From NCBI RefSeq assembly GCF_024125425.1, contig NZ_JAMXWN010000004.1, positions 176,956 through 240,955 of the forward strand: a stretch of 64,000 nt of DNA, given 5' to 3'. How positions within the stretch are numbered: position 1 is the stretch's first letter; each line of letters starts with the position of its first letter. The notes under the pieces were generated by a model. It made no database searches, had not been told where the DNA came from, and saw only the letters and a list, made by a program, of their open reading frames with translations. The DNA is from Sporolactobacillus kofuensis (GTDB taxonomy: Bacteria > Bacillota > Bacilli > Bacillales > Sporolactobacillaceae). Positions 1 through 64,000 of this stretch are shown here, one piece after another. The translations under genes were made by a program, and so were the position numbers.

Positions 1-12
1 TTTTAATTTTTT

Positions 13-75
13 ATCGATCGTTTTGAAAAATTTATCAGTCATTTTCAAAATTTTATCGATCATTTTCAATTTTCA
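13..75. repeat. 21-bp tandem array, 3 units (edge of window)
   Basis: Three units start at about 13, 34 and 55, each opening with ATCGATC or ATCAGTC followed by an A/T tract of the type TTTTCAAAATTTT. The period is exactly 21 bp. The last unit runs into the stop codon of the NERD gene. The three units match, in the same order, the last three units of the array at 1172-1297. The array may continue to the left of the window. Confidence 0.85.
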
Positions 76-1034
76 TGGAGTATATCCCTCGATAAATAGT
101 AAATTCTGGCTTTATTTTTTCCTTCAAAGTAATCGCATAGTGTATGAAGTAATCGTCTAGCAGTTAATTCAGATTTTAATAGTAGAAAATCCCTGCATTT
201 CTGATTCGTGATCTCTGGACCATAGATCAAAAAATAATCACGAAGCGCAGCTAAATGAGTATTTCGTGAGGCATGGCCGCAATTGCATACCCACTTTTGT
301 TTCATTTTGAGTATTGGTACCGTATCGCAATTCGGGCACTGGACACCTTTTATTATATCGTTAGGTTTTAGTTTAGTCGTGAATTTTTTAATCACCCGTG
401 TTTGATGGTTTGCGAGAAGTGCATCAGCTACCTTTTTCAGCGACTCATACGAGACATAGTCTTTAGAAAATTGTTGATTCACTTGGAGAAGTTCCGCTTT
501 GAGTTTGGCTCTTCGCACAATTTTTTTAATCCGATCATTTTTTAAATCGGTGACCTGAAGCTGGGCGGAAGAAGCAATAACGACTCGATCTACAATCGGT
601 ATGGATATCCCGTAGTATCGCTCCAGCCAATCAAGCAACTGCATGTTTAGATTCTCAGCTTGCAAAATTGGATCATCAAACACATCAGTTGAATCATCCA
701 CTTCCCGAATTAATTGATTTAAATCGGTATCAAAAGTCAGCTTTCCGATAATATTTTTCACTTCTAAAATGAGTGCAAATCTTGAGCATAGGATAAGAAA
801 ATCGATCTGAAAATGGTGATGGCCATCAAATAAGCGAAGATCATGAAAAATGAAGAAATCATCCTTGGGGAGATAACTAAGCGGATAGTCCAGCGACTGT
901 TCACCGCGAAAGCCTGCCATTGCTCTTTTGTAGAGCGACGTTAGATCGTCACGATACGCGCTCGGTTTTACTCGACGAATCAGTACCTCAAGCTGTGACA
1001 CATGGTAAGGAAGTTGAATGGGTTTTACGTACAC
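66..1034 (-). CDS. NERD domain protein with C-terminal zinc ribbon
   Basis: The 322-residue protein has a nuclease-related (NERD) domain at about residues 40-150. It shows the QIDFLIL strand and a following LILEVKN motif, the Asp and Glu-x-Lys pattern of restriction-endonuclease-like folds. A C-terminal CPNC...CNCGH cluster looks like a zinc ribbon. NERD proteins are predicted nucleases of largely unknown role, often near mobile DNA. The start is GTG after GAGGCGG. The gene is alone and is flanked on both sides by the same 21-bp repeat family; its last codons lie inside the repeat. It could be a DNA-processing enzyme or a defence remnant; no role is demonstrated. Confidence 0.8.
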   Translation of the reverse strand: MYVKPIQLPYHVSQLEVLIRRVKPSAYRDDLTSLYKRAMAGFRGEQSLDYPLSYLPKDDFFIFHDLRLFDGHHHFQIDFLILCSRFALILEVKNIIGKLTFDTDLNQLIREVDDSTDVFDDPILQAENLNMQLLDWLERYYGISIPIVDRVVIASSAQLQVTDLKNDRIKKIVRRAKLKAELLQVNQQFSKDYVSYESLKKVADALLANHQTRVIKKFTTKLKPNDIIKGVQCPNCDTVPILKMKQKWVCNCGHASRNTHLAALRDYFLIYGPEITNQKCRDFLLLKSELTARRLLHTLCDYFEGKNKARIYYLSRDILHEN

Positions 1035-1171
1035 GCCACCGCCTCACTTTCTTTTAAAAAAAGTTCGCCGGTAACGCTGTGCATTCCTTTTTGCATGAGG
1101 CCACTATTGAGACTATTTTGTGAACAATCTGTATGTATCGCTTAAGTAGATCCTACCTTTGTACTGCGTAT

Positions 1172-1297
1172 ATCGATCATTTTAAAAATTTTATCAGTCA
1201 TTTTGAAATTTTTATCGATCACTTTTAAATTTTTATCGATCGTTTTGAAAAATTTATCAGTCACTTTCAAAATTTTATCGATCATTTTCGAAATTCA
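1172..1297. repeat. 21-bp tandem array, 6 units
   Basis: Six units begin at 1172, 1193, 1214, 1235, 1256 and 1277, each ATCGATC or ATCAGTC plus an A/T tract. Spacing is exactly 21 bp, so the A-tracts recur every two helical turns. There are no spacers of unique sequence, so this is not a CRISPR. The stretch 1035-1171 before it holds nothing else recognisable. Confidence 0.9.
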
Positions 1298-1304
1298 CTT
1301 ACAA

Positions 1305-1571
1305 TCAGCTCTCTAAAATCAGATCAAGGCTCTGCTTGCCCCCATCGACGATCTCCTGGTTTTTCAGATCATGGCCATACATCAGCAAAGAAACAGTTGT
1401 GAAAATCGCTTTCCATCGAGCACGTACCCTCGTCGAAGCATCTGCTTCCCCATATTGTGAATAAAATAATTCTCGCCCGATTCTCGGCAAGAAACTGTAC
1501 ACAATCGATAGGTCTACAGCAGGATCACCGATATGGGCATCGCCCTTTTTCCTTCCATCATACCCTCTCAT
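1305..1571 (-). pseudogene. C-terminal fragment of an aminoglycoside/macrolide phosphotransferase-type kinase
   Basis: The frame reads GDAHIGDPAVDLSIVYSF and continues to LMYGHDLKNQEIVDGGKQSL, which is the C-terminal end of the APH/choline-kinase fold family. In this family the D-x-x-D-P-A-x-D segment follows the metal-binding aspartate. The catalytic loop and the whole N-terminal lobe are missing, so this 88-codon piece cannot be active. It stops abruptly beside a fragment of another gene, which suggests a deletion junction. The lost parent was probably an antibiotic kinase, but the exact substrate cannot be told. Confidence 0.6.
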
Positions 1572-1635
1572 TGTCTTTTCCTTTTATTAAAGATAATATT
1601 AAGTCAAATAAATACAACTTTTCACTGTTTGAATG

Positions 1636-1860
1636 TGAGTTGAGAAAGATATTCTTCCTACGCTTCCCTTCCCCACCGATGTAAAAGAAGCACTGATGGG
1701 TCAAGACAATGAACTTAGAACCCATCTGAGCGGCGTCCTATTACTCGAACAAGCACATTGGGCAGCATTAATCGACTACTTAGAACAATTCACAATTCCA
1801 AAACATGCCTACATGACAGCTTATCTCGATGCAATCCGGTGGCAGCAATATCTTCCTTAA
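1636..1860 (+). pseudogene. C-terminal fragment, probably of an EAL/HDOD (YuxH-like) protein
   Basis: An open frame without its own start codon reads LPFPTDVKEALMGQDNELRT, then LLLEQAHWAALIDYLEQF, and ends YLDAIRWQQYLP at a TAA. The pattern (small-residue hinge, DVKEALMG, LLLEQ-x-x-W) resembles the C-terminal end of YuxH-type c-di-GMP phosphodiesterase-like proteins. Only about 70 codons remain. It faces the kinase fragment and lies within a few bases of the convergent MFS stop codon. Family assignment is from memory of the family pattern and is tentative. Confidence 0.4.
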
Positions 1861-1864
1861 TCAT

Positions 1865-3052
1865 TTATAACCAATTCCGAGTGTTCTTTGTCAGCTGCGG
1901 AAGTGCCAACACTAATAATGCCAGCACACCGCCCATCACTCCGAAACTGATTGAAAAATTCACCCGCTCAATCAGCCATCCTGTAAACGGGAAAAGGACA
2001 ATCATCGTCACACTGAACAGCATGCTGGACACACTAAGCAATGTTGCACGGCTAGACGACGGAATCAGTTGATTAAAATAGTTGCTGAAGATTGGCTGAC
2101 TAATCGCGATCAGCACATTCATGCAGATAAAGCAGATGATCAGAACCGCAAGCTGATTTGTAAATGATACGAGAAGAAAAATGCAGAGCAAGAGCGAAAA
2201 CGTGTGAATAAGCATCATCTGCCCAGCTCTTTTTTCAATTTGAGGAGATATTTTCGCCCCGATGATTTGGAATACTGCAGACACAATCATTAATAGGCTG
2301 ATTTGAACGCCTTTAAATCCATTCTTGTCGATCAGTGATTGAAAGTAAAAATAATAGGTTGCGGCGACCCCTTGAAAAAGCGCAAAGAAGATCATTAGGA
2401 AGCGTAGCCGACTATTTTCCTTGAGAAAGCGTGCTGCATTCTTCAAGATCGTAAAATAACCAGTAACTTTTTCAGTCTTCTTCTCTTTTTTCTCCGGCTC
2501 CACCATCATGAACACAGATACTATCGCAAATAATGAGATGACAATCTGAATCCAATACACGCCTTCAAAGTAGCTGTTGACAAACCACCCGGCTACAAAA
2601 ATCCCTAAAGTATCCGCAAATTCATATATGGCATTAGTATTCGCCGACACCTTAATGTACTTATCTTTCGCATTCAGATTGCGCAATGATTCATAGACGA
2701 GCGCGTCAATCGTTCCGGAATTCAAATTATAGGACCATGCGGAAATGATGAACCCAACTGCAAACCAAAGGAAATCATGCGAAAAAATAAGGATGATGCT
2801 ACTGATTATTGCGCAAACGCGTCCCAAAATCAGAACGGCTCGATAGTTCAGCCGATCCGCAAGTGCACCGCTCGGCACCTCAAAAAGAAAACTGCTGACG
2901 TGAAAAATACTTTCCAGCAAGCCCACTTCGACAAGTGACATGCCGCGATGAGTCAAATACAGTACCCAAAGTGCCGTCACACCAAAAAAGGAACAGAAAT
3001 TATAAATATAGTTGTAACGCACATTGTTGCTTTTGCTTCTTCCCCACACCAT
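1865..3052 (-). CDS. MFS transporter (drug-efflux type)
   Basis: This is a 395-residue polytopic membrane protein with about 12 hydrophobic segments. The signature region LADRLNYRAVLILGR between segments 2 and 3 is the family loop GxLaDrxgrr, and a charged loop EPEKKEKKTEK marks the middle of the protein. It is most like multidrug or macrolide-type major facilitator exporters of Bacillales. The second ATG (3052) is preferred because GGAG lies 6 bases upstream; the ATG at 3055 is too close. The leader holds a terminator-like hairpin and a short overlapping ORF, which points to attenuation control. Substrate unknown. Confidence 0.82.
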   Translation of the reverse strand: MVWGRSKSNNVRYNYIYNFCSFFGVTALWVLYLTHRGMSLVEVGLLESIFHVSSFLFEVPSGALADRLNYRAVLILGRVCAIISSIILIFSHDFLWFAVGFIISAWSYNLNSGTIDALVYESLRNLNAKDKYIKVSANTNAIYEFADTLGIFVAGWFVNSYFEGVYWIQIVISLFAIVSVFMMVEPEKKEKKTEKVTGYFTILKNAARFLKENSRLRFLMIFFALFQGVAATYYFYFQSLIDKNGFKGVQISLLMIVSAVFQIIGAKISPQIEKRAGQMMLIHTFSLLLCIFLLVSFTNQLAVLIICFICMNVLIAISQPIFSNYFNQLIPSSSRATLLSVSSMLFSVTMIVLFPFTGWLIERVNFSISFGVMGGVLALLVLALPQLTKNTRNWL

Positions 3053-3074
3053 CATCCACTCCGTCCGTGCACAT
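3000..3074 (-). other. short upstream ORF overlapping the MFS start (candidate leader peptide)
   Basis: An ATG at 3074 sits 9 bases after a strong AAGGAG, better than the MFS gene's own signal. It opens a 24-codon frame (MCTDGVDDGVGKKQKQQCAL...) that overlaps the MFS start in another frame and stops at 3000. Translation of such a leader can control a downstream exporter. Coding status is inferred only from the ribosome binding site. Confidence 0.35.
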
Positions 3075-3118
3075 CAAAGAATACTCCTTATGTAAGACAA
3101 TCAACCTATTTATCGTAT

Positions 3119-3155
3119 CAAAAAAGGGTTCCCTGGCATAGGGGACCCCTTATTA
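3119..3155 (-). terminator. terminator-like hairpin in the MFS leader
   Basis: Read on the minus strand, GGGGTCCCCT pairs with AGGGAACCC (one mismatch) and is followed by TTTTTT. It lies 65-100 bases before the MFS start, with no minus-strand gene upstream for it to terminate. It is therefore a candidate attenuator. Confidence 0.5.
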
Positions 3156-3401
3156 TTGAAAGAACCGAATGGGTTCATCAATGACAAAATGCTTTAAACT
3201 TAGGCCCCTAGGTTTTGAAACTTATCCCTTAGACAAGCCAACAGGAGAGAAGCTCATTTTATTCAATTAACGATTGTCCTAGTAAACGATTGATTTTTAT
3301 CCCAGACAGATATACCGTTAATGATGAGCACATTAGTTTCCGCTCGATCCTATCTCTTAATCCTTTTTAGTGATTAATGATTTTTTTCAGGAGTGATTTT
3401 C

Positions 3402-5423
3402 TTGAGGAGTCGCGAAGTTATATTAAATTATGCAAAGGGTTTGCATACACGTACGGCTGCAGCTGTTGTCAATACGGCCGACGTGATTCAGAACAAATAC
3501 CAGGTCCGCTTATTCATTAACTTTCGTGACCGACGTGTACCCGCCACCAGTCTAATGCCGCTGGTTAATTTAAAGATCCGAGACAAGGACAGGCTAATAC
3601 TTATCGCATCAGGATCGCATGAAGAACAGGCATTGAATGAATTTGAGCACTTATTTGAAAGCGGATTCGAAGATTTAACCACTCAAACAATCAATGATAT
3701 TGATGACATTTTAAACGAAAATATGATTACGAACGAAGAAATTTTTCATAACATCGCAAATGGGATTATCGTCACGGATCAAGCCGATCGCGTGATTCTC
3801 TTTAACTCGTTTGCTGAACGTTTGTTCAAAATGTCGAGCGATCATGTCATTGGCGAACCATTCGCCTCATTACTCCCCTATCCTGATCTAGAGCTTAAAG
3901 CAGATGCGCCTGAAACGATGATCCGCAAGGTTATTCATAACCAGGTGCTCTTAATTACCCGACGACCGCTGGTAATCGATGGGAAGGCCCGAGGAACAAT
4001 TGCCATTTTGCAAAACATCTCCCGGCTGGAAAAAGTCAAAGGAGAATTGAAAGAGGTCAAAGAATTAAAAGAACGCCTTCAATTAATTTTGAAATTTGTG
4101 CAAGACGGGATCTGCGTCATGGATAAACAAGGCATCATCAATTATGTCAACGATGCCTATTTAAAAATACAGAAGCTCAAAAGGTCAGATGTTATCGGAA
4201 AAAGTATCAGTGAGCTGTCTCCTCATGGCGTCAGACAGACTGTATTAAAAACCGGCCATGGCGTAAAGAACAAAATTATTAAGAAAAACAACGACGTCAT
4301 GATCATCTCGAACGTCAGCCCGATTGTTGTCGACGATGAGCAAGTCGGCGCGATTTCGATCGTTAAAGATTTTCGTGAAATCCAACACCTTACTGAAAAA
4401 TTGAATCGCGTGACCTCGCGTGCCGAATATCTTGAAGAGGAATTGATCCGTTCGCGGAATCCAGAGAAGATCTTCAGCAATTTTATTGGTAAAAGTGGAA
4501 AGATTATCGATGCCCTATCCGTTGCCCTTAAAGCTGCACGCACGAAAGCAACGATCTTGATCCGCGGAGAAAGCGGTACAGGCAAAGAAATGATCGCCAA
4601 AGGAATTCACTATGCGAGCGCTTATCGCAATGGCCCATTCATTCGCGTCAATTGCGCATCGATTCCAGAGAATCTGTTTGAGAGCGAACTGTTTGGCCAT
4701 GAAAAAGGATCGTTCACCGGAGCTATCTCCCGCCGGCTTGGTAAATTTGAACTGGCGCAGCACGGTACGATTTTTCTCGATGAAATCGGTGAACTGAATA
4801 CACATATGCAGGCAAAAATTCTCCGCGTGCTGCAAGAAAAAGAGATCCAGCGTATCGGAAGTGAAACGGTTCAGAAGCTGGATATCCGGATCATCGCTGC
4901 AACCAACCGCGATTTAGAAGCGATGGTCAAAACCGGTGATTTCCGCGAAGATCTCTATTATCGCTTAAATGTCATTCCGATCTATTTGCCGCCGCTGCGC
5001 GAACGAAAGCAAGACATCGCCCTGCTCGTAGACTACTTCATGAATCGATTTCAAAATGATCGCGAGCACCCGCTTCTGGGTATCTCCAATGATGCAATGG
5101 AGTCCCTGCTCGCCTATGCATGGCCCGGAAATGTGCGAGAGATCGAGAACTTATTTGAACGTTTATTCACTCTGGTCGACAATGATTACATTGAAGCGGA
5201 AGACCTTCCCGCCTACATTCGCGGCAAAAAATTAAGCACGCAACATGTACAGGACCATGATCTATTCGCCTCCGACCGCGTGCTGCCGATGGATGACTAT
5301 GAAAAAGCAATCATCAAAAAAGCGCTGGAGAAATACGGGAGCTGCAATGCCGCGGGCAAAGCGCTGCATTTAAATCATAAGACCGTTGCTGCCAAAGCAA
5401 GAAAATTTAATCTTATCCAATAG
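3402..5423 (+). CDS. sigma54-dependent activator with N-terminal HPr domain (probable dha regulator)
   Basis: The 673-residue protein has an HPr-like domain (about 1-88, with the phosphorylatable-His motif GLHTRT), two PAS domains (about 105-205 and 225-330), a sigma54-interaction AAA+ domain (Walker A GESGTGKE, the loop GSFTGA, Walker B GTIFLDEIGE) and a C-terminal Fis-type helix-turn-helix. Such proteins bind upstream sites and remodel RNA polymerase-sigma54. The start is TTG at 3402, 8 bases after AGGAG; the GTG at 3393 overlaps that signal. It lies directly upstream of glpF-dhaKLM, whose promoter is of the sigma54 class. Dha kinase itself runs on PTS phosphate, so the HPr domain plausibly senses PTS state. 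Confidence 0.9.
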   Translation: MRSREVILNYAKGLHTRTAAAVVNTADVIQNKYQVRLFINFRDRRVPATSLMPLVNLKIRDKDRLILIASGSHEEQALNEFEHLFESGFEDLTTQTINDIDDILNENMITNEEIFHNIANGIIVTDQADRVILFNSFAERLFKMSSDHVIGEPFASLLPYPDLELKADAPETMIRKVIHNQVLLITRRPLVIDGKARGTIAILQNISRLEKVKGELKEVKELKERLQLILKFVQDGICVMDKQGIINYVNDAYLKIQKLKRSDVIGKSISELSPHGVRQTVLKTGHGVKNKIIKKNNDVMIISNVSPIVVDDEQVGAISIVKDFREIQHLTEKLNRVTSRAEYLEEELIRSRNPEKIFSNFIGKSGKIIDALSVALKAARTKATILIRGESGTGKEMIAKGIHYASAYRNGPFIRVNCASIPENLFESELFGHEKGSFTGAISRRLGKFELAQHGTIFLDEIGELNTHMQAKILRVLQEKEIQRIGSETVQKLDIRIIAATNRDLEAMVKTGDFREDLYYRLNVIPIYLPPLRERKQDIALLVDYFMNRFQNDREHPLLGISNDAMESLLAYAWPGNVREIENLFERLFTLVDNDYIEAEDLPAYIRGKKLSTQHVQDHDLFASDRVLPMDDYEKAIIKKALEKYGSCNAAGKALHLNHKTVAAKARKFNLIQ

Positions 5424-5424
5424 A

Positions 5425-5470
5425 AACCGTTGATATTGGTGCTTATTACCAATATCAACGGTTTTCTTGT
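5425..5470 (+). terminator. rho-independent terminator of the regulator gene
   Basis: AACCGTTGATATTGGT pairs perfectly with ACCAATATCAACGGTT over 16 bp around a 7-base loop, followed by TTTTCTTGTTCTTTTTT. Its inner part, TTGGT-N7-ACCAA, is also found before the second dha unit where no such stem exists, so it probably doubles as an activator site. Confidence 0.85.
5436..5452 (+). promoter_or_regulatory. putative activator site 1 (TTGGT-N7-ACCAA) upstream of glpF
   Basis: This inverted repeat lies 99 bases before the -24 element. The same TTGGT-N7-ACCAA occurs 98 bases before the -24 element of the second dha unit (25424-25440). Confidence 0.6.
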
Positions 5471-5479
5471 TCTTTTTTA

Positions 5480-5495
5480 CCATGTTCCTATTTGG
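5480..5495 (+). promoter_or_regulatory. putative activator site 2 (CCA-N10-TGG) upstream of glpF
   Basis: CCA-N10-TGG starts 27 bases after site 1 and ends about 40 bases before the -24 element. The second dha unit has CCA-N10-TGG at the same distances (25468-25483). Confidence 0.5.
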
Positions 5496-5534
5496 ATAAT
5501 TCAATTCTCATGCCCTTTTCGCTCTCCCACTCAA

Positions 5535-5551
5535 TTGGCATCAAAATTGCT
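5535..5551 (+). promoter_or_regulatory. sigma54 (-24/-12) promoter of glpF-dhaKLM
   Basis: TTGGCAT-N5-TTGCT matches the sigma54 consensus TGGCAC-N5-TTGCW with one change in the -24 box and correct spacing. It lies 36 bases before the glpF start, downstream of a sigma54 activator gene. Confidence 0.85.
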
Positions 5552-5586
5552 TAAGTAATTATGGCAAGAGAAAGGGGAGACGGACT

Positions 5587-6294
5587 ATGGAAGCGTTTTT
5601 GGGTGAATTGGTTGGTACGTTTATTATGGTTCTCTTAGGCGACGGCGCTGTTGCCAATGTCATTTTGAAAAAATCCAAGGCAGAAAATTCGGGCTGGATC
5701 GTGATCAGCGCTGGATGGGCATTCGCGGTCGCTCTTCCGGTTTGGCTTTTCGGTAGCATCAGCGGTGCGCATTTTAATCCTGCTGTGACCTTGGGACTTG
5801 CCTGCATTGGAAAGTTTCCTTGGAGCAGCGTGGGCTTATATATCACCGCGCAGTTTATCGGAGCCTTTCTTGCGGCTGTTGTTCTTTTCCTTCATTTCTA
5901 CAAGCATTTTGAAGCAACAACAGATCCAGCAGTTAAATTAGGCGTATTCTCCACTGGACCGGCAATTCGAAGCAAATTTTTCAACTTCTTTGGCGAATTC
6001 GTCAATACCTTTGTACTTTTGTTTGGCATTATTGGCATTGTTTCACAGAAAATGGCACCCGGGCTCATGGGGCTCGCAATTGGGATTCTGATCTTTGCTA
6101 TCGGACTATCGCTTGGGGGAACAACCGGATACGCTATTAACCCCGCGCGGGACCTGGCTCCGAGAATTGCCCATGCACTTCTCCCCATTCCCGGAAAGGG
6201 TAGCTCGGACTGGGCCTATGCTTGGGTACCCGTCGCCGCCCCAATTCTCGGCGGTATTTTCGGTGCAGCTGCCTATATTCTTCTCTTCCATTGA
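5587..6294 (+). CDS. glpF: glycerol uptake facilitator (aquaglyceroporin)
   Basis: The 235-residue integral membrane channel of the MIP family has six hydrophobic segments and both half-helix motifs: FNPAVT near residue 64 and INPARD near residue 185. The Asp after the second NPAR is typical of glycerol-conducting members. It lets glycerol or dihydroxyacetone diffuse across the membrane. The start ATG follows AAAGGGGAGA. It is the first gene of the sigma54-driven unit glpF-dhaK-dhaL-dhaM, so the imported substrate is handed to the Dha kinase. A remnant of a second copy lies at 25573-25665. Confidence 0.93.
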   Translation: MEAFLGELVGTFIMVLLGDGAVANVILKKSKAENSGWIVISAGWAFAVALPVWLFGSISGAHFNPAVTLGLACIGKFPWSSVGLYITAQFIGAFLAAVVLFLHFYKHFEATTDPAVKLGVFSTGPAIRSKFFNFFGEFVNTFVLLFGIIGIVSQKMAPGLMGLAIGILIFAIGLSLGGTTGYAINPARDLAPRIAHALLPIPGKGSSDWAYAWVPVAAPILGGIFGAAAYILLFH

Positions 6295-6333
6295 ATAAAA
6301 TAGCTTATCAAACGGAGACAGGGAGGCATCAAG

Positions 6334-7335
6334 ATGAAAAAATTGATCAATCAACCGGAAAACAGTTTGAATGAAATGCTGATTGGCATGGCGAAAGCAT
6401 ACCCTGATTATTTAACAAGACTCGACAATACAAACGTCCTTGTTCGTAAAAACTTAACTGAACAGAAGGTAGCCGTTGTCAGTGGTGGCGGCAGCGGCCA
6501 TGAACCAACGCACGCTGGTTATATTGGCCAAGGCATGCTCGACGCTGCTGTTGCCGGCGACATTTTCACCTCACCAACACCGGATCAAATCTATGAAGCA
6601 ATCAAAGCCGTGGACAGAGGCAAAGGCGTGCTGCTGGTCGTAAAAAATTACAGTGGTGACGTGATGAACTTTGACATGGCGAAAGAAATGGCTGAAATGG
6701 AAGGCATTGCGGTTGAACAAGTTATTGTGAATGATGATGTCGCTGTGGAAGACAGCACGTTTACTACAGGACGCCGCGGAATCGCAGGAACCGTCCTTAT
6801 TCATAAAATTGCCGGTGCAGCCGCAGAACGTGGATGGGACCTGCAAAAAGTTAAAGAAACAGCAGAAAAAGCGATCAAAAGTATTCACAGTATGGGCATG
6901 GCACTCAGTCCATGTATCGTCCCTTCCGCCGGAAAGCCCAACTTCACGTTAGCTGAGGATGAAGTCGAAATCGGCACCGGTATTCACGGCGAACCGGGTA
7001 CTCATCGTGAAAAGATCAAGTCGGCTGATGAAATTACGCAAGAACTTTTTGATAAAATCCAGGCGGATGCCCCGATTCAGTCAGGCGATGACGTTGCGCT
7101 AATGGTAAACGGTATGGGCGCTACCCCACTGATGGAACTTTATATCGTCAATAACAAAGCTCATGATCTTCTCGTATCGCTCGGTGCACACATCCACCGC
7201 ACCTTTGTCGGTGAATTTATGACCTCGATTGAAATGGCCGGAATGTCGCTGACCGTGCTGAAATTGGACGATCAACTGAAATCGCTTCTTGACGATGCCG
7301 CAGATACACCGGCACTCAAAGTAATCAAAAAATAA
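6334..7335 (+). CDS. dhaK: PTS-dependent dihydroxyacetone kinase, substrate-binding subunit DhaK
   Basis: The 333-residue DhaK binds dihydroxyacetone covalently and presents it for phosphorylation by DhaL. The conserved pocket is intact: SGGGSGHEPTHAGY near residue 50 (substrate His), NYSGDVMNF near 105 (catalytic Asp) and GIHGEPG near 220 (the His forming the hemiaminal). The start ATG follows GGGAGG. It is second in the operon, 39 bases after glpF and 18 bases before dhaL. A second full-length DhaK is at 25851-26846. The residues mark this one as a kinase subunit rather than a DhaQ-type regulator. Confidence 0.94.
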   Translation: MKKLINQPENSLNEMLIGMAKAYPDYLTRLDNTNVLVRKNLTEQKVAVVSGGGSGHEPTHAGYIGQGMLDAAVAGDIFTSPTPDQIYEAIKAVDRGKGVLLVVKNYSGDVMNFDMAKEMAEMEGIAVEQVIVNDDVAVEDSTFTTGRRGIAGTVLIHKIAGAAAERGWDLQKVKETAEKAIKSIHSMGMALSPCIVPSAGKPNFTLAEDEVEIGTGIHGEPGTHREKIKSADEITQELFDKIQADAPIQSGDDVALMVNGMGATPLMELYIVNNKAHDLLVSLGAHIHRTFVGEFMTSIEMAGMSLTVLKLDDQLKSLLDDAADTPALKVIKK

Positions 7336-7353
7336 ATAAGGGATGGATGACTT

Positions 7354-7986
7354 ATGGCAGAACTGAATCAACTAATTGGCGCTTTGAATCACGCCGCAGA
7401 CGTCATTGAAGAAAACAAACAGCATTTGACGGAGCTAGACGGAGCGATCGGCGATGGAGATCACGGAATCAACATGAGCCGCGGCTTCTCCTTCGTGAAG
7501 AAAACACTCGATGAAGGCGGGTTTCAAACACCGGCCGATCTATTCAAAAAAAGCGGTATGGCACTCGTTGCCCATGTTGGTGGAGCATCTGGTCCACTGT
7601 TCGGCACTGCATTCCTAAGAGCCTCAATGGCACTCAAGGATAAAACAGAGATCAATTCTGAAGATTATATCAGTATCCTCAAGGCTGCCGCTGAAGGAAT
7701 TAAAATGCGCGGAAAATCGCAAGCCGGTGAAAAAACAATGCTTGATGCCCTGATCCCCGCTTATGAGGCCGGCGAAACAGCATTGTCTCAAGGTAAAGAT
7801 ACTCAGGAAGTTCTTCAGGCAGTCAAAGCAGCCGCAAGAACAGGCGCTACAGATACTGAAAAATTAGTCGCTAAAAAAGGTAGATCCAGCTATCTCGGTG
7901 AACGAAGCCTCGGCCACCAGGATCCGGGAGCTGCATCCACCGCACTCATTCTCGGTGCAATTGCTGATTATTTTGCAGCTCTGTAA
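7354..7986 (+). CDS. dhaL: dihydroxyacetone kinase, ADP-binding subunit DhaL
   Basis: The 210-residue all-helical DhaL carries tightly bound ADP, which is rephosphorylated by DhaM and passes phosphate to dihydroxyacetone on DhaK. The metal/nucleotide motif AIGDGDHG is present near residue 31. GGASGPLFGTAF near 75 and KGRSSYLGERSLGHQDPGA near the C terminus are family hallmarks. It follows dhaK by 18 bases. The paralogue DhaL at 26868-27452 keeps the same motifs but is 16 residues shorter. Confidence 0.94.
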   Translation: MAELNQLIGALNHAADVIEENKQHLTELDGAIGDGDHGINMSRGFSFVKKTLDEGGFQTPADLFKKSGMALVAHVGGASGPLFGTAFLRASMALKDKTEINSEDYISILKAAAEGIKMRGKSQAGEKTMLDALIPAYEAGETALSQGKDTQEVLQAVKAAARTGATDTEKLVAKKGRSSYLGERSLGHQDPGAASTALILGAIADYFAAL

Positions 7987-8063
7987 GACAAAATGGGTAC
8001 TCTTTTTCATCCCCGACTTTTCATTAAGAACGTCACAATTAATAGAGAAAGGATTTGTTGAAA

Positions 8064-8450
8064 ATGGTTGGAATCGTATTAGTTTCACACAGTCGTAAAA
8101 TTGTTGAAGGGATAAAAGAACTCGCTTCTCAAATGTCAAAAGATGCACCTGTAGCGCTTGCAGGAGGAACCGACGATGATCGGCTCGGTACCGACATTAC
8201 AAAAATCAGCAGCGCGATCCATGACGTGTACTCTGATGACGGCGTCCTTGTTTTCTTTGACATGGGCAGTGCTTACATGAACGCACAAATGGCACTCGAT
8301 TTTCTGGAAGAGGATAGCAGCAAAGTGGAGATCGTCGACGCAGCATTTGTTGAAGGCGCGATCACCGCAATTGTTGACAGCGGATTAAACAAAAGTATGG
8401 ATGAAATCAAAGCAGACATTGCCTCGATGAAACTCGGAAAGATGCCGTGA
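8064..8450 (+). CDS. dhaM: dihydroxyacetone kinase phosphotransfer subunit DhaM (EIIA-like, single domain)
   Basis: The 128-residue protein opens MVGIVLVSHSRKIVEG; the His of VSHS is the phospho-acceptor in the EIIA-mannose-like fold. It takes phosphate from HPr and recharges ADP on DhaL. It is the short Gram-positive form without fused HPr or EI domains. ATG 8064 is chosen because GAAAGGA ends 11 bases before it; upstream TTG codons at 8055 and 8058 are too close. It is the last gene of the operon and is followed by a terminator. The second dha unit has no dhaM, so this copy may serve both. Confidence 0.92.
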   Translation: MVGIVLVSHSRKIVEGIKELASQMSKDAPVALAGGTDDDRLGTDITKISSAIHDVYSDDGVLVFFDMGSAYMNAQMALDFLEEDSSKVEIVDAAFVEGAITAIVDSGLNKSMDEIKADIASMKLGKMP

Positions 8451-8477
8451 TCAAGTAGCCACTTGAACACTAAAAAT

Positions 8478-8524
8478 AACAACAGCCCCATCTGCGCAGC
8501 AACTACGCGGAAGGGGCTGTTGTT
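8478..8524 (+). terminator. terminator of the glpF-dhaKLM operon
   Basis: AACAACAGCCCC pairs with GGGGCTGTTGTT (12 bp) around a 23-base loop, 27 bases after dhaM. The T-tail is weak. Confidence 0.7.
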
Positions 8525-8541
8525 TAATGTCCGGATTAATT

Positions 8542-8655
8542 ATCCCAGTCGTGGATAAGCGGAATCCGGTCGTTCCAGTGGTTTATCCGGTCTTCGGAAA
8601 AATTAATCTGGGCATTTTCGAGCATAATTCGGTCGTTATCTCAATTTTTCCGATC
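8542..8655. repeat. degenerate intergenic array with 21-bp period
   Basis: Motifs of the type ATCCGG recur at about 8564, 8585, 8606 (ATCTGG), 8627 (ATTCGG) and 8648 (TTCCGA), every 21 bp. The words between them (GTCGTT, GTCTTCGG, AATTTTT) are shared but diverged. The array fills the gap between two terminators and shows no ORF. Confidence 0.6.
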
Positions 8656-8670
8656 CCTATCTAATGTTAT

Positions 8671-8712
8671 AAAAAAAGGGCGTCCCACAGTCCATAACTG
8701 ACTTTTGGGACA
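8671..8712 (-). terminator. terminator of the LPXTG protein gene
   Basis: On the minus strand GTCCCA-AA-AGTC pairs with GACT-GT-GGGAC, followed by GCCC and seven T. Confidence 0.8.
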
Positions 8713-8734
8713 CCTCCATTAATCCATTATTCTT

Positions 8735-11700
8735 TTAGGATCTTCTCTTTTTTCTCCTGTTGCGAACCGTCAAGAACAGCCCAGACAATACAAGGATCAT
8801 TCCAGCGATAATCGAATTTCTATCAAATTCGTCTCCCGTTTTCGGCAAGGAAGCCTTTGATTTTGTATCCTTGGAAGGACTTGCTGATCCTGTTTTCTTC
8901 TCCGCGGGCTGCGTTGTGCTGCTTCCATGATCTTTTCCCTTAGCTCCTTGATGTTGATCCGTAGTTCCAGATGTTTTGGCAAATAATTTATCTGCGTTTT
9001 TCACATACAGCATGGTAAAGGTAGAAAACTTCGTAACGTCAAACTGGATGCCGCGTACACCGGATTCATAGTTTACCAATTGACCACGGATAACTTCTCG
9101 CGTTCCATCGCTATGCTCGATAAAGATCACCAAATTATTGAGCATCTCATCCGTTAATTGGACATCCGTCGGAATTGGCAACGTCAATGTCACACGATGA
9201 TTCTGCATGTTGGTTTCAATTTGCATCGGTTGGCCCAGGACTTGCATAGATGATGAATCCCCGTTAAGTACCGCTCTAACAATGGATTGTTGGGTCGCTT
9301 GTTCAACGATTCGTTGTCGATCTGATTGGTTTCTCACTGGAACAAGAGAGAAATACAAATCCTGATTAAAATCAGCAAGCGAACGATGGGGCACAAGGAT
9401 ATGTGCATCATTCGTGATGATTTGCAGACCCGTTCTCGATTGGGATAGAGTGTCCACTGCTTGGTTCGGGACGGAAACATTCACTTTCGACACTGGATCT
9501 TTTCCATCAGGAATAACGATACTGATAACCTTATTATTGGTGTCGTTAAGATTTTTCACTGCTTCCAACGCATTTGCATTGGTTAACGAAACAGAATTCG
9601 TTACTGTACCATCGCTATTTTCAGATTGAGTGATCGGCGTTTTGGTAAGCGTATCTTTTATACTCTTCGATGTGACATCAGCATAGATAATCTTTGATGT
9701 AGATTTAGCAGCTTCAGCTCGTGTCACATGCAGTGTATAGGTTCTTTTTGTCACGCCATCAGCAGCTGTGACCACAATCTTGATTGTATTTTTTCCAACA
9801 GTGAGCGGAACGTTCGCATGATCACCTTCGACTGGTGATCCGTCTACTGTAACGTTTTGGCTTCCTTCACTTCTAGAAAAAGTAATCGTTAATTGCGCAA
9901 TCTTATTATCTACCATTGCCATATAATCCGATTGACCAACATTAAATACCGGTGACAAAGTAGCTGAATCTGGAAGTTTCAAAGCTGACAATGTGCTTTC
10001 TGCTGACAGCCATTTCGCATAGAATGTTGTATCTCCGGTAACCGGTGTATCGAAATCATACGGTCTATTAAACGCTGAATCACTATACCAACCAGCAAAC
10101 GTATAACCAGCTCGTATTGGCTCTGCGGGTTTGTTTGCTTTGTCCTCAAAATCAATGGTTTGATCCGAAACGCTACTTCCACCGTTCGAGTCATAAGTGA
10201 CCGTATAGCGGTTTTTATCCCACTTAGCATACAGTGTTGTGTTCCCTGTTACCGGCGAATGGAAATCATATGGTTCCGTTAGGTCCGAATCCTTGTACCA
10301 ACCAGCAAATGTATAGCCGGTTCGTGTTGGCTCTGCGGGCTGGCTTGCCTTGTCTTCAAAATCGATGGTTTGATTTGAAATGGCGCTCCCACCGTTCGAA
10401 TCAAAAGCAACTATATAATGGTTTTTGTTCCATTTCGCATAAAGTGTTGCGTGCCCGGTAACCGGTGTATCGAAATCATATGGGCTATTAAACTCTGTAT
10501 CACTATACCATCCAGCAAACGTATAACCCGTCCTTGTTGGGTCCGCAGGCTGGCTTGCCTGGTCCTCATAATCGATGTGTTGATCACCTATAGCACTTCC
10601 GCCGTTCGAATCAAACGTTACATCATAGCTATTTTTGTCCCACTTCGCATAAAGCTTTACGTTCCCAGTTACCGGTGTCGTGAAATCATATGGGCTATTA
10701 AACTCTGTATCACTATACCATCCAGCAAACGTATAACCAGTTCGTGTTGGGTCCGCAGGCTGGCTTGCCTGGTCCTCATAATCGATGTGTTGATCACCTA
10801 TAGCACTTCCGCCGTTCGAGTCATAAGTGACCGTATAGCTATTTTTGTCCCACTTCGCATAAAGCTTTACGTTCCCAGTTACCGGTGTCGTGAAATCATA
10901 TGGGCTATTTAACTCTGTATCACTATACCATCCGGCAAACGTATAACCAGTTCGTGTTGGGTCCGCAGGCTGGCTTGCCTTGTCCTCATAATCGATGTGT
11001 TGATCACCTATAGCACTTCCACCGTTCGAGTCATAAGTGAACGTATACTGGCTTTTATTCCATTTCGCATATAAGGTCACATTACCTGTGATTGAAAAAG
11101 TATCACCTGATTGATAGTCTGTTCCAGACCCGTCTGCTTTTGTATTCCATCCATTGAACGAATACCCCGTTTTTGTAAGGTTTAATGGATTAAGTATGGT
11201 AACAAGAGTTCCTGGGCTATAAGACTGATTATCAACAGGCGCCGCTCCACTGGTGTTCCCATTTTCATTATAAGTTACGGAATAGGTTGGATTTACGATC
11301 AATAGTGCAGGAATACTCGTAATTACTCCACCAGCATTTGTCACTTTTACATAATATTGCCCTGCATCAGACAATTGTGCATTACTAATTGTTAAAGAAG
11401 GTCCTGTCTGACCAATAATCGGAGCCCCATCTTTATACCATTGAAATGTATTTTCAAAGGATAGAGAAAATACTGAGAATGTAGCTGATTGGCCCCTATT
11501 AATCGTCTGATTCATCGGCTGTGAAATAATGGATGGCGGCATTACGCTCCATTTTGCATAAAGTGTTGTGTTTCCGGTAACTGGTGTATTGAAATCATAT
11601 AGATTTGTCAGGTTTGAATCACTATACCAGCCTGAAAATAAAAATCCCGTTTTGAAAGGAATTAGCGGATTTAATATTTTATCCTGATAGGCAATCATTT

Positions 11701-13480
11701 GTGGCGGAACAGTACTCCCTTCGTTCGAATCAAAAGTGATCGTATACAGGACTTTGTTCCATTGCGCATATAGTGTTGTATTTTCAGTAACAGGTGTATT
11801 GAAATCATACGGCTCTGTCAGACCCGAGTCCTTGTACCATCCAGCGAACGCATAGCCGGTTCGTGTCGGCGCTATGGGTTTGCTTACCCTGTTTTCATAA
11901 TCAACGGTTTGATTTGCAATTGAGCTTCCGCCATTCGAGTTATAAGTAACTGTATACTGGTTTTTGCTCCATTTCGCATATAGTGTTGTATTTTCGGTAA
12001 CTGGCGTGTTGAAATCATATGTGTTATTAAATTCTGAATCACTATACCACCCACCAAACGTATAGCCGGTCTGTGTTGGGTCAGTAGGTTTGCTTGCCTG
12101 ACCTTCATAATCGATGGTTTGAGCAGCAACGGCACTCCCACCGTTCGAGTTATAAGTGACCGTATACTGGTTTTTGTTCCATTGCGCATACAACGTCACA
12201 TTGCCTGTAACTGTCAAAGCAGACTCCGGCTGATAGGCGGTTCCGGTACCATCTGCTTTTGTATTCCAACCATTGAATGAAAAGCCGGTTTTTACTAAAT
12301 TGCCGCTGTTTCCCTTAACTGTTACTGAATCACCATTACTATAGTTTGTTGGATCAGTTGGAACCGTTCCCGTTCCACCATTCGGATCATAAGTGATTTG
12401 ATAAGCCTGATCTACTTGGTAGGAGAGTTTTGGATATTCCCCTGGATTCATTTTCCAGATTGAATTAAAATCCCAACCGGCATTCGTATATGTAGACTTT
12501 GTTTGCATTTCCACTGTTGATTTAGCTGCGTTATCAGTAGAGCTACTTAAACCGGCTGTTTCTTTATCATAAAAGCTGTTCGTAATCGTTACTCCACTGG
12601 AAGCACCTGTAATACCACCAACACTATTAGTACCGGAAATTGATCCACTTGCATAGGAATTACTGATCGTTACAGATCCAGGCATAAAAATCTGCGCTCG
12701 CCCAATCAGTCCACCAACCCCATTACTCCCTTGTACTGATCCACTTGCGTAACTGTTGTTGACCGAAATTGGATCTCCAAAAAAGTCAAAATCAGATGAT
12801 TGAAAATAGCCAACTAAACCACCGACACTGCCGGTACCTTGTACGTGTCCACTTGCAAAGCTCGTATTAATATTTCCATCATTCTCACCAACTAATCCGC
12901 CAACTTCCTGAGCTCCTATTACGTCAGCTGTTGAATAACTTCCATTAATCGTGCCCTCACTATATCCTACCAAACCGCCAACATAACTGGATCCATTTAT
13001 TTCCCCCGACACACTGCTGTTGCTAATTGTGTCTCCTCTATAAAAGCCAACCAATCCACCGACATTGATACGGCCGTTAACATTCACATTTTCCAATTTT
13101 ACGTTTTTCACAGTCCCATTCTCAAGATGTGCAAATAGCCCGACATCATCTAGATCAGGGCGATTGATTTTTAAATTACTTATCGTGTGTCCGTCACCGT
13201 CAAAGGTTCCAGATAATGCTTGTCCATTGTCAATGGTTCCTATTGGCTGCCAATTGTCATAGCTACTAAGGTCAATATCATTGCCCAATTTGTAACTAGC
13301 ACTTAGGTCATTCCTCACACTGTCAAGTTGCGCAGCTGTAGTGATTATATAAGGATCAGCAGATGTTCCCGATCCTTGCATAGGTATCATTCCGGCATAT
13401 GCAACGGTTGCTCCGAACGTTGATTGAATGAGATAAATAAACATTATGATGATCAATCCGACTGAGATACTTCGTTTCAA
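8735..13480 (-). CDS. LPXTG-anchored surface protein with GLUG and InlB B-repeats (adhesin)
   Basis: This 1581-residue secreted protein is anchored to peptidoglycan by sortase. Order: signal peptide (about 1-30, SVGLIIIMFIYLIQSTFG, ending VAYA), a GLUG-repeat beta-helix (about 50-330, repeated VGGLVG), four InlB B-repeats, an Ig-like domain (SDAGQYYVKV), six more InlB B-repeats of about 70 residues, a cadherin-like beta-sandwich (TYTLHVTRA), a further domain and LPKTGD at about 1545 with a hydrophobic segment and RNRRKKRRS tail. The start is TTG at 13480 behind AGGGGGA; the longer frame lacks a ribosome site. The architecture suggests adhesion or biofilm; no ligand can be named. The two-component genes upstream may control it. 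Confidence 0.9.
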   Translation of the reverse strand: MKRSISVGLIIIMFIYLIQSTFGATVAYAGMIPMQGSGTSADPYIITTAAQLDSVRNDLSASYKLGNDIDLSSYDNWQPIGTIDNGQALSGTFDGDGHTISNLKINRPDLDDVGLFAHLENGTVKNVKLENVNVNGRINVGGLVGFYRGDTISNSSVSGEINGSSYVGGLVGYSEGTINGSYSTADVIGAQEVGGLVGENDGNINTSFASGHVQGTGSVGGLVGYFQSSDFDFFGDPISVNNSYASGSVQGSNGVGGLIGRAQIFMPGSVTISNSYASGSISGTNSVGGITGASSGVTITNSFYDKETAGLSSSTDNAAKSTVEMQTKSTYTNAGWDFNSIWKMNPGEYPKLSYQVDQAYQITYDPNGGTGTVPTDPTNYSNGDSVTVKGNSGNLVKTGFSFNGWNTKADGTGTAYQPESALTVTGNVTLYAQWNKNQYTVTYNSNGGSAVAAQTIDYEGQASKPTDPTQTGYTFGGWYSDSEFNNTYDFNTPVTENTTLYAKWSKNQYTVTYNSNGGSSIANQTVDYENRVSKPIAPTRTGYAFAGWYKDSGLTEPYDFNTPVTENTTLYAQWNKVLYTITFDSNEGSTVPPQMIAYQDKILNPLIPFKTGFLFSGWYSDSNLTNLYDFNTPVTGNTTLYAKWSVMPPSIISQPMNQTINRGQSATFSVFSLSFENTFQWYKDGAPIIGQTGPSLTISNAQLSDAGQYYVKVTNAGGVITSIPALLIVNPTYSVTYNENGNTSGAAPVDNQSYSPGTLVTILNPLNLTKTGYSFNGWNTKADGSGTDYQSGDTFSITGNVTLYAKWNKSQYTFTYDSNGGSAIGDQHIDYEDKASQPADPTRTGYTFAGWYSDTELNSPYDFTTPVTGNVKLYAKWDKNSYTVTYDSNGGSAIGDQHIDYEDQASQPADPTRTGYTFAGWYSDTEFNSPYDFTTPVTGNVKLYAKWDKNSYDVTFDSNGGSAIGDQHIDYEDQASQPADPTRTGYTFAGWYSDTEFNSPYDFDTPVTGHATLYAKWNKNHYIVAFDSNGGSAISNQTIDFEDKASQPAEPTRTGYTFAGWYKDSDLTEPYDFHSPVTGNTTLYAKWDKNRYTVTYDSNGGSSVSDQTIDFEDKANKPAEPIRAGYTFAGWYSDSAFNRPYDFDTPVTGDTTFYAKWLSAESTLSALKLPDSATLSPVFNVGQSDYMAMVDNKIAQLTITFSRSEGSQNVTVDGSPVEGDHANVPLTVGKNTIKIVVTAADGVTKRTYTLHVTRAEAAKSTSKIIYADVTSKSIKDTLTKTPITQSENSDGTVTNSVSLTNANALEAVKNLNDTNNKVISIVIPDGKDPVSKVNVSVPNQAVDTLSQSRTGLQIITNDAHILVPHRSLADFNQDLYFSLVPVRNQSDRQRIVEQATQQSIVRAVLNGDSSSMQVLGQPMQIETNMQNHRVTLTLPIPTDVQLTDEMLNNLVIFIEHSDGTREVIRGQLVNYESGVRGIQFDVTKFSTFTMLYVKNADKLFAKTSGTTDQHQGAKGKDHGSSTTQPAEKKTGSASPSKDTKSKASLPKTGDEFDRNSIIAGMILVLSGLFLTVRNRRKKRRS
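10000..11100 (-). repeat. near-identical 210-bp tandem repeats coding InlB B-repeats 6-10
   Basis: Consecutive 210-bp units (70 residues each) share long stretches; units 6-8 are almost identical at the DNA level, while units 9 and 10 and the earlier units 1-4 (11530-12420) have diverged. This suggests recent unequal recombination and possible length variation. Confidence 0.85.
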
Positions 13481-13654
13481 TGAATCGTCCCCCTGTTGAA
13501 ATCGAGATTGCCTAGTGACACAGCAATGTTCTCGATCCCTGTGCATAAGACGAATTCCCCATTTTTTAACAGCGTACGACAAAGCACCTTAAAAAAACCT
13601 TAAAAATGACATCAAATAGACACATTTTGCCGCTTAAATACAATGTCTTAAGAG

Positions 13655-13692
13655 AAAAAGCCGTACCATGGGTTCTCTCCATGATACAGCTC
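13655..13692 (-). terminator. terminator downstream of the hybrid kinase gene
   Basis: On the minus strand GCTGTATCATGG pairs with CCATGGTACGGC (two mismatches) around AGAGAAC, followed by TTTTTC. Confidence 0.7.
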
Positions 13693-13704
13693 GTCCTTTA
13701 TTTT

Positions 13705-16700
13705 TTATTCAGCAGGAATCCGAAACGAAATACAAGTTCCTTTTTCCGGTTCGCTTTGCACATTCAATTCAGTTCCATATTCGTATTTGAGCCGGCTGCT
13801 GATATTCTTTAAACCGACACCACGCTCGGAATCTGTTCGTTTCTCCAGTTGGTCAAACCGTTCGCGCGGCATGCCCACACCGTTATCCTCAACTTTAATT
13901 ACGTAATCTTCTCCAGCAACAAAGGCGGATACTTTCACTCTCCCGCCTTCTTCACGCTTGCTGATTCCATGACGAATCGCATTTTCAACAAGTGGCTGAA
14001 TCAAGAGCGGGGGGAGTTTGATAGAATCCAATTGTTCATCAATCGCGTACTCAATGTGAATGCGGTCTTTAAATCTCGCTTTCTCAATTGCTACATAAGT
14101 GCGCACGAGATGCATTTCTTGACTGAATGGAACGCATTTTTGAATATTACTGAATTGAAAACTACCTCTCAAGTAATCGGCAAGATGCGTGATCAACTTT
14201 CGTGAAGCACCCATGTCGGTATAACTTAGCGCAGCAATGCTGTTTAAGGCATTAAAAAGAAAATGCGGTTTGATTTGCGATTGCAAAAAGGCGACTTCCA
14301 TATCGAGTGCTTTTCGAAACGAATGTTTCATATTGAGCAGACTACTGATCCTCGCCTTCAATTCAGATCGATCAAAGGGCTTGGTCAAAAAATCGTTCGC
14401 TCCCGCCTCGAGTGTCGCAACCTTGTCTCTTGGCTCAATAGCTGCCGTCACCATCAGCACAGGAAGTTCTGCCGGCATATATTTTTCTCGAATGTGCTGG
14501 CAAACATCGTATCCGGATAATTCAGGCATACGTATGTCTAATATCGCCAAGTCGATCACTCTGGTCTGTTCGATTTGTTCGAGTGCTTCACGCCCATTTT
14601 TCACAGCAATCACATCACAATCAAGCGGTTGAAGCGCATCAATCAATATTTTCAGATTGGCAAAGTTGTCGTCGGCGATCAGAACGGTAGACTTGCCTGA
14701 ACGATTAACGAATAGAGGTGTGGGAAAACGATAATCAGGTTCTTTCTCATTCGCCCATTCATAGTCGTTTCGAACCGCATCACTCTGAGCAATGGGAAGC
14801 GTGATGCGAAACGTTGTCCCTTTTCCTTTCTCAGAGGACACTCTAATTTCTCCATTTTGCAGTTCGACCAGCTGTTTAACAATCGAAAGACCAAGGCCGA
14901 CCCCTTTCTGTTCATCCGATGAATCGAGCGAGAGAAAGGGTTCGAATATGAGCGGCAATTCTTGAATATCAATCCCGTCACCTGTGTCATGAACAACCAG
15001 TTCAATGTGTTCTTCTTGAATTGTTGCGTCAACTTCTACACGTCCATTCATCGTATGCTTGATCGCATTATCTAAAAGATTGCTGATGATCTGCCCAAAA
15101 CGGACTTCATCTGCATAAACAGATGGAAGATGCTCTGGAACAAGGTTTAATAGCTGAATACCTCTTTCCTTTGCACGGTACTCATGTATGCGCACCAGAA
15201 CATCAACAGTTGTTTGTACATCGACAGGCTCCGGTTTCACCACCAGAATCCCCTGCTTCAGCTTTGAGAAATCGAGAATGTCATACACAAGCTGTGACAA
15301 ATCTCTGGAAATGTGCGTAATTAATCCAAGGCTCTTCTTCTGTTCGGTACTCAGCGGATGTTCTGAATCGTTCATCATTGATTTAGAAATATTCATGATG
15401 CCATGCAGAGGCGATTTGAATTCATGCGACGTCCGTACAAGAAACTCATCTTTTAACTGATCATTTTTAATCAGTCTCTCAGACAGATCGTTGATTTTCT
15501 GATAATCATTCGCAAATCTAAGCGACAACAGCAACGCAAGTATGAGCAAGAAGATCAGCGGATCAAACGAGGACAGCTTATAAATAGGAAAAGAAAAATA
15601 AACCGATGCACGTTGCGCCAGTACGTACGTGTCTATAGATACTGCAGCAACAACCAGGTACACGCTTCCAGATCTTCGATGAAACATGGCCAGTAAAAAG
15701 ACATAGGTCGCATACAAAAAGATGAACATTAAATAGACAGTGACGAGAGAAAAACAGAAATTGACGAGAACATGACCGATAAATCCAAGAACCGCCAAAG
15801 TGATCAGACTGCCCGCGCCAATACAGCACTTAATTAGCCATTTTGAACAAAAGGTCTGAAATTCCTTTTGTAAATAAAGAAGTAAGGTGATGCACATCCA
15901 AACAACAGACAAGATCTGAAGCCGATAGTAAAGCCAGAAAGGTGTTGATCCGAACAGATCATAGAAGATACGTTCTCCGCTTGTCGCCTTGCCTATAGAC
16001 ACAAAGATACAGGTCAATCCTAAAATTATTAGGGAGTGATCTTTTTTTCGCTTCATGAATAAACTGATGTAATAGATTCCGACAATCAGAAAAGAAACAA
16101 CAATAATCCAGTCATAAGCAAGCGCCTTATTGTACAACCCGGCAATTTGCCCCGCACGCCCAAAATAAACAGAACCATTGATACCACCACTGCCGATCAA
16201 GTCATGGTTTGCCACTTGAATCATGATTGTATTCCAACCGCGATGCAGCGTGAAGTAAGAGGCATAGGGTTTGTTTTTCGCCCAATACCCTTCATGCTCT
16301 GCCGGACGCCCGCTCTGTCCCACCGTGAGGCCATTCACAATCAACCGATTTGCCATTTGGATGGAAGACGTTTTCAGACCATATACACTTTTGATATCTG
16401 AAATTTTAATGTGCAAGACATAAGTGAATGCACCGAGCGCATGCATTTTTTGATAGGCATTGCCCGGAATCGATAGAGTATCCGGATCGTTATCTGCAGA
16501 CAATTGCTGGTAAGAAAGAAGTTTATTAGGATAGAAATCCCACTGCCCATTCAGCGGGACGGGACCTTCTTTTGCAAAGTTCCACTTGGTCAAATCGAGA
16601 TTGCCATTGACTGCCTGCGGGGTTGATCGCTCATTATAAGTAAATACGACAAAAAGCACACCTATCATTAGCGCCAGGATACATACCGTGATTGCCAGTG

Positions 16701-16719
16701 CTTCAATTCTTTTTTTCAT
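13705..16719 (-). CDS. hybrid sensor histidine kinase (7TMR-DISM, HisKA, REC, second kinase module)
   Basis: The 1004-residue protein has an N-terminal membrane anchor (about 8-28), an extracellular jelly-roll 7TMR-DISM-type domain (about 40-190), seven membrane segments (about 195-400), a HisKA domain with H-box SHEFKSPLHG, an ATPase domain (DNAIKHT, GDGIDIQ, GVGLGLSIV), a receiver domain (LIADDN, LAILDIRMPE) and a LytS-like module (QIKPHFLFNALNS, VENAIRHG, ENGVGM). It thus carries two histidine sites and one receiver. It overlaps the response-regulator gene by 4 bases (ATGA) and is co-transcribed with it. Signal unknown; the jelly-roll domain suggests a carbohydrate ligand. Confidence 0.9.
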   Translation of the reverse strand: MKKRIEALAITVCILALMIGVLFVVFTYNERSTPQAVNGNLDLTKWNFAKEGPVPLNGQWDFYPNKLLSYQQLSADNDPDTLSIPGNAYQKMHALGAFTYVLHIKISDIKSVYGLKTSSIQMANRLIVNGLTVGQSGRPAEHEGYWAKNKPYASYFTLHRGWNTIMIQVANHDLIGSGGINGSVYFGRAGQIAGLYNKALAYDWIIVVSFLIVGIYYISLFMKRKKDHSLIILGLTCIFVSIGKATSGERIFYDLFGSTPFWLYYRLQILSVVWMCITLLLYLQKEFQTFCSKWLIKCCIGAGSLITLAVLGFIGHVLVNFCFSLVTVYLMFIFLYATYVFLLAMFHRRSGSVYLVVAAVSIDTYVLAQRASVYFSFPIYKLSSFDPLIFLLILALLLSLRFANDYQKINDLSERLIKNDQLKDEFLVRTSHEFKSPLHGIMNISKSMMNDSEHPLSTEQKKSLGLITHISRDLSQLVYDILDFSKLKQGILVVKPEPVDVQTTVDVLVRIHEYRAKERGIQLLNLVPEHLPSVYADEVRFGQIISNLLDNAIKHTMNGRVEVDATIQEEHIELVVHDTGDGIDIQELPLIFEPFLSLDSSDEQKGVGLGLSIVKQLVELQNGEIRVSSEKGKGTTFRITLPIAQSDAVRNDYEWANEKEPDYRFPTPLFVNRSGKSTVLIADDNFANLKILIDALQPLDCDVIAVKNGREALEQIEQTRVIDLAILDIRMPELSGYDVCQHIREKYMPAELPVLMVTAAIEPRDKVATLEAGANDFLTKPFDRSELKARISSLLNMKHSFRKALDMEVAFLQSQIKPHFLFNALNSIAALSYTDMGASRKLITHLADYLRGSFQFSNIQKCVPFSQEMHLVRTYVAIEKARFKDRIHIEYAIDEQLDSIKLPPLLIQPLVENAIRHGISKREEGGRVKVSAFVAGEDYVIKVEDNGVGMPRERFDQLEKRTDSERGVGLKNISSRLKYEYGTELNVQSEPEKGTCISFRIPAE

Positions 16720-17849
16720 TCGCCTCTCCTAACCCCTGCTGCCATTTGTTCATACAGCTCCACGGTTTCCGGTTCCAGAGATGCACCGATATGTTCCTGA
16801 ACGTAATCACTCAAACGCTGATAAACTTGGAAAGCCTCGCGACGCTTTCCACTTTTCAGATAAAAGTGAATCAGCGCCCGTCCGTCCTGTTCTGAATCGG
16901 GTAGCAGTGTTACTAGGCTTTTGAGGCAGTCTTCCTCATTTTCCAAACTTAACGTCTCTTGGAAAGAGGTACAGAGTTTACGCAACACTTGTATGTAACG
17001 TTCTTCAAGTCCCGTTTTTCGCACATGTGCCCAGGAGTAATCACAGCCTTCCATGTAGGCGCCGCGATATTGCTGTTTCAAATGATGATAAACATCGGGA
17101 TCTGCTACATCTTTGGTCAGAACATCCTTTAGCTGCCGCTCCAAATGCTCAACATCATTTTCTAAATTTAACCCCTCGAATAAGAACCCCTTGCCGATCT
17201 TATTAATCTGCGCAGGAATATGATTTTCGGATAAATCTTTTCTCAGATAAGATAAACATGTGTACAAATAACTCTTTGCTTTCGTCAAATCATGTTCCGG
17301 CCATATTGAAGCGATGATGAAATCTGAATCTACCGGTTCTTTGCTGTGATGAATCAGGAACGCACAGACTTCCTTCTCTTTTTTCGTTTTCCAAGCAAGC
17401 GGTTGATTTCCCGGTAAATAAATATCAAAACCACCCATGCATTGAATGGAAAATTCCTTGACCTGAGCTGTTGCGCTTTGACCTTCTTTAAGAGAATCTC
17501 TAAGTAATGAGACGCACTTACTCAGCCGTTCCAATGAAAAAGGTTTGAGCAAGTAGTCGCGTGATTGAATTTCGAACGCCTCAACGGCATATTCTGAATA
17601 GGCCGTTGTAAAGACGATCATGATTTTTTTATCTGCAGCTCGGATTTTTCGTGCCAGCTCCGTTCCTTTGATCTTAGGCATCTCGATATCCATGAAAACT
17701 GCATCAGGATGCAGGCTGTTTATCGCTTCCAGTGCCTGAACGGCATCTGAATACCGGTCGACCACATCCACATCACCAATTTGTCCAAGTAAAATTTCTA
17801 ATAAATCCAAAGCATCACTTTCATCGTCAATCAAGAGTACCCGCAGCAT
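16716..17849 (-). CDS. SARP-type response regulator (REC, wHTH, BTAD)
   Basis: The 377-residue protein has a receiver domain (LLIDDESDA with acidic pair, phosphorylatable Asp in VFMDIEMP near residue 55, Lys in LLKPFSLERL), a winged-helix OmpR/SARP-like domain (about 145-220, SIWPEHDLTKAKSYLYTCLS) and a C-terminal bacterial transcriptional activator domain (about 240-375). Start ATG 17849 follows GGAGG by 8 bases; the frame extends to an upstream TTG that overlaps this signal. It is the first gene of the pair with the hybrid kinase. A likely target is the adjacent surface-protein gene, but this is inference from position. Confidence 0.88.
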   Translation of the reverse strand: MLRVLLIDDESDALDLLEILLGQIGDVDVVDRYSDAVQALEAINSLHPDAVFMDIEMPKIKGTELARKIRAADKKIMIVFTTAYSEYAVEAFEIQSRDYLLKPFSLERLSKCVSLLRDSLKEGQSATAQVKEFSIQCMGGFDIYLPGNQPLAWKTKKEKEVCAFLIHHSKEPVDSDFIIASIWPEHDLTKAKSYLYTCLSYLRKDLSENHIPAQINKIGKGFLFEGLNLENDVEHLERQLKDVLTKDVADPDVYHHLKQQYRGAYMEGCDYSWAHVRKTGLEERYIQVLRKLCTSFQETLSLENEEDCLKSLVTLLPDSEQDGRALIHFYLKSGKRREAFQVYQRLSDYVQEHIGASLEPETVELYEQMAAGVRRGE

Positions 17850-17991
17850 TACTAAATCCTCCAATGATCATTTCAGACAGGTTGATATGTTATTAAACTA
17901 ATATACTACGAATCAGTGAAAAACTCGTCCCTGAATTAACATTTATAGTTATGGGTTAAATACGCCTACAGCCAAAAATTTTCCGGTATCA

Positions 17992-18031
17992 AGAACAACA
18001 CCCTCCGCTAAAAAGTGGAGGGTGTTGTTCT
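17992..18031 (-). terminator. terminator of mqo
   Basis: AGAACAACACCCTCC pairs perfectly with GGAGGGTGTTGTTCT (15 bp, 10-base loop). The right arm overlaps the mqo stop codon. Confidence 0.85.
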
Positions 18032-19529
18032 ATTTATCTGAATCAGATCCATCTAGGCCAAGCGTCTGCGCTGTTGATGTATGAATTTCTTGGAACAGCT
18101 CTGGGTTTTCCGCTAATGACACGCCATGTGAAGGGATCATTTCTTTTATTTTCGGTTCCCACTCGTTCATCTGATCTGGGAAGCATTTTTGTACTACTTC
18201 AAGCATTACGTGAACGGCAGTTGAAGCACCTGGAGAGGCGCCGAGCAATGCAGCGATGGAGCCATCAGCGGATCGAACAACTTCCGTACCAAATTGAAGA
18301 GTTCCCCTGCCGCCGGCATCAGTATCCTTGATCACTTGCACGCGTTGCCCTGCAACAACAATATCCCAATCCTCACTTTTGGCTTTAGGAATAAATTCGC
18401 GTAACGCTTCCATGCGCTGGTCATTCGATAACAGCACTTGCTGGATCAGATATTTTGTTAAGACTCTTTGCTTTACGCCTGCCGCAAGCATCGTCAAAAT
18501 ATTGTTCGGATTTATCGAACTTATCAAATCCAGATGCGATCCGGATTTTAAGAATTTCGGTGAAAAACCGGCGAACGGTCCGAATAACAAAGTTTGCTTA
18601 CCTTCGATATATCTTGTATCAAGATGCGGTACGGACATTGGCGGAGCACCAATCTTCGCTTTCCCATATACTTTTGCATGATGCTGCGCAGCAACTTCCG
18701 GATTGTGACAGACCATAAATAGACCACTGACCGGAAATCCGCCAATATGTTTGGACTCAGGTATGCCGGTTTTCTGCAGTAAAGACAAACTTCCGCCCCC
18801 AGCTCCGATAAAGACGAATTTGGCTTTATGGTCTTCAATTGTCCCGCTCTCGATATCCTGCACAGTCACTTTCCATAAACCGTCACTTGTACGTTTTATC
18901 TTCTCAACACGAGTTTTGTAGGTGATCTCGACATTGTTTTGCTTTAAGTGATCAAACAACATCCGTGTTAAAGCACCGAAATTAACATCCGTTCCCGAAT
19001 CGATTTTTGTTGCAGCAATGGGCTCTGAAGACGTGCGTCCGTCCATGATCAGCGGAATCCATTTCTTCAGTTGTTCCGGATCATCGGAAAACTGCATGCC
19101 TTGAAACAGCGGATGATTCGAGAGCGCGTGAAAACGTTTCTTCAAAAAGGCTGTGTTCGTTTCCCCTTCGACAAAACTCATATGCGGAATCGGCCGGATA
19201 AAGTCCCGCGGATTATGGAGTTGTCCGCTCTTCACAAGATAGGACCAAAATTGACGTGAAAGCTGAAACTTTTCATTGACGTTGATTGCTTTCGTAATAT
19301 CAATTGATCCGTCTGGTTTTTCAGGCGTATAGTTCAGTTCACACAGTGCGGAATGTCCGGTTCCTGCATTGTTCCACTCATTCGAGCTCTCTTGTCCGGC
19401 ATTTGCGAGTTTCTCAAACACTTTGATTTTCCAGTCAGGCGCTAACTCTTTCAATAATGTTCCCAGAGTCGCACTCATGACCCCGGCACCAATTAAGATC
19501 ACGTCCGTATTCGTCTGATTGCTGCTCAT
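18030..19529 (-). CDS. mqo: malate:quinone oxidoreductase
   Basis: The 499-residue FAD enzyme oxidises malate to oxaloacetate and gives electrons to the quinone pool at the membrane. The FAD-binding motif [15 protein letters not shown] opens the protein. [14 protein letters not shown] near residue 55, [18 protein letters not shown] near 240 and the C-terminal [10 protein letters not shown] are Mqo hallmarks. Length is the usual one. The start ATG follows GGTTATT and a weak AAGGA. It is monocistronic with its own terminator; its leader holds a terminator-like hairpin, so control by attenuation is possible. Confidence 0.95.
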
Positions 19530-19554
19530 AATAACCTTCCTTGTCCTTATTTAT

Positions 19555-19579
19555 GAAAAAAGCAGGTATTCCTGCTTAG
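19555..19579 (-). promoter_or_regulatory. terminator-like hairpin in the mqo leader
   Basis: On the minus strand AAGCAGG-AATA-CCTGCTT is followed by TTTTC, 25-50 bases before the mqo start. Just before it lies a second small stem, GTCAC-TTATTTTT-GTGAC. No minus-strand gene lies near enough upstream to need this terminator (the chemoreceptor gene has its own), so a leader role is likely. Confidence 0.45.
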
Positions 19580-19837
19580 ACGTCACAAAAATAAGTGACC
19601 ACTTAAGAACATGCCTTGTTGGTCTCAACAATAACTCTATCATAATTTATTGTGTTTATAGAATACAACATCTGCTAGTATCCAATAAATGAAACGACTA
19701 TTTTTATAAAAAAGTGAGCATTTCTCCATAAAGTCATAGAAACATTCAAAAACTATGCCGTTAACTCAGCTTATGGTAATAAAAATTAGTAATGACGTAA
19801 AAAGAATGTTCTAAACAAAATGGCTTTATGATTAGAA

Positions 19838-19875
19838 AAACTGTCTGCACAATGAAAGTTGCAGACAGTTTCACA
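19838..19875 (-). terminator. terminator of the chemoreceptor gene
   Basis: AAACTGTCTGCA pairs with TGCAGACAGTTT (12 bp) just downstream of the minus-strand stop codon. The stretch 19580-19837 before it shows no ORF or other feature. Confidence 0.75.
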
Positions 19876-19904
19876 TTTAATCAACGTTTTTATGTACTAC
19901 AAAA

Positions 19905-21872
19905 TCATTTAATTTTAAATGTCGACACGAGTTGCTGAAGCTCTTCAGCCATTTCTGACAGAGAGGTTGCATTGCTCGCGATTTCTTCCATTGAAGCAGA
20001 TTGTTCTTCAGAAGCGGCAGAAGCACTTTGGGTTTCACTGCTGACTTTCGAAGTTGCTTCATTAATACTCTTGACAGCTTCATCAACTTGCTTGGTATCT
20101 TGGGTAATCAATTTGATTGCCTTTGTCACTTGTTGTACTTCCTCTGATACGCTATGCATGGAATGTGTAATATTCTCAAATGAGTGAGCTGTTACATTTA
20201 CCAATTCAATACCTTTACTTATCTCACTGCTGCCCGTTGTCATCGATTCTAATGATTTTTTACTCAATTCTTGCAACATGTTCACAACTTCCGAAATCTT
20301 CTTTGTAGAATCATTAGACTGCGCAGCTAATTTTCGAATTTCATCAGCTACTACCGCAAATCCACGTCCTTCTTCACCTGCACGAGCTGCTTCGATCGCT
20401 GCATTTAGTGATAGTAATTGCGTTTGTTCGGAGATATCATCAATGAGCTGATTCATTTTCTCAATATTGACCACTTGTTTGTTAAATTCTTCGAAAGTTT
20501 TTAGTGCTTCAGCTTGTTTTTCATCGATTATTTTAATTTGATTGCTTGTTTGATTTAATGTTGTTTGTCCAAGTTCAACTTTATTCATGGCATCATTTGA
20601 AGCTTGGTGCAGTTGATCTGCATTCCCATCGATGTTAATAATTTGTTGTTTAATTGATTCAGTGGAACCGGCAGTTGCCTCCGTTTGTTGATATGAATGA
20701 TTTGCTCCAATAGCCATTTCTTGAATCGATTTAGCAATCTCATCAATGGTAGCCTTACTTTCTTCTGTCGAAGCTGTTAACTCTTCTGATGAAGAAGCAA
20801 GTATTCCTGATTTTTCATTTACGCTACGCAATATATCACTTAATTCATCAATCATTTTATTGAATCCTTCACCCAATTGTTCAAATTCAACAAAACTTTT
20901 TATCCTTACTTTTTGCGTTAAGTCTTTACTCATGACACGAGACGATACTTCGGCAATTTTTTTGATCGGTTTTATGATTATCTGAACAATAAATAATGCG
21001 ATTAGCGATCCTATAATTGCCATGATCACACAAATAATGATTGTCTGAATGAAAATTCCATGTAGGTCAGCATTAATTTCTGTTTCTGAAATATTTCCTA
21101 TAATAATCCAACCTGTTAATTTATCGTGGATAAAATTTACTTGATGACGATCGCCTTTTTGATTTGAAAAGTACGACCCCTCACTCTTAGTAAGAAGTTC
21201 TTTGTTCGGTGCCAGATTCCCTACTTTAACCAAATTGCTTACTAGCGCAATATTTTTACTACTATAAAGGCTTGCATATCCTTCTTTTCCAATATGTACT
21301 TTCTTAACTAATTTCTGTAAAGCGCTTATATCTATAGTTAAATTAATGACTCCTTTATTATCTCTAGTTGTTTTGGCTAGCGACACAACATAATTGCCGG
21401 TAGATGTTGAACGATAGGGTTCAGTAAGTACCATTTTTCCAGGATGATTCATCGCTAATTTATACCAAGGACGTGATTGGGGTTTAAATCCTTTTGGCGT
21501 TTTTTCCCCATTTCCATTAATATTGAATCCTTGTTCATTAGCAGCCGAAACATTTTCTGTTACATGTGTCCCGTGAAATTGACTACTTAACAGTTGCTTC
21601 ACAGAATCACTCTTCATACGATCAGCCTGAATCATTTTAGCCAGATAGTTTAATCGAACTTCTTGATCGCCAATGGTTTGGTTAATGTTTTCACTGAGTA
21701 TATTGATACTATTTCGTGCATTACTGTTAATACTATTCATCATTGCTCTTTTAGCACTTTGATACGAAAAAACCCCAACAACGATTGAAGGAATAATAAT
21801 CATTAATATAGATGTGAGAATTAAAAATGTCTTAAATGTAATTTTAAAATTTCTTCGTTTCTTTTCGAACAT
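19905..21872 (-). CDS. methyl-accepting chemotaxis protein (dCache-HAMP-MCP)
   Basis: The 655-residue transmembrane chemoreceptor has a first membrane helix (about 13-37), an extracellular dCache sensor (about 40-275, with [20 protein letters not shown]), a second helix (about 280-305), a HAMP domain and a long cytoplasmic coiled coil. The hairpin tip with [20 protein letters not shown] binds CheA and CheW. Start ATG follows AGAGGAG. It is monocistronic. The Cache fold usually binds small molecules such as amino or organic acids; the ligand cannot be read from sequence. No chemotaxis genes lie nearby. Confidence 0.92.
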
Positions 21873-22076
21873 CAGGTTGTCTCCTCTAGTGGTTGTTTTT
21901 AATTCTCAGTTGTTAAACCCATCGCAAATTTCTATCTATTCCGCCAACTGCCATTATTATTCTCGGTAATCGATTTTGTAAAATTAAGCTCTTCGCAAAT
22001 AATTCACATTATTTTTTACACATCAAGTAATTCCATATTGAAAAGATCCTTCCGTTCTGATCCTCGATATAATATA

Positions 22077-22107
22077 AAAAGAGCGCCACTCAGGCGCTCT
22101 TTTTGAT
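22077..22107 (-). terminator. terminator of the aldo/keto reductase gene
   Basis: AAAGAGCGCC-ACTCA-GGCGCTCTTT is a perfect stem with A- and T-runs on both sides, so it can act in both directions. The stretch 21873-22076 is the chemoreceptor upstream region with no clear site. Confidence 0.85.
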
Positions 22108-22136
22108 TTCCGCTATCATTTTGAAAAATTTTCGAA

Positions 22137-23075
22137 TTACAAAGTCGAAAAGCTTCGATCGATGAGATCGTATTCTTCTTTTGAAAGTTCAACTTTAGCT
22201 GATTGCACAATTCCCGGAATTTGACCTGCATTACGGGCACCTGGAATCACTGCTGTCAAACTTGGATTAGCCAAATACCATGTCAGCACAATCTGGAGCA
22301 CATCAACATGATGACGTTGTGCTATTGGGCGGAGTATGTCAACCGCCTCCATCGTGCTTTGGAATAACTTTCCCGTGAATTTCTCATCTTTACTGCGCGA
22401 ATCATTTTCAGCAAATGTCATATCTTTCGTATACTTGCCGGTAAGCAGGCCCTTCTCAAGCGGGAAGTACGGAACAAAAGAAATATGTGCGTCTTTCAAA
22501 TACGGGAATAATTTTTCTTCCTCATCACGGTGAATCAGGCTGTAGTAATTCTCGACGATGTCAACATAGCCATCCTGATTCGCTTCCTTAACCTGCTCAA
22601 GCGTGAAATTGGAAACACCGATCGCCCGTATTTTTCCTGCCTCTCGCAGTTCCTGAAGAGCGCCGACCGCCTCACTTTTCGGCGTGTTTTCATCAGGAAA
22701 ATGAATATAGAAAATATCAATATAATCCGTATTCAGTCGCTTTAGTGCATCATCCACCGACTTTTTCAGAAATTGCGGATCATTATTCAGTACAATGTCA
22801 CCGCTAGAGAAGTCATGAGCCGCTTTATCGGCAACGATCACTTGATCCCTCGGAAAATCTGCAATGACTTCGCCGATTAATTCCTCAGAGCGTCCTTTTC
22901 CGTACATATAAGCTGTATCGAGCAGTTGAATTCCCGATTCTAGAGCAGCACGAACTGTCTCCAAACCGTCTGACTCCGATAAATTTGGAAACAAATTGTG
23001 TCCGCCGACTTTGTTTGTACCAAGTCCAAGTGGTGCTGTTTCAACTTGACTCTTTCCGACTTTAATCTTGTCCAT
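22137..23075 (-). CDS. aldo/keto reductase
   Basis: The 312-residue NADPH-dependent oxidoreductase has a (beta/alpha)8 barrel. The catalytic tetrad is visible: Asp and Tyr in LLDTAYMYGKGRSEE near residue 48, Lys in VIVADKAAHD near 75 and His in FYIHFPDE near 120. The C-terminal AVIPGARNAGQI binds the cofactor phosphate. Start ATG 23075 lies 8 bases after AGGAGG; the longer frame reaches back into that signal. Substrate unknown; members act on sugars, aldehydes or methylglyoxal. The gene is monocistronic. The 285 bases upstream, 23076-23359, show no further feature. Confidence 0.9.
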   Translation of the reverse strand: MDKIKVGKSQVETAPLGLGTNKVGGHNLFPNLSESDGLETVRAALESGIQLLDTAYMYGKGRSEELIGEVIADFPRDQVIVADKAAHDFSSGDIVLNNDPQFLKKSVDDALKRLNTDYIDIFYIHFPDENTPKSEAVGALQELREAGKIRAIGVSNFTLEQVKEANQDGYVDIVENYYSLIHRDEEEKLFPYLKDAHISFVPYFPLEKGLLTGKYTKDMTFAENDSRSKDEKFTGKLFQSTMEAVDILRPIAQRHHVDVLQIVLTWYLANPSLTAVIPGARNAGQIPGIVQSAKVELSKEEYDLIDRSFSTL

Positions 23076-23359
23076 CAAACATTCCTCCTCGATCATTCTT
23101 CATCACCTCGAATATAGCACAGTAACCGTCAAAAATCCGATTTCATGCTTGGTCATTTGGTGCAAAAACAAGGAGTTCAGGCAATACTGTCGACTTTTGG
23201 ATAAAATCAAGCAGCATAATCAACGTAAAAAGAAAACCCCACCCTTTTTTTGATTCATTACAGAGGAACATAGCATAATCAATCATTCTCCGATTAATAA
23301 ATTAATCTCAAAAGTTTTATAATTAGAGTCAACAACTGTGATGAAGAGGAGGAAGAGCG

Positions 23360-24217
23360 ATGGTCAATGACTGGATAAATCAGTTACCGCTGGAGGATGT
23401 GCGGCAGGTTACACAGATTGGCGGAGGCGACGTCAATAAGGCTTACCGAATCGACACGAGCAAGGAAAGCTATTTTCTCCTCGTTCAGCCGAATCATCCT
23501 CAAAGTTTCTACGCAAGTGAAATCGCCGGCTTAAAAGCTTTTAAAGAAGCCGGTATTCTTGCTCCGAGGGTGATCACCAGCGGGCAGATCAACGGTGATG
23601 CCTATCTACTGCTTAATTATCTTGAGCACGGCATGGGGAAACAATCGGATCTAGGAAAACTGGTTGCCCATCTTCATCGACATGAAAGCCCGAATGGCCA
23701 GTTTGGCTTTGATTATCCCTATTCAGGTTCCAGCATTTCATTCAATAATGATTGGACGGATTCCTGGACGGAATTGTTCGTCAACCGGCGTCTGGATGTG
23801 CTTGCTTCGTTACTCCAAAAGAATGGACTGTGGTCCAGCGATGATGTCATATTGTACGAAAAAAGTCGTGACATCATTATGTCTGAGCTAGCACACCATC
23901 CGAGTAGACCGGTGCTGCTACATGGTGATTTATGGGGTGGTAACTATATGTTTTTGGCGGATGGATCCCCCGCATTAATCGATCCGGCAGCGGTTTACGG
24001 CGATCGGGAACTGGATATTGGCGTGACTACGGTCTTTGGCGGCTTTACCTCTGAATTTTACCGAGCTTACTCCACCGCTTATCCGTTTGACGAAGGCTAT
24101 GAAAAACGTTTGGCGTTTTATCAGCTGTATTATCTGATGATTCATCTGCATAAATTCGGGATGAGTTATGCTGGCAGTGTTTCCGCAACGTTGCGTGGGA
24201 TTATAAATGAAAATTAA
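23360..24217 (+). CDS. fructosamine/ketosamine-3-kinase family protein
   Basis: The 285-residue kinase of the FN3K/YniA family has an APH-like fold. The catalytic loop is VLLHGDLWGGNYMF and the metal motif ALIDPAAVYGDRELDIG follows. These enzymes phosphorylate ketosamine adducts on proteins or small molecules so that glycation can be reversed. Start ATG follows AGGAGGAAGAGCG. It is followed by an acetyltransferase on the same strand. A degenerate copy of the catalytic segment lies at 27664-27776, beyond the second dha unit, so this region was duplicated. Confidence 0.88.
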   Translation: MVNDWINQLPLEDVRQVTQIGGGDVNKAYRIDTSKESYFLLVQPNHPQSFYASEIAGLKAFKEAGILAPRVITSGQINGDAYLLLNYLEHGMGKQSDLGKLVAHLHRHESPNGQFGFDYPYSGSSISFNNDWTDSWTELFVNRRLDVLASLLQKNGLWSSDDVILYEKSRDIIMSELAHHPSRPVLLHGDLWGGNYMFLADGSPALIDPAAVYGDRELDIGVTTVFGGFTSEFYRAYSTAYPFDEGYEKRLAFYQLYYLMIHLHKFGMSYAGSVSATLRGIINEN

Positions 24218-24408
24218 TGATTGTTGAAACCATGTCAATTTCAAATTTTTTCGTTTTTGGCAAATACAATAATCTATTAAAGTACCATAGCAAATCAAAA
24301 AAGAGCCTATAAGCCCATAGATACCCAGATTATCTACACTCATTTCACTTTTGTGTGCAATGGAATAGTAGGAATATTGATCGTTATATAAGAATTGGTG
24401 GGTATAAA

Positions 24409-24876
24409 ATGATTAATTTACGCACCGCAGAAGAAAAAGATATTCAATTGATCACAGATCTGATGACTAAGGCGTTTAATTATGATACAGCATTTTATTT
24501 TGGCACTGGAGTTACAGGTGGACCTCCTGGATATTCTGATGGGAAATTAGCAGAAAAAATCTTGAATAATCCCAACTTAGACACTTTTCTTATTGTGAAG
24601 GGTAATAGTCAAATTGTTGGTTTTATATCTCTTGATGAGACAAATCAAATATTGGTATACTTTTGCATAAGTCCAAATTTTATTAATAAAGGTATTGGGA
24701 CAGCTACTTGGAAAATTGTTGAAAATAGATACACTATAAAAAGTTGGAAAGTCGAAACGCCTTCTTACTCCAAAAGAAATCATCATTTTTATGAAAAACT
24801 TGGATTTAAAAAATATGGTGAAAGAAGTTATGGCGAAGATTCAAAATCATTTTTATTTCGACAAGAACCCTCGTAA
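24409..24876 (+). CDS. GNAT family N-acetyltransferase
   Basis: The 155-residue protein has the GNAT fold: IVGFISLDETN forms the central strand, FCISPNFINKGIGTATWKIV is the acetyl-CoA-binding motif A (the x-x-G-I-G-T variant of Q/R-x-x-G-x-G/A), and HHFYEKLGFKKYGE is motif B. Start ATG 24409 follows GGTGGG. Its codon use is more AT-rich than the genes on either side, which may mean separate acquisition. Substrate unknown. There is no close partner; the next intact gene is 970 bases downstream. Confidence 0.8.
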   Translation: MINLRTAEEKDIQLITDLMTKAFNYDTAFYFGTGVTGGPPGYSDGKLAEKILNNPNLDTFLIVKGNSQIVGFISLDETNQILVYFCISPNFINKGIGTATWKIVENRYTIKSWKVETPSYSKRNHHFYEKLGFKKYGERSYGEDSKSFLFRQEPS

Positions 24877-24879
24877 AAT

Positions 24880-25090
24880 GTTATATAGTTCCTTAGTATC
24901 ACCGGCAAAGGATGCACTGAGACCACTTTGTCTTGGGCAATCGCATAGTAGAGTAGATTCGCTCAACCGTTTTGTAGCCCACATTCATTTGCCCGCTGAC
25001 GGTGCTAAGATCCAGATCCCGAACCTTTCGAGGTGGACACCTATCATTTCCTCTCAATGGTTATAAAACCACAGAAGGGACAGCGTTCAG
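24880..25090 (-). pseudogene. possible degraded transposase remnant (ISL3-like)
   Basis: Minus-strand frames carry RCPFCGFITIERK, then after a stop and frame change CPPRKVRDLDL joined to a helix-turn-helix-like QMNVGYKTVERIYSTM. A CPxCG zinc finger, R-x-RDLD and HTH order is typical of ISL3 transposase N-termini. Each piece is short, so this call is weak. The rest of the gap to 25420 has an 11-bp inverted repeat (25179-25189 / 25226-25236, ACTCGTAAATT) and no ORF. Confidence 0.3.
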
Positions 25091-25423
25091 GTCCTGATTG
25101 AGCATCGACTTTCAAGATCATTCGGGTTGAGTAATCTTAAATTCAGGCAATCCTAAAGGTAAACGGATTTCCGTTTTCACTCGTAAATTTCTCCATTGGG
25201 TTGGGTTATCCAAAGTATTGACAGGAATTTACGAGTTTTTCGTGCCCAAAACTTTTCTTGTTTCACAGAAAATGACCATGAATCTATTTTTTAAAGTGTC
25301 GTAAGAGACATGAACATATTGGCTTCAGTTGGATGACACTTTTGTCATGCTAGGCGTGTGGAGATGTTACCTGGCACATACTCCTCTGTGGTTGAGTAAC
25401 ATTTAATTGCATAGCGCTCTCTC

Positions 25424-25440
25424 TTGGTATATAACACCAA
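25424..25440 (+). promoter_or_regulatory. putative activator site 1 (TTGGT-N7-ACCAA) of the second dha unit
   Basis: This inverted repeat has the same arms and the same 7-base spacing as the site at 5436-5452 and lies 98 bases before the -24 element. Confidence 0.6.
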
Positions 25441-25467
25441 AAAGAATAAAATCGTTGCGCTTTTTTA

Positions 25468-25483
25468 CCAAACTATAATTTGG
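25468..25483 (+). promoter_or_regulatory. putative activator site 2 (CCA-N10-TGG) of the second dha unit
   Basis: CCAAA-N6-TTTGG lies 27 bases after site 1 and about 39 bases before the -24 element. It matches the placement of 5480-5495. Confidence 0.5.
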
Positions 25484-25521
25484 AAATACTAATTGCAACG
25501 CCATTCTTGTTCCCCTACAAG

Positions 25522-25538
25522 TTGGCACAATAATTGCT
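25522..25538 (+). promoter_or_regulatory. sigma54 (-24/-12) promoter of the second dha unit
   Basis: TTGGCAC-N5-TTGCT is a full match to the sigma54 consensus with correct spacing. The transcript first crosses the glpF remnant and then dhaK-dhaL. Confidence 0.88.
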
Positions 25539-25572
25539 TGTGTTAAAATAGTAAAAAAAAGAAGGCACTAAA

Positions 25573-25665
25573 AAGAGAAGGTTTATAGGCGAATTGATCG
25601 GTACATCACTCATGGTTTTTCTAAGTGATGGTGCAGTTGCGCATGCTGTTCTAAAAAAAAATCTA
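25573..25665 (+). pseudogene. glpF remnant (N-terminal about 30 codons)
   Basis: The frame reads RFIGELIGTSLMVFLSDGAV and then AHAVLKKN, matching FLGELVGTFIMVLLGDGAV and ANVILKKS of the intact GlpF. After that the similarity stops; neither NPA motif is left. It sits exactly where glpF sits in the first unit, between the sigma54 promoter and dhaK, so the second unit arose as a full glpF-dha copy or transfer that then lost the channel. Confidence 0.75.
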
Positions 25666-25850
25666 AGGAGGCGTATCTTATTTAATCACGATGAAGCTCG
25701 AAGGAAGCCCAGGAAAAAAAGCCTAGGCTCATTCTTTTGCTTTGATAAGCATGAATGTTCGCCTACATCACTTTCTGAATTACCAAACGTTGCTATTCGT
25801 CTTATCAATCTGCCTCGAAAAACTATGTCTTTTAAAGGAGCTAGCTGATT

Positions 25851-26846
25851 ATGAAAAAAATAATCAATAATATAGATGATATCGTCTCTGAAATGGTTCA
25901 CGGGATTGTTTCCAGTTATCCCCAAAAACTGAAAATACTTCCCGGAACACTTGCAATCGCGAGAAATGATGCCGCCTTCTCGGACGATAAAAAGGTTGGC
26001 GTCGTATCGGGCGGTGGTAGTGGACATGAACCGCTACACTCAGGATATGTTGGCAAAGGTATGCTTTGTGCGGCTGTATGTGGTCAGATAAATACCTCAC
26101 CTACTCCCGATCAGATCTATGAAGCGATTAAATATGCCGATAAGGGACAAGGCGTTCTTTTGATCGTAAAAAATTATGCTGGCGATGATATGAACTTTGA
26201 TATGGCTAAAGAATTAGCAGAATTCGATGATATTAAAGTTGAATCTATTCTCGTTGATGATGATATTTCTGCTGCTGATGATGCAGAGGATACACAAGGC
26301 AAAAGAGGAGTTGCCGGCACGGTTTTAGTAGAAAAAATATGTGGTGCCGCAGCTGAACAGGGCATGGAATTACACGAACTAGCACAGCTTGGTCAAAGAG
26401 TCATCAATAATACAAAAACTGTCGCTGTTGCTCTGAGCGCCGCTACTGTCCCCGCGGTAGGACATCCTGGTTTTGAACTGGATGATGATCAGATGGAATA
26501 TGGTGTGGGTATTCACAATGAACGTGGATTCTCAACAGAAAAAATTGCACCATCGAAACAAATCGCAGAAGAATTAATTAATAAAATTTTGAAATCCTAT
26601 GATCATAATACTGGTGACTATGCAGTTTTGGTTAATGGGTTGGGATCAACTCCTTTAATGGAACAGTTTGTATTTGCTAACGATGTTTTGAATCTTTTAA
26701 AAGAAAAAGGAATTAAGGTTTCGTTTACTAAGGTGGGAAATAAAGTTACTGCCATAGATATGCATGGAATATCTTTAACATTGATGAAACTTGAAAATAA
26801 TTGGATCGAGTACTTGGAAGCGCCAACGGATGCTATTTCTTGGTGA
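25851..26846 (+). CDS. dhaK: second dihydroxyacetone kinase subunit DhaK
   Basis: The 331-residue DhaK paralogue has all substrate-pocket residues kept: SGGGSGHEPLHSGY near residue 53, NYAGDDMNF near 109 and the substrate-binding His in GIHNERGF near 223. In the last motif the usual GIHGEPG is changed to GIHNERG, so kinetics or substrate may differ from the first copy. Start ATG follows AAAGGAG. It is 21 bases before dhaL and behind its own sigma54 promoter. It could act on another triose or ketose, or be a DhaQ-like co-regulator; the kept His argues for catalysis. Confidence 0.88.
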   Translation: MKKIINNIDDIVSEMVHGIVSSYPQKLKILPGTLAIARNDAAFSDDKKVGVVSGGGSGHEPLHSGYVGKGMLCAAVCGQINTSPTPDQIYEAIKYADKGQGVLLIVKNYAGDDMNFDMAKELAEFDDIKVESILVDDDISAADDAEDTQGKRGVAGTVLVEKICGAAAEQGMELHELAQLGQRVINNTKTVAVALSAATVPAVGHPGFELDDDQMEYGVGIHNERGFSTEKIAPSKQIAEELINKILKSYDHNTGDYAVLVNGLGSTPLMEQFVFANDVLNLLKEKGIKVSFTKVGNKVTAIDMHGISLTLMKLENNWIEYLEAPTDAISW

Positions 26847-26867
26847 TATTTTTAGGAGGATTTATAC

Positions 26868-27452
26868 ATGGAATTAACAATCAATCAGGCAAAAAAATGG
26901 ATCATCTTATGGACGGACTATGTAAAGAATAATGTAGAACTCTTAAATGAAATTGATACTGCAATTGGTGATGGCGATCATGGAACGAACTTAAATCGAG
27001 GAACTCAAGCTACGAAAAAAGCATTGGAAGAAGAGGATCCACAGACTATGCCCTTGGTTTTCCGAACGGTTGCTCTGACATTGGTCAGCACCATTGGCGG
27101 AGCATCAGGTGCCTTGTATGGAACCGCCTTTTTAACTATGGCTCGTTTAGTTAAGGACGGGGAAACTCGTTTAGAAGTTTTATTGGTTGAAGCGACTAAA
27201 GCAATGAAGAAGCGCGGAAAATCTGATGTAGGCATGAAGACATTAATTGATTTATGGGATCCTGCCAGCAAGGCATTTGCTGAACATAAATTAACTAAAG
27301 AATATATCAATGATTGTGTTGAGAAAACAAAGAATATGAAAGCCAAAAAAGGGCGGTCAAGTTATTTACGTGAACGATCTATTGGCCACGTTGATCCGGT
27401 TGCCAAGTCTAGTTCTTATCTTTATATTGCATTGTTGGAAGTCATTGATTGA
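26868..27452 (+). CDS. dhaL: second dihydroxyacetone kinase subunit DhaL
   Basis: The 194-residue DhaL paralogue has the metal-ADP motif AIGDGDHG near residue 32, GGASGALYGTAF near 81 and KKGRSSYLRERSIGHVDP near the C terminus. Start ATG follows TAGGAGG. It completes a DhaK-DhaL pair but no DhaM gene follows, so phosphate would have to come from the DhaM encoded at 8064-8450 or from elsewhere. No clear terminator follows; 27453-27660 is noncoding. Confidence 0.88.
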   Translation: MELTINQAKKWIILWTDYVKNNVELLNEIDTAIGDGDHGTNLNRGTQATKKALEEEDPQTMPLVFRTVALTLVSTIGGASGALYGTAFLTMARLVKDGETRLEVLLVEATKAMKKRGKSDVGMKTLIDLWDPASKAFAEHKLTKEYINDCVEKTKNMKAKKGRSSYLRERSIGHVDPVAKSSSYLYIALLEVID

Positions 27453-27663
27453 CAGTCGATGTAATCCAATTGGGATGAATTGGCCACAAAAATTTGACAG
27501 AGTTACTCCCTGTCAAGCAGACAGTCAAGAAAAATAATAGAATTAGCCACTATGCTGAATGACATGATTTTGGTTCTCAACCAGAGTCATGTCATTTAGT
27601 TCTTTCTGGCGACGTGAGTGATTGTATCACTCTATGCCTTCTTCAATTAGCCAAACAAGCTCG

Positions 27664-27776
27664 TCGACTGTGATTTATGAGACGGTAACTATATGTTATT
27701 GGCAGATGCTTACCCGTATTAATCGATCCAGCAGCTGTTTACGCCGATCGGGAACCGGATCTTGGCGTGACAATGG
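27664..27776 (+). pseudogene. fragment of the fructosamine-kinase-like gene
   Basis: The DNA matches 23928-24040 closely: the segment coding HGDLWGGNYM...LIDPAAVYGDRELD...GVT is recognisable as DL-x-GNYMLLADAYP, LIDPAAVYADREPDLGV, with a stop in place of Trp and a one-base frame change. Only the catalytic-loop part is left. The 185 bases after it, to 27961, are noncoding. It marks the far end of a duplicated or rearranged block. Confidence 0.7.
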
Positions 27777-27961
27777 TATGAATAACGTGAATCACAGATT
27801 AACAATTTAGTTGATTTTGCTCTTTTTCTAGATAAATCTAGTCCAATCTATATTTTTCCAACCGATGTAAGCCCTGACATCTGCTCCTTTTTAGCATTAT
27901 CGTCATTTGCAATTGAATTAAGTTGTAATTGATAATGAATAAAACGACAAAAGGAGTGAGA

Positions 27962-28303
27962 GTGATAGGCCTTAATTTTAGTCACTGTGACGCGTATTGG
28001 ACGTATGGGCTTTTTCATGTGTTCAGAAGAATGCTGGCTGCTGAAATAGGTATGGACTTGAATCAAATGGCAGGATTCAGTGGAACGATCCCATTTTCTG
28101 ATTTCAACGACCAAATTCTCCCGCTACTTGACCACTCAGACTGCGATGGCAGCTTGTCGGTAGAAGAATGTCGACGAGTTGCGCCGCGATTATACGAGCT
28201 AACCGCTCATTGGCCGGAAGTAAACTTTAAACAGGAAATCCGTTCACTCATTGGCGGTATGGAACGCGCCGAGCGAGAAAATCAACCACTCTACTTTTGC
28301 TGA
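27962..28303 (+). CDS. small protein with EF-hand-like motif
   Basis: The 113-residue soluble protein has one segment, DHSDCDGSLSVEECRRVAPRL, with the D-x-S/D-x-D-G-x-L-x-x-E spacing of an EF-hand loop flanked by helices. It opens IGLNFSHCDAYWTYGLFHVF and ends QPLYFC. Small proteins of this build occur widely in bacteria without known role. Start GTG 27962 is 7 bases after AAAGGAG; the upstream in-frame ATGs lack a signal. Calcium binding is inferred from the loop only. No operon partner. Confidence 0.6.
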   Translation: MIGLNFSHCDAYWTYGLFHVFRRMLAAEIGMDLNQMAGFSGTIPFSDFNDQILPLLDHSDCDGSLSVEECRRVAPRLYELTAHWPEVNFKQEIRSLIGGMERAERENQPLYFC

Positions 28304-28367
28304 TCACATGGAGTTATATTAAAGCTTTTCCCCACTTTCCATCTTTTCCTCAAAGGAGCGTGACTGA

Positions 28368-29251
28368 GTGACTGATCACGACCGCCTTTTTAAAGAATTG
28401 CTACACAATTTTTTTGACGAATTCCTTGAAGCTTTTTTCCCAGAAGTTTTCTCCGCACTCGATTTAGCACACAAGAAATTTCTATCAGAAGAATTATTTC
28501 CTGATCTCATTGATGGTGATAAAAAACGTGCCGATGTGATTGCCGAAGCTCAATTTAAGGAAAACAAAAAGAATTGCGTGCTCATTATTCACATTGAAGC
28601 ACAAAATACGCATCAGAAACACTTTCCTCAGCGAATGTTCATCTACTTTTCAATGATTTATTTAAAATTCAGAAAACCTATTTTACCCATCGCCATTTTC
28701 AGCTATGATGGAATAAGAGATGAACCCAATGTATTTGTAATCCAAACACCATTTCTTGATGCCATGACCTTCCGTTTTTTCAAGATGGAATTGAGTAAGA
28801 TGAGTTGGCGTACATTTATGCATGGGAACAATCCTGTTAGTGCCGCTTTGATGAGTAAAATGAACTATAATAAGAAGGAACGAGTAGCAGTTCGGCTTTC
28901 CTTCCTAAAACAGATGGCCAGTTTGCAGCTTGATGAAGCGCGAAGCAGCATGATCAACGGTTTTTTGAAACCTATTTAAATCTGAATGAAGATGAGGTGG
29001 ACCAACTCATGAAGGAAGTACGTGCATTACCAAAAGATGAGCGGGAACAAGTAATCAAATGGCCGAATTCATTCTATGATCGCGGATTGAAGAAAGGTAA
29101 GGCTGAGGGTAAAGCCGAAGGGAAAACAGAGGGAAAAGCTGAAGCCCAAAGAGAAATGGCACTTCGCATGCTCCAAAAGAAAATGGAACTCCACACCATC
29201 TCCGAGCTAACCGGATTAACTGTAGAACAAATCATCAAGCTGAGAACGTAA
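28368..29251 (+). pseudogene. Rpn family (PD-(D/E)XK) nuclease, frameshifted
   Basis: The first frame (203 codons) begins MTDHDRLFKELLHNFFDEFL and contains RADVIAEAQF and VLIIHIEAQNTHQKHFPQRM, the nuclease core of the Rpn/YhgA-like recombination-promoting family. It ends early after a run of six T at about 28963. Adding one T joins it to the second frame (NLNEDEVDQLMKEVRALPKD...), which ends with the typical Lys/Gly/Glu tail (GKAEGKAEGKTEGKAE) and a C-terminal helix. The restored product would be about 294 residues, normal for the family. Either a true mutation, transcript slippage at the T-run, or a sequencing error. Confidence 0.8.
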
Positions 29252-29277
29252 TCAAAAATAAAGAATAGGTATCAAAC

Positions 29278-29777
29278 CTAACCAAGGCTGGCTTGATGCC
29301 TGTTTGCATTAAAGACTCTTTGGTCATCAGTTAAAATCTTTGAATTCAGAAGCAATATTATCTTCCAAATAACCTTAGTTATCTTCCATCTCGTTTCGAT
29401 TGATCTACTCTTAGAAAGTAGTGAATCATCCAGTTCGTTAATTTCATGCAGAACACGTTCCAACTCTATCTGCTTGGCGTCGAGTAGACCTTGTTTCTTT
29501 TTGATTGCTTTTTCGTTTTCCCTCGCGTTTACCGCCAAAGCGAAAGCATTGAAATTCTCGTTCTCTCACCCAGAATAGAATCAAAGCCGTTATACACAGG
29601 AACGTCGTGACTATCGGAGAGCTGTGTCCTAATAACCGACGCAAATGTTGATTTTCCAGATCCGTTCTTTGCAAAAATAAAATTCTTTCGTTTCAGAACA
29701 ACTTCCGGATCCTTGAACTGTTTTATGCCGTCATTAAATTCATGTTTAGATAAGTTAATAGTAATCTCGTCCATCAT
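29278..29777 (-). pseudogene. broken AAA ATPase (RloC/AAA_13-like N-terminal part)
   Basis: The frame starting at 29777 reads ITINLSKHEFNDGIKQF and then FIFAKNGSGKSTFASVI, a Walker A of the AAA_13 type seen in RloC/PrrC-like anticodon nucleases and related defence ATPases. Near 29550 the frame shifts; the other frame continues FALAVNARENEKAIKKKQ with a coiled-coil-like stretch, and stops at 29278. The long coiled coil, Walker B and any nuclease domain are absent. It lies 80 bases downstream of the GHKL-metallopeptidase gene on the same strand and may once have been its operon partner. Confidence 0.6.
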
Positions 29778-29858
29778 TACGGATCGAATCTACTGTTGAA
29801 TTCAAAGGTTAGTCATTATATCGTTTACTAATTCCTCACTCATTTCCAAATCTGCAGA

Positions 29859-31334
29859 CTATTTTTTGAATAATCTTCTAAAGAATCCATCAGCCTTAGT
29901 CATAGAAGCTGAATCAACAGTTTTTTCAACAGCAAGACTCCCATTTTTTTGTTTAGCAAACATGTCCACAGCCAGTTTACCAATATACTTACCCAGTGCA
30001 TTCTCGAAATCACGAGTGTTGTCTGAATATCCCGTCGTTGCGTGCACCAACTCATGAATCAAAGTTTCATAGAAAGATGCGGCACTACTCAGTACCGCTG
30101 GTTTCAAGACAATCAATTTTAACTGTGAATCATAGACACCGCGCACATCGCCTGATGTATACTCGTTGATTGTTTTGGATAATTTGATTCGTTTGTCCCA
30201 CTTTGATAATTCTAGGTACTCCAATAATTGAGTTCGAAGTTTCCAGTTCTGCTGTTGTTTGGCTGTTAATGCTGTATCTTCTACCCAATCATATTCGAAA
30301 TTATCGTTATATTCCTGCCGAACCACGTCAAACGTGCCAATCGGGTCACCGTTTTCGTCATCTTCGTTCTTCACTCGGTCAAATACCGCATCCGGCACAA
30401 TGACAAGTTCTCGTCCACTGTCTCGAATCTTCTCTTTATCATCTTCAGTGAGGTCATATGCAGCGAGAGAAGACATGAAGACTGTTGGCTTCAATGCGTT
30501 GTATTTCTTGATTGCATATGCCTGAACGTCCATGTAATTGATCTCGTCCCCCTGCGTACCTTCGGGGATCTTCTTAAGCTGCGAAAGCAATACTGAGATT
30601 ACTTCAAGTGTAGAACTGTTAAGTAGCATACTCTTAATGGTTGCAGAATACGCTGTACGACCTACGGCAGAACGCTCCCGATTTAGAGCTTTTTTTAAAG
30701 CGGCGTTCTTTTTTGTAATGTTGTAATCAAAAGTGTAGTTTTCTTCGTCGGCAACTTTTACCCCGTTTACATAGATGCTTGCAGATTGTCCACCTTTTTG
30801 ATATATCTCACCAAATGAAGTTATATCAAGCGGTGTCTTCTCTTCGAAATACAAAAATAACTTCTTCGCATCTTGAACTTCTTTATCTGTTACTTGCAGT
30901 GTAAATTCGGTACCTTCAAAGTCGGGATGAAGCGAATCAGCAAAGACGGCATGTAGTGTTTGCACATCATCAAAGCCTTCTTTACGGTGCATTGCCAGCG
31001 TATTATGTGCGTATTTAGAGTCAATTACCACAGAACGTCCCGCCCGATCAAGAACGGCCAATGCATCCTTTAGCCCAACGCCAAATTTACCAATGACATC
31101 ACTGGACTGCACTTTCTCTGAATTTTGATTTTGCGTGAAGTGTTCATAGTTCAGACCACGACCGTAATCGCGGACATGCCAAAAGCCCTCCCCGTCTTTC
31201 ACAAATTCAGGTTTCCGACAACCTGTAAGGAGCGTCTCATCAAGCGCGTTGGCAATGATTTCGCGCACTGCGTGGTATACCTCCCAGTTATCGAGGACTT
31301 TTTCAATATTCAGATCAAAATAACGTTCACTCAT
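29859..31334 (-). CDS. GHKL ATPase fused to C-terminal HExxH metallopeptidase domain
   Basis: The 491-residue protein has an N-terminal Hsp90-like ATPase: N-box REIIANALDE (24-33), DYGRG (56-60) and the lid motif GKFGVGLKD (82-90). A middle region follows, then LIHELVHATTG (HELVH 427-431) with a possible third zinc ligand Glu444 in RDFENAL. ATP-controlled proteolysis is the obvious inference; no characterised family with this build comes to mind. Start ATG 31334 is 6 bases after GGAGGAG. It lies next to the broken AAA ATPase and the Rpn gene, just outside the guaA element, which suggests a defence role. Soluble, without signal peptide. Confidence 0.8.
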   Translation of the reverse strand: MSERYFDLNIEKVLDNWEVYHAVREIIANALDETLLTGCRKPEFVKDGEGFWHVRDYGRGLNYEHFTQNQNSEKVQSSDVIGKFGVGLKDALAVLDRAGRSVVIDSKYAHNTLAMHRKEGFDDVQTLHAVFADSLHPDFEGTEFTLQVTDKEVQDAKKLFLYFEEKTPLDITSFGEIYQKGGQSASIYVNGVKVADEENYTFDYNITKKNAALKKALNRERSAVGRTAYSATIKSMLLNSSTLEVISVLLSQLKKIPEGTQGDEINYMDVQAYAIKKYNALKPTVFMSSLAAYDLTEDDKEKIRDSGRELVIVPDAVFDRVKNEDDENGDPIGTFDVVRQEYNDNFEYDWVEDTALTAKQQQNWKLRTQLLEYLELSKWDKRIKLSKTINEYTSGDVRGVYDSQLKLIVLKPAVLSSAASFYETLIHELVHATTGYSDNTRDFENALGKYIGKLAVDMFAKQKNGSLAVEKTVDSASMTKADGFFRRLFKK

Positions 31335-31442
31335 CCGCTTCTCCTCCAAGGATCATTAGTGTATTCGATTACATGATACCGCACCCAATACCATTAAAAC
31401 AATGGAATTTTGACAGTACCTTCGGCGAGATAGTCCATCGTA

Positions 31443-31482
31443 AAAAAAGCCACTCCAGATTTCTCCGGACTGGCTCTTCATC
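31443..31482 (-). terminator. terminator-like hairpin (probable original guaA terminator)
   Basis: On the minus strand GCCAGTCCGGAG-AAAT-CTGGAGTGGC (imperfect) is followed by seven T. It lies beyond the left end repeat of the element, so before insertion it would have followed guaA. Confidence 0.5.
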
Positions 31483-31580
31483 TTTGGCAGAAATTTGACC
31501 ATTCCACCCTATTTCAACCCGTTTCACTTCGTCGAAAGCGCCGTTAAATCAGGCTTTTCTCTTCAAGTGATACCTGCAAC

Positions 31581-31595
31581 TTATTCCCACTCAAT
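31581..31595. other. left attachment repeat of the guaA element
   Basis: TTATTCCCACTCAAT is identical to the 3' end of guaA at 42025-42039 (stop codon plus last four codons on the minus strand). Confidence 0.85.
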
Positions 31596-31648
31596 GTAGA
31601 AGTTAATCTCTATATGCGTTGTTATATCAACGTTTCTGAGTGGTTATT

Positions 31649-32893
31649 TTATTTTGGCGACAGTGTTGGAGACAGTTGCATTTTCACTGCCTGATTTCCA
31701 TTAAATGCAACACTGCTTTTCTGTGCTGTTTCAATTTTGATATTTCCATTCATGACTTGTGCAATTTCTTGATCTATCCCTGAATACATATGCGAATAGT
31801 GTTTCAATGTAATTTCTGGACTTGAATGACCGAGACGTTTTGACAGTATCAGAACCGACACATTAAACTCATTAATGAGATAGCTTGCGTGACTGTGGCG
31901 AAGTCCTTTTGCTTCAATTTCTGGAACGCCTGCAAGTTTTGCATATCGTTTTACAATGCGGGCAATGGTTGACTTAATCATTGGGTTACCATCATAACTG
32001 AAAATAAAATCAAGATTGCCGACTTCTTCCGCCTGCCGTTTCTTCCATTTTCTCAGAATTTCAAGCGTATCATCATCAAGGCTGATTATTCTACTTCCTG
32101 CTTCCGTCTTTGTGTAGGACTGACGTTGCCATTTTGTCTTGCTTTCAAGTATTAGCATATGCGTTACTCTCAAAGTTTTCTTCTTAAAGTCAACATCGTC
32201 CCACCAAAGTGCAGTTCCTTCATTAACTCGAACGCCAGTGTTGAAGTAAAGCCATAACATAACAAAGCAAAGGTGTTCATACAAATCGTCAATGCAAATA
32301 TGATTGATAACCTTCTCAAAATCTTGCTTCGTCCAATATGCCACTTGTGCTTTTCCTTTTGGGATTGCTTTCACTTTTGAAGCAACATTCGTTTCCAGAT
32401 ATTGCAGACTAACCGCCATCCCTAGAATTTTCTTCAAAGTCGAAAACATCAAACTAGCATAACCATTTGAGTAGTTTGCACCACCTCGCCGTTTTGACAA
32501 GAGCCACGTACGAAAATGTTGTACATCCTGAATGGTAATCGCTCGAAGCTGTTTCTTACCGAAACGGTTCATGACGATTTTTAGCATTGGTTTTCGGCTC
32601 TGATAAGTCTGTTCAAGCACATCCGTTTCATAAAAAGGCAAATACACATCATTCATGAATTGTTCAAAGGTCATATCATAGTTTGAGTAACCATTTGTTT
32701 GAAAGAACTCACTGCGAACACGAGTTAATTCTTTGTAAGCCATCCTTGCAGATGAGAAATGTTTTCCATTCTGATTTTTGCGTGCTTTTTTCTTAATGCG
32801 TTTCCCTGTGATAAGATCGAAACCAAGACTGGCTTCGTAATAAAACTGCCCCTTATCATCAGTAAACACACCTGCATATTGTGTTGTTGGCAA
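31649..32893 (-). CDS. int: tyrosine recombinase / integrase of the guaA element
   Basis: The 414-residue protein has an N-terminal arm-binding domain (about 1-60), a SAM-like core-binding domain (about 75-180) and a catalytic domain. Visible catalytic positions are Arg in TGVRVNEGTALWW, LRHSHASYLI with Arg and the second-box residues, the GH of RLGHSSPEIT and Tyr in LKHYSHMY. The first histidine of the HxxR box is replaced by Lys (KGLR), seen in some active members. Start TTG 32893 follows GGAGG. It lies beside the left attachment repeat and is the last gene of the integration module. TTGGAGACA words near both ends are candidate arm sites. Confidence 0.93.
   Translation of the reverse strand: MPTTQYAGVFTDDKGQFYYEASLGFDLITGKRIKKKARKNQNGKHFSSARMAYKELTRVRSEFFQTNGYSNYDMTFEQFMNDVYLPFYETDVLEQTYQSRKPMLKIVMNRFGKKQLRAITIQDVQHFRTWLLSKRRGGANYSNGYASLMFSTLKKILGMAVSLQYLETNVASKVKAIPKGKAQVAYWTKQDFEKVINHICIDDLYEHLCFVMLWLYFNTGVRVNEGTALWWDDVDFKKKTLRVTHMLILESKTKWQRQSYTKTEAGSRIISLDDDTLEILRKWKKRQAEEVGNLDFIFSYDGNPMIKSTIARIVKRYAKLAGVPEIEAKGLRHSHASYLINEFNVSVLILSKRLGHSSPEITLKHYSHMYSGIDQEIAQVMNGNIKIETAQKSSVAFNGNQAVKMQLSPTLSPK
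31655..31685. other. candidate left arm-type integrase sites
   Basis: GGCGACAG and TTGGAGACAG lie 10 bases apart in the last codons of int, resembling the doubled TTGGAGACA words at 41915-41937. Confidence 0.4.
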
Positions 32894-32896
32894 TTT

Positions 32897-33109
32897 TTAT
32901 TCCTCCGTTTCGGACGACAATTCAATATCACCGATAACGGATTTTACCGCCTTCAAAGGAATAACGGACACCCGCTTCCCTTGATAAAACTCATATCCTT
33001 GTTGTACCATAAACGCCTTGCCTTGTCGAATGATACTTTTCGCTGTGTAGGGTGGAAAGCCCAAGTGTTCTAAATCTTGCCAATTTACCATTTCTTTATT
33101 CATCTTCAT
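32897..33109 (-). CDS. DUF3173 family protein (excisionase-like)
   Basis: The 70-residue basic protein contains MVNWQDLEHLGFPPYTAKSI, VQQGYEFYQGKRVSVIP and a short acidic tail. This pattern belongs to the small winged-helix-like DUF3173 proteins found directly before tyrosine integrases in guaA- or tRNA-targeted elements, where they probably act as excisionase. It lies 3 bases before int and overlaps the rep stop codon. Start chosen at ATG 33109 because the upstream part of the frame lies inside rep; ATG 33103 is also possible. Confidence 0.65.
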   Translation of the reverse strand: MKMNKEMVNWQDLEHLGFPPYTAKSIIRQGKAFMVQQGYEFYQGKRVSVIPLKAVKSVIGDIELSSETEE

Positions 33110-33716
33110 CACCAACATTCTTCGTTGCTTTTCTTGTGCTATTTCTTTCCTTCCGAAACTTTCTTGAATCAAGTAACCTTGCAAAGAAATAGGTTTTATC
33201 GACTATCAAACTTAACAACAGGGAATTGTTTTTCCTTGCATAGCTAACAAGCGAATCAAAATTAATAAAATCTTGTTCCTCAATAATATCAATCACTGTG
33301 TTCAAGAATGTTCCGCTCTCCTGCTCCATTAAAAATTTTGCAATATCAAACCCCGAACCGCTCTCAATATCCTCAATGTTATAAGGTGCTTTATCTGGTG
33401 ATTGTGCATGTATAAAATAATCGTACATTCCTTTTGGTGAATGAACTGGCTCAACATGCTTCGGGGCATTCAAATTTTCGCTGATTAAATCTGAAACTTG
33501 CGAATAACTTTTTAAGCTATCAAAGAACAGCGCCCCATGTTTATGAGCTTTCTTTATTTCCCCTGTTTCTCTATCAACATCTTTATCATGCCACGGACTC
33601 AATACAAAGGGCACTTGCAGTTCTTCGAGTATGTCCAGATAATTTTCTGGCACACTTTCCTTGTAAATAATAAACGTCCACTTACTAGAACGCTTCTCTT
33701 TTTTCTGTTTTTTCAT
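33096..33716 (-). CDS. Rep_2-type replication initiator / relaxase
   Basis: The 206-residue protein begins with a basic stretch and then KWTFIIYKESVPENYLDIL, VPFVLSPWHDKDV and KKAHKHGALFF. The HKH pair is the HUH metal site of rolling-circle Rep proteins of the Rep_2 (PF01719) family. In mobilizable elements of Firmicutes this family works together with TcpA coupling proteins. Start ATG follows AAAGGA. A nested hairpin 80 bases upstream (33796-33842) could be its origin. The Rep-DUF3173-int genes overlap or nearly touch and form one unit. Confidence 0.8.
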   Translation of the reverse strand: MKKQKKEKRSSKWTFIIYKESVPENYLDILEELQVPFVLSPWHDKDVDRETGEIKKAHKHGALFFDSLKSYSQVSDLISENLNAPKHVEPVHSPKGMYDYFIHAQSPDKAPYNIEDIESGSGFDIAKFLMEQESGTFLNTVIDIIEEQDFINFDSLVSYARKNNSLLLSLIVDKTYFFARLLDSRKFRKERNSTRKATKNVGDEDE

Positions 33717-33795
33717 AGTATCTGTTCCTTTGATTATTGATTACTGGTACATATTGTCGTAGTAATATGTACCGTTTCATTCTTCCTGAAAAATA

Positions 33796-33842
33796 CAGCG
33801 GAGCTTCTTTGCCCTTGCCTGTGGCAAGCAAAAGCTCCGCTG
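33796..33842. other. nested inverted repeat between the membrane protein and rep
   Basis: The outer arms CAGCGGAGCTT / AAGCTCCGCTG (11 bp, perfect) enclose an inner TTGCC-TGT-GGCAA stem. A T-rich tail follows on the minus strand, so it may be a terminator, but the two-tier form and position next to rep also fit a nick or single-strand origin. Confidence 0.55.
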
Positions 33843-33849
33843 TTCTGTT

Positions 33850-34434
33850 CTATCTAATTCTTGTTCCTTCAAGCCTTAGGTAGCTTTTCGCTCTCTCAAT
33901 ATTTGAAAATGAATACTCGGTAAGCCGATTAGCAAGTTCATCACGCATAGCGTCTTTATTATCCGAAATCATGCCATGTATCCCAAATTCATTAGGGAGT
34001 TTCACCATAAACACAACGCTATCATTGCGAACGTCAACAATGGCTTTATTAACCGCCTTGTTGTACCTAAATATCACGTTTGCTTCTTCCTCGTGGGTTG
34101 CCCTCATCTGTAAAAACTTTCTTATTCGAGAAGTAAGCCAGATTGATTTACCAATGTTTATCACTGAATCCTTCAAAACCCTTGTAATGACTTCGGGTAA
34201 GATAATCGCAAGTGTGATTAAAATCGAAACGATTAGCACCTGTTGCAATCCGTGTTGAACAATCACCACATACTTATTGAGAAATTGATTGTATTTAACC
34301 ATATTGCCGTTTTCTTGACCTTGCAGGAATATCCCAATCAACTTAAAACCGAAATCAGCAACAAATAGCAATACAGAAATTAATAGCAAGTAGCCATTCA
34401 AACGGAACGTTCGCATAAAATACGATTTTTTCAT
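33850..34434 (-). CDS. two-helix membrane protein of the mobilization module
   Basis: The 194-residue protein has hydrophobic helices at about 12-35 and 60-88, a basic middle stretch (LTSRIRKFLQMRATHEEE) and a soluble C-terminal half. No family is recognised. It follows the TcpA/FtsK gene with almost no gap, as do accessory membrane proteins of DNA-transfer modules, so it may anchor or assist the coupling protein. This is inference from position only. Followed by the nested hairpin at 33796-33842. Confidence 0.6.
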   Translation of the reverse strand: MKKSYFMRTFRLNGYLLLISVLLFVADFGFKLIGIFLQGQENGNMVKYNQFLNKYVVIVQHGLQQVLIVSILITLAIILPEVITRVLKDSVINIGKSIWLTSRIRKFLQMRATHEEEANVIFRYNKAVNKAIVDVRNDSVVFMVKLPNEFGIHGMISDNKDAMRDELANRLTEYSFSNIERAKSYLRLEGTRIR

Positions 34435-34435
34435 T

Positions 34436-35512
34436 TTACATTATCCCTTCTAATTTATTGAATGTAGGCGTTAGCAACGGAACAATCTGAAAAGGGTGCT
34501 CGGAGTCTATCACCTGTATCAATCCCGTCCCGATACCTTGAGGTATAACTATTCCTTCAAGCGACAGGTCAGGGAACAAAAATTGAGTGGTTTTAGAATT
34601 GATGTTACCAACCTGGATGAGCACATTTAATTGTTCCCGAACCGATATAGGTATTGCGTTATTATCAAAACGCTGTGAAACCAAGAGCAGATGTACTTTG
34701 CTTGCCCTGCCCAATAGCGCTATCTGCGAAAGCAAACTAAAGAATGCGTCTTTTATTGGCTTCGCCACACCATCACTCAAGGCTAAAACTTCATCTATAA
34801 CTACCGTATAATGTTCAAAATCTGCGGTAGGATTGTTATATAGCACTTGCTGGCGTTGTTGAATTAATTCAAGCGCCTTACTCAATTCACTATTCACTTC
34901 TGAAACAAAATCAGACTTGCTTCTACTTGCATTGGGCGCAACGACAGGCACATTGTTTTTTCTGCCCCATCTGCTTGGCATATCAAATTTGGGGTCAATG
35001 ATAACAAGTTGTGACGACCGTTTCAGCACACAAAGCATATAAGTGAGTGCATAAGATTTACCTGAACCGCTGTTCCCTGCGATAGCAATACTTGTCACTT
35101 TATTCAAATCTACCGTTAGATTTTCCATGATAGGAATTTTGTTGAGTGGTAATCGTTCGACAAAACCATCAATATCTGAAATCACAAGCCGTTTTGAAAT
35201 ACCCTTCACCCACGAAAAGAATAAAGCACGTTCGACATGAATATTATCCGTATCTAATGGAACAAAATATGCTCCTGATTGTTTTAGCAAAGTGTATTTG
35301 GGGTAAAGCATAGCGTTCATGATAAGAAATATTTTTTGATAAAGGTCATCATCAACAAGATAGCTTGCAGGCATGCGGGGGATGAAGTAGACCCCTTCAT
35401 CCGTTACCTTTACATCAAACGAATTTGAGTAACTGGTTTCTCCGCTAATCTGCAATGCCATGTTTAGCCCCTGCAATAAATACTTTGCAAGCTCTAAACT
35501 GTTTTTCATCAT
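34436..35512 (-). CDS. FtsK/SpoIIIE-type coupling protein (TcpA-like)
   Basis: The 358-residue ATPase has Walker A GNSGSGKSYALTYM near residue 142 and Walker B HYTVVIDEVLALSDG near 236, with SQRFDNNAIP near 285 as the sensor segment. This is the compact form of FtsK-like T-DNA coupling proteins found in integrative and mobilizable elements. It would pump the relaxase-bound strand to a partner's transfer channel. There is no clear N-terminal membrane helix; the neighbour protein may supply it. Start ATG overlaps the end of the 105-residue ORF. Confidence 0.82.
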   Translation of the reverse strand: MMKNSLELAKYLLQGLNMALQISGETSYSNSFDVKVTDEGVYFIPRMPASYLVDDDLYQKIFLIMNAMLYPKYTLLKQSGAYFVPLDTDNIHVERALFFSWVKGISKRLVISDIDGFVERLPLNKIPIMENLTVDLNKVTSIAIAGNSGSGKSYALTYMLCVLKRSSQLVIIDPKFDMPSRWGRKNNVPVVAPNASRSKSDFVSEVNSELSKALELIQQRQQVLYNNPTADFEHYTVVIDEVLALSDGVAKPIKDAFFSLLSQIALLGRASKVHLLLVSQRFDNNAIPISVREQLNVLIQVGNINSKTTQFLFPDLSLEGIVIPQGIGTGLIQVIDSEHPFQIVPLLTPTFNKLEGIM

Positions 35513-35826
35513 TTAACCACTCGTACCCCTTCTGCACGGAAGTAAACATTAGAGCGAATTTCAATCGCTTCTAAGTTATCAAGTTTCACTTCTGAGAGGA
35601 ACGGAGGCAATGACGGCATTTTTTTTGCAAACTTCACAGCAAAGGGATTTACACCCTCCTGCGCAAAGTAAAGTTTATGACCTTTAATTTCATCTGTACG
35701 CTTGTTCTCAATGTAGTTGTATTGAGTTTCAATTTCAGATGATACACAGTAAATTGGTTTATCCTCCGAAATGTATTTTGTCGTTGTTTCTGAGCTGTAA
35801 GAGCTTTGCGAATTACGTGTTCTCAT
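35509..35826 (-). CDS. small conserved protein of the mobilization module
   Basis: The 105-residue soluble protein has a polar N-terminal third and a C-terminal segment PPFLSEVKLDNLEAIEIRSN followed by YFRAEG. The latter loosely recalls small DUF961-type proteins encoded at the front of Tn916/ICEBs1-like transfer modules, but I do not claim the family. It is the first gene of the transfer module and overlaps the coupling-protein start by 4 bases. The 236 bases upstream (35827-36062) contain a stem GTGTC-N7-GACAC and may hold the transfer origin. Confidence 0.5.
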   Translation of the reverse strand: MRTRNSQSSYSSETTTKYISEDKPIYCVSSEIETQYNYIENKRTDEIKGHKLYFAQEGVNPFAVKFAKKMPSLPPFLSEVKLDNLEAIEIRSNVYFRAEGVRVVK

Positions 35827-36000
35827 GGTTTTGCACCTCGTATAATTTAGTAGTATCGGCTATCAGCAGTTCGCCAACCCTTCCGCCGTGTCGTTTGCAA
35901 CCAACATGGCAATTCATCATCAAGCACTGCTTTACTTGATGAGTACAGTATAGATGACTAAAATTCGCGACGTGTCCGAAGCAGACACTGCCAAAAAAAG

Positions 36001-36035
36001 AAAAGTTCCCACATTTCAAGTGAGAACTTTCCTTA
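36001..36035 (-). terminator. terminator of the Type ISP operon
   Basis: On the minus strand AAGTTCTCAC-TTGAAAT-GTGGGAACTT (one mismatch) is followed by TTC and seven T. Confidence 0.75.
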
Positions 36036-36062
36036 AATTTCGTGTTAAACTGTGGGATTTAC

Positions 36063-36818
36063 CTACAATGAATTATCATCTGCTAACTCGTTAATCATTT
36101 CAGGAAGAATTTTTTCATTCATAAATGGCAAAAACACTTCATCTACAAATTTTTTAATTTCTTCCGAAAAGTGTTCAAAACTACCAAAGGTCAATACTTT
36201 CTCTTGTAACTGAACGTCTTCGACATTAACAATTTCTGAACCAACTTGCCTATCCATTAATATGGCTTTGCTATCATCTGTTGCAATCCATTTAACCGTA
36301 TCATACTTATTTTCGGTAAACTCTTTAAATCGTGATAATAGTGATTTTTCTCCAACAATAATATCTGAATGACTGTTATAAAATTCTTGAATGGTTTTTT
36401 CATCTTTTGGAAAATCAGGAAGTAACTTACCTCCATATTTACTATTTTGAGCCACTTCCAAAGCTAAGACTTTGAAGAAGCTTTCAAAGTACTGTATGGG
36501 TTCTTTTCCCCAATATAGTTCATGTAAATCGTTGAACAGTCCATTAGTATGCTCACTTTTTACAAGGGAAAAGTCTAAACCATAAGGTATAAAACCTGAA
36601 TAATCCCAATTTGAAGGTAATTTTTCATGATAGCTGATGACTGCACCAAGTATCTTTCTACCCTGATAAATCTCAGACATTGACACACGCCGTGGTTTTT
36701 CAGAATTTTTCCATTGTCGATATTTTTCATCAACACGCTCAGAAACAAGCCGATAGAAAAAGTCACACGTTGCCGGGAACTCGCCTGCTCTAATCTCGTA
36801 TCTAGCCAAGTTACTCAT
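36063..36818 (-). CDS. unknown partner protein overlapping the Type ISP gene
   Basis: This is a 251-residue soluble protein I do not recognise. It begins MSNLARYEIRAGEFPATCDF and is rich in aromatic and charged residues (NWDYSGFIPYGLDFSLVKS, LHELYWGKEPIQYFESFFK). No nucleotide-binding, nuclease or membrane motif is visible. Its ATG at 36818 lies within the last codons of the R-M gene (ATGAGTAA overlap), with the ribosome site GGGGAGG inside the R-M frame, so translation is coupled. Type ISP enzymes are thought to need only one chain; a coupled partner suggests immunity control, a regulator or a second effector. Confidence 0.6.
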   Translation of the reverse strand: MSNLARYEIRAGEFPATCDFFYRLVSERVDEKYRQWKNSEKPRRVSMSEIYQGRKILGAVISYHEKLPSNWDYSGFIPYGLDFSLVKSEHTNGLFNDLHELYWGKEPIQYFESFFKVLALEVAQNSKYGGKLLPDFPKDEKTIQEFYNSHSDIIVGEKSLLSRFKEFTENKYDTVKWIATDDSKAILMDRQVGSEIVNVEDVQLQEKVLTFGSFEHFSEEIKKFVDEVFLPFMNEKILPEMINELADDNSL

Positions 36819-39800
36819 CCTCCCCAATGTCATACTTAGGAGATTTTTCAGCAACCATTGGCAAGTCATTATCAGTCAGCGATTGATAATCAATTACCTT
36901 GTTATCCTCCACAATTTCAAGCGGTGGCAAACTGTTTACCAACCCAACGGTCTGCATAGATACATTTATAATACTTAGTAGCAAATTCAAGATATATTTC
37001 GGGTCGTCTGAAAAGTCGTTCGGGTCATCTGTGATACCTGACTTTTTATCAGTTTTCACTTGATACTGGTCAATTATCCACTCAATCGCAGGGCGACCGT
37101 TTACCACGTATTCATAGGCTTGTTCAGGAATATTGGTAATCATGATATTTTCATTGTAAATGATAGTATCTAGCACGCCTTTTTTCGGGTGTTTCATTTT
37201 CTTCACACGATAGGAACCGTTTACGTCTGAAATGTTTACTTGCACACCTTCGTAACTTGGTTGATTTTCGTAGTTTAAATGTAAATCAGCAAGTTTGCGA
37301 CCAACCTCAATGTATGTGTCCTTATTCTTTACAATTGGAAGACGTGGAAACGACTTAGACAAATCTTCAAAATACATTTTTTCATATTCTTTACTATGAA
37401 AAATTCCATAAACATAATATAGAACTTCATCTTCAGAAAGTCCGTGAATTCTTGAGAGGACTTCCGTACGAATAGCTGAATATTCGCCCATATTGTCATA
37501 CAAATATTTTGGAAGGTTTTGCGAACCACCCGCAAATAAATTGACATCAGGTATAACATTTAACATGAGTGAAGTAAATTTTTTACCCTCTGTTTTATTT
37601 GAAATTCCAATCATCAAATTTTGAGAATCAGCAGTCGGCAATACTTTTGTCATTTGATATTGCTGGTCAGTCCAAGCAGGGTCATAATAAACGTATTTTT
37701 TTGTAAATGGGCGATACATTCCAACATACATACGTTCAGCATTAAACCGTTGTAATTCTCGTTTTTCAAATCGTTGCTTCAAAGACCGGGTCCACGAAAT
37801 TTCATTTGTATTAATGTCGTAAACACTCGTATCTCCAATATGCTCATTATAATAATTGATACTCATATTCATATTTTGTTCTGAATTTTCTTTTGAAAAA
37901 CTAGTTGTCCAAGCGTCTCTTCCTGTTTTAATTCCTCCCGTATAATTTAGGAATAGTGCATCATCAGACCTTTTATCTCCCAACTTAATTAACTCATCAA
38001 AATTTGAATTACGTTGATTAAGCCAATCTCCTTTTTCATTTGGAATTATTTCATCAAAGCTAATAATGTTGTCAATACTACCAATTTGAACAACTTTATC
38101 GAGCTTTTCTTTTTTTGATAATTTATCACCGATATTAAAATAGTGAAGTTTTCCATTTCCTTGATAATCTTTATCTTTTACAAAAATAGATATAGCGACA
38201 CCAGTCATAATATCGAATATATTTCCTCCCTCAATTTTAGCTTGCTCCCGACTTCTTCGACGAATTTGTCCTTTTAAATCAACAATATAAATATCTGAAA
38301 ATTCTTCAAGTAACGATTTTCTCATTCCATCCATTGCTATTCCGTCAATATAAGAACTGTTTGTTATAAAGCCAATTATGCCTGAACCTTCAATTCTATT
38401 AGCAGACCAACGAATAGCCCTAATATAAGAATCTAACAAACCATTTTTATTTGTTGCAGTTGACGTTTCAATCCACATATTCCGAAGTGATTCATCCAAT
38501 TTTGGATAAACAATTCTTGACTGATTACCATCTTCATTGTCTTGTTTAGCCGAATAAGGCGGATTACCAATAATAGCTGTAATCGGCAACTCTTGCTGAC
38601 GTTTCAAACGTTCGTCATTTGTTCCAAAATATTCATCATCTATTGTATCTTCTGTTTCAGTACTTTCAAAAGTATCGGTCAATACAATTCCTTCAAACGG
38701 AACATAGCTTTCTTCGCCATTGATTTCATCGAAAGTAGCTTCAATGTTAATTGCTGCAATATAGTAGCTCAACAGCACAATTTCATTGGCGTGAAGTTCT
38801 TGCGTGTATTTTCTTACAATATCAGAAAGTGTTATTTCTCCATCATCCAATTTTTGTTTCAAATAAGTGAGTGTCCGCACAATAAATGTTCCCGTGCCGG
38901 TGAATGGATCTAAGATATTCACACCCTTATCTGCTAACGATTTACCAAAATGTTTTTTCAATACATCGTCAACGGAATGAACAATAAAGTCCACCACTTC
39001 AACAGGTGTAAATACAATCCCTAAACGTTCCGTTGTTGACTTAAAGCCAGTAGAGAAGAACTTATCATACAAGGTCACAATAATTTTCTGTTTACCTTCC
39101 GCATTATCAATCCCACTTGCCCGAAGTTTTACCGACTCATAGAATGGTTCAAGTTTTTCTTGCTCTTTCTCGAAGCCTGCTTTCTGCAATTCAGCAACGA
39201 TTGACTCCATGGCTGAAGAAACAGGGTTATTGTTTACAAAACTATATTCATCAAACAACGCTTCAAAGACTGGTTTTGTAATCAAGTGCTGTGCCAACAT
39301 TTCAACAGCTGACTCTTGTGTGATACTTTCATTGATATTATGGCGCAGACTGCTGATAAACTTATCAAATTCTTCTTTGATAGGGTTGTCTTTATCTTCT
39401 AAGCGCTCATTGATCCAACGAATGTATCGTTGGGCAATTTCATTTACATCTTTCGACCAATCTTCAAGATAGCGTCTGTCGCCAACCTTTTGAACAATCT
39501 TCCCAAAAATAGCGTCCTCAATATTATCCCAGAGCTCTAATTCTGTTTGTTGTGGAGTATCGACATCTACACCATTTGAAGTATCTGTTTCAGAATAAGG
39601 TTTTCTTGGGCGACCTTTTCCGGGGTTGATGATATTAATGTTTTCAGGTTTTTTCTTGTTTAACTGCAACTGATTGACAATCGCATTGAAACGTTCATCT
39701 GTTGAACGAAGTGCATTCAATACTTGCCAAACTGCCGCATAAGTCTTGTTATCATCTAACACATTTTCAGGCGTTACACCCGCAGGAATAACAATAGGCA

Positions 39801-41637
39801 GAATGATATAACCGTATTCTTTGCCTTCAAACTTACGCATGATACGTCCGACTGCCTGCACAATATCTACTTGTGATTTTTTCGGCGAGAAGAATATAAC
39901 AGCGTCAAGGTTCGGTACGTCAATCCCTTCGGTTAGGAATTTTACGTTAGATAAAACACGGGCTTCATCAATATCAATATCACCTGCAAGCCAATCAATC
40001 GCATCTTTTTTCTGTAAAGCGTTCAATGTACCATCTACGTGTTTCACTTCGATATGGAAACTGTCTTCCGCATTGTCGCCAAGATATTCATTTACTACGG
40101 TATTGAATTTTTCGGCAATTTTTTCAGAGTTTTTGATTGTATCAATGAATGAAATAGCCCGCTTCATAGGCGTGCCACTAACTTTACCTGTTGCGCCTTC
40201 ACGTTTAATCATGGCATTCCAAACACCAACGATACGACCGACATCATCGATATTTAAGCCATTTTCTGGGTCAGCAAGTGTCTGTTGAAGATTTTTAGTC
40301 ATGGCTTCTTCTTCAACAGTTAGCACCATAACTTTATAGTCCGTTAAATAACCACGAGCAACGGCTTCACCAAAGCCTAAACGAAATATTTCAGTACCGA
40401 AAATTGACTCATCATCCATTGAAGCAATGATAACACTCTTTTCAATTCCTTTAGATTTTGCGTCATCAGAATAGATTTTCGGTGTAGCGGTTTGATACAA
40501 GCGTAATTTCCCTTTTACGTTCTTATTACTATGAACTTTTGCAAAAGGACTTTCTTCTTGGTTTTGCTCATGAAAACCCGTTGTGCGGTGTGCTTCATCC
40601 GAGATAATAAAGTCAAATTCGGGAAAGCCGTTTTCTTGCGCTTCGTGCATAACATTAATTGATTGATATGTGCTAAAAACAACATTCAAACGAATTTTAT
40701 CTGACGGTTCAGATAGGCTTTCATAATTTTTTACAACGTCACTAGCCTTTGTTGTTGCAGGAAAGCCAATATCAGTTGCTTGAATATCTGTGTCATCATC
40801 ATTTGCTTTTTTCTTGGTAGCTTTTCTATCAGAAGTTACTGCAAATGAATTCATTTCAAAGCCATCCGACACATCCGAGTTCCAACTAAATAGCGATTGT
40901 GTTAAAAGTTGAATACTTGGTACAAGGTACAAAACGTTATAAATTTTTTGCTCGCTGTCCTTAGCAAATTGCTCAACCATTTTTAAGGAAGTGAACGTTT
41001 TCCCCGTACCTGGTGCCATTACCAACATACCACGGTCATGAGTCTTAAAATATTCGCTTGCTTTGTTAATTGCCAGCTCCTGATAATCACGTAGCCCTTT
41101 GTTTGATTTAACGATAACTTCTTTCGGCTTTTCAAAGTTCACACTCGACCAATCAATTTTTGAATGACGCAAATCAGATAAACCAATCAGTTGAACTTGC
41201 TTCGTTTGTTCTTGTACTGTTGTAAGAGCATTTTGGTTCCATTCATCCGTAGTGGATACAATCATCCCTAATGAATAATAATCTTTTCCGAGTTCCGCAA
41301 TGAATGAGTTGATTTCATCTTTCCCGACTTTACCTGAATAAAATTTTGCCTGAATCGCAGTTAATTCACCCGTATTTTTATTGCGTGCGACTAAATCAAC
41401 ACCAGTATCTTTTTTAGAAATACCATACTCAGCAGGTACTTCATGTAAAAGCCAAACATCTGAATATAAATTTTTGTAGATTGGCTCATTTTGAAGATAA
41501 ATCGCAACAAGCTTTTCAAAATATGTACCCCGGTCACGTTGAACGCTTCCTGCCGACTCGTTTATTTGTTTGAGTAATTTATCAAATGTTTTCTCTGAAT
41601 CATTTGATACTTGATAATTCGTCATTTCTTCAGACAT
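36811..41637 (-). CDS. Type ISP restriction-modification enzyme (LlaGI/LlaBIII-like, single chain)
   Basis: The 1608-residue multidomain enzyme has an N-terminal Mrr-like nuclease (TGVDLVARN...AIQAKFY, about 80-100), a superfamily 2 helicase/translocase (MAPGTGKTFTS near 210, ISDEAHRTTG, QAVGRIMRKF), a gamma adenine methyltransferase (motif I LDPFTGTGTF, motif IV GNPPYS near 1000) and a C-terminal target-recognition region. Length and order match the single-polypeptide LlaGI/LlaBIII class, which translocates along DNA and cuts when two enzymes collide. It is cargo of the guaA element, read toward the element's core. The recognition site cannot be predicted. No defect is seen in any motif. Confidence 0.93.
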   Translation of the reverse strand: MSEEMTNYQVSNDSEKTFDKLLKQINESAGSVQRDRGTYFEKLVAIYLQNEPIYKNLYSDVWLLHEVPAEYGISKKDTGVDLVARNKNTGELTAIQAKFYSGKVGKDEINSFIAELGKDYYSLGMIVSTTDEWNQNALTTVQEQTKQVQLIGLSDLRHSKIDWSSVNFEKPKEVIVKSNKGLRDYQELAINKASEYFKTHDRGMLVMAPGTGKTFTSLKMVEQFAKDSEQKIYNVLYLVPSIQLLTQSLFSWNSDVSDGFEMNSFAVTSDRKATKKKANDDDTDIQATDIGFPATTKASDVVKNYESLSEPSDKIRLNVVFSTYQSINVMHEAQENGFPEFDFIISDEAHRTTGFHEQNQEESPFAKVHSNKNVKGKLRLYQTATPKIYSDDAKSKGIEKSVIIASMDDESIFGTEIFRLGFGEAVARGYLTDYKVMVLTVEEEAMTKNLQQTLADPENGLNIDDVGRIVGVWNAMIKREGATGKVSGTPMKRAISFIDTIKNSEKIAEKFNTVVNEYLGDNAEDSFHIEVKHVDGTLNALQKKDAIDWLAGDIDIDEARVLSNVKFLTEGIDVPNLDAVIFFSPKKSQVDIVQAVGRIMRKFEGKEYGYIILPIVIPAGVTPENVLDDNKTYAAVWQVLNALRSTDERFNAIVNQLQLNKKKPENINIINPGKGRPRKPYSETDTSNGVDVDTPQQTELELWDNIEDAIFGKIVQKVGDRRYLEDWSKDVNEIAQRYIRWINERLEDKDNPIKEEFDKFISSLRHNINESITQESAVEMLAQHLITKPVFEALFDEYSFVNNNPVSSAMESIVAELQKAGFEKEQEKLEPFYESVKLRASGIDNAEGKQKIIVTLYDKFFSTGFKSTTERLGIVFTPVEVVDFIVHSVDDVLKKHFGKSLADKGVNILDPFTGTGTFIVRTLTYLKQKLDDGEITLSDIVRKYTQELHANEIVLLSYYIAAINIEATFDEINGEESYVPFEGIVLTDTFESTETEDTIDDEYFGTNDERLKRQQELPITAIIGNPPYSAKQDNEDGNQSRIVYPKLDESLRNMWIETSTATNKNGLLDSYIRAIRWSANRIEGSGIIGFITNSSYIDGIAMDGMRKSLLEEFSDIYIVDLKGQIRRRSREQAKIEGGNIFDIMTGVAISIFVKDKDYQGNGKLHYFNIGDKLSKKEKLDKVVQIGSIDNIISFDEIIPNEKGDWLNQRNSNFDELIKLGDKRSDDALFLNYTGGIKTGRDAWTTSFSKENSEQNMNMSINYYNEHIGDTSVYDINTNEISWTRSLKQRFEKRELQRFNAERMYVGMYRPFTKKYVYYDPAWTDQQYQMTKVLPTADSQNLMIGISNKTEGKKFTSLMLNVIPDVNLFAGGSQNLPKYLYDNMGEYSAIRTEVLSRIHGLSEDEVLYYVYGIFHSKEYEKMYFEDLSKSFPRLPIVKNKDTYIEVGRKLADLHLNYENQPSYEGVQVNISDVNGSYRVKKMKHPKKGVLDTIIYNENIMITNIPEQAYEYVVNGRPAIEWIIDQYQVKTDKKSGITDDPNDFSDDPKYILNLLLSIINVSMQTVGLVNSLPPLEIVEDNKVIDYQSLTDNDLPMVAEKSPKYDIGEDE

Positions 41638-41848
41638 TTACGCCACCTCCGATTTCAAGGCAACATAAATAGCCGAACCTGATAATTTCAGCTTCGTTAA
41701 TTCATGTTTTAAAAAATGCGCATTGATTACGCTGTGCTGTGCTATGCTATACCGTGTCATTTTACGGCTCCTTTATAATCTGTCAATTATTTTTCTAACA
41801 GATTGAACTTTACTATATAGTTTATTGTATCATCTAACAACTTCATCC

Positions 41849-41911
41849 GCCGTCCACGAGGAACGGCTAAAATTTCATAAGTAAAAAGCCGCCCACGAGG
41901 AACGGCTAAAG
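41849..41911. repeat. two copies of a 23-bp hairpin repeat
   Basis: GCCGTCCACGAGGAACGGC and GCCGCCCACGAGGAACGGC, each followed by TAAA, lie 39 bp apart. Each copy can fold as GCCG.CC / GG.ACGGC. They stand between the Type ISP gene and the right arm sites; the rest of 41640-41848 is AT-rich and should hold the R-M promoter. Confidence 0.6.
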
Positions 41912-41912
41912 T

Positions 41913-41938
41913 TTTGGAGACAGTTTTGGAGACAATTC
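41913..41938. other. candidate right arm-type integrase sites
   Basis: GTTTTGGAGACA occurs twice in direct repeat, about 100 bases inside the right attachment repeat. The same word occurs near the left end. Confidence 0.45.
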
Positions 41939-42024
41939 AAACGAATTTTCATCTTTTTTCGTCTCTTGAGTTTTATCTAAATGGCGTTAAATCAACGTTT
42001 TCAGTAATATATTTTGCCGCTTCT

Positions 42025-42039
42025 TTATTCCCACTCAAT
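42025..42039. other. right attachment repeat (guaA 3' end)
   Basis: TTATTCCCACTCAAT contains the guaA stop codon and the codons for IEWE on the minus strand; it matches 31581-31595. Confidence 0.85.
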
Positions 42040-43566
42040 CGTTGCCGGTGGCTTGGAGGTGACGTCATACACGATACGGTTGACGTGTTCGACTTCGTTG
42101 ACGATTCGGGTTGAGATCTTTTCAAGCACGTCCCACGGGATGCGTGCCCAGTCGGAGGTCATGCCGTCGATCGAAGTGACAGCGCGGATGGCGATGCAGT
42201 GGTCGTAGGTCCGACCGTCGCCCATGACGCCAACGCTTTGAATATTTGGCAGCACGGTGAAGTATTGCCAAATATCGCGGTCGAGGCCGGCTTTTTTGAT
42301 TTCATCACGCAGGATCGCGTCGGATTCACGCACGAGTTTAAGCTTTTCTTCGTCAATCGCACCGAGGACGCGGATGCCAAGGCCCGGTCCTGGGAACGGC
42401 TGGCGCCAAACGATGTCGTCGGAGAGGCCGAGTTCAGTACCGAGCGCACGAACCTCATCTTTGAACAGCGTGTTCAGTGGTTCGATCAGCTTGAACTTCA
42501 TGTCTTCCGGGAGACCGCCGACGTTGTGGTGCGATTTAATGTTCTGAGATGAGCCGCCGGCGCCGCTTTCGACAACGTCGGTGTAGAGCGTTCCTTGTAC
42601 GAGGTAAGAAATATCCTCAAGTTTGTTGGCTTCATCCTGGAATAAATAGATAAATTCATTGCCGATGATCTTACGCTTGCGTTCCGGATCGCTGACACCT
42701 TCGAGCTTATCGAGGAAACGCTTCTTTGCGTCGACATGAATAAAGTTCATATGGAAATGGTTCTGGAATGTATCAACCACGCCTTCCGCTTCGCCTTTGC
42801 GGAGCAAACCATGGTCAACGAAAATACAAGTCAGCTGATCGCCGATTGCTTTATGAACCAGTGCTGCTGCAACGGATGAGTCAACCCCACCGCTCAACGC
42901 GCACAGTACTTTCTGATCACCAACTGTTGCTTGGATCTTTTCCACTTGTTCGTCGATAAAGTGTTCCATCGACCAACTTTTCTCAGCACCACAGATACCG
43001 AACACAAAATTGCTGAGCAGTTCATTGCCATGTACGGAGTGGCGTACTTCTGGGTGGAACTGAACGGCATAAACCTTTTTCGTAGTATTTGCCATTGCTG
43101 CAACCGGACAGGATTCGCTGCTTGCCTCAATAACAAAGCCTTCCGGCAGCGTCTTGACGCGGTCACCGTGGCTCATCCACACAGTCTGCTGTTCGGGTAG
43201 CCCTTGGAAAAGTGCGTTATCCGTATTGGCCGTTATTTCGGCTTTGCCGTATTCACGGTGATCCGCACGTTCAACCGTCGATCCGAAGTGCTTACTGATC
43301 AGTTGCAAGCCGTAGCAGATACCGAGAATCGGAATGTTCAAATCAAAAATTGCCGGATCACACAACGGTGCGCCTTCATCATAGACACTGTTCGGTCCAC
43401 CTGAGAAGATAATACCTTTAGGATTTTTTTCTTTAATTTGTTCCGCAGTCAGCGTATTCGGAAACAGCTCGCTGTAAACGCCCAAATCACGAATACGTCT
43501 TGCGATCAGCTGATTATACTGACCGCCGAAGTCCATAACGATAATCAAGTTATTCGGTTGTGCCAT
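42025..43566 (-). CDS. guaA: GMP synthase (glutamine-hydrolysing)
   Basis: The 513-residue enzyme converts XMP to GMP. The class I amidotransferase domain (1-200) has the nucleophile Cys in GICYGLQL and the His/Glu pair in VQFHPEV. The ATP-pyrophosphatase domain has the P-loop [10 protein letters not shown] near residue 225, and the C-terminal dimerisation domain ends [20 protein letters not shown] 43566 gives the normal family start [14 protein letters not shown]; the longer frame overlaps the ribosome site. The 3' end is the target of the 10.4-kb element, which re-creates the last codons. No purine riboswitch was found in the 194 bases upstream. Confidence 0.97.
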
Positions 43567-43644
43567 CCTTCTGTTCCACCCCATCTGTTATGATCGATCC
43601 GACTCGCGGACCGTCTCCGTGTCGATTAGAAGTCAACTATTTAA

Positions 43645-43682
43645 AAAGCCGGAGGCCAAGAGGCTTCCAGTTCTGCTTTTAC
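43645..43682 (-). terminator. terminator downstream of the ArsB/NhaD-type transporter
   Basis: On the minus strand GGAAGCC-TCTT-GGCCTCC (imperfect), then GGCTTTTT. It separates the transporter from guaA. Confidence 0.55.
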
Positions 43683-43760
43683 ACTCGCATTATTCAACAG
43701 GATTCAACAAATTGAATTACTTTTCCTATTTTAACAATGAATGCTGCGTTCAGCAACCCA

Positions 43761-45041
43761 TCAAACTAAATACCTGAAATAGATATAAAGCGTAGAAATG
43801 ACCATGGATAGGAGCATGACCGGAATGCCCACTTTCATAAAACGAATAAAAGTAATCGGGTGACCGGTTCTACCGGAAATACCGGCAACAACTAAGTTCG
43901 CGCTGGCACCGATCAGGAGTCCATTGCCGCCAAGACATGCACCGAGCGAAAGGCTCCACCACAACGGTTCCAGCTGAGTAATGCCGAGTTCGCCCATATC
44001 CTTAATCAACGGAATCATCGTTGCCACAAACGGAATATTATCAATGAAGGATGACGTGAACGCGCTCATCCATAGGATCAGAAACGTTGTTGGCACCATG
44101 GCCCCATTGGTCAACTGAATCGCATGCTGAGCGAGACTCGAGATCACACCTGTTTCAACAAGACCTGCAACCAAGACAAACAAGCCGACAAAGAAGAAGA
44201 TGGTCGTCCACTCAACGCCGGCTAACGCACGTTCAAGATGCCGTTCTCCACAGATCAATAATAAGAAAAAGGCTCCTGAGAGGGCAATTGTAGCCGTTTC
44301 AACGCCTAATCTTTGATGGAGAAAAAAGCCCATGATCGTGAGTAGGAGCACGCCTACTGCCTTAATTAGTAGCACATCATCTTTAATCGCATCGGCCGCA
44401 TGCAGATCGTTCAGGCGCACACGCGCCTCGCGATCTCCATGAAGTTCGTGACGATAGTAAGCAACAAGAAACAATAGCGTCACGAGCGTAATAATGAGAA
44501 TGACCGGTGCTAAATTCGTAATAAAGTCCATAAAACTTAATTCAGGCACCGCGCTGCCAATCATAATATTCGGGGGATCACCGATCATGGTTGCTGTGCC
44601 ACCAATGTTGGCCATGAAAATCTCCGACATCAAGAATGGCATAGGTGAAATGCCTAACTGTTTCGCAATACTAAGTGTTACCGGGACAACAAGTAAAACG
44701 GTGGTGACATTATCCAAGAAAGCAGAACCCACTGCCGTAATCAATGAAAAGACAACAAGTAGAGCAATAGGGTTCCCGTGTACGAGTTGTGCGGTACGAA
44801 TTGAAATGTACTTAAATAAACCGGTTTCCGCTGTGATCGATACAATGAGCATCATCCCGGTCAAGAGACCAATTGTATTAAAATCGATATGCCGAATTGC
44901 AGCACTCTGACTCACAACACCTAAGACAATTAACAGACAGGCACCGGCCATCGCTACAATGGTTCTGTGAATTTTCTCCGTAATGATCAATACATAAGCT
45001 ATGATGAAAACAATAATTGCAATTTGTGCTTCGCTTTCCAT
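43761..45041 (-). CDS. ArsB/NhaD family (IT superfamily) transporter
   Basis: The 426-residue membrane protein has 11-12 helices. Hallmarks are the repeated half-hairpin segments NVTTVLLVVPVT and DNIPFVATMIPL and the loop GGTATMIGDPPNIMIGS near residue 150, which define the ArsB/NhaD/P-protein branch. Members export arsenite or exchange Na+ and protons; the sequence does not decide. No ars genes lie nearby. Start ATG follows AAGAGG. It is monocistronic, divergent from the nitrilase gene, with a terminator before guaA. Confidence 0.85.
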   Translation of the reverse strand: MESEAQIAIIVFIIAYVLIITEKIHRTIVAMAGACLLIVLGVVSQSAAIRHIDFNTIGLLTGMMLIVSITAETGLFKYISIRTAQLVHGNPIALLVVFSLITAVGSAFLDNVTTVLLVVPVTLSIAKQLGISPMPFLMSEIFMANIGGTATMIGDPPNIMIGSAVPELSFMDFITNLAPVILIITLVTLLFLVAYYRHELHGDREARVRLNDLHAADAIKDDVLLIKAVGVLLLTIMGFFLHQRLGVETATIALSGAFFLLLICGERHLERALAGVEWTTIFFFVGLFVLVAGLVETGVISSLAQHAIQLTNGAMVPTTFLILWMSAFTSSFIDNIPFVATMIPLIKDMGELGITQLEPLWWSLSLGACLGGNGLLIGASANLVVAGISGRTGHPITFIRFMKVGIPVMLLSMVISTLYIYFRYLV

Positions 45042-45241
45042 AATCCTCTTCCTTTTTTATATTTACCATTTGGCGCATGCAAAAAAATTTGCCACATGTT
45101 CCAAAATATTTTCTCTTTGAATCCGTTCGCTAACATGTGCGATAATCAATGCAGTAGATCTTGATGAAATTCGTGTTCTTAGATTCATTATTTCCATAAC
45201 GTTCACTACACTCATTAATGATTTGAAGGAGTATCGAGAAT

Positions 45242-46018
45242 ATGAAAATCGCATCGATTCAGCTTGAAATCAATGACGCACAGTCTGCACAAGAGCGAAT
45301 GAAAAGAGCAGACAATCTCCTCAATAATCTCAAGGGCTATGACCTGATCCTTCTTCCGGAAATTTGGATGACCGGATACAATAGCTTTGATCGTTACCTT
45401 GAAGAAGCTGAAACGCTTCAAGGTAATTTCGTAGCCCATTATGCACAGAAAGCGAAAGCATTAAATGCCTATCTTTTCGCTGGTAGTTTTGTTGAAAAAT
45501 CCGGTGATCAGTTCTACAACACAAGTCTTTTGTTTGATCGTGAAGGCACGCTTATTGCTTCTTACCGAAAAATCCATCTGTTTCGCTATGGATCAAAAGA
45601 AGGCGATTTGTTAACCCGCGGCACGGAACCGATTACTGTAGAAACCGAATTCGGTAAAGTCGGCCTGTCCACCTGTTATGATCTGCGTTTTCCGGAACAG
45701 TTCCGCAAAGAACTAGATCTCGGTGCCAAACTCTTTCTCGTTACCTCGGCATGGCCGCTGGCACGACTTGCTCATTGGAATTTGTTTAACGCCGCTCGGG
45801 CTGTGGAAAACCAATGCTTTCTCGTCTCTTGCAACTGTGTCGGTTCCAACCAAGGTGTCGTCCTTGGCGGGCATAGCCAGATCGTTGATCCATGGGGGAA
45901 CGTGATTGCAACCGGTGATGAACATGAAGCTGTCGTAACTGCTGAGATTGATCTGGAAACTGTTGATAAAACCAGAGAAGAGTTCCCGCAGCTCAAACAT
46001 CGCGTTCCGATCAACTAA
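45242..46018 (+). CDS. carbon-nitrogen hydrolase (omega-amidase type)
   Basis: The 258-residue nitrilase-superfamily amidase has a complete catalytic triad: Glu in LLPEIWMTGY near residue 40, Lys in YRKIHLFRYGSKEGD near 109 and Cys in STCYDLRFPEQFR near 143. The form resembles YafV/MtnU omega-amidases that hydrolyse 2-oxoglutaramate or ketoglutaramate-like products of methionine salvage. Start ATG is 10 bases after AAGGAG. It is alone and convergent with the antiporter; its terminator lies in the antiporter's last codons. Confidence 0.87.
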   Translation: MKIASIQLEINDAQSAQERMKRADNLLNNLKGYDLILLPEIWMTGYNSFDRYLEEAETLQGNFVAHYAQKAKALNAYLFAGSFVEKSGDQFYNTSLLFDREGTLIASYRKIHLFRYGSKEGDLLTRGTEPITVETEFGKVGLSTCYDLRFPEQFRKELDLGAKLFLVTSAWPLARLAHWNLFNAARAVENQCFLVSCNCVGSNQGVVLGGHSQIVDPWGNVIATGDEHEAVVTAEIDLETVDKTREEFPQLKHRVPIN

Positions 46019-46036
46019 TCTAAATCGAGCTCTTCT

Positions 46037-46070
46037 ACGCGTACATTAATCCGTACGCGTTTTCTTTTTC
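46037..46070 (+). terminator. terminator of the amidase gene, embedded in the convergent antiporter end
   Basis: ACGCGTAC-ATTAATCC-GTACGCGT is a perfect 8-bp stem followed by TTTCTTTTTC. The antiporter stop codon lies in the loop and its last codons form the right arm. Confidence 0.8.
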
Positions 46071-47218
46071 AACAAATCTAATTTGTCTTCGCGTTCAAAT
46101 AATACCTTAAGCAAAGGCGGCGTAACGAGTGTAGTCAGGATCACAACGATGATTAACGGCGTGTAATAACTTTCTTGTAGCAGATGAGATTGAATACCAA
46201 GTGATGCAAGAATCAGTGCTACTTCGCCTCTAGAAATCATTCCTGAGCCAATGCTCATTGAAGCATTCAGTGAAAACCCGGTTAACCACGCACCAGTACC
46301 TGAACCTACGAACTTTGTGGCAATTGCGAGTAATGTAATACCGATGATGAACCATAACTGATCCAGAAGTCCGGTAAAGCTTACCTTGAGTCCGACACTG
46401 GCAAAGAAAACGGGCACAAACAGACTATAAGCCAACGGTTCGATCTTTTGTTCAACTTTCCGCTTAAAATCAGTCTGAGCAATGGCAACACCTGCAATGA
46501 ATGAACCGATGATTCCGGCAACACCAAGCTTCTCTGCATACCAGGCAAAGGCAAGGCAGAGCACTACAGCCATGCTGATCACTGGTTCACTCACTTTCAA
46601 TCGACCGCTCAAGCGGATGAGAAAGGGTATCCCTTTCCAAGCAATCAGAAGAGCCGTCGTAAAGAACAGGATCTTCTCGCCAATAACCCACCAAACATTA
46701 GTATTTCCATCACCAAACATGCTCATCGCAAAAGCTAACAAAACAATAACAAGCACATCATCCAACACTGCCGCACCAAGTAATGTTGTACTTTCCTTGG
46801 TTTGCAACTTTCCAATTTCCTTTAAAGTCTGAACGGAAATGCTCACTGATGTAGCTGATAGAATAAGTCCAAGGAATACCGCATGTGCCGTATCCATACC
46901 AAAGAAAATACCAGAAAGCGTTCCGAATCCAAGCGGTAAGAGAACGCCTCCAACCGCAACTGCAATTGACGAATGCACACTATTTTTTAATCCTTCTAGG
47001 TCTGATTCCAATCCCGCAATAAACATCAACAGAAGGACGCCAAGTTCACTGAAAACATGAATCATTTCAGAATCCGGTACCCATCCAAATACTGCCGGGC
47101 CAATGATTATGCCAACGAGTAATTCTCCAAGTACTGCAGGCTGCCCCATGCGAACACTCAAATGCCCTGCTCCCTTTGTGGCAACAACAATGATCGCTAA
47201 ATGAATAAGAAATCCCAT
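46046..47218 (-). CDS. CPA2 family monovalent cation:proton antiporter
   Basis: The 390-residue membrane protein of the KefB/NapA type has 11-13 helices. The pattern GQPAVLGELLVGIIIGP opens helix 2, LLLMFIAGLESDLEG follows, and ATSVSISVQTLKEIG and SFIAGVAIAQTDFK are family segments. It lacks a C-terminal TrkA-N domain and ends with a short charged tail. It exchanges Na+ or K+ for protons. Start ATG follows GAGAGGGGGAAGTC. The leader has a strong terminator-like hairpin and a vegetative promoter, so expression may be attenuated, possibly by an ion or second-messenger signal. Confidence 0.87.
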   Translation of the reverse strand: MGFLIHLAIIVVATKGAGHLSVRMGQPAVLGELLVGIIIGPAVFGWVPDSEMIHVFSELGVLLLMFIAGLESDLEGLKNSVHSSIAVAVGGVLLPLGFGTLSGIFFGMDTAHAVFLGLILSATSVSISVQTLKEIGKLQTKESTTLLGAAVLDDVLVIVLLAFAMSMFGDGNTNVWWVIGEKILFFTTALLIAWKGIPFLIRLSGRLKVSEPVISMAVVLCLAFAWYAEKLGVAGIIGSFIAGVAIAQTDFKRKVEQKIEPLAYSLFVPVFFASVGLKVSFTGLLDQLWFIIGITLLAIATKFVGSGTGAWLTGFSLNASMSIGSGMISRGEVALILASLGIQSHLLQESYYTPLIIVVILTTLVTPPLLKVLFEREDKLDLLKKKTRTD

Positions 47219-47227
47219 GACTTCCCC

Positions 47228-47292
47228 CTCTCTCCTAAAAAAAGCACAAAAAAGGAGCCTTTGTTGACAGGCTCCACCGTTTGTTGCGCTTT
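47228..47292 (-). promoter_or_regulatory. terminator-like nested hairpin in the antiporter leader
   Basis: On the minus strand GGAGCC-N10-GGCTCC-TTTTTT is nested inside AAAGCGCAACAAA / TTTTTTGTGCTTT, immediately before the ribosome binding site. The upstream gene is on the other strand, so this is not another gene's terminator. I see no ydaO-type conserved core. Confidence 0.5.
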
Positions 47293-47302
47293 ATTCATCT
47301 CA

Positions 47303-47336
47303 TGATTTTGCTTAATACTACCAAAATATTTTGTAA
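47303..47336 (-). promoter_or_regulatory. probable promoter of the antiporter gene
   Basis: TTGACA (-35) and TAGTAT (-10) are separated by 18 bases, placing the start about 75 bases before the gene, just ahead of the leader hairpin. Confidence 0.5.
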
Positions 47337-47516
47337 AATGTCAACCCCTACACTTTCTCATGAGTTAATCGTTATCTCTTATGTAAAATTTGTTTCTATT
47401 ATTCATAAACTCTTGAAAACTCGTAATCTACCTACGATAATAATCATAAAGAATCACATTTTTGAAAGAAAGGAGATCATTTGTCGACCATTTTGCAATT
47501 TAAGGGAGAGTAAAAA

Positions 47517-49220
47517 GTGAATAAGCTTACAAAAATCCTTGCCATTTCCCTATTATTCTTCTCATTAGCGGTTGAGAGCGTCTTTACTCCATTTGGGAAT
47601 ACGGCCCACGCATCCTCATCTTTTCAAGCGCGAGTTACCGTAAGCAAAGCAAAAGTACACACCGGTCCTGGGGGAAAATACAGATCAATTGGCACATTGT
47701 ATCGAAATGATTCGGTCTCGGTTCTAGGAAAAAAAGGAAACTGGGACAAGATCAGCTTCAAAGGGAAAACCCGCTACATATACGGAAAATACGCAGCAAG
47801 AACCATCCGGGCGAAATTCTCCTCATATAAAGCCTATGTCAAATCATACTCCTTGAAGATCCGTAATAAAGCAAGCAGCAGATTCAAAACAATTCGCACG
47901 ATTCACATGAACACCAAAGTCACGATCATTGGTGCCAAAGGCAGTTATGCATATATTTACTCTGGTGGAAAAAAAGGGTATGTGCAAAAAAAGTGGCTAA
48001 AATCAAAAATCAGTTCCTATAATGCGTACGTCACTGCCAAAACATTAAACATGCGCTCAGGACCAAGCACAAAATACAAGCACATCATCTATCTGCATAA
48101 TCGTGACACGGTCACCGTTTCGGGAAGTAGCAACGGTTGGTACAGGATTCAATTCGCTAACATAACAGGTTACGTTAAAGGGCAGTACATAAGAAAAGGT
48201 ACTCCACCGGTAGTGAGTGCAACACCCGCACCCGCGCCTGCGCCACAGCCAGCTCCAGCACCGCAGCCTACACCGGCTCCTACACCGCAGCCCGTAGTGG
48301 ATCAGCCAATTAATACTTTACCACTACGTAGCGAACAAAATTTTAGAACGTACCAGGCATACGTTATTGTTGCTACCCAGGACGTATACTCATCTGCGAA
48401 AGTTGATAGTACACAGATAATAGGCCAATTAAATAAATATGATGTGATAACTGTTAAATGGGAGACTGGGAATTTTGTAAAGATTGACTTTGGTGGAAGA
48501 GACGGCTATATTCCCGCTTCGTCTATACTCAAAGGTACTCGTTCAACCTCTGATGGTTCTGTAACTGATCCACCAACTACTTCAACAAGTGTTAATGGTA
48601 TCGATATCTCTCATCATCAAAATGATAGTGGTCAAATTGATTTTGGATCTTTAAAAAGTGCAGGTATTTCTTTTGTCATTGCAAAAGCATCTGAAGGGTA
48701 CGACTATGTAGATCCTAAATTTGTAGATAATTATACAAATGCAAATGCTGCAGGTTTAAAAACCTATGCATATCATTTCCTTTTTGATCCGCAAAACGCT
48801 GTCAATGAAGCGAAAAATTTTCTTCAAACATTACATAATGTTAACTATCCGACAGACAGATACGTTTTTCTCGATATCGAGTCTATCCCAGGTCATAACG
48901 ATCAAAACTATAAAAATTTAGATGCAAAAACTTTGACAAATGATGTTGATATCTTTTTAAGTGAGTTAAACAAAAATGGCTATACAAAATTCGGGATTTA
49001 TACGGGAAGTTATTTTTACTACAATAATTTACTTCCACAAAATCTCCCTAAGGATGCACTAATTTGGATCGCAAGATACGGGACTGATGCTAAACCTAAT
49101 CGTTTAGGGCCAACCGTACCTGCAGATATATGGCAATACCGATCAGACGGTTCGGTTAATGGAATTAGCGGCAATGTCGATCTTGACATTTGGTACTATG
49201 ATCCATCAAATCCGATATGA
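47517..49220 (+). CDS. secreted GH25 lysozyme with SH3 domains
   Basis: The 567-residue protein has a signal peptide (about 1-31, cut near AHASS), three bacterial SH3 domains (about 36-225, recurring sequences such as LNMRSGPSTKYK), a Pro/Ala linker (about 230-262, PAPAPQPAPAPQ), a fourth SH3-like domain (about 275-340) and a GH25 muramidase domain (360-567) with NGIDISHHQ, VFLDIES and DIWQYRSDG carrying the acidic catalytic residues. It cuts the peptidoglycan glycan strand. The start is GTG after AGGGAGAG. Likely a cell-wall remodelling autolysin rather than a phage lysin, as no holin or phage gene is near. Followed by a terminator. Confidence 0.92.
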   Translation: MNKLTKILAISLLFFSLAVESVFTPFGNTAHASSSFQARVTVSKAKVHTGPGGKYRSIGTLYRNDSVSVLGKKGNWDKISFKGKTRYIYGKYAARTIRAKFSSYKAYVKSYSLKIRNKASSRFKTIRTIHMNTKVTIIGAKGSYAYIYSGGKKGYVQKKWLKSKISSYNAYVTAKTLNMRSGPSTKYKHIIYLHNRDTVTVSGSSNGWYRIQFANITGYVKGQYIRKGTPPVVSATPAPAPAPQPAPAPQPTPAPTPQPVVDQPINTLPLRSEQNFRTYQAYVIVATQDVYSSAKVDSTQIIGQLNKYDVITVKWETGNFVKIDFGGRDGYIPASSILKGTRSTSDGSVTDPPTTSTSVNGIDISHHQNDSGQIDFGSLKSAGISFVIAKASEGYDYVDPKFVDNYTNANAAGLKTYAYHFLFDPQNAVNEAKNFLQTLHNVNYPTDRYVFLDIESIPGHNDQNYKNLDAKTLTNDVDIFLSELNKNGYTKFGIYTGSYFYYNNLLPQNLPKDALIWIARYGTDAKPNRLGPTVPADIWQYRSDGSVNGISGNVDLDIWYYDPSNPI

Positions 49221-49225
49221 TCATC

Positions 49226-49258
49226 CTATTTTGACCTTCATTCGAAGGTCTTTTTTTT
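49226..49258 (+). terminator. terminator of the lysozyme gene
   Basis: GACCTTC-ATTC-GAAGGTC is followed by eight T. The stretch 49259-49613 holds two small hairpins (GTTAAAC / GTTTAAC near 49320; AACCCTT / AAGGGTT near 49475) and no ORF. Confidence 0.9.
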
Positions 49259-49613
49259 GCAAAAAAAGGAGCACCTATGATTTAGGCGCTCAAGAGTTGA
49301 TTCTATAAAAAGGGGAAGTTAAACATGTTATTGGTTTAACATCCTTTATATTAATGGACAATCCTTAACAAAGGATTAATGAAATACCGTATGATTTCTA
49401 TATTTGTGAAAAGACAACCGTATTTTTAGATATCTAGACAGTACCTAGTCATTACCGCAAAAAAATAAACCCTTTCTCAAGGGTTCTAAATAAATCTTAT
49501 AGTACAGGGGGAAGTAAACAAACACAATTTATTGAACAAATACAGCATAACCCATATTCGCCACTTCCCAGTAATTTCGGTAAAATTTCCAAATATTTGT
49601 TAGCCATTTCACA

Positions 49614-50321
49614 TTATTCATGATCTTTTATAAAAACATGGTAAGGAACTCTCAGATGAATAATTCCATTTGAGTATGGAGCAACTTCATATTCTTGAAA
49701 AACAATCACAATCCCATCATCGTAAAAATAAAACTGTCCCTGATCCAGATCTACGCTCTTAAAGGCATCAAGAAAGAAATCATACCGGCCTTCGTTCTTC
49801 AGCTTGATCATTTGTTTTTTCAAATACGCATTCACTTTCTTTAATTCCCGTTTCTTGCGAATGATCTCCTTCAGCGTGTATTGTCGGCCGCTTCGTGTAT
49901 CATAATTGTACACTTTCTCATAGTGCATGCCATGTGCGCCGCCGGTATATGATTCATCGAGAGATGCAACACTAATCAGACAATTGTCATTGTAACGGAT
50001 CGTCGGTTGCGTATGCGCGTAGTAAGGTCCTGCCGCACTGATGAGTTGGTCATGTTCATAGTGTTTCTTATACTTTTTATCTGTCCGCAGTATATTTTCT
50101 GCGTGATGACGAAAAGTCCTATTGATCTGATCCATGATTTGCGCACTACCTGTACCAGAAACAATAACCGGATAATAGATGCCCTCGGACAATCTATCGA
50201 TCCTTACTTTTACAGGTTTGCATTGAGCAGCTTTTGATTGGGGTGGGTATGTCATGAGTAGAAGACAACAAATTGCAAGCAGACTAATGGTCACTCTTCT
50301 AAAGGCACAGTTCATGATCAT
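49614..50321 (-). CDS. secreted DUF4163/DUF3298 protein (RsiV-like ectodomain)
   Basis: The 235-residue protein has a signal peptide (about 1-32, ISLLAICCLLLMTYPPQ), then a DUF4163-like domain and a DUF3298 domain with ESYTGGAHGMHYEKVYNYDT and VVFQEYEVAPYSNGI. In B. subtilis RsiV this fold binds lysozyme directly; in PdaC it precedes a deacetylase. Here it stands alone without membrane anchor, anti-sigma or enzyme domain. Start ATG follows AAAGGAG. It is next to and convergent with a GH25 lysozyme gene, so a binder or modulator of cell-wall hydrolases is possible. Confidence 0.75.
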   Translation of the reverse strand: MIMNCAFRRVTISLLAICCLLLMTYPPQSKAAQCKPVKVRIDRLSEGIYYPVIVSGTGSAQIMDQINRTFRHHAENILRTDKKYKKHYEHDQLISAAGPYYAHTQPTIRYNDNCLISVASLDESYTGGAHGMHYEKVYNYDTRSGRQYTLKEIIRKKRELKKVNAYLKKQMIKLKNEGRYDFFLDAFKSVDLDQGQFYFYDDGIVIVFQEYEVAPYSNGIIHLRVPYHVFIKDHE

Positions 50322-50455
50322 TGACTAACGCTCCTTTCCGTTCTTTCGCTTAGTATGTCCAGCAAAAGAATGTCTATCAGGGGCATCACATTCACTTTTA
50401 TTTCTTTATTCTTGATTAATCAATGATCGTGTAAACTAGTGTTGAGGTGATGCAA

Positions 50456-50752
50456 ATGAAAGCTTATCTTTGGCTGATTTTGATTTATTCACTCGCAAAT
50501 ATGTTAGGCACTTTTCTTTATTTTTTAGCAATCGTTGTGGCGGCCTTTTCCGTCGACAGTGGTCCTATGACCTTTTTAACCTTCCTGATTCTTTATGTAC
50601 CTATTTTTCTCGTTCATCTCATCCTCTTGCTGATTACACTCGCCATTAGAAAAATTACCCTCCCGCCGGCAAAAAAAGTACTGTTCGCCGGTGCCTATAT
50701 GTCTGTCGTGCTGACCCTCTATTCATGGATATTATTTACACATTTCATTTAA
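50456..50752 (+). CDS. small integral membrane protein
   Basis: The 98-residue protein has three hydrophobic helices (about 4-32, 38-62 and 72-96) with a short basic loop (RKITLPPAKK) between the last two. No family is recognised. Start ATG 50456 lies 8 bases after GAGG. It is monocistronic and ends in a strong terminator. A small transporter subunit or stress protein is possible but nothing supports a choice. Confidence 0.6.
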   Translation: MKAYLWLILIYSLANMLGTFLYFLAIVVAAFSVDSGPMTFLTFLILYVPIFLVHLILLLITLAIRKITLPPAKKVLFAGAYMSVVLTLYSWILFTHFI

Positions 50753-50766
50753 CAACTCAGAGCAAG

Positions 50767-50805
50767 AAAAAGGAATCGGATAAAAAGATCCGATTCCTTT
50801 CTTTC
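50767..50805 (+). terminator. terminator after the small membrane protein
   Basis: AAAGGAATCGGAT-AAAAAG-ATCCGATTCCTTT is a perfect 13-bp stem followed by CTTTC. Confidence 0.85.
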
Positions 50806-50831
50806 AGCCTAAACTTGGATTTAATTCGGAA

Positions 50832-51046
50832 ATCGGAACTGAGCTCAATTTTTATCCGTGAAAAAGCCGGAACGATCCGTAAAAAGGTGCGCCTAATCCG
50901 GGAATGGATTTAAGCACATGCTTAACCCAGGTAAACTTGGAATTTTTCGCACATTGATCCTGCGTTCCGCGCATTAGCTTGAACTCTTCGCGCATTGATC
51001 CTGTTGCTCCGCGCATTGACGTGAACTTTCCGCGTATTAAATCCCT
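50832..51046. repeat. degenerate intergenic arrays with 21-bp period (two word families)
   Basis: First, ATCCG words recur at about 50854, 50875 and 50896. Second, CGCGCATT words recur at about 50948, 50968, 50989, 51010 and 51031. Steps are 21 bp, once 20. The text between alternates between GATCCTG and TTGAACT types. The array lies between two terminators and no ORF is likely. Confidence 0.7.
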
Positions 51047-51051
51047 AAACC

Positions 51052-51090
51052 ACAAAAAAGAAGCTTGCCAAATGGCAGGCTTCCTTTTTG
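51052..51090 (-). terminator. bidirectional terminator
   Basis: GAAGCTTGCC-AAAT-GGCAGGCTTC (one mismatch) is flanked by A6 and T5. It ends the lipoprotein operon on the minus strand. Confidence 0.8.
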
Positions 51091-51106
51091 TCGTGACGCG
51101 TTGTTC

Positions 51107-51559
51107 CTATTCATTTTTATTTAATGAGACGCCTAAAATCTTGGCAACTTTAACTAAATTTTCACGATTTATCTTAATCAATTTTGTGATCTCCGATGGA
51201 TTCTGACTCTTCACCGCATCTTGCAGTTCATCGTATTTTCCATGGATCTCTTCTGCATAGGCTGCTCCTTTTTTCTCTTTCAAAGGAGGCACAATATGCA
51301 TATGAAATACATTGTGCAGGTTGTTTGCAACAGATGTTGCGGACTTAAAATCCTTTTTCTTTACATCTTTTTCAATCGTCTTAAAACCGTTCAATTCATC
51401 CTCAAAAGCTTTAGGCAATGCCTTCTTCCCCATCGGCATATTTTCCATTGACGTATCTTTAGCCGACTGCGAGTCATTATCTTTATGGACTGTTCCGCAC
51501 CCTGCAAAGCTGAGAACGAGAACCGCACCCATGATGATTGCACTAATTTTTTTACCCAT
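51107..51559 (-). CDS. small lipoprotein of unknown function
   Basis: The 150-residue lipoprotein has a signal peptide ending in the lipobox LSFAGC (Cys21). The mature part has a polar linker (DNDSQSAKDTSMENMPMG) and a helical domain with NNLHNVFHMHIVPPLKEKKG. The His/Met-rich patch HNVFHMH could bind a metal or haem; this is inference. The start overlaps the end of the PepSY-like membrane gene by 8 bases, so the two are made together. No family name can be given. Confidence 0.65.
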   Translation of the reverse strand: MGKKISAIIMGAVLVLSFAGCGTVHKDNDSQSAKDTSMENMPMGKKALPKAFEDELNGFKTIEKDVKKKDFKSATSVANNLHNVFHMHIVPPLKEKKGAAYAEEIHGKYDELQDAVKSQNPSEITKLIKINRENLVKVAKILGVSLNKNE

Positions 51560-51857
51560 TCCTTCTTCTCTTTCCTTTTCTTATTTTCAGTACAAAGCTG
51601 ATCCACATCCAAATTCCTGAGATACTGAGAACGATCATACAGATTGCACCGAGATCGGTAACCCAAACAATTGATGTATTTCCAATATTTCCAGAATGCA
51701 GTGCAAATATTAGTTCCTGCATGCGCATCGACGTTTTGGATGAATAACCAATAAGCGTGCGATGGTTCAGAAGAATCCCTGTTACAGCCATTAAGAGAAC
51801 GATTATTGAACCGACTAATCCAGCAGTATAGTGGATCATTCTCAGATATTTAAACAT
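51552..51857 (-). CDS. PepSY-associated membrane protein-like
   Basis: The 101-residue protein has two membrane helices (about 12-34, GLVGSIIVLLMAVTGILLNH, and 66-90, DLGAICMIVLSISGIWMWI). The R-x-x-H-x-x-x-G start (RMIHYTAG) and TGILLNH motif match the first part of PepSY-TM proteins linked to iron or haem reduction. Much of the larger family is missing. The ATG at 51857 has only a weak ribosome site; GTG 51866 is an alternative. Its overlap with the lipoprotein gene suggests a two-part membrane/lipoprotein system. Confidence 0.65.
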   Translation of the reverse strand: MFKYLRMIHYTAGLVGSIIVLLMAVTGILLNHRTLIGYSSKTSMRMQELIFALHSGNIGNTSIVWVTDLGAICMIVLSISGIWMWISFVLKIRKGKRRRNG

Positions 51858-51984
51858 TGACAGCACTCACGATCTATTGTTTCTTCGGAACAACAAATGA
51901 AAGTTCCATCTATGAAATATATCACAAGTTGGTCATCATCTTCTACTTTTTCGTTTGAGAATTCGGTCACATCCACCGGGATGG

Positions 51985-52416
51985 TCAATCCGTGGCAATA
52001 TCTAATAGTGCAAGGAGCATGGAAATAACGATTTGGGTGATGAACTGGATAACTATCGACTGCATGAAATAATCGAGAGTACTAATGACAGTCAAATTGA
52101 TTGCACTATAGGATATGAATAGGATGATATAGTTCAGAATTCGATTTTGTTCAATCAATATATCTTTCAACAGCATACGAACAAGTTTTTCGAAAACATC
52201 TGCAAAACATGAAAAAATGAGAAAAAGGAGGGTGAAAAGAAACAAGGCGAGTAGATTGTCATATTGAATACCTAACAGATTAAATAATCCAAGAAAGCCA
52301 AAATAGAAAATACCAAACATCAGTGCAAGCACAGTCAAAATGATTACACTTAACGAACAAATAACAAATAGTTTTCCTGATAAAGACTCATTTTCGAACA
52401 GTTTATGAGGTGCCAT
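51985..52416 (-). CDS. YrvL family membrane protein
   Basis: The 143-residue protein has four hydrophobic helices. The segment FGFLGLFNLLGIQYDNLLAL followed by a conserved FADVFEKLVRMLL recalls the regulatory YrvL family, which in B. subtilis represses the sigma factor SigO system. Start ATG 52416 lies 6 bases after AAGGAGA; the 45-residue extension of the frame upstream has no signal and is not used. No sigO or rsoA homologue is in the window. Confidence 0.65.
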   Translation of the reverse strand: MAPHKLFENESLSGKLFVICSLSVIILTVLALMFGIFYFGFLGLFNLLGIQYDNLLALFLFTLLFLIFSCFADVFEKLVRMLLKDILIEQNRILNYIILFISYSAINLTVISTLDYFMQSIVIQFITQIVISMLLALLDIATD

Positions 52417-52628
52417 TGATGTTCTCCTTACAATGTGAATGTCTGAAACACTATTTAAGTACACCCTCCCATAAACAGTCAATCTAGTCAAATCCATGAG
52501 ACGCCACCCATGTTCTTTACCTTTGTTTTTTTTTGTTAAGCTCTTTTGCAACTACTTCTGCGGCTGTTTATTTCTTATGGGTGATGACATAATGCAAATG
52601 ATCTATTTACATGGTTACGAAGGCACAA

Positions 52629-52682
52629 AAAAAAGAGGTCTCACAAAGGTTTGAAACCATCATGAGAAACCTCTATTTTCCT
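52629..52682 (-). terminator. terminator of groESL
   Basis: On the minus strand AGAGGTTTCTCA pairs imperfectly with TGTGAGACCTCT across a 23-base loop, followed by eight T. Confidence 0.65.
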
Positions 52683-52719
52683 TGGACCCTTATTTGCACA
52701 TCATGGGTTCAGGTGTTTA

Positions 52720-54357
<1,638 letters not shown>

Positions 54358-54431
54358 CTAATATCAAATCTTAAAATGAGGATCTTATGCTCTATACAGT
54401 GATTCTTCGCCTAAGGTTGAATCACAACATG

Positions 54432-54716
54432 TTAATCAATAACAGCTAAAATGTCGTCCTGACGAACAACAAGATACGTCTTGCCGTCATATTTTACTTC
54501 AGTACCTGCATATTTTGAGAAGATTACTTTTTCTCCTTCTTTTACGTCCAAAGCGATGCGTTCGCCTTTGTCGGATACCTTGCCGGTACCAACGGCAACA
54601 ACGTGGCCTTCTTGTGGCTTTTCTTTTGCCGAGTCAGGAAGTACGATACCGCTTGCTGTTTTTTCTTCTTTTTCTTGTGGTTCGATCACAATACGATCGC
54701 CTAATGGCTTTAACAT
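54432..54716 (-). CDS. groES: co-chaperonin GroES
   Basis: The 94-residue lid of the chaperonin begins [20 protein letters not shown], with the mobile loop [14 protein letters not shown] near residue 20 and C-terminal [10 protein letters not shown]. Start ATG follows AAGGAGGG. It is first in the operon, with a CIRCE operator and a vegetative promoter immediately upstream, so HrcA repression is expected. Confidence 0.98.
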
Positions 54717-54757
54717 GTTGAAATACCCTCCTTAAAAGTGTTAAGTTAAGTACTTTG

Positions 54758-54784
54758 TTAGCACTCGGATCACCTGAGTGCTAA
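54758..54784. promoter_or_regulatory. CIRCE operator (HrcA site)
   Basis: TTAGCACTC-N9-GAGTGCTAA is a perfect match to the CIRCE consensus, 42 bases before groES. Confidence 0.97.
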
Positions 54785-54794
54785 TCCATCTAAT

Positions 54795-54823
54795 ATAATA
54801 ATCAATTCCAAAATGATTTGCAA
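54795..54823 (-). promoter_or_regulatory. groESL promoter
   Basis: TTGCAA (-35) and TATTAT (-10) with 17-base spacing lie on the minus strand directly before CIRCE, so the operator overlaps the transcription start. Confidence 0.75.
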
Positions 54824-54887
54824 GTTTTTCCTGAAAAATATCTACACGATTATCATCCCTAAGAGAAACTAAGCAAGAATCAACTGC

Positions 54888-54940
54888 CCGGTTCTTATTT
54901 TGTACAAATCTGCTTCGATCGTCTCGCTTCGCTGCTTTTT
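54888..54940. repeat. degenerate repeat shared with 63885-63960
   Basis: TTCTTATTTTG, a 6-base variable part, TCTGCTTCGATCG and CTCGCTTCGCTGC are shared in order with 63885-63960. Both sit next to gene starts. Confidence 0.5.
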
Positions 54941-55110
54941 ACACAAGAAACCTTATTCTTCTAAAAGAGACCGGAAGAGATAATCAAAATGAGCTATGGT
55001 AAAATAAAACCATGGTTCGTGTACATACTATTTACTTTCAAATGTACAACAATGCTTTCAGTTTAATACAAAGGTTACGAAACTATACAAATGAATCTGA
55101 GGTGTCGGAT

Positions 55111-55770
55111 TTGGTTCTAAGGTACATCAGTATCGTGCTTATCTATCTCATTTGTTTTATCTCACCGCTTATTCCTGGATTTCCACAGCAAGAGCCGGCC
55201 CACGGTAACGCCTACACAGTTGTGTTCTTTGCGACACTGATTATTGTGCTACTGCTCTTGATTCCGGAACGAAAATTGGAACGCGGTCCGGTTGCATCGG
55301 TCGGTGAATCCATTGCCTGGGCAATCTGTGGTGTTTTTCTGTTGTTTGTACTTCAGATCATTACTGCCTTAATCAACAGCATCATTCTTGGTCAACCGAT
55401 GAAATCAGAACATACTCAGGATGTTGTTGGCTTAGCTCGTAGCGCGCCTTTATTTATACTCACAGCGAGTATTATTGGGCCAATGCTTGAAGAGATTGTT
55501 TTTCGTAAAATTTTCTTCGGCAGCTTGAAAAAGAAAATCGGCTTTTTCTTTGCGGCATTGATTAGCTCGCTTGTATTCGCTGCTTTTCATTTTGATTTCA
55601 GTCATCTGCTCATCTATTTTGTTATTGGCTTTTTCCTCTGCTACGTCTATCACAAAACCGGCCGAATTGTTGTCAACATGTTCATGCATGCAGCGATGAA
55701 CGCGGTCGTTGTGCTCATAAGCATGAACGTGCAGATCCCGAGCACACCAGGATGGATTCATCTGTTCTGA
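55111..55770 (+). CDS. CPBP family intramembrane metalloprotease (YdiL-like)
   Basis: The 219-residue membrane protein carries the CPBP/Abi motifs: EEIVFRKIFFG (motif 1), FAAFHFDFSH (motif 2) and HAAMN (motif 3), with about six to eight helices. The family includes CAAX-type proteases and bacteriocin immunity proteins. TTG 55111 is preferred, 8 bases after GAGG; an ATG at 55012 would add 33 residues but lacks a signal. In B. subtilis the YdiL homologue lies directly upstream of groES; here it is divergent from groES, a local inversion. Confidence 0.85.
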   Translation: MVLRYISIVLIYLICFISPLIPGFPQQEPAHGNAYTVVFFATLIIVLLLLIPERKLERGPVASVGESIAWAICGVFLLFVLQIITALINSIILGQPMKSEHTQDVVGLARSAPLFILTASIIGPMLEEIVFRKIFFGSLKKKIGFFFAALISSLVFAAFHFDFSHLLIYFVIGFFLCYVYHKTGRIVVNMFMHAAMNAVVVLISMNVQIPSTPGWIHLF

Positions 55771-55865
55771 AAACCACAAGAGAAAATTGGATGATTCCAA
55801 ATAACCGCATTCAGGACCGAAATCGTCCCACATTTCAAATCAGATATGTTCCTAGAAAAAAGAAA

Positions 55866-55904
55866 AGGCGTCTCATAGGCAAAAGAGCTGTGAGACACCT
55901 TTTT
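55866..55904 (+). terminator. terminator after the CPBP gene
   Basis: GGCGTCTCATAG and CTGTGAGACACC pair over 12 bp with two mismatches, followed by TTTTT. Confidence 0.75.
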
Positions 55905-55970
55905 GGTGTGCGCTTTCCAGTGCGTTTCGCGTGGGTTTTTTCCCGTTTCGCGCGAACTTCTTTTTATTCT
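55904..55970. repeat. short array with 21-bp period
   Basis: TTTCGCGTG at 55925 and TTTCGCGCG at 55946 are 21 bp apart; a related GTGTGCGC lies about 21 bp earlier. It follows a terminator directly. Confidence 0.45.
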
Positions 55971-55981
55971 TCATTTACACT

Positions 55982-56719
55982 TTAATCCAACCAGTAATAG
56001 CCCCTGATCATCGAATCAATTTTCTCATAACCCGCCTTGTTATAAATATGAATAGCCGGTGGGACATTGGAATAAAGATAGCTTGTTGTTTCTAAATTTT
56101 TTCGATTGAAATCCGTTAAAAAATTGATTAGTTGGCTGGCATAGCCTTGGCCCCGTTTATTTTTCTTGGTAAAAACATCATTAATTCTGGAAATGTCACC
56201 CCGTCTGTATAGTGAAGCGAGACAAACAAGTTCCCCAGAAGCATAACCACCAAATAAGTAGAAATTCGGATGGGTTACTGGCTTAAATAAACTTTTATAG
56301 GCCCATTCACCTTGATCGGGATCCGACGCAAAGAGCGTGTCAATTGATGCGTCAATTGTGGCGATGCGAGAAAAGTGTAAGGTGACCGGCGTGTCGATGA
56401 TTTTGGCCGTTGTTTGCACGAAAAAGCTTTGCCCTTCAACACGATGGCGAAAACCGTTGTTTGCGAGATAACGCCCAACTTTGCTCTCCTGCATGGAAAA
56501 TGTATAGATACGTGGCGGCAGTCCTAACGATCGAAACACAGTGACAACATCCTGTACTGCGGGTCCAAATTCAGCATTTTCCTCAATATAAGCATGATTA
56601 CTGTCATAAGATAACGGATTCTCTGTATCATGAAAAATCCGACCATAAGGTTTTTCAATGACTTCTGACTGGACTTCCCCAAAATTGTTCTCAAAAGCAA
56701 TCAATTGATCTGTAATCAT
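55982..56719 (-). CDS. GNAT family N-acetyltransferase
   Basis: The 245-residue protein has an N-terminal extension (1-110) and a C-terminal GNAT domain with LVCLASLYRRGDISRI, acetyl-CoA motif KRGQGYASQLINFL near residue 198 and IHIYNKAGYEKIDS. The N-terminal half resembles a second, degenerate GNAT fold. Substrate unknown. Start ATG follows GGAGAACAAATCG. It is on the same strand as map but 124 bases downstream of it. Confidence 0.82.
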   Translation of the reverse strand: MITDQLIAFENNFGEVQSEVIEKPYGRIFHDTENPLSYDSNHAYIEENAEFGPAVQDVVTVFRSLGLPPRIYTFSMQESKVGRYLANNGFRHRVEGQSFFVQTTAKIIDTPVTLHFSRIATIDASIDTLFASDPDQGEWAYKSLFKPVTHPNFYLFGGYASGELVCLASLYRRGDISRINDVFTKKNKRGQGYASQLINFLTDFNRKNLETTSYLYSNVPPAIHIYNKAGYEKIDSMIRGYYWLD

Positions 56720-56843
56720 GTCGATTTGTTCTCCGTTCTATAAATCATTTCGTATTGGATAAAGTAAATCCCGAGCAAAAGATCCTTCTTATGCTCGGGG
56801 ATTATGATCATGATTAAAATGTACTTTCTCGGTCATTTGACGT

Positions 56844-57608
56844 TTAATGCGCGTCTGTTACATCAAGTGCAGTCAGTATTTCCGGACCGTCTTTTGTAAT
56901 CGCCAAGGTATGCTCATATTGCGCCGAAAGCGATCCATCAACCGTACGTGCTGTCCATCCGTTCGGATCAACCTTTGCACGCCAGTCTCCAATGTTCAGC
57001 ATCGGTTCAATGGTAATCGTCATGCCTTCTCTAAGACGAAGTCCGCGCCCCGGACGGCCATAATGAGCAACCGGCGGATCTTCATGCATCGTCGGTCCAA
57101 TACCATGACCAACAAATTCACGTACAACGCTCAGTCCACGGTCTTCAGCGTATTTCTGAATGGCATACCCGATGTCGCCCAGTCGATTTCCCACAACAGA
57201 CTGCTTGATTCCCTCATAGAGTGCTTCTTCCGTTGTTTTCAGTAAATGCTTGGCTTCATCGGAAATATCACCCACTGCATAGCTCCACGCTGAGTCTGAC
57301 ATCGCACCGTTTAAATTGACAACCATATCAATGGTGACGATGTCCCCGTTTTTCAGCGCTTTTTTGTTCGGAAAGCCATGGCAAATTTCATCATTTACAG
57401 AGGCACACGTTGCAAATTGATAGCCTTCAAAACCTTTTTCTTCCGGAATTGCCCCGTGCTTTTCCAGAAATTCATTCACAAATTCTTCGATCTCCCACGT
57501 CGTTACGCCGGGACGAATCATCGACTTGATATGCTGATGTGCCTGAGCAAGCAGTTGCCCGGATTTTTTCATCTCAGCAATTTCATTCTGTGATTTTAAT
57601 TGGATCAT
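56844..57608 (-). CDS. map: methionine aminopeptidase type I
   Basis: The 254-residue enzyme removes the N-terminal Met from new proteins. The metal ligands are visible: Asp in VTIDMVVN near residue 97, Asp in GAMSDSAW, His in GPTMHEDPP near 173, Glu in TIEPML near 204 and Glu in YEHTLAI near 236. HGFPN carries the substrate His. It lacks the N-terminal zinc finger of type Ib. Start ATG follows a weak GGTGG. In B. subtilis map lies with ribosomal genes; here it is a separate copy near rex. Confidence 0.93.
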   Translation of the reverse strand: MIQLKSQNEIAEMKKSGQLLAQAHQHIKSMIRPGVTTWEIEEFVNEFLEKHGAIPEEKGFEGYQFATCASVNDEICHGFPNKKALKNGDIVTIDMVVNLNGAMSDSAWSYAVGDISDEAKHLLKTTEEALYEGIKQSVVGNRLGDIGYAIQKYAEDRGLSVVREFVGHGIGPTMHEDPPVAHYGRPGRGLRLREGMTITIEPMLNIGDWRAKVDPNGWTARTVDGSLSAQYEHTLAITKDGPEILTALDVTDAH

Positions 57609-57761
57609 TCCTGCATTCCACCCTTATTGTAAAAAAACATTGATCACCATTATTTTATTTCTTGGCTTTGTTAAATTTGCCGTTGTTTGTTAATGTTTCT
57701 TGCCCTGTGTTCTTCCACGCACATATCAAAAGTAGCGCATCTGTATTTTACCACTTAATCC

Positions 57762-58403
57762 TTACGATTTCCTTTCTTCCATCGCGTGATTAAGAAAATA
57801 GATTAAAGCCTGAAGTTCAACCGTCATATCCACATGCCGCACATAAGCATCTTGCGGCAGGACCAACCGAGTAGGCGAAAAATTCAAGAACCCATGTATA
57901 CCGGAGGCAATGGCCAAATCAGCAGCCTTCTGTGCATGAGCAGCGGGCACAGTCAGTATCGCTGCTGTGATCTCGCGATTATCATCCGTCTCAAGTTCGT
58001 CCATGGAATGGACTGAGGTACCACTTATTTCCGTACCAATCTTTAACGGATCGACGTCATAAGCCTTTACAATTTTGGTATTGTTGTTCTTTTGAAAATT
58101 GTGGTTGAGCAGTGCCGTTCCCAAATGACCGACGCCAATAAGAATAACCTTAGATAACTCATCTTGATACAAGATCTTCTTTAAAAATTCCATTAAATGT
58201 TGTGTATCATAACCATAACCTTTTCTTCCCAATGCACCAAAATATGAAAAGTCCTTACGGATTGTTGTTGAATCAATTTGCACAATCCCACCAAATTCTG
58301 ATGAAGAGATGCGCGTTTTTCCTATCGCAACCAAGCGCTGCAACGTTCGGTAATAGAGCGGCAACCGCTCGGCTGTTGCTTGTGGTACATTCTGATTTGC
58401 CAT
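57762..58403 (-). CDS. rex: redox-sensing transcriptional repressor Rex
   Basis: The 213-residue repressor of fermentative and respiratory genes responds to the NADH/NAD ratio. The N-terminal winged helix (QATAERLPLYYRTLQRL, IDSTTIRKDFSYFG) binds DNA; the Rossmann part GVGHLGTALL near residue 88 binds NADH; the C-terminal helix completes the dimer. ATG 58403 is used because GGGGGA precedes it by 7 bases and it gives the family length. A near-consensus Rex site lies upstream at 58488-58505, so autoregulation is likely. Confidence 0.96.
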   Translation of the reverse strand: MANQNVPQATAERLPLYYRTLQRLVAIGKTRISSSEFGGIVQIDSTTIRKDFSYFGALGRKGYGYDTQHLMEFLKKILYQDELSKVILIGVGHLGTALLNHNFQKNNNTKIVKAYDVDPLKIGTEISGTSVHSMDELETDDNREITAAILTVPAAHAQKAADLAIASGIHGFLNFSPTRLVLPQDAYVRHVDMTVELQALIYFLNHAMEERKS

Positions 58404-58487
58404 GACCGGGTCCCCCATTTTCACCATGCTCATCTACGTCGTTCCACCCATGTCTCTTGTTCCACTATACTATAAACACAAGCATTT

Positions 58488-58505
58488 TTGTTAATTATTT
58501 CACAA
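58488..58505. promoter_or_regulatory. putative Rex operator between rex and ydiF
   Basis: TTGTTAATTATTTCACAA matches the Rex consensus TTGTGAA-N4-TTCACAA with one change. It overlaps a candidate -35 (TTAACA) of rex and stands 142 bases before ydiF. Confidence 0.65.
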
Positions 58506-58646
58506 TGTTAACTCTTTTCGTCTTTCTACTGAAGGTACAGTTGCCGAATAAATTAGGATTAAGCTAAAATGAAACTATATATATTTCCACAACAAGGCGC
58601 TATAGCCTTGCCGCCCTTTATTCCTAATTCTCTTGAGGTGAAGATC

Positions 58647-60599
58647 GTGTTGCTTTTACAAACCAACGAGATCAGCAAGTCCTTCGTCACTGATCTTGTT
58701 CTATCAAATATATCGATTGAAGTAAAGCTTGGTGAACGTGTCGCGCTTGTTGGACGCAATGGCGCCGGCAAATCAACGCTACTTAAAATTATTGCGGGTG
58801 AGCTGAGTGCCGACAGTGGGGAAGTCATCATGCCGAAGAACCGGACCATGGGCTATTTGCCTCAGAACGCAACCCTCGACTCGAAAAGAGGAATTTATGC
58901 AGAATTGCTCTCCGTCTTCAGCCCTTTGATTGCCCTAGAGAAGAAAATGCGCATGATGGAGGAGCAGATGGCTGATCCCGGCAGCTTCTCCAGTCCAAAA
59001 GACTATGACCAGCTCTTGAAAAATTATGATAACCTCCAAGCCGATTTCCGTGCGCAAGGCGGCTTTACCTATCAAGCCGAAACACGGAGCGTCCTGAACG
59101 GATTGAATTTCGGTGGATTCCCAGACGAAACCCCGGTCAGCAATTTATCGGGTGGTCAGAAGACGCAGCTTGCCCTTGGCAAACTGCTGCTCATTAAGCC
59201 TGATTTACTGATTCTTGACGAACCCACAAACCACTTGGACATTGATACACTATCCTGGCTTGAGGGTTATCTTCAACGCTATAGTGGAAGTGTGCTTGTT
59301 GTTTCCCATGACCGTTATTTTCTCGATAAAATTGCGACCAAGGTGTATGAGGTCGCTAGCCACAAAGTACGGAAATATACCGGTAATTACTCACGTTATC
59401 TTGAATTGCGTGCCGCTGAATACGAAAGTGAATTGAAGACCTATGACAAGCAGCAGAAAGAAATTACAAAACTGAAAGACTTTGTACAAAAAAATATTGT
59501 ACGGGCCTCAACAACGAAACGCGCACAAAGCAGAAGAAAACAATTAGAAAAAATGGATTTAGTGAATAAACCACTTGGCGATGAAAAATCAGCGACATTT
59601 TCGTTTACGATTGAACAACAAAGCGGTCGTGATGTCCTGTCTGTCGCAGATCTCTCGGTAGGCTATACGCATCAGTCACCAATGATTTCAGAACTTACTT
59701 TTCACATCAGTAGAGGCGACCGTGTCGCACTTGTTGGCCCAAATGGGATCGGAAAATCAACACTGTTGAAGGCCATTGCAGGCGGAACGACTCGACAAGA
59801 TGGCGAAGTGGTACTTGGCAGCCATGTCAGTCTTGGTTACTACGATCAGGAACAGAAAAGCCTGAATCCCGTAAATACGGTCCTAGATGAATTATGGAAC
59901 GATTATCCACTAAAGCCTGAGAATGATATACGCACGGTTCTTGGCGGTTTCCTGTTCTCCGGTGATGATGTCTCCAAAGTTGTTTCCCAGCTTAGCGGTG
60001 GCGAGAAAGCCCGACTCATGCTTGCGAAACTGATGATGCGTCATGATAATTTACTGATTCTCGATGAACCGACGAATCACTTGGACTTAGACAGTAAAGA
60101 AGTTCTCGAAGGTGCACTCATTGATTATCCGGGAACAATCTTATTTGTCTCCCATGATCGCTATTTTATTAACAATATCGCCAGTAGAGTATTTGAATTG
60201 ACGAGAGAAGGCATTACTGAATATCTTGGCGACTATGATTACTATATTGATAAAAAGACCGAGCAAGAGCAAATTGCCGAGCTCGAAGCACAGCCCGCGG
60301 CACCACAAAAACAAGAAAGTACGATCGGAGAAGGAAAAGATCAATTCTTAAAAGACAAAGAACAAAAAAAGAAAAAGCGCCAGCTTATTCGCTTCATTGA
60401 ACAATCTGAGGCAGACATTAGTACCCTTGAAGAAAAAATTGACAAGAACCAGCAATCTCTGCTTTTGCCGGATGTCTTTAATGACACAAAGAAAGCGAAA
60501 GAGGTTCAAGCTGAAATTGAGCATGATCAGTTGCAACTTAGTGAACTGATGGAGAAATGGGAATCTGCCCAAATGGAACTCGATGCCTTTGAAAATTAA
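58647..60599 (+). CDS. ABC-F family ATPase (YdiF-like)
   Basis: The 650-residue cytosolic ATPase has two ABC domains and no membrane part. Domain 1 has GRNGAGKST, LSGGQKTQLALG and LLILDEPTNHLD; domain 2 has GPNGIGKST, LSGGEKARLMLA and DEPTNHLDLDS. The linker between them (about 240-310) is charged and helical, and the C terminus is a coiled coil. ABC-F proteins act on the ribosome. Start GTG 58647 after GAGGTGA; the longer frame has no signal. Position between rex and tsaD matches ydiF of B. subtilis. Confidence 0.92.
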   Translation: MLLLQTNEISKSFVTDLVLSNISIEVKLGERVALVGRNGAGKSTLLKIIAGELSADSGEVIMPKNRTMGYLPQNATLDSKRGIYAELLSVFSPLIALEKKMRMMEEQMADPGSFSSPKDYDQLLKNYDNLQADFRAQGGFTYQAETRSVLNGLNFGGFPDETPVSNLSGGQKTQLALGKLLLIKPDLLILDEPTNHLDIDTLSWLEGYLQRYSGSVLVVSHDRYFLDKIATKVYEVASHKVRKYTGNYSRYLELRAAEYESELKTYDKQQKEITKLKDFVQKNIVRASTTKRAQSRRKQLEKMDLVNKPLGDEKSATFSFTIEQQSGRDVLSVADLSVGYTHQSPMISELTFHISRGDRVALVGPNGIGKSTLLKAIAGGTTRQDGEVVLGSHVSLGYYDQEQKSLNPVNTVLDELWNDYPLKPENDIRTVLGGFLFSGDDVSKVVSQLSGGEKARLMLAKLMMRHDNLLILDEPTNHLDLDSKEVLEGALIDYPGTILFVSHDRYFINNIASRVFELTREGITEYLGDYDYYIDKKTEQEQIAELEAQPAAPQKQESTIGEGKDQFLKDKEQKKKKRQLIRFIEQSEADISTLEEKIDKNQQSLLLPDVFNDTKKAKEVQAEIEHDQLQLSELMEKWESAQMELDAFEN

Positions 60600-60601
60600 C
60601 A

Positions 60602-60742
60602 TTGTCCACAGATTTAACCGTACTTATGCACCTATTCATTGAGTTATCCCCAATTTATCCAGTGGGAAAGAGCACTTATTCACATGATCTGTGGATATGT
60701 GCTCTTTTTATTATGGATAAACAGTTATCCACATGTGAATAC
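60602..60742. promoter_or_regulatory. DnaA-box cluster between ydiF and tsaD
   Basis: Nine-mers on or near TTATCCACA: TTGTCCACA at 60602, TTATCCCCA at 60644, TTATCCAGT at 60655, TTATTCACA at 60676, ATATCCACA on the minus strand at 60690-60698 and a perfect TTATCCACA at 60725. Six in 140 bases is far above chance. Confidence 0.8.
60669..60710 (+). terminator. terminator of ydiF with DnaA boxes in the stem
   Basis: AGAGCAC pairs with GTGCTCT; inside it TTATTCACA faces TGTGGATAT with few mismatches around TGATC, and TTTTTATT follows. Confidence 0.75.
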
Positions 60743-60880
60743 TTTTCAGCTTCTGCACAGTAGGCTCGAGCAAGAAATAAATACGAAACAGGAATCGCTT
60801 TTACTCGATGATTGGGGACCCTTAACGTTTATTATCTCTGTCTCGAATATTCCATGCATAAACCGCTCATCATTCCGCTA

Positions 60881-61000
60881 TTCACGCGAGTTCAGATGAG
60901 TTTCGTGCGAGTTCATCGTTTTTTGCACACTTTCAAATCGATTTCGCTTGGCATGACCAAAGGTTCGCGAATAACCCCCGCCACGCACAATCCACAAGTC
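60881..61000. repeat. degenerate intergenic array with 21-bp period
   Basis: TTCACGCGAGTTCA at 60881, TTCGTGCGAGTTCA at 60902, TTGCACAC at 60923, TTCGCTTGG at 60943 and TTCGCGAATAA at 60964 follow at 21-bp steps (one of 20). No ORF. Confidence 0.6.
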
Positions 61001-61027
61001 GCTAGTCTATGATTTCCGAGATAATGA

Positions 61028-61066
61028 AAAAAAGAAACGAAGAGCATCGTTCTCTCTTCGTTTCCC
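61028..61066 (-). terminator. terminator of the tsaE-tsaB-rimI-tsaD operon
   Basis: On the minus strand GAAACGAAGAG pairs perfectly with CTCTTCGTTTC (11 bp), followed by TTTTTTTC. Confidence 0.85.
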
Positions 61067-61115
61067 AGATCGCTATTGCTATTAGGTCATTGACAAAAAG
61101 ACTTGCTTCATCTGA

Positions 61116-62144
61116 TTAGAAATCTTCAATGGCGAGGTTGGCTTTTCCATTCAATGACAAATCTGCCCGCATCCCTTTCAGAAAACCAATGGTTCCCGAG
61201 GCAGCAATCATTGCCGCATTATCCGTACATAGTGACAAAGGCGGAATGCTCAACGGAATGCCTCTCGTGTTCGCTGCCCGCTCCATCTCAGACCTGACTT
61301 TACTGTTAGCAGATACACCGCCGGCGACAAGGATTTGTTTTGCATGAACCCGCTCCGCTGCGATCATTGTCTTTTTCACAAGAACTTCACTGACACTTTC
61401 TTGGAAACTAGCCGCAATATCTGCGTGATTTAATTCATGACCACGTTGTTGTTCATTGTGAATATAGTTGATGACCGCCGACTTCAAGCCGCTGAAACTA
61501 AAATCAAGAGAGCCTTCCTCGAGCCATGCTCTTGGAAAATTAATTGTAGGTTGTCCTCCCTTGGCCAGCTTGTCGATTTCCGGTCCTCCAGGATAGGGTA
61601 ATCCAATCGTACGCGCTACCTTGTCAAAGGCCTCACCGGCAGCATCATCACGCGTTGTGCCAATGACTTCATAAGATCCATGCTCTTTCATATGAACCAG
61701 CTCTGTGTGTCCACCTGAGACTACTAAAGCAATCAATGGAAATTCAAGTTCCTGTACAAACCGATTCGCGTAGATATGACCGGTAATATGATGAACAGGA
61801 ACGAGTGGCACCTGATGTGCATAGGCCAACGCTTTGGCTCCGTTCACACCGACAAGCAGTGCACCGATTAATCCCGGACCCTGAGTCACAGCAATCGCAT
61901 CGAGGTCATCCCAAGAAATGCCGGAATTGTTCATTGCTTCCTCACAGACCAGCGTAATCTGATCTACATGATGGCGAGAGGCCACCTCGGGGACAACACC
62001 ACCAAAGCGGCGGTGAATATCAATCTGAGAAGCGACCGCATTTGAACGAATGACCGTGCCATTCTCTACAACAGCTGCAGCGGTTTCATCACAACTTGTT
62101 TCTATTCCTAAAATCATTGTCTTCTTCTTTACATCTACATTCAT
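61116..62144 (-). CDS. tsaD: tRNA t6A threonylcarbamoyltransferase TsaD
   Basis: The 342-residue ASKHA-fold enzyme transfers threonylcarbamoyl to A37 of ANN-decoding tRNAs, with TsaB and Tsa[17 protein letters not shown] opens the protein; the metal-binding pair is in HHITGHIYA near residue 112, and [21 protein letters not shown] and [10 protein letters not shown] follow. Start ATG 62144 overlaps the rimI stop (ATGA); a GTG four codons upstream is the alternative. Last gene of the operon. Confidence 0.97.
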
Positions 62145-62596
62145 ATTCTCACCCACATGACCAACGCATCTTCACCGTTATTTGAATAATAGTTTTTACG
62201 AATTCCGCCATCTCGAAAGCCTAGCTTACGATATAGGTTTTGTGCAATCGTGTTGCTGACACGAACTTCCAAGCTGATGGAATGTGCTCGTTGTGATACG
62301 GCATAAAGAATCACCTGTCGAAGCAACGTTTCCCCCACTTTGAATCCTCGATATCCACTAAGCACAGCCAGATTGGTAATATGCGCTTCATCGACAATAA
62401 CCCAGACACCGCAATAACCAATAATTTTTCCCTCTAACTCTGCGACAAAATAGTTGGCAAAGTGATTATTCGTAAGTTCATTCTCAAAAGCTTTTCTTGA
62501 CCAGGGGACATCAAAGGCACTGTATTCTACGACCATAACCTGATCAATATCTTCCGTTGTCATTGGACGAATATTGACTGCATTTAGCTCCGGCAT
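62141..62596 (-). CDS. rimI: ribosomal protein S18-alanine N-acetyltransferase RimI
   Basis: The 151-residue GNAT enzyme has acetyl-CoA motif [16 protein letters not shown] near residue 85 and the C-terminal [19 protein letters not shown], with the catalytic Glu/Tyr pair seen in RimI. ATG 62596 is chosen, 8 bases after AGGAG and 5 bases past the tsaB stop; upstream codons of the frame lie inside tsaB. It is encoded in the t6A operon as in other Bacillales. Confidence 0.93.
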
Positions 62597-62601
62597 GCTC
62601 A

Positions 62602-63288
62602 TCACTCCTGTTTGGCCAGCCATTTTGCTTCTGCCTCTGCTAAGCGTAGATATGCCGGCAGAAAATGATGAATGTCTAATACAGGTTTTTTCTGAATACC
62701 AATACGTGCTAATTCTGCAGCTCTCGGCACATTTTGCGTGCTTTCACCAAGAACAGCAAAAGGATATGTCCGTAAGAGTTCTCCCCACTTATCAAAATCA
62801 TTACTTAAAAAAAGAACAGGCTTATTTAATTTACTGAGTTCAGCCAGCCAATCTTTGATCAGTACTAATTGATCAGGGACAACCTGAACAATAGCCCCAT
62901 CCTTCATTTCATAGAGTCCGGCAAATACCTGCCCACGTCTTGCATCAAAGAAGGGTGCAATGAGACCATCAAAGTAGCGGCCATTTTGCGCAACGATTTC
63001 CAAGCTGGACACACCAACGAGTTCTTTCTTGAGCGTCCAAGCCATCAATTTCGCAATCGTAACACCAATGCGTAGCCCAGTATAAGAACCCGGTCCTTCT
63101 GCAACTACTATTCGATCGAGATCGATGGGCTGAATGGCAACCTTTTCAAGCAATTCAGCGATTGCGGGCATTAATCGTTCCGAATGATTCTTTTTACTGT
63201 TTGTCGTCAATTCGCCAAGCACCTTCTGCTCAGTCGCCACTGCAACGCCCATGACTAAGTTTGATGTATCAATGGCTAGTACGTTCAT
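62602..63288 (-). CDS. tsaB: tRNA t6A modification protein TsaB
   Basis: The 228-residue TsaD-like scaffold protein has NVLAIDTSNLVMGVAV at the start, GPGSYTGLRIG near residue 68 (family signature) and a C-terminal PAYLR tail. It dimerises with TsaD and lacks its metal site. Start ATG 63288 is 10 bases after GAGGAG; the overlapping frame start at 63306 lies within the ribosome site. It overlaps tsaE by 20 bases. Confidence 0.95.
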   Translation of the reverse strand: MNVLAIDTSNLVMGVAVATEQKVLGELTTNSKKNHSERLMPAIAELLEKVAIQPIDLDRIVVAEGPGSYTGLRIGVTIAKLMAWTLKKELVGVSSLEIVAQNGRYFDGLIAPFFDARRGQVFAGLYEMKDGAIVQVVPDQLVLIKDWLAELSKLNKPVLFLSNDFDKWGELLRTYPFAVLGESTQNVPRAAELARIGIQKKPVLDIHHFLPAYLRLAEAEAKWLAKQE

Positions 63289-63736
63289 GTTTCGATATCT
63301 CCTCATTTATGCGCTCAGATCTGCTTCCATGCGCGGTGCACGTAATCATTCGCTCATGTTCACTGATGCGTTTAATATCAATGGAGAGCACATCATCGGG
63401 AAGCCATGAAGGAATGTTTTCCGCCCATTCAATGACGGACACCCCATCCCCTTCAATATAATCTTCTAAACCGATGTCTTCTTCATCACTGATCCTATAC
63501 ACATCCATATGATAAAGCGGCAATTGTCCGCTCGTATATTCTTTAACGATGGTAAACGTCGGACTATTAACCATTTCGTGTATACCAAGGCCTTTAGCCA
63601 ACCCTTTTGTAAAAATCGTTTTTCCTGCGCCAAGATCCCCTGATAATGTAAGAACATCTCCCGCTTGCAAATAGTGCGCGAACTGTTCGGAAAAATTCAT
63701 AGTCTCTTCAGGGGAATGGGTCTTCAACTGGTACAT
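63269..63736 (-). CDS. tsaE: tRNA t6A modification ATPase TsaE
   Basis: The 155-residue P-loop ATPase powers turnover of the TsaB-TsaD complex. Walker A is SGDLGAGKTIFTKGLAKGLG near residue 35; SPTFTIVKEY and LYHMDVYRI near 80 and VIEWAENI near 107 are family motifs. Start ATG 63736 is 5-7 bases after AAGGTGA. First gene of the operon, transcribed toward tsaD. Confidence 0.96.
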   Translation of the reverse strand: MYQLKTHSPEETMNFSEQFAHYLQAGDVLTLSGDLGAGKTIFTKGLAKGLGIHEMVNSPTFTIVKEYTSGQLPLYHMDVYRISDEEDIGLEDYIEGDGVSVIEWAENIPSWLPDDVLSIDIKRISEHERMITCTAHGSRSERINEEISKHERTSH

Positions 63737-63884
63737 TGCGTTCACCTTTTCCAATTCCTTTTCTCAGATGGAAAATCTAAACTTAGTGTACCATAATTAA
63801 TCAACAATTTCTTTCTTAGCAAAAAAGCCAGTCCTCCACTTTACCAGACACGTTGAGAAAAATGGACAAAAACCCGTCCAATTC

Positions 63885-63960
63885 TTATTTTGCATCAATG
63901 TGCTTCGATCGCTCTTACAGCGCGCTTCTCTTATTTTCGGAGTCTCAGCAGAAGCTCTCG
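63885..63960. repeat. degenerate repeat shared with 54888-54940
   Basis: TTCTTATTTTG-N6-TGTGCTTCGATCG continues with CTTCTCTTATTTTCGG and further steps of about 21 bp. It lies upstream of tsaE; 63737-63884 contains no other clear feature. Confidence 0.45.
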
Positions 63961-64000
63961 CATTATACGTTCTTCTCTAAAAAAAACAAGCGTCTCTCGA

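What the first reader, a model, noticed from the sequence alone, without database searches (positions are those of the whole stretch)
8542..61000. Unrelated intergenic sequences share one 21-bp period
Seen directly: at least five intergenic stretches (1172-1297, 8542-8655, 50832-51046, 55904-55970, 60881-61000) are tandem word arrays stepping by 21 bp, yet their words differ (ATCGATC, ATCCGG, CGCGCATT, TTTCGCG, TTCACGCGAG). Several lie right after a terminator. No CRISPR spacers, no conserved stem and no ORF. A common period without common sequence suggests a shared copying mechanism (template slippage in two-helical-turn steps) or a structural role (phased bends, protein binding on one DNA face). 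I know no named family of this kind.
Basis: partly seen in the sequence, partly recalled or inferred. Interest (0 to 1): 0.85.

Follow-up and report, generated by a model that had tools for sequence, protein, structure and literature searches.

The report
Intergenic arrays with a 21-base ruler
Between genes of Sporolactobacillus and some other Bacillales lie rows of a short word repeated every 21 bases; related species can keep the row and its spacing at the same place while the word differs, so the rows likely serve as evenly spaced docking sites for a DNA-binding protein.

Summary
Four arrays in the window step by 21 bp well above shuffled controls (1-73, 1171-1295, 8542-8655, 50844-51038); 55904-55970 and 60881-61000 are marginal. 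On the whole contig, 14 of 114 intergenic regions carry a lag-21 segment (shuffled mean 0.23, maximum 2); on a second contig only 2 of 139 do. The genome is a Sporolactobacillus. Each unit is a 10-12 bp word plus a more variable spacer. The words are not wholly unrelated: read along the upstream gene, most are a GC-rich core followed by AAA (GACCGATAAA, AATGCGCGAAAA, AATCCGGGAAAA). The new result is comparative. In the gatB-dagK and dagK-rlmD regions of 15 Sporolactobacillus genomes, 15 of 30 hold lag-21 segments, with at least seven words. The two arrays flanking the window's NERD-domain gene carry another word, at the same period, at the same places in a related species. Orthologous arrays differ by whole 21-bp units. 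The best reading, narrowly, is helically phased protein-docking arrays; the binder is unknown. A satellite evolving by slippage alone is almost as likely. No description was found in the held library.

The parts
1..73 (-). End of a six-unit F1 array (C34:176902-177028); words at 13, 34, 55 read ATCGATC/ATCAGTC on +, i.e. GATCGATAAA along the adjoining genes on -
   Evidence: TRF period 21, p 0.001, steps 21,21
66..1034 (-). NERD-domain gene lying between the two F1 arrays; the syntenic stretch in G012 has the same layout with another word
   Evidence: Pfam NERD 3.4e-14; synteny, 81% identity in the block
1171..1295 (-). F1 array, six words, five steps of exactly 21 bp
8542..8655 (-). F2p array (ATCCGGTC/ATTCGGTC on +), steps 22,21,21,21, between convergent genes
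   Evidence: p 0.002
50767..50800 (.). Terminator-like palindrome at one end of the composite element; its counterpart near C34:103.88 kb is 91% alike over 43 columns
50844..50904 (+). F2-like part (ATCCGTGAA, ATCCGTAAA, ATCCGGGAA, steps 21,21)
50946..51038 (-). F3 part (TTCGCACAT/TCCGCGCAT/TTCGCGCAT on +), five words, steps 20,21,21,21
   Evidence: TRF period 42/21
51054..51089 (.). Terminator-like palindrome closing the composite element
55925..55966 (-). Weak: two TTTCGCG words 21 bp apart
   Evidence: p 0.014
60881..60985 (.). Weak: two word pairs, each 21 apart, 41 between pairs; not clearly an array
   Evidence: p 0.041

Best explanation
These are intergenic arrays in which a 10-12 base word recurs every 21 bases in one direction, and they likely work as rows of docking sites for a DNA-binding protein that would sit on one face of the DNA every two helical turns. 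Shown: the period, the single direction, the gain or loss of whole 21-bp units, the position of many arrays between a gene's end and the next gene's start, and different words at the same positions in related species. Inferred: neighbouring protomers touch, which would fix the 21-bp spacing; the constant AAA end of the word is read by a conserved part of the protein and the GC-rich core by a changeable part; different arrays in one genome are served by related proteins of different taste. Inferred function: a boundary behind gene ends that blocks stray RNA polymerase or replication-linked traffic. New units would arise by slippage or recombination between identical words, after which selection would keep word and spacing while the spacer drifts.
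For: Exact spacing in searches that allowed 30 gap lengths: 53 of 97 and 127 of 141 matches at 21. Word versus spacer: an array found without a word pattern (L088:14214-14349, TACTGTTGATT, six units) has 0.84 identity in its best block and 0.34 outside, p 0.0025; in relative G010, 74 F1 units (67 distinct) show TTTATCGGTCGT at 1.2-2.0 bits and the spacer at 0-0.7 bits, but those loci were picked by a pattern holding this word and the four seed bases are 2.0 by construction. Same-strand to opposite-strand F1 word pairs under 200 bp: 168 to 5 in own loci (580 to 0 in relatives, loci picked by a same-strand pattern). Position and period kept, word different: 15 of 30 gatB-dagK and dagK-rlmD regions of 15 species have lag-21 segments, with words including GACCGATAAA, TGATCGATAA, CGCTCGATAAA, GGCCGGTAGA, CGGCTGGTAAA, GTCGCACC-AA and GTTAGGCCGAA; NERD-gene arrays are F1 in G000 and F2p in G012. 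Polarity: the TTT-first word lies on the negative-GC-skew strand in 44 of 55 arrays (binomial p 4e-6 if independent).
Against: No binding protein was identified. One genome carries many words, which a single protein would not explain. Only 11 of 36 arrays with five or more units show a conserved block of contiguous columns at p<0.05; 25 do not, and of the seven such arrays on C34, the contig not chosen by pattern, two do. In the own genome's pooled F1 units the spacer is also partly conserved (TTT at 1.1-1.8 bits). No lag-21 segment was found in 15 of the 30 regions compared, and none in 36 intergenic regions (about 96 kb) of G014, so arrays are dispensable. The dagK promoter-like motif stands without an array in several species. 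Polarity fails in G033 (0 of 3), may be strand composition, and the 55 arrays include orthologues and dispersed copies. In orthologous arrays A and C words changed too.
Confidence: 0.4

Rival explanations
1. A neutral minisatellite superfamily: the arrays descend from one ancestral 21-bp array, spread to many gaps between genes, and evolve by slippage and unequal exchange; the common period is common descent and the words drift.
For: Graded words at one locus across species; 21-bp unit indels; higher-order repeats of n x 21 + 29 bp in relatives; a dispersed element of up to about 470-500 bp carrying 2-4 words in G013; a paralogous terminator-F2-F3 element in the own genome; regional clustering; dispensability; no word-spacer contrast at p<0.05 in 25 of 36 arrays.
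Against: Predicts equal decay of word and spacer, against 11 of 36 arrays and the G010 logo (the latter with ascertainment); does not by itself explain why spacing stays at 21 rather than 20 or 22 while words differ, although G033 does mix 20 and 21.
Confidence: 0.38
2. Non-autonomous mobile or template-copied repeats in which array and flanking terminators are copied together from gap to gap.
For: G013 copies share flanks beyond the array; window 50764-50937 and C34 near 103.88-104.1 kb share terminator and F2 pieces.
Against: Shared flanks were looked for only in G013 and in a few own loci; no transposase or target duplication was sought; one viral-contig stretch for the F1 triple, none for the F3 triple, and no plasmid match for one array.
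Confidence: 0.1
3. RNA-level elements: transcribed word arrays bound by an RNA-binding protein.
For: The array at 1-73 lies between two co-directional genes, close to a ribosome-binding site, so it may be transcribed.
Against: 13 of 29 arrays lie behind a predicted terminator; no unusual fold in six arrays; no family at gathering score on arrays in six loci; a two-helical-turn period has no clear meaning for single-stranded RNA.
Confidence: 0.08

Closest known systems
STAR elements of Staphylococcus (PMC3532100; abstract and passages seen)
   Same: Intergenic direct repeats of a short motif with spacers; loci expand and contract; function unknown
   Different: One 14-bp motif with at least 40 bp between motifs and, in the passages seen, no fixed helical step; at different loci in each staphylococcal species, whereas here position and period can recur across species and the motif differs
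TAACTGA direct repeats of Beggiatoaceae (PMC4679880; abstract and passages seen)
   Same: Intergenic direct repeats of a short word, patchy taxonomy, possible binding sites
   Different: One heptamer, in the best-studied genome mostly just upstream of start codons; here 21-bp period, many words, often behind gene ends
Bacterial minisatellites / VNTRs (recalled)
   Same: Tandem units gained and lost whole
   Different: No shared period across unrelated loci is expected; here 21 dominates
Plasmid iterons and ParR-parC type arrays; LytTR-type direct repeats (recalled)
   Same: Direct-repeat protein sites spaced by about two helical turns
   Different: Typically one locus or promoter and one word per protein; here many chromosomal arrays with several words and no known binder

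Membership tests
STAR elements | 14-bp consensus T(G/A/T)TGTTG(G/T)GGCCC(C/A) with at least 40 bp between motifs | tested here: not met
   Words and 9-11 bp spacers differ; consensus from a passage
CRISPR array | Long near-identical repeats with unique spacers of about 30 bp (recalled) | tested here: not met
   10-12 bp words, 9-11 bp spacers
CRISPR array | Neighbouring cas genes | not tested
   No cas search was run; repeat geometry already fails
Minisatellite / VNTR | Tandem copies of one unit, gained and lost whole | tested here: met
   One 21-bp unit in array A; one inside array B plus a 21-column gap at its gappy edge (G000 against G012)
Minisatellite / VNTR | Word and spacer decay alike (neutral) | tested here: inconclusive
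   Contrast significant in 11 of 36 arrays, not in 25
Phased protein-site array (iteron-like) | Direct repeats in fixed helical phase, one orientation | tested here: met
Phased protein-site array (iteron-like) | A cognate protein binds the word | not testable with these tools
   No binding assay; no candidate found
REP/BIME or other palindromic repeats | Stem-loop in the repeat | tested here: not met
   Fold z-scores -1.0 to 1.4 in six arrays
Phased A-tract curved DNA | A-tracts at 10-11 bp steps | tested here: inconclusive
   Pooled noncoding lags 9 and 12 exceed 10 and 11; curvature itself not computed
Rfam RNA families | Match to a curated family | tested here: not met
   Six loci, E up to 0.1: no match on an array; a sub-threshold rli40 match (28 bits, gathering 100) lies about 100 bp before the L095 array

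The most novel reading that the evidence does not exclude
A class of chromosomal ruler arrays in which the 21-bp spacing and the sameness of words within an array are kept while the word itself is free to change: arrays coevolve with fast-changing readers, or recognise one another directly as matching duplexes in helical register, and so mark or fold the chromosome at gene ends.
Probability: 0.2. Interest if true: 0.92.

Novelty: new variant of a known kind. Interest (0 to 1): 0.7.

Why it matters
Bacterial repeats are usually recognised by a shared sequence. Here spacing is shared and the sequence differs at fixed positions, so sequence-based repeat finders would miss the class. If a protein reads the arrays it would be an unrecognised family of chromosomal array binders with quickly changing specificity; if nothing does, the arrays are a clean case of bacterial satellite DNA with a built-in ruler. 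Either way the orthologous series at gatB-dagK-rlmD makes the question testable in a harmless genus.

Tried and rejected
CRISPR, palindromic repeats, Rfam RNAs and STAR membership were considered and set aside (see membership test). Coding heptads: 21 bp is seven codons, but G033 arrays mix 20- and 21-bp steps and the words GATCGATAAA and GACCGATAAA themselves hold TAA; mechanical ORFs do overlap some arrays. Horizontal carriage: one IMG/VR stretch matched the F1 triple, none the F3 triple; one array gave no plasmid match. A scan of the GTDB species collection for the exact triple TTTATCRGTCA gave 10 stretches: Sporolactobacillus (5), Gracilibacillus (2), Paenisporosarcina, a Bacillus and an unclassified Bacillota MAG. 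Literature: eight searches; no listed title described these arrays. One search searched six of the words as letters; 474 papers held at least one and only 40 were listed. Searches also listed only part of their hits (10 of 16, 15 of 882, 12 of 75). Most subscription papers are not in that library. Genes beside eight own-genome arrays show no obvious common function by eye. The terminator finder and gene calls are home-made, as no gene caller was at hand; C34 coding coverage was 73%.

Full report
WHAT IS THERE. The window is the last 64 kb of a 241-kb contig (C34) of a 2.96-Mb genome, G000. A genome of the same genus, G007, has a contig 48 of 15,054 bases with word matches at the same positions as NZ_BJMS01000048.1 of Sporolactobacillus inulinus NBRC 13595, so the source is a Sporolactobacillus. 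Tandem Repeats Finder reports period 21 at 10-69, 1171-1295 and 50966-51038. Word starts step by 21 with rare 20 or 22. Against 1000 shuffles per stretch, 1172-1297, 8542-8655 and 50832-51046 are clear (p 0.001-0.002), while 55904-55970 (p 0.014) and 60881-61000 (p 0.041) are marginal.

IS IT MORE THAN CHANCE. On C34, 14 of 114 intergenic regions of at least 63 bp contain a lag-21 segment scoring >=13; 60 dinucleotide-shuffled sets give a mean of 0.23 and a maximum of 2; the 13 other lags tested from 15 to 28 give 0-3. A first count with simpler gene calls gave 14 of 137, with 42 and 63 as the next strong lags. On C23, 2 of 139 regions pass, no more than the shuffled maximum, although pooled lag-21 identity is raised (z 6.1). 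Arrays are therefore regional: F1 arrays number 12 in the own genome by my count, seven of them on C34. The stretches from C10, C17, C40 and C3 were fetched because they held matches and are not unbiased.

ANATOMY. Each unit has a conserved word and a variable spacer. F1 is TTTATCGATCA/TTTATCGGTC, F2p ATCCGGTCGTT, F2 AATCCGGGAAAA, F3 TTTTCGCGCATT; C40 adds GGGACAAAAA. Searches that allowed any of 30 gaps found 21 in 53 of 97 F1 pairs in the own genome (two of the 53 are isolated pairs) and in 127 of 141 F3 pairs in 26 genomes of the family, four of which had any, all in this genus (hand counts). The 14 other F3 spacings are 20 (6), 29-30 (7) and 41 (1). Same-strand to opposite-strand F1 word pairs under 200 bp are 168 to 5 in own loci. 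Word against spacer: of 75 detected segments, 36 had five or more units; median identity is 0.84 in the best 10-column block and 0.50 outside (a maximised contrast), and contiguity is significant in 11 of 36. On C34, which was not chosen by pattern, two of seven are significant. The clearest case found without a word pattern is L088:14214-14349 (TACTGTTGATT, 0.84 against 0.34, p 0.0025). Pooled G010 units give 1.2-2.0 bits at each base of TTTATCGGTCGT and 0-0.7 bits in the spacer (74 units), but those loci were located with that word; pooled own F1 units (62) keep part of the spacer too.

WHERE THEY SIT. Of 42 F1/F3 arrays in own and relative loci, 29 have a gene upstream on the strand where the word reads GC-core then AAA (binomial p 0.01), and 13 of those 29 have a predicted terminator within 300 bp between gene and array (hand counts). 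Four of 42 lie between divergent genes. At gatB-dagK the order is gatB, terminator, array, dagK promoter-like motif, dagK; terminator and promoter are my reading of the printed sequences, and the promoter-like motif persists in species without an array. The window composite lies between two terminator-like palindromes. The array at 1-73 is an exception: it lies between two co-directional genes, at the NERD gene's stop and about 30 bp before the ribosome-binding site of the next gene. The TTT-first word is on the negative-GC-skew strand in 44 of 55 arrays, but in 0 of 3 in G033; the 55 include orthologues and dispersed copies, and purine excess on leading strands could cause the bias.

THE COMPARATIVE RESULT. 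G012 is a related species, 73-94% identical in the blocks of C34 that align to its contig C16. Array A (119.3 kb) differs between the two by one whole 21-bp unit; array B (127.0 kb) by one inside and a 21-column gap at its edge, where the alignment is gappy; array C shows only small changes. At the window's NERD gene both species have an array on each side, F1 in G000 and F2p in G012 (plus a short F1 run on one side), all at period 21. Across 15 Sporolactobacillus genomes, GatB was found in 15 of 15. Of 30 regions (gatB-dagK and dagK-rlmD), 15 hold a lag-21 segment >=13: seven of 15 and eight of 15; four of these are weak at 13-15 (G011 and G002 gatB-dagK, G010 and G005 dagK-rlmD). Other lags from 15 to 28 reach 12 in six region-lag cases, one of them strong (lag 19 in G001, where units of two lengths alternate) and one (lag 20, G008) a likely 20-bp array. 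Words at dagK-rlmD run GACCGATAAA or close to it in six species, GGCCGGTAGA in G010, CGGCTGGTAAA in G009 and CGGCTGATAA in G008 (the last); at gatB-dagK they include TGATCGATAA, GACCGGA, CGCTCGATAAA, GTCGCACC-AA, GTTAGGCCGAA and TATCAACAAAA. So the words are graded relatives of a GC-rich core followed by AAA rather than unrelated, and place and period can outlast the word. In about 96 kb of G014, 0 of 36 regions have a lag-21 segment.

SPREAD AND ORIGIN. In a set of 78 genomes the F1 pair pattern occurs in 14 and the F3 pair in 5, with one reversed-control match in each search. The exact triple TTTATCRGTCA in the GTDB species collection gives 10 stretches, in Bacillales genera plus one unclassified Bacillota MAG (the order of the genera is recalled). 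In G013, two to four words ride in a dispersed element of up to about 470-500 bp, shorter in some copies; of 11 G013 loci printed, nine were aligned and two (L174, L175) were left out because their flanks differ. In the own genome the terminator-F2-F3 element occurs twice (window 50767-51089 and C34 about 103.88-104.2 kb; 91% over 43 columns in the terminator, 77% over 65 in the F2 part). Thus arrays are copied between gaps as well as inherited.

MECHANISM. Shown: fixed spacing, direction, unit turnover, positional persistence, differing words. Inferred: a protein binds the word, protomers two turns apart touch and hold the spacing, and the array insulates gene ends. The neutral satellite is nearly as likely; it explains dispersal, dispensability and graded words without a binder, but not the word-spacer contrast where that is seen. 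On checking I lowered the docking reading from 0.42 to 0.40 and raised the satellite from 0.36 to 0.38, because the G010 logo rests on loci found by its own word; the odds of the novel case went from 0.22 to 0.20 for the same reason. I could not name a binder; recalled analogies are plasmid iterons, ParR-parC and LytTR direct repeats.

NOVELTY. The nearest printed kinds found are STAR elements (PMC3532100) and TAACTGA repeats (PMC4679880), of both of which I saw abstract and passages; neither, as far as seen, has a fixed 21-bp step with changing words. Eight literature searches found no description of these arrays, within a library that lacks most subscription papers and with partly listed hits.

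Noticed in passing
window 60644-60733: Behind the ABC-F-like gene (58569-60599; my reading of its Pfam domains) lies a cluster of DnaA-box-like 9-mers (TTATTCACA 60676, TTATCCACA 60725, TTATCCCCA 60644 and TTATCCA on both strands), which may titrate DnaA or mark a replication-control site.
   Followed up: partly
window 8735-13582: 1615-aa LPXTG-anchored protein with Listeria-Bacteroides (Flg_new) repeats; 210-bp tandem DNA period at 75-83% matches.
   Followed up: no
window 66-1034: The NERD-domain gene is bracketed by arrays on both sides in two species, and within each species both arrays share a word; bracketing could allow cassette-like loss or exchange.
   Followed up: partly
C34:120066-133314 (outside window): 13-kb block 94% identical to G012 amid neighbouring blocks of 76-91%: recent exchange between the species or strong constraint.
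   Followed up: no
L095, L098, L099 and G011:C34:200186-201073: Higher-order repeats of n x 21 + 29 bp (50, 71, 92, 113 bp) in F3 arrays, like higher-order satellite units.
   Followed up: partly
L092, L093, L094 (G033, another family of the order): F1-like arrays there mix 20- and 21-bp steps and lie in the opposite polarity to GC skew.
   Followed up: no
L116 157-1368 (G000:C40): About 1.2 kb of GGGACAAAAA arrays in blocks of roughly 124 bp, the longest array among the own-genome stretches fetched.
   Followed up: no
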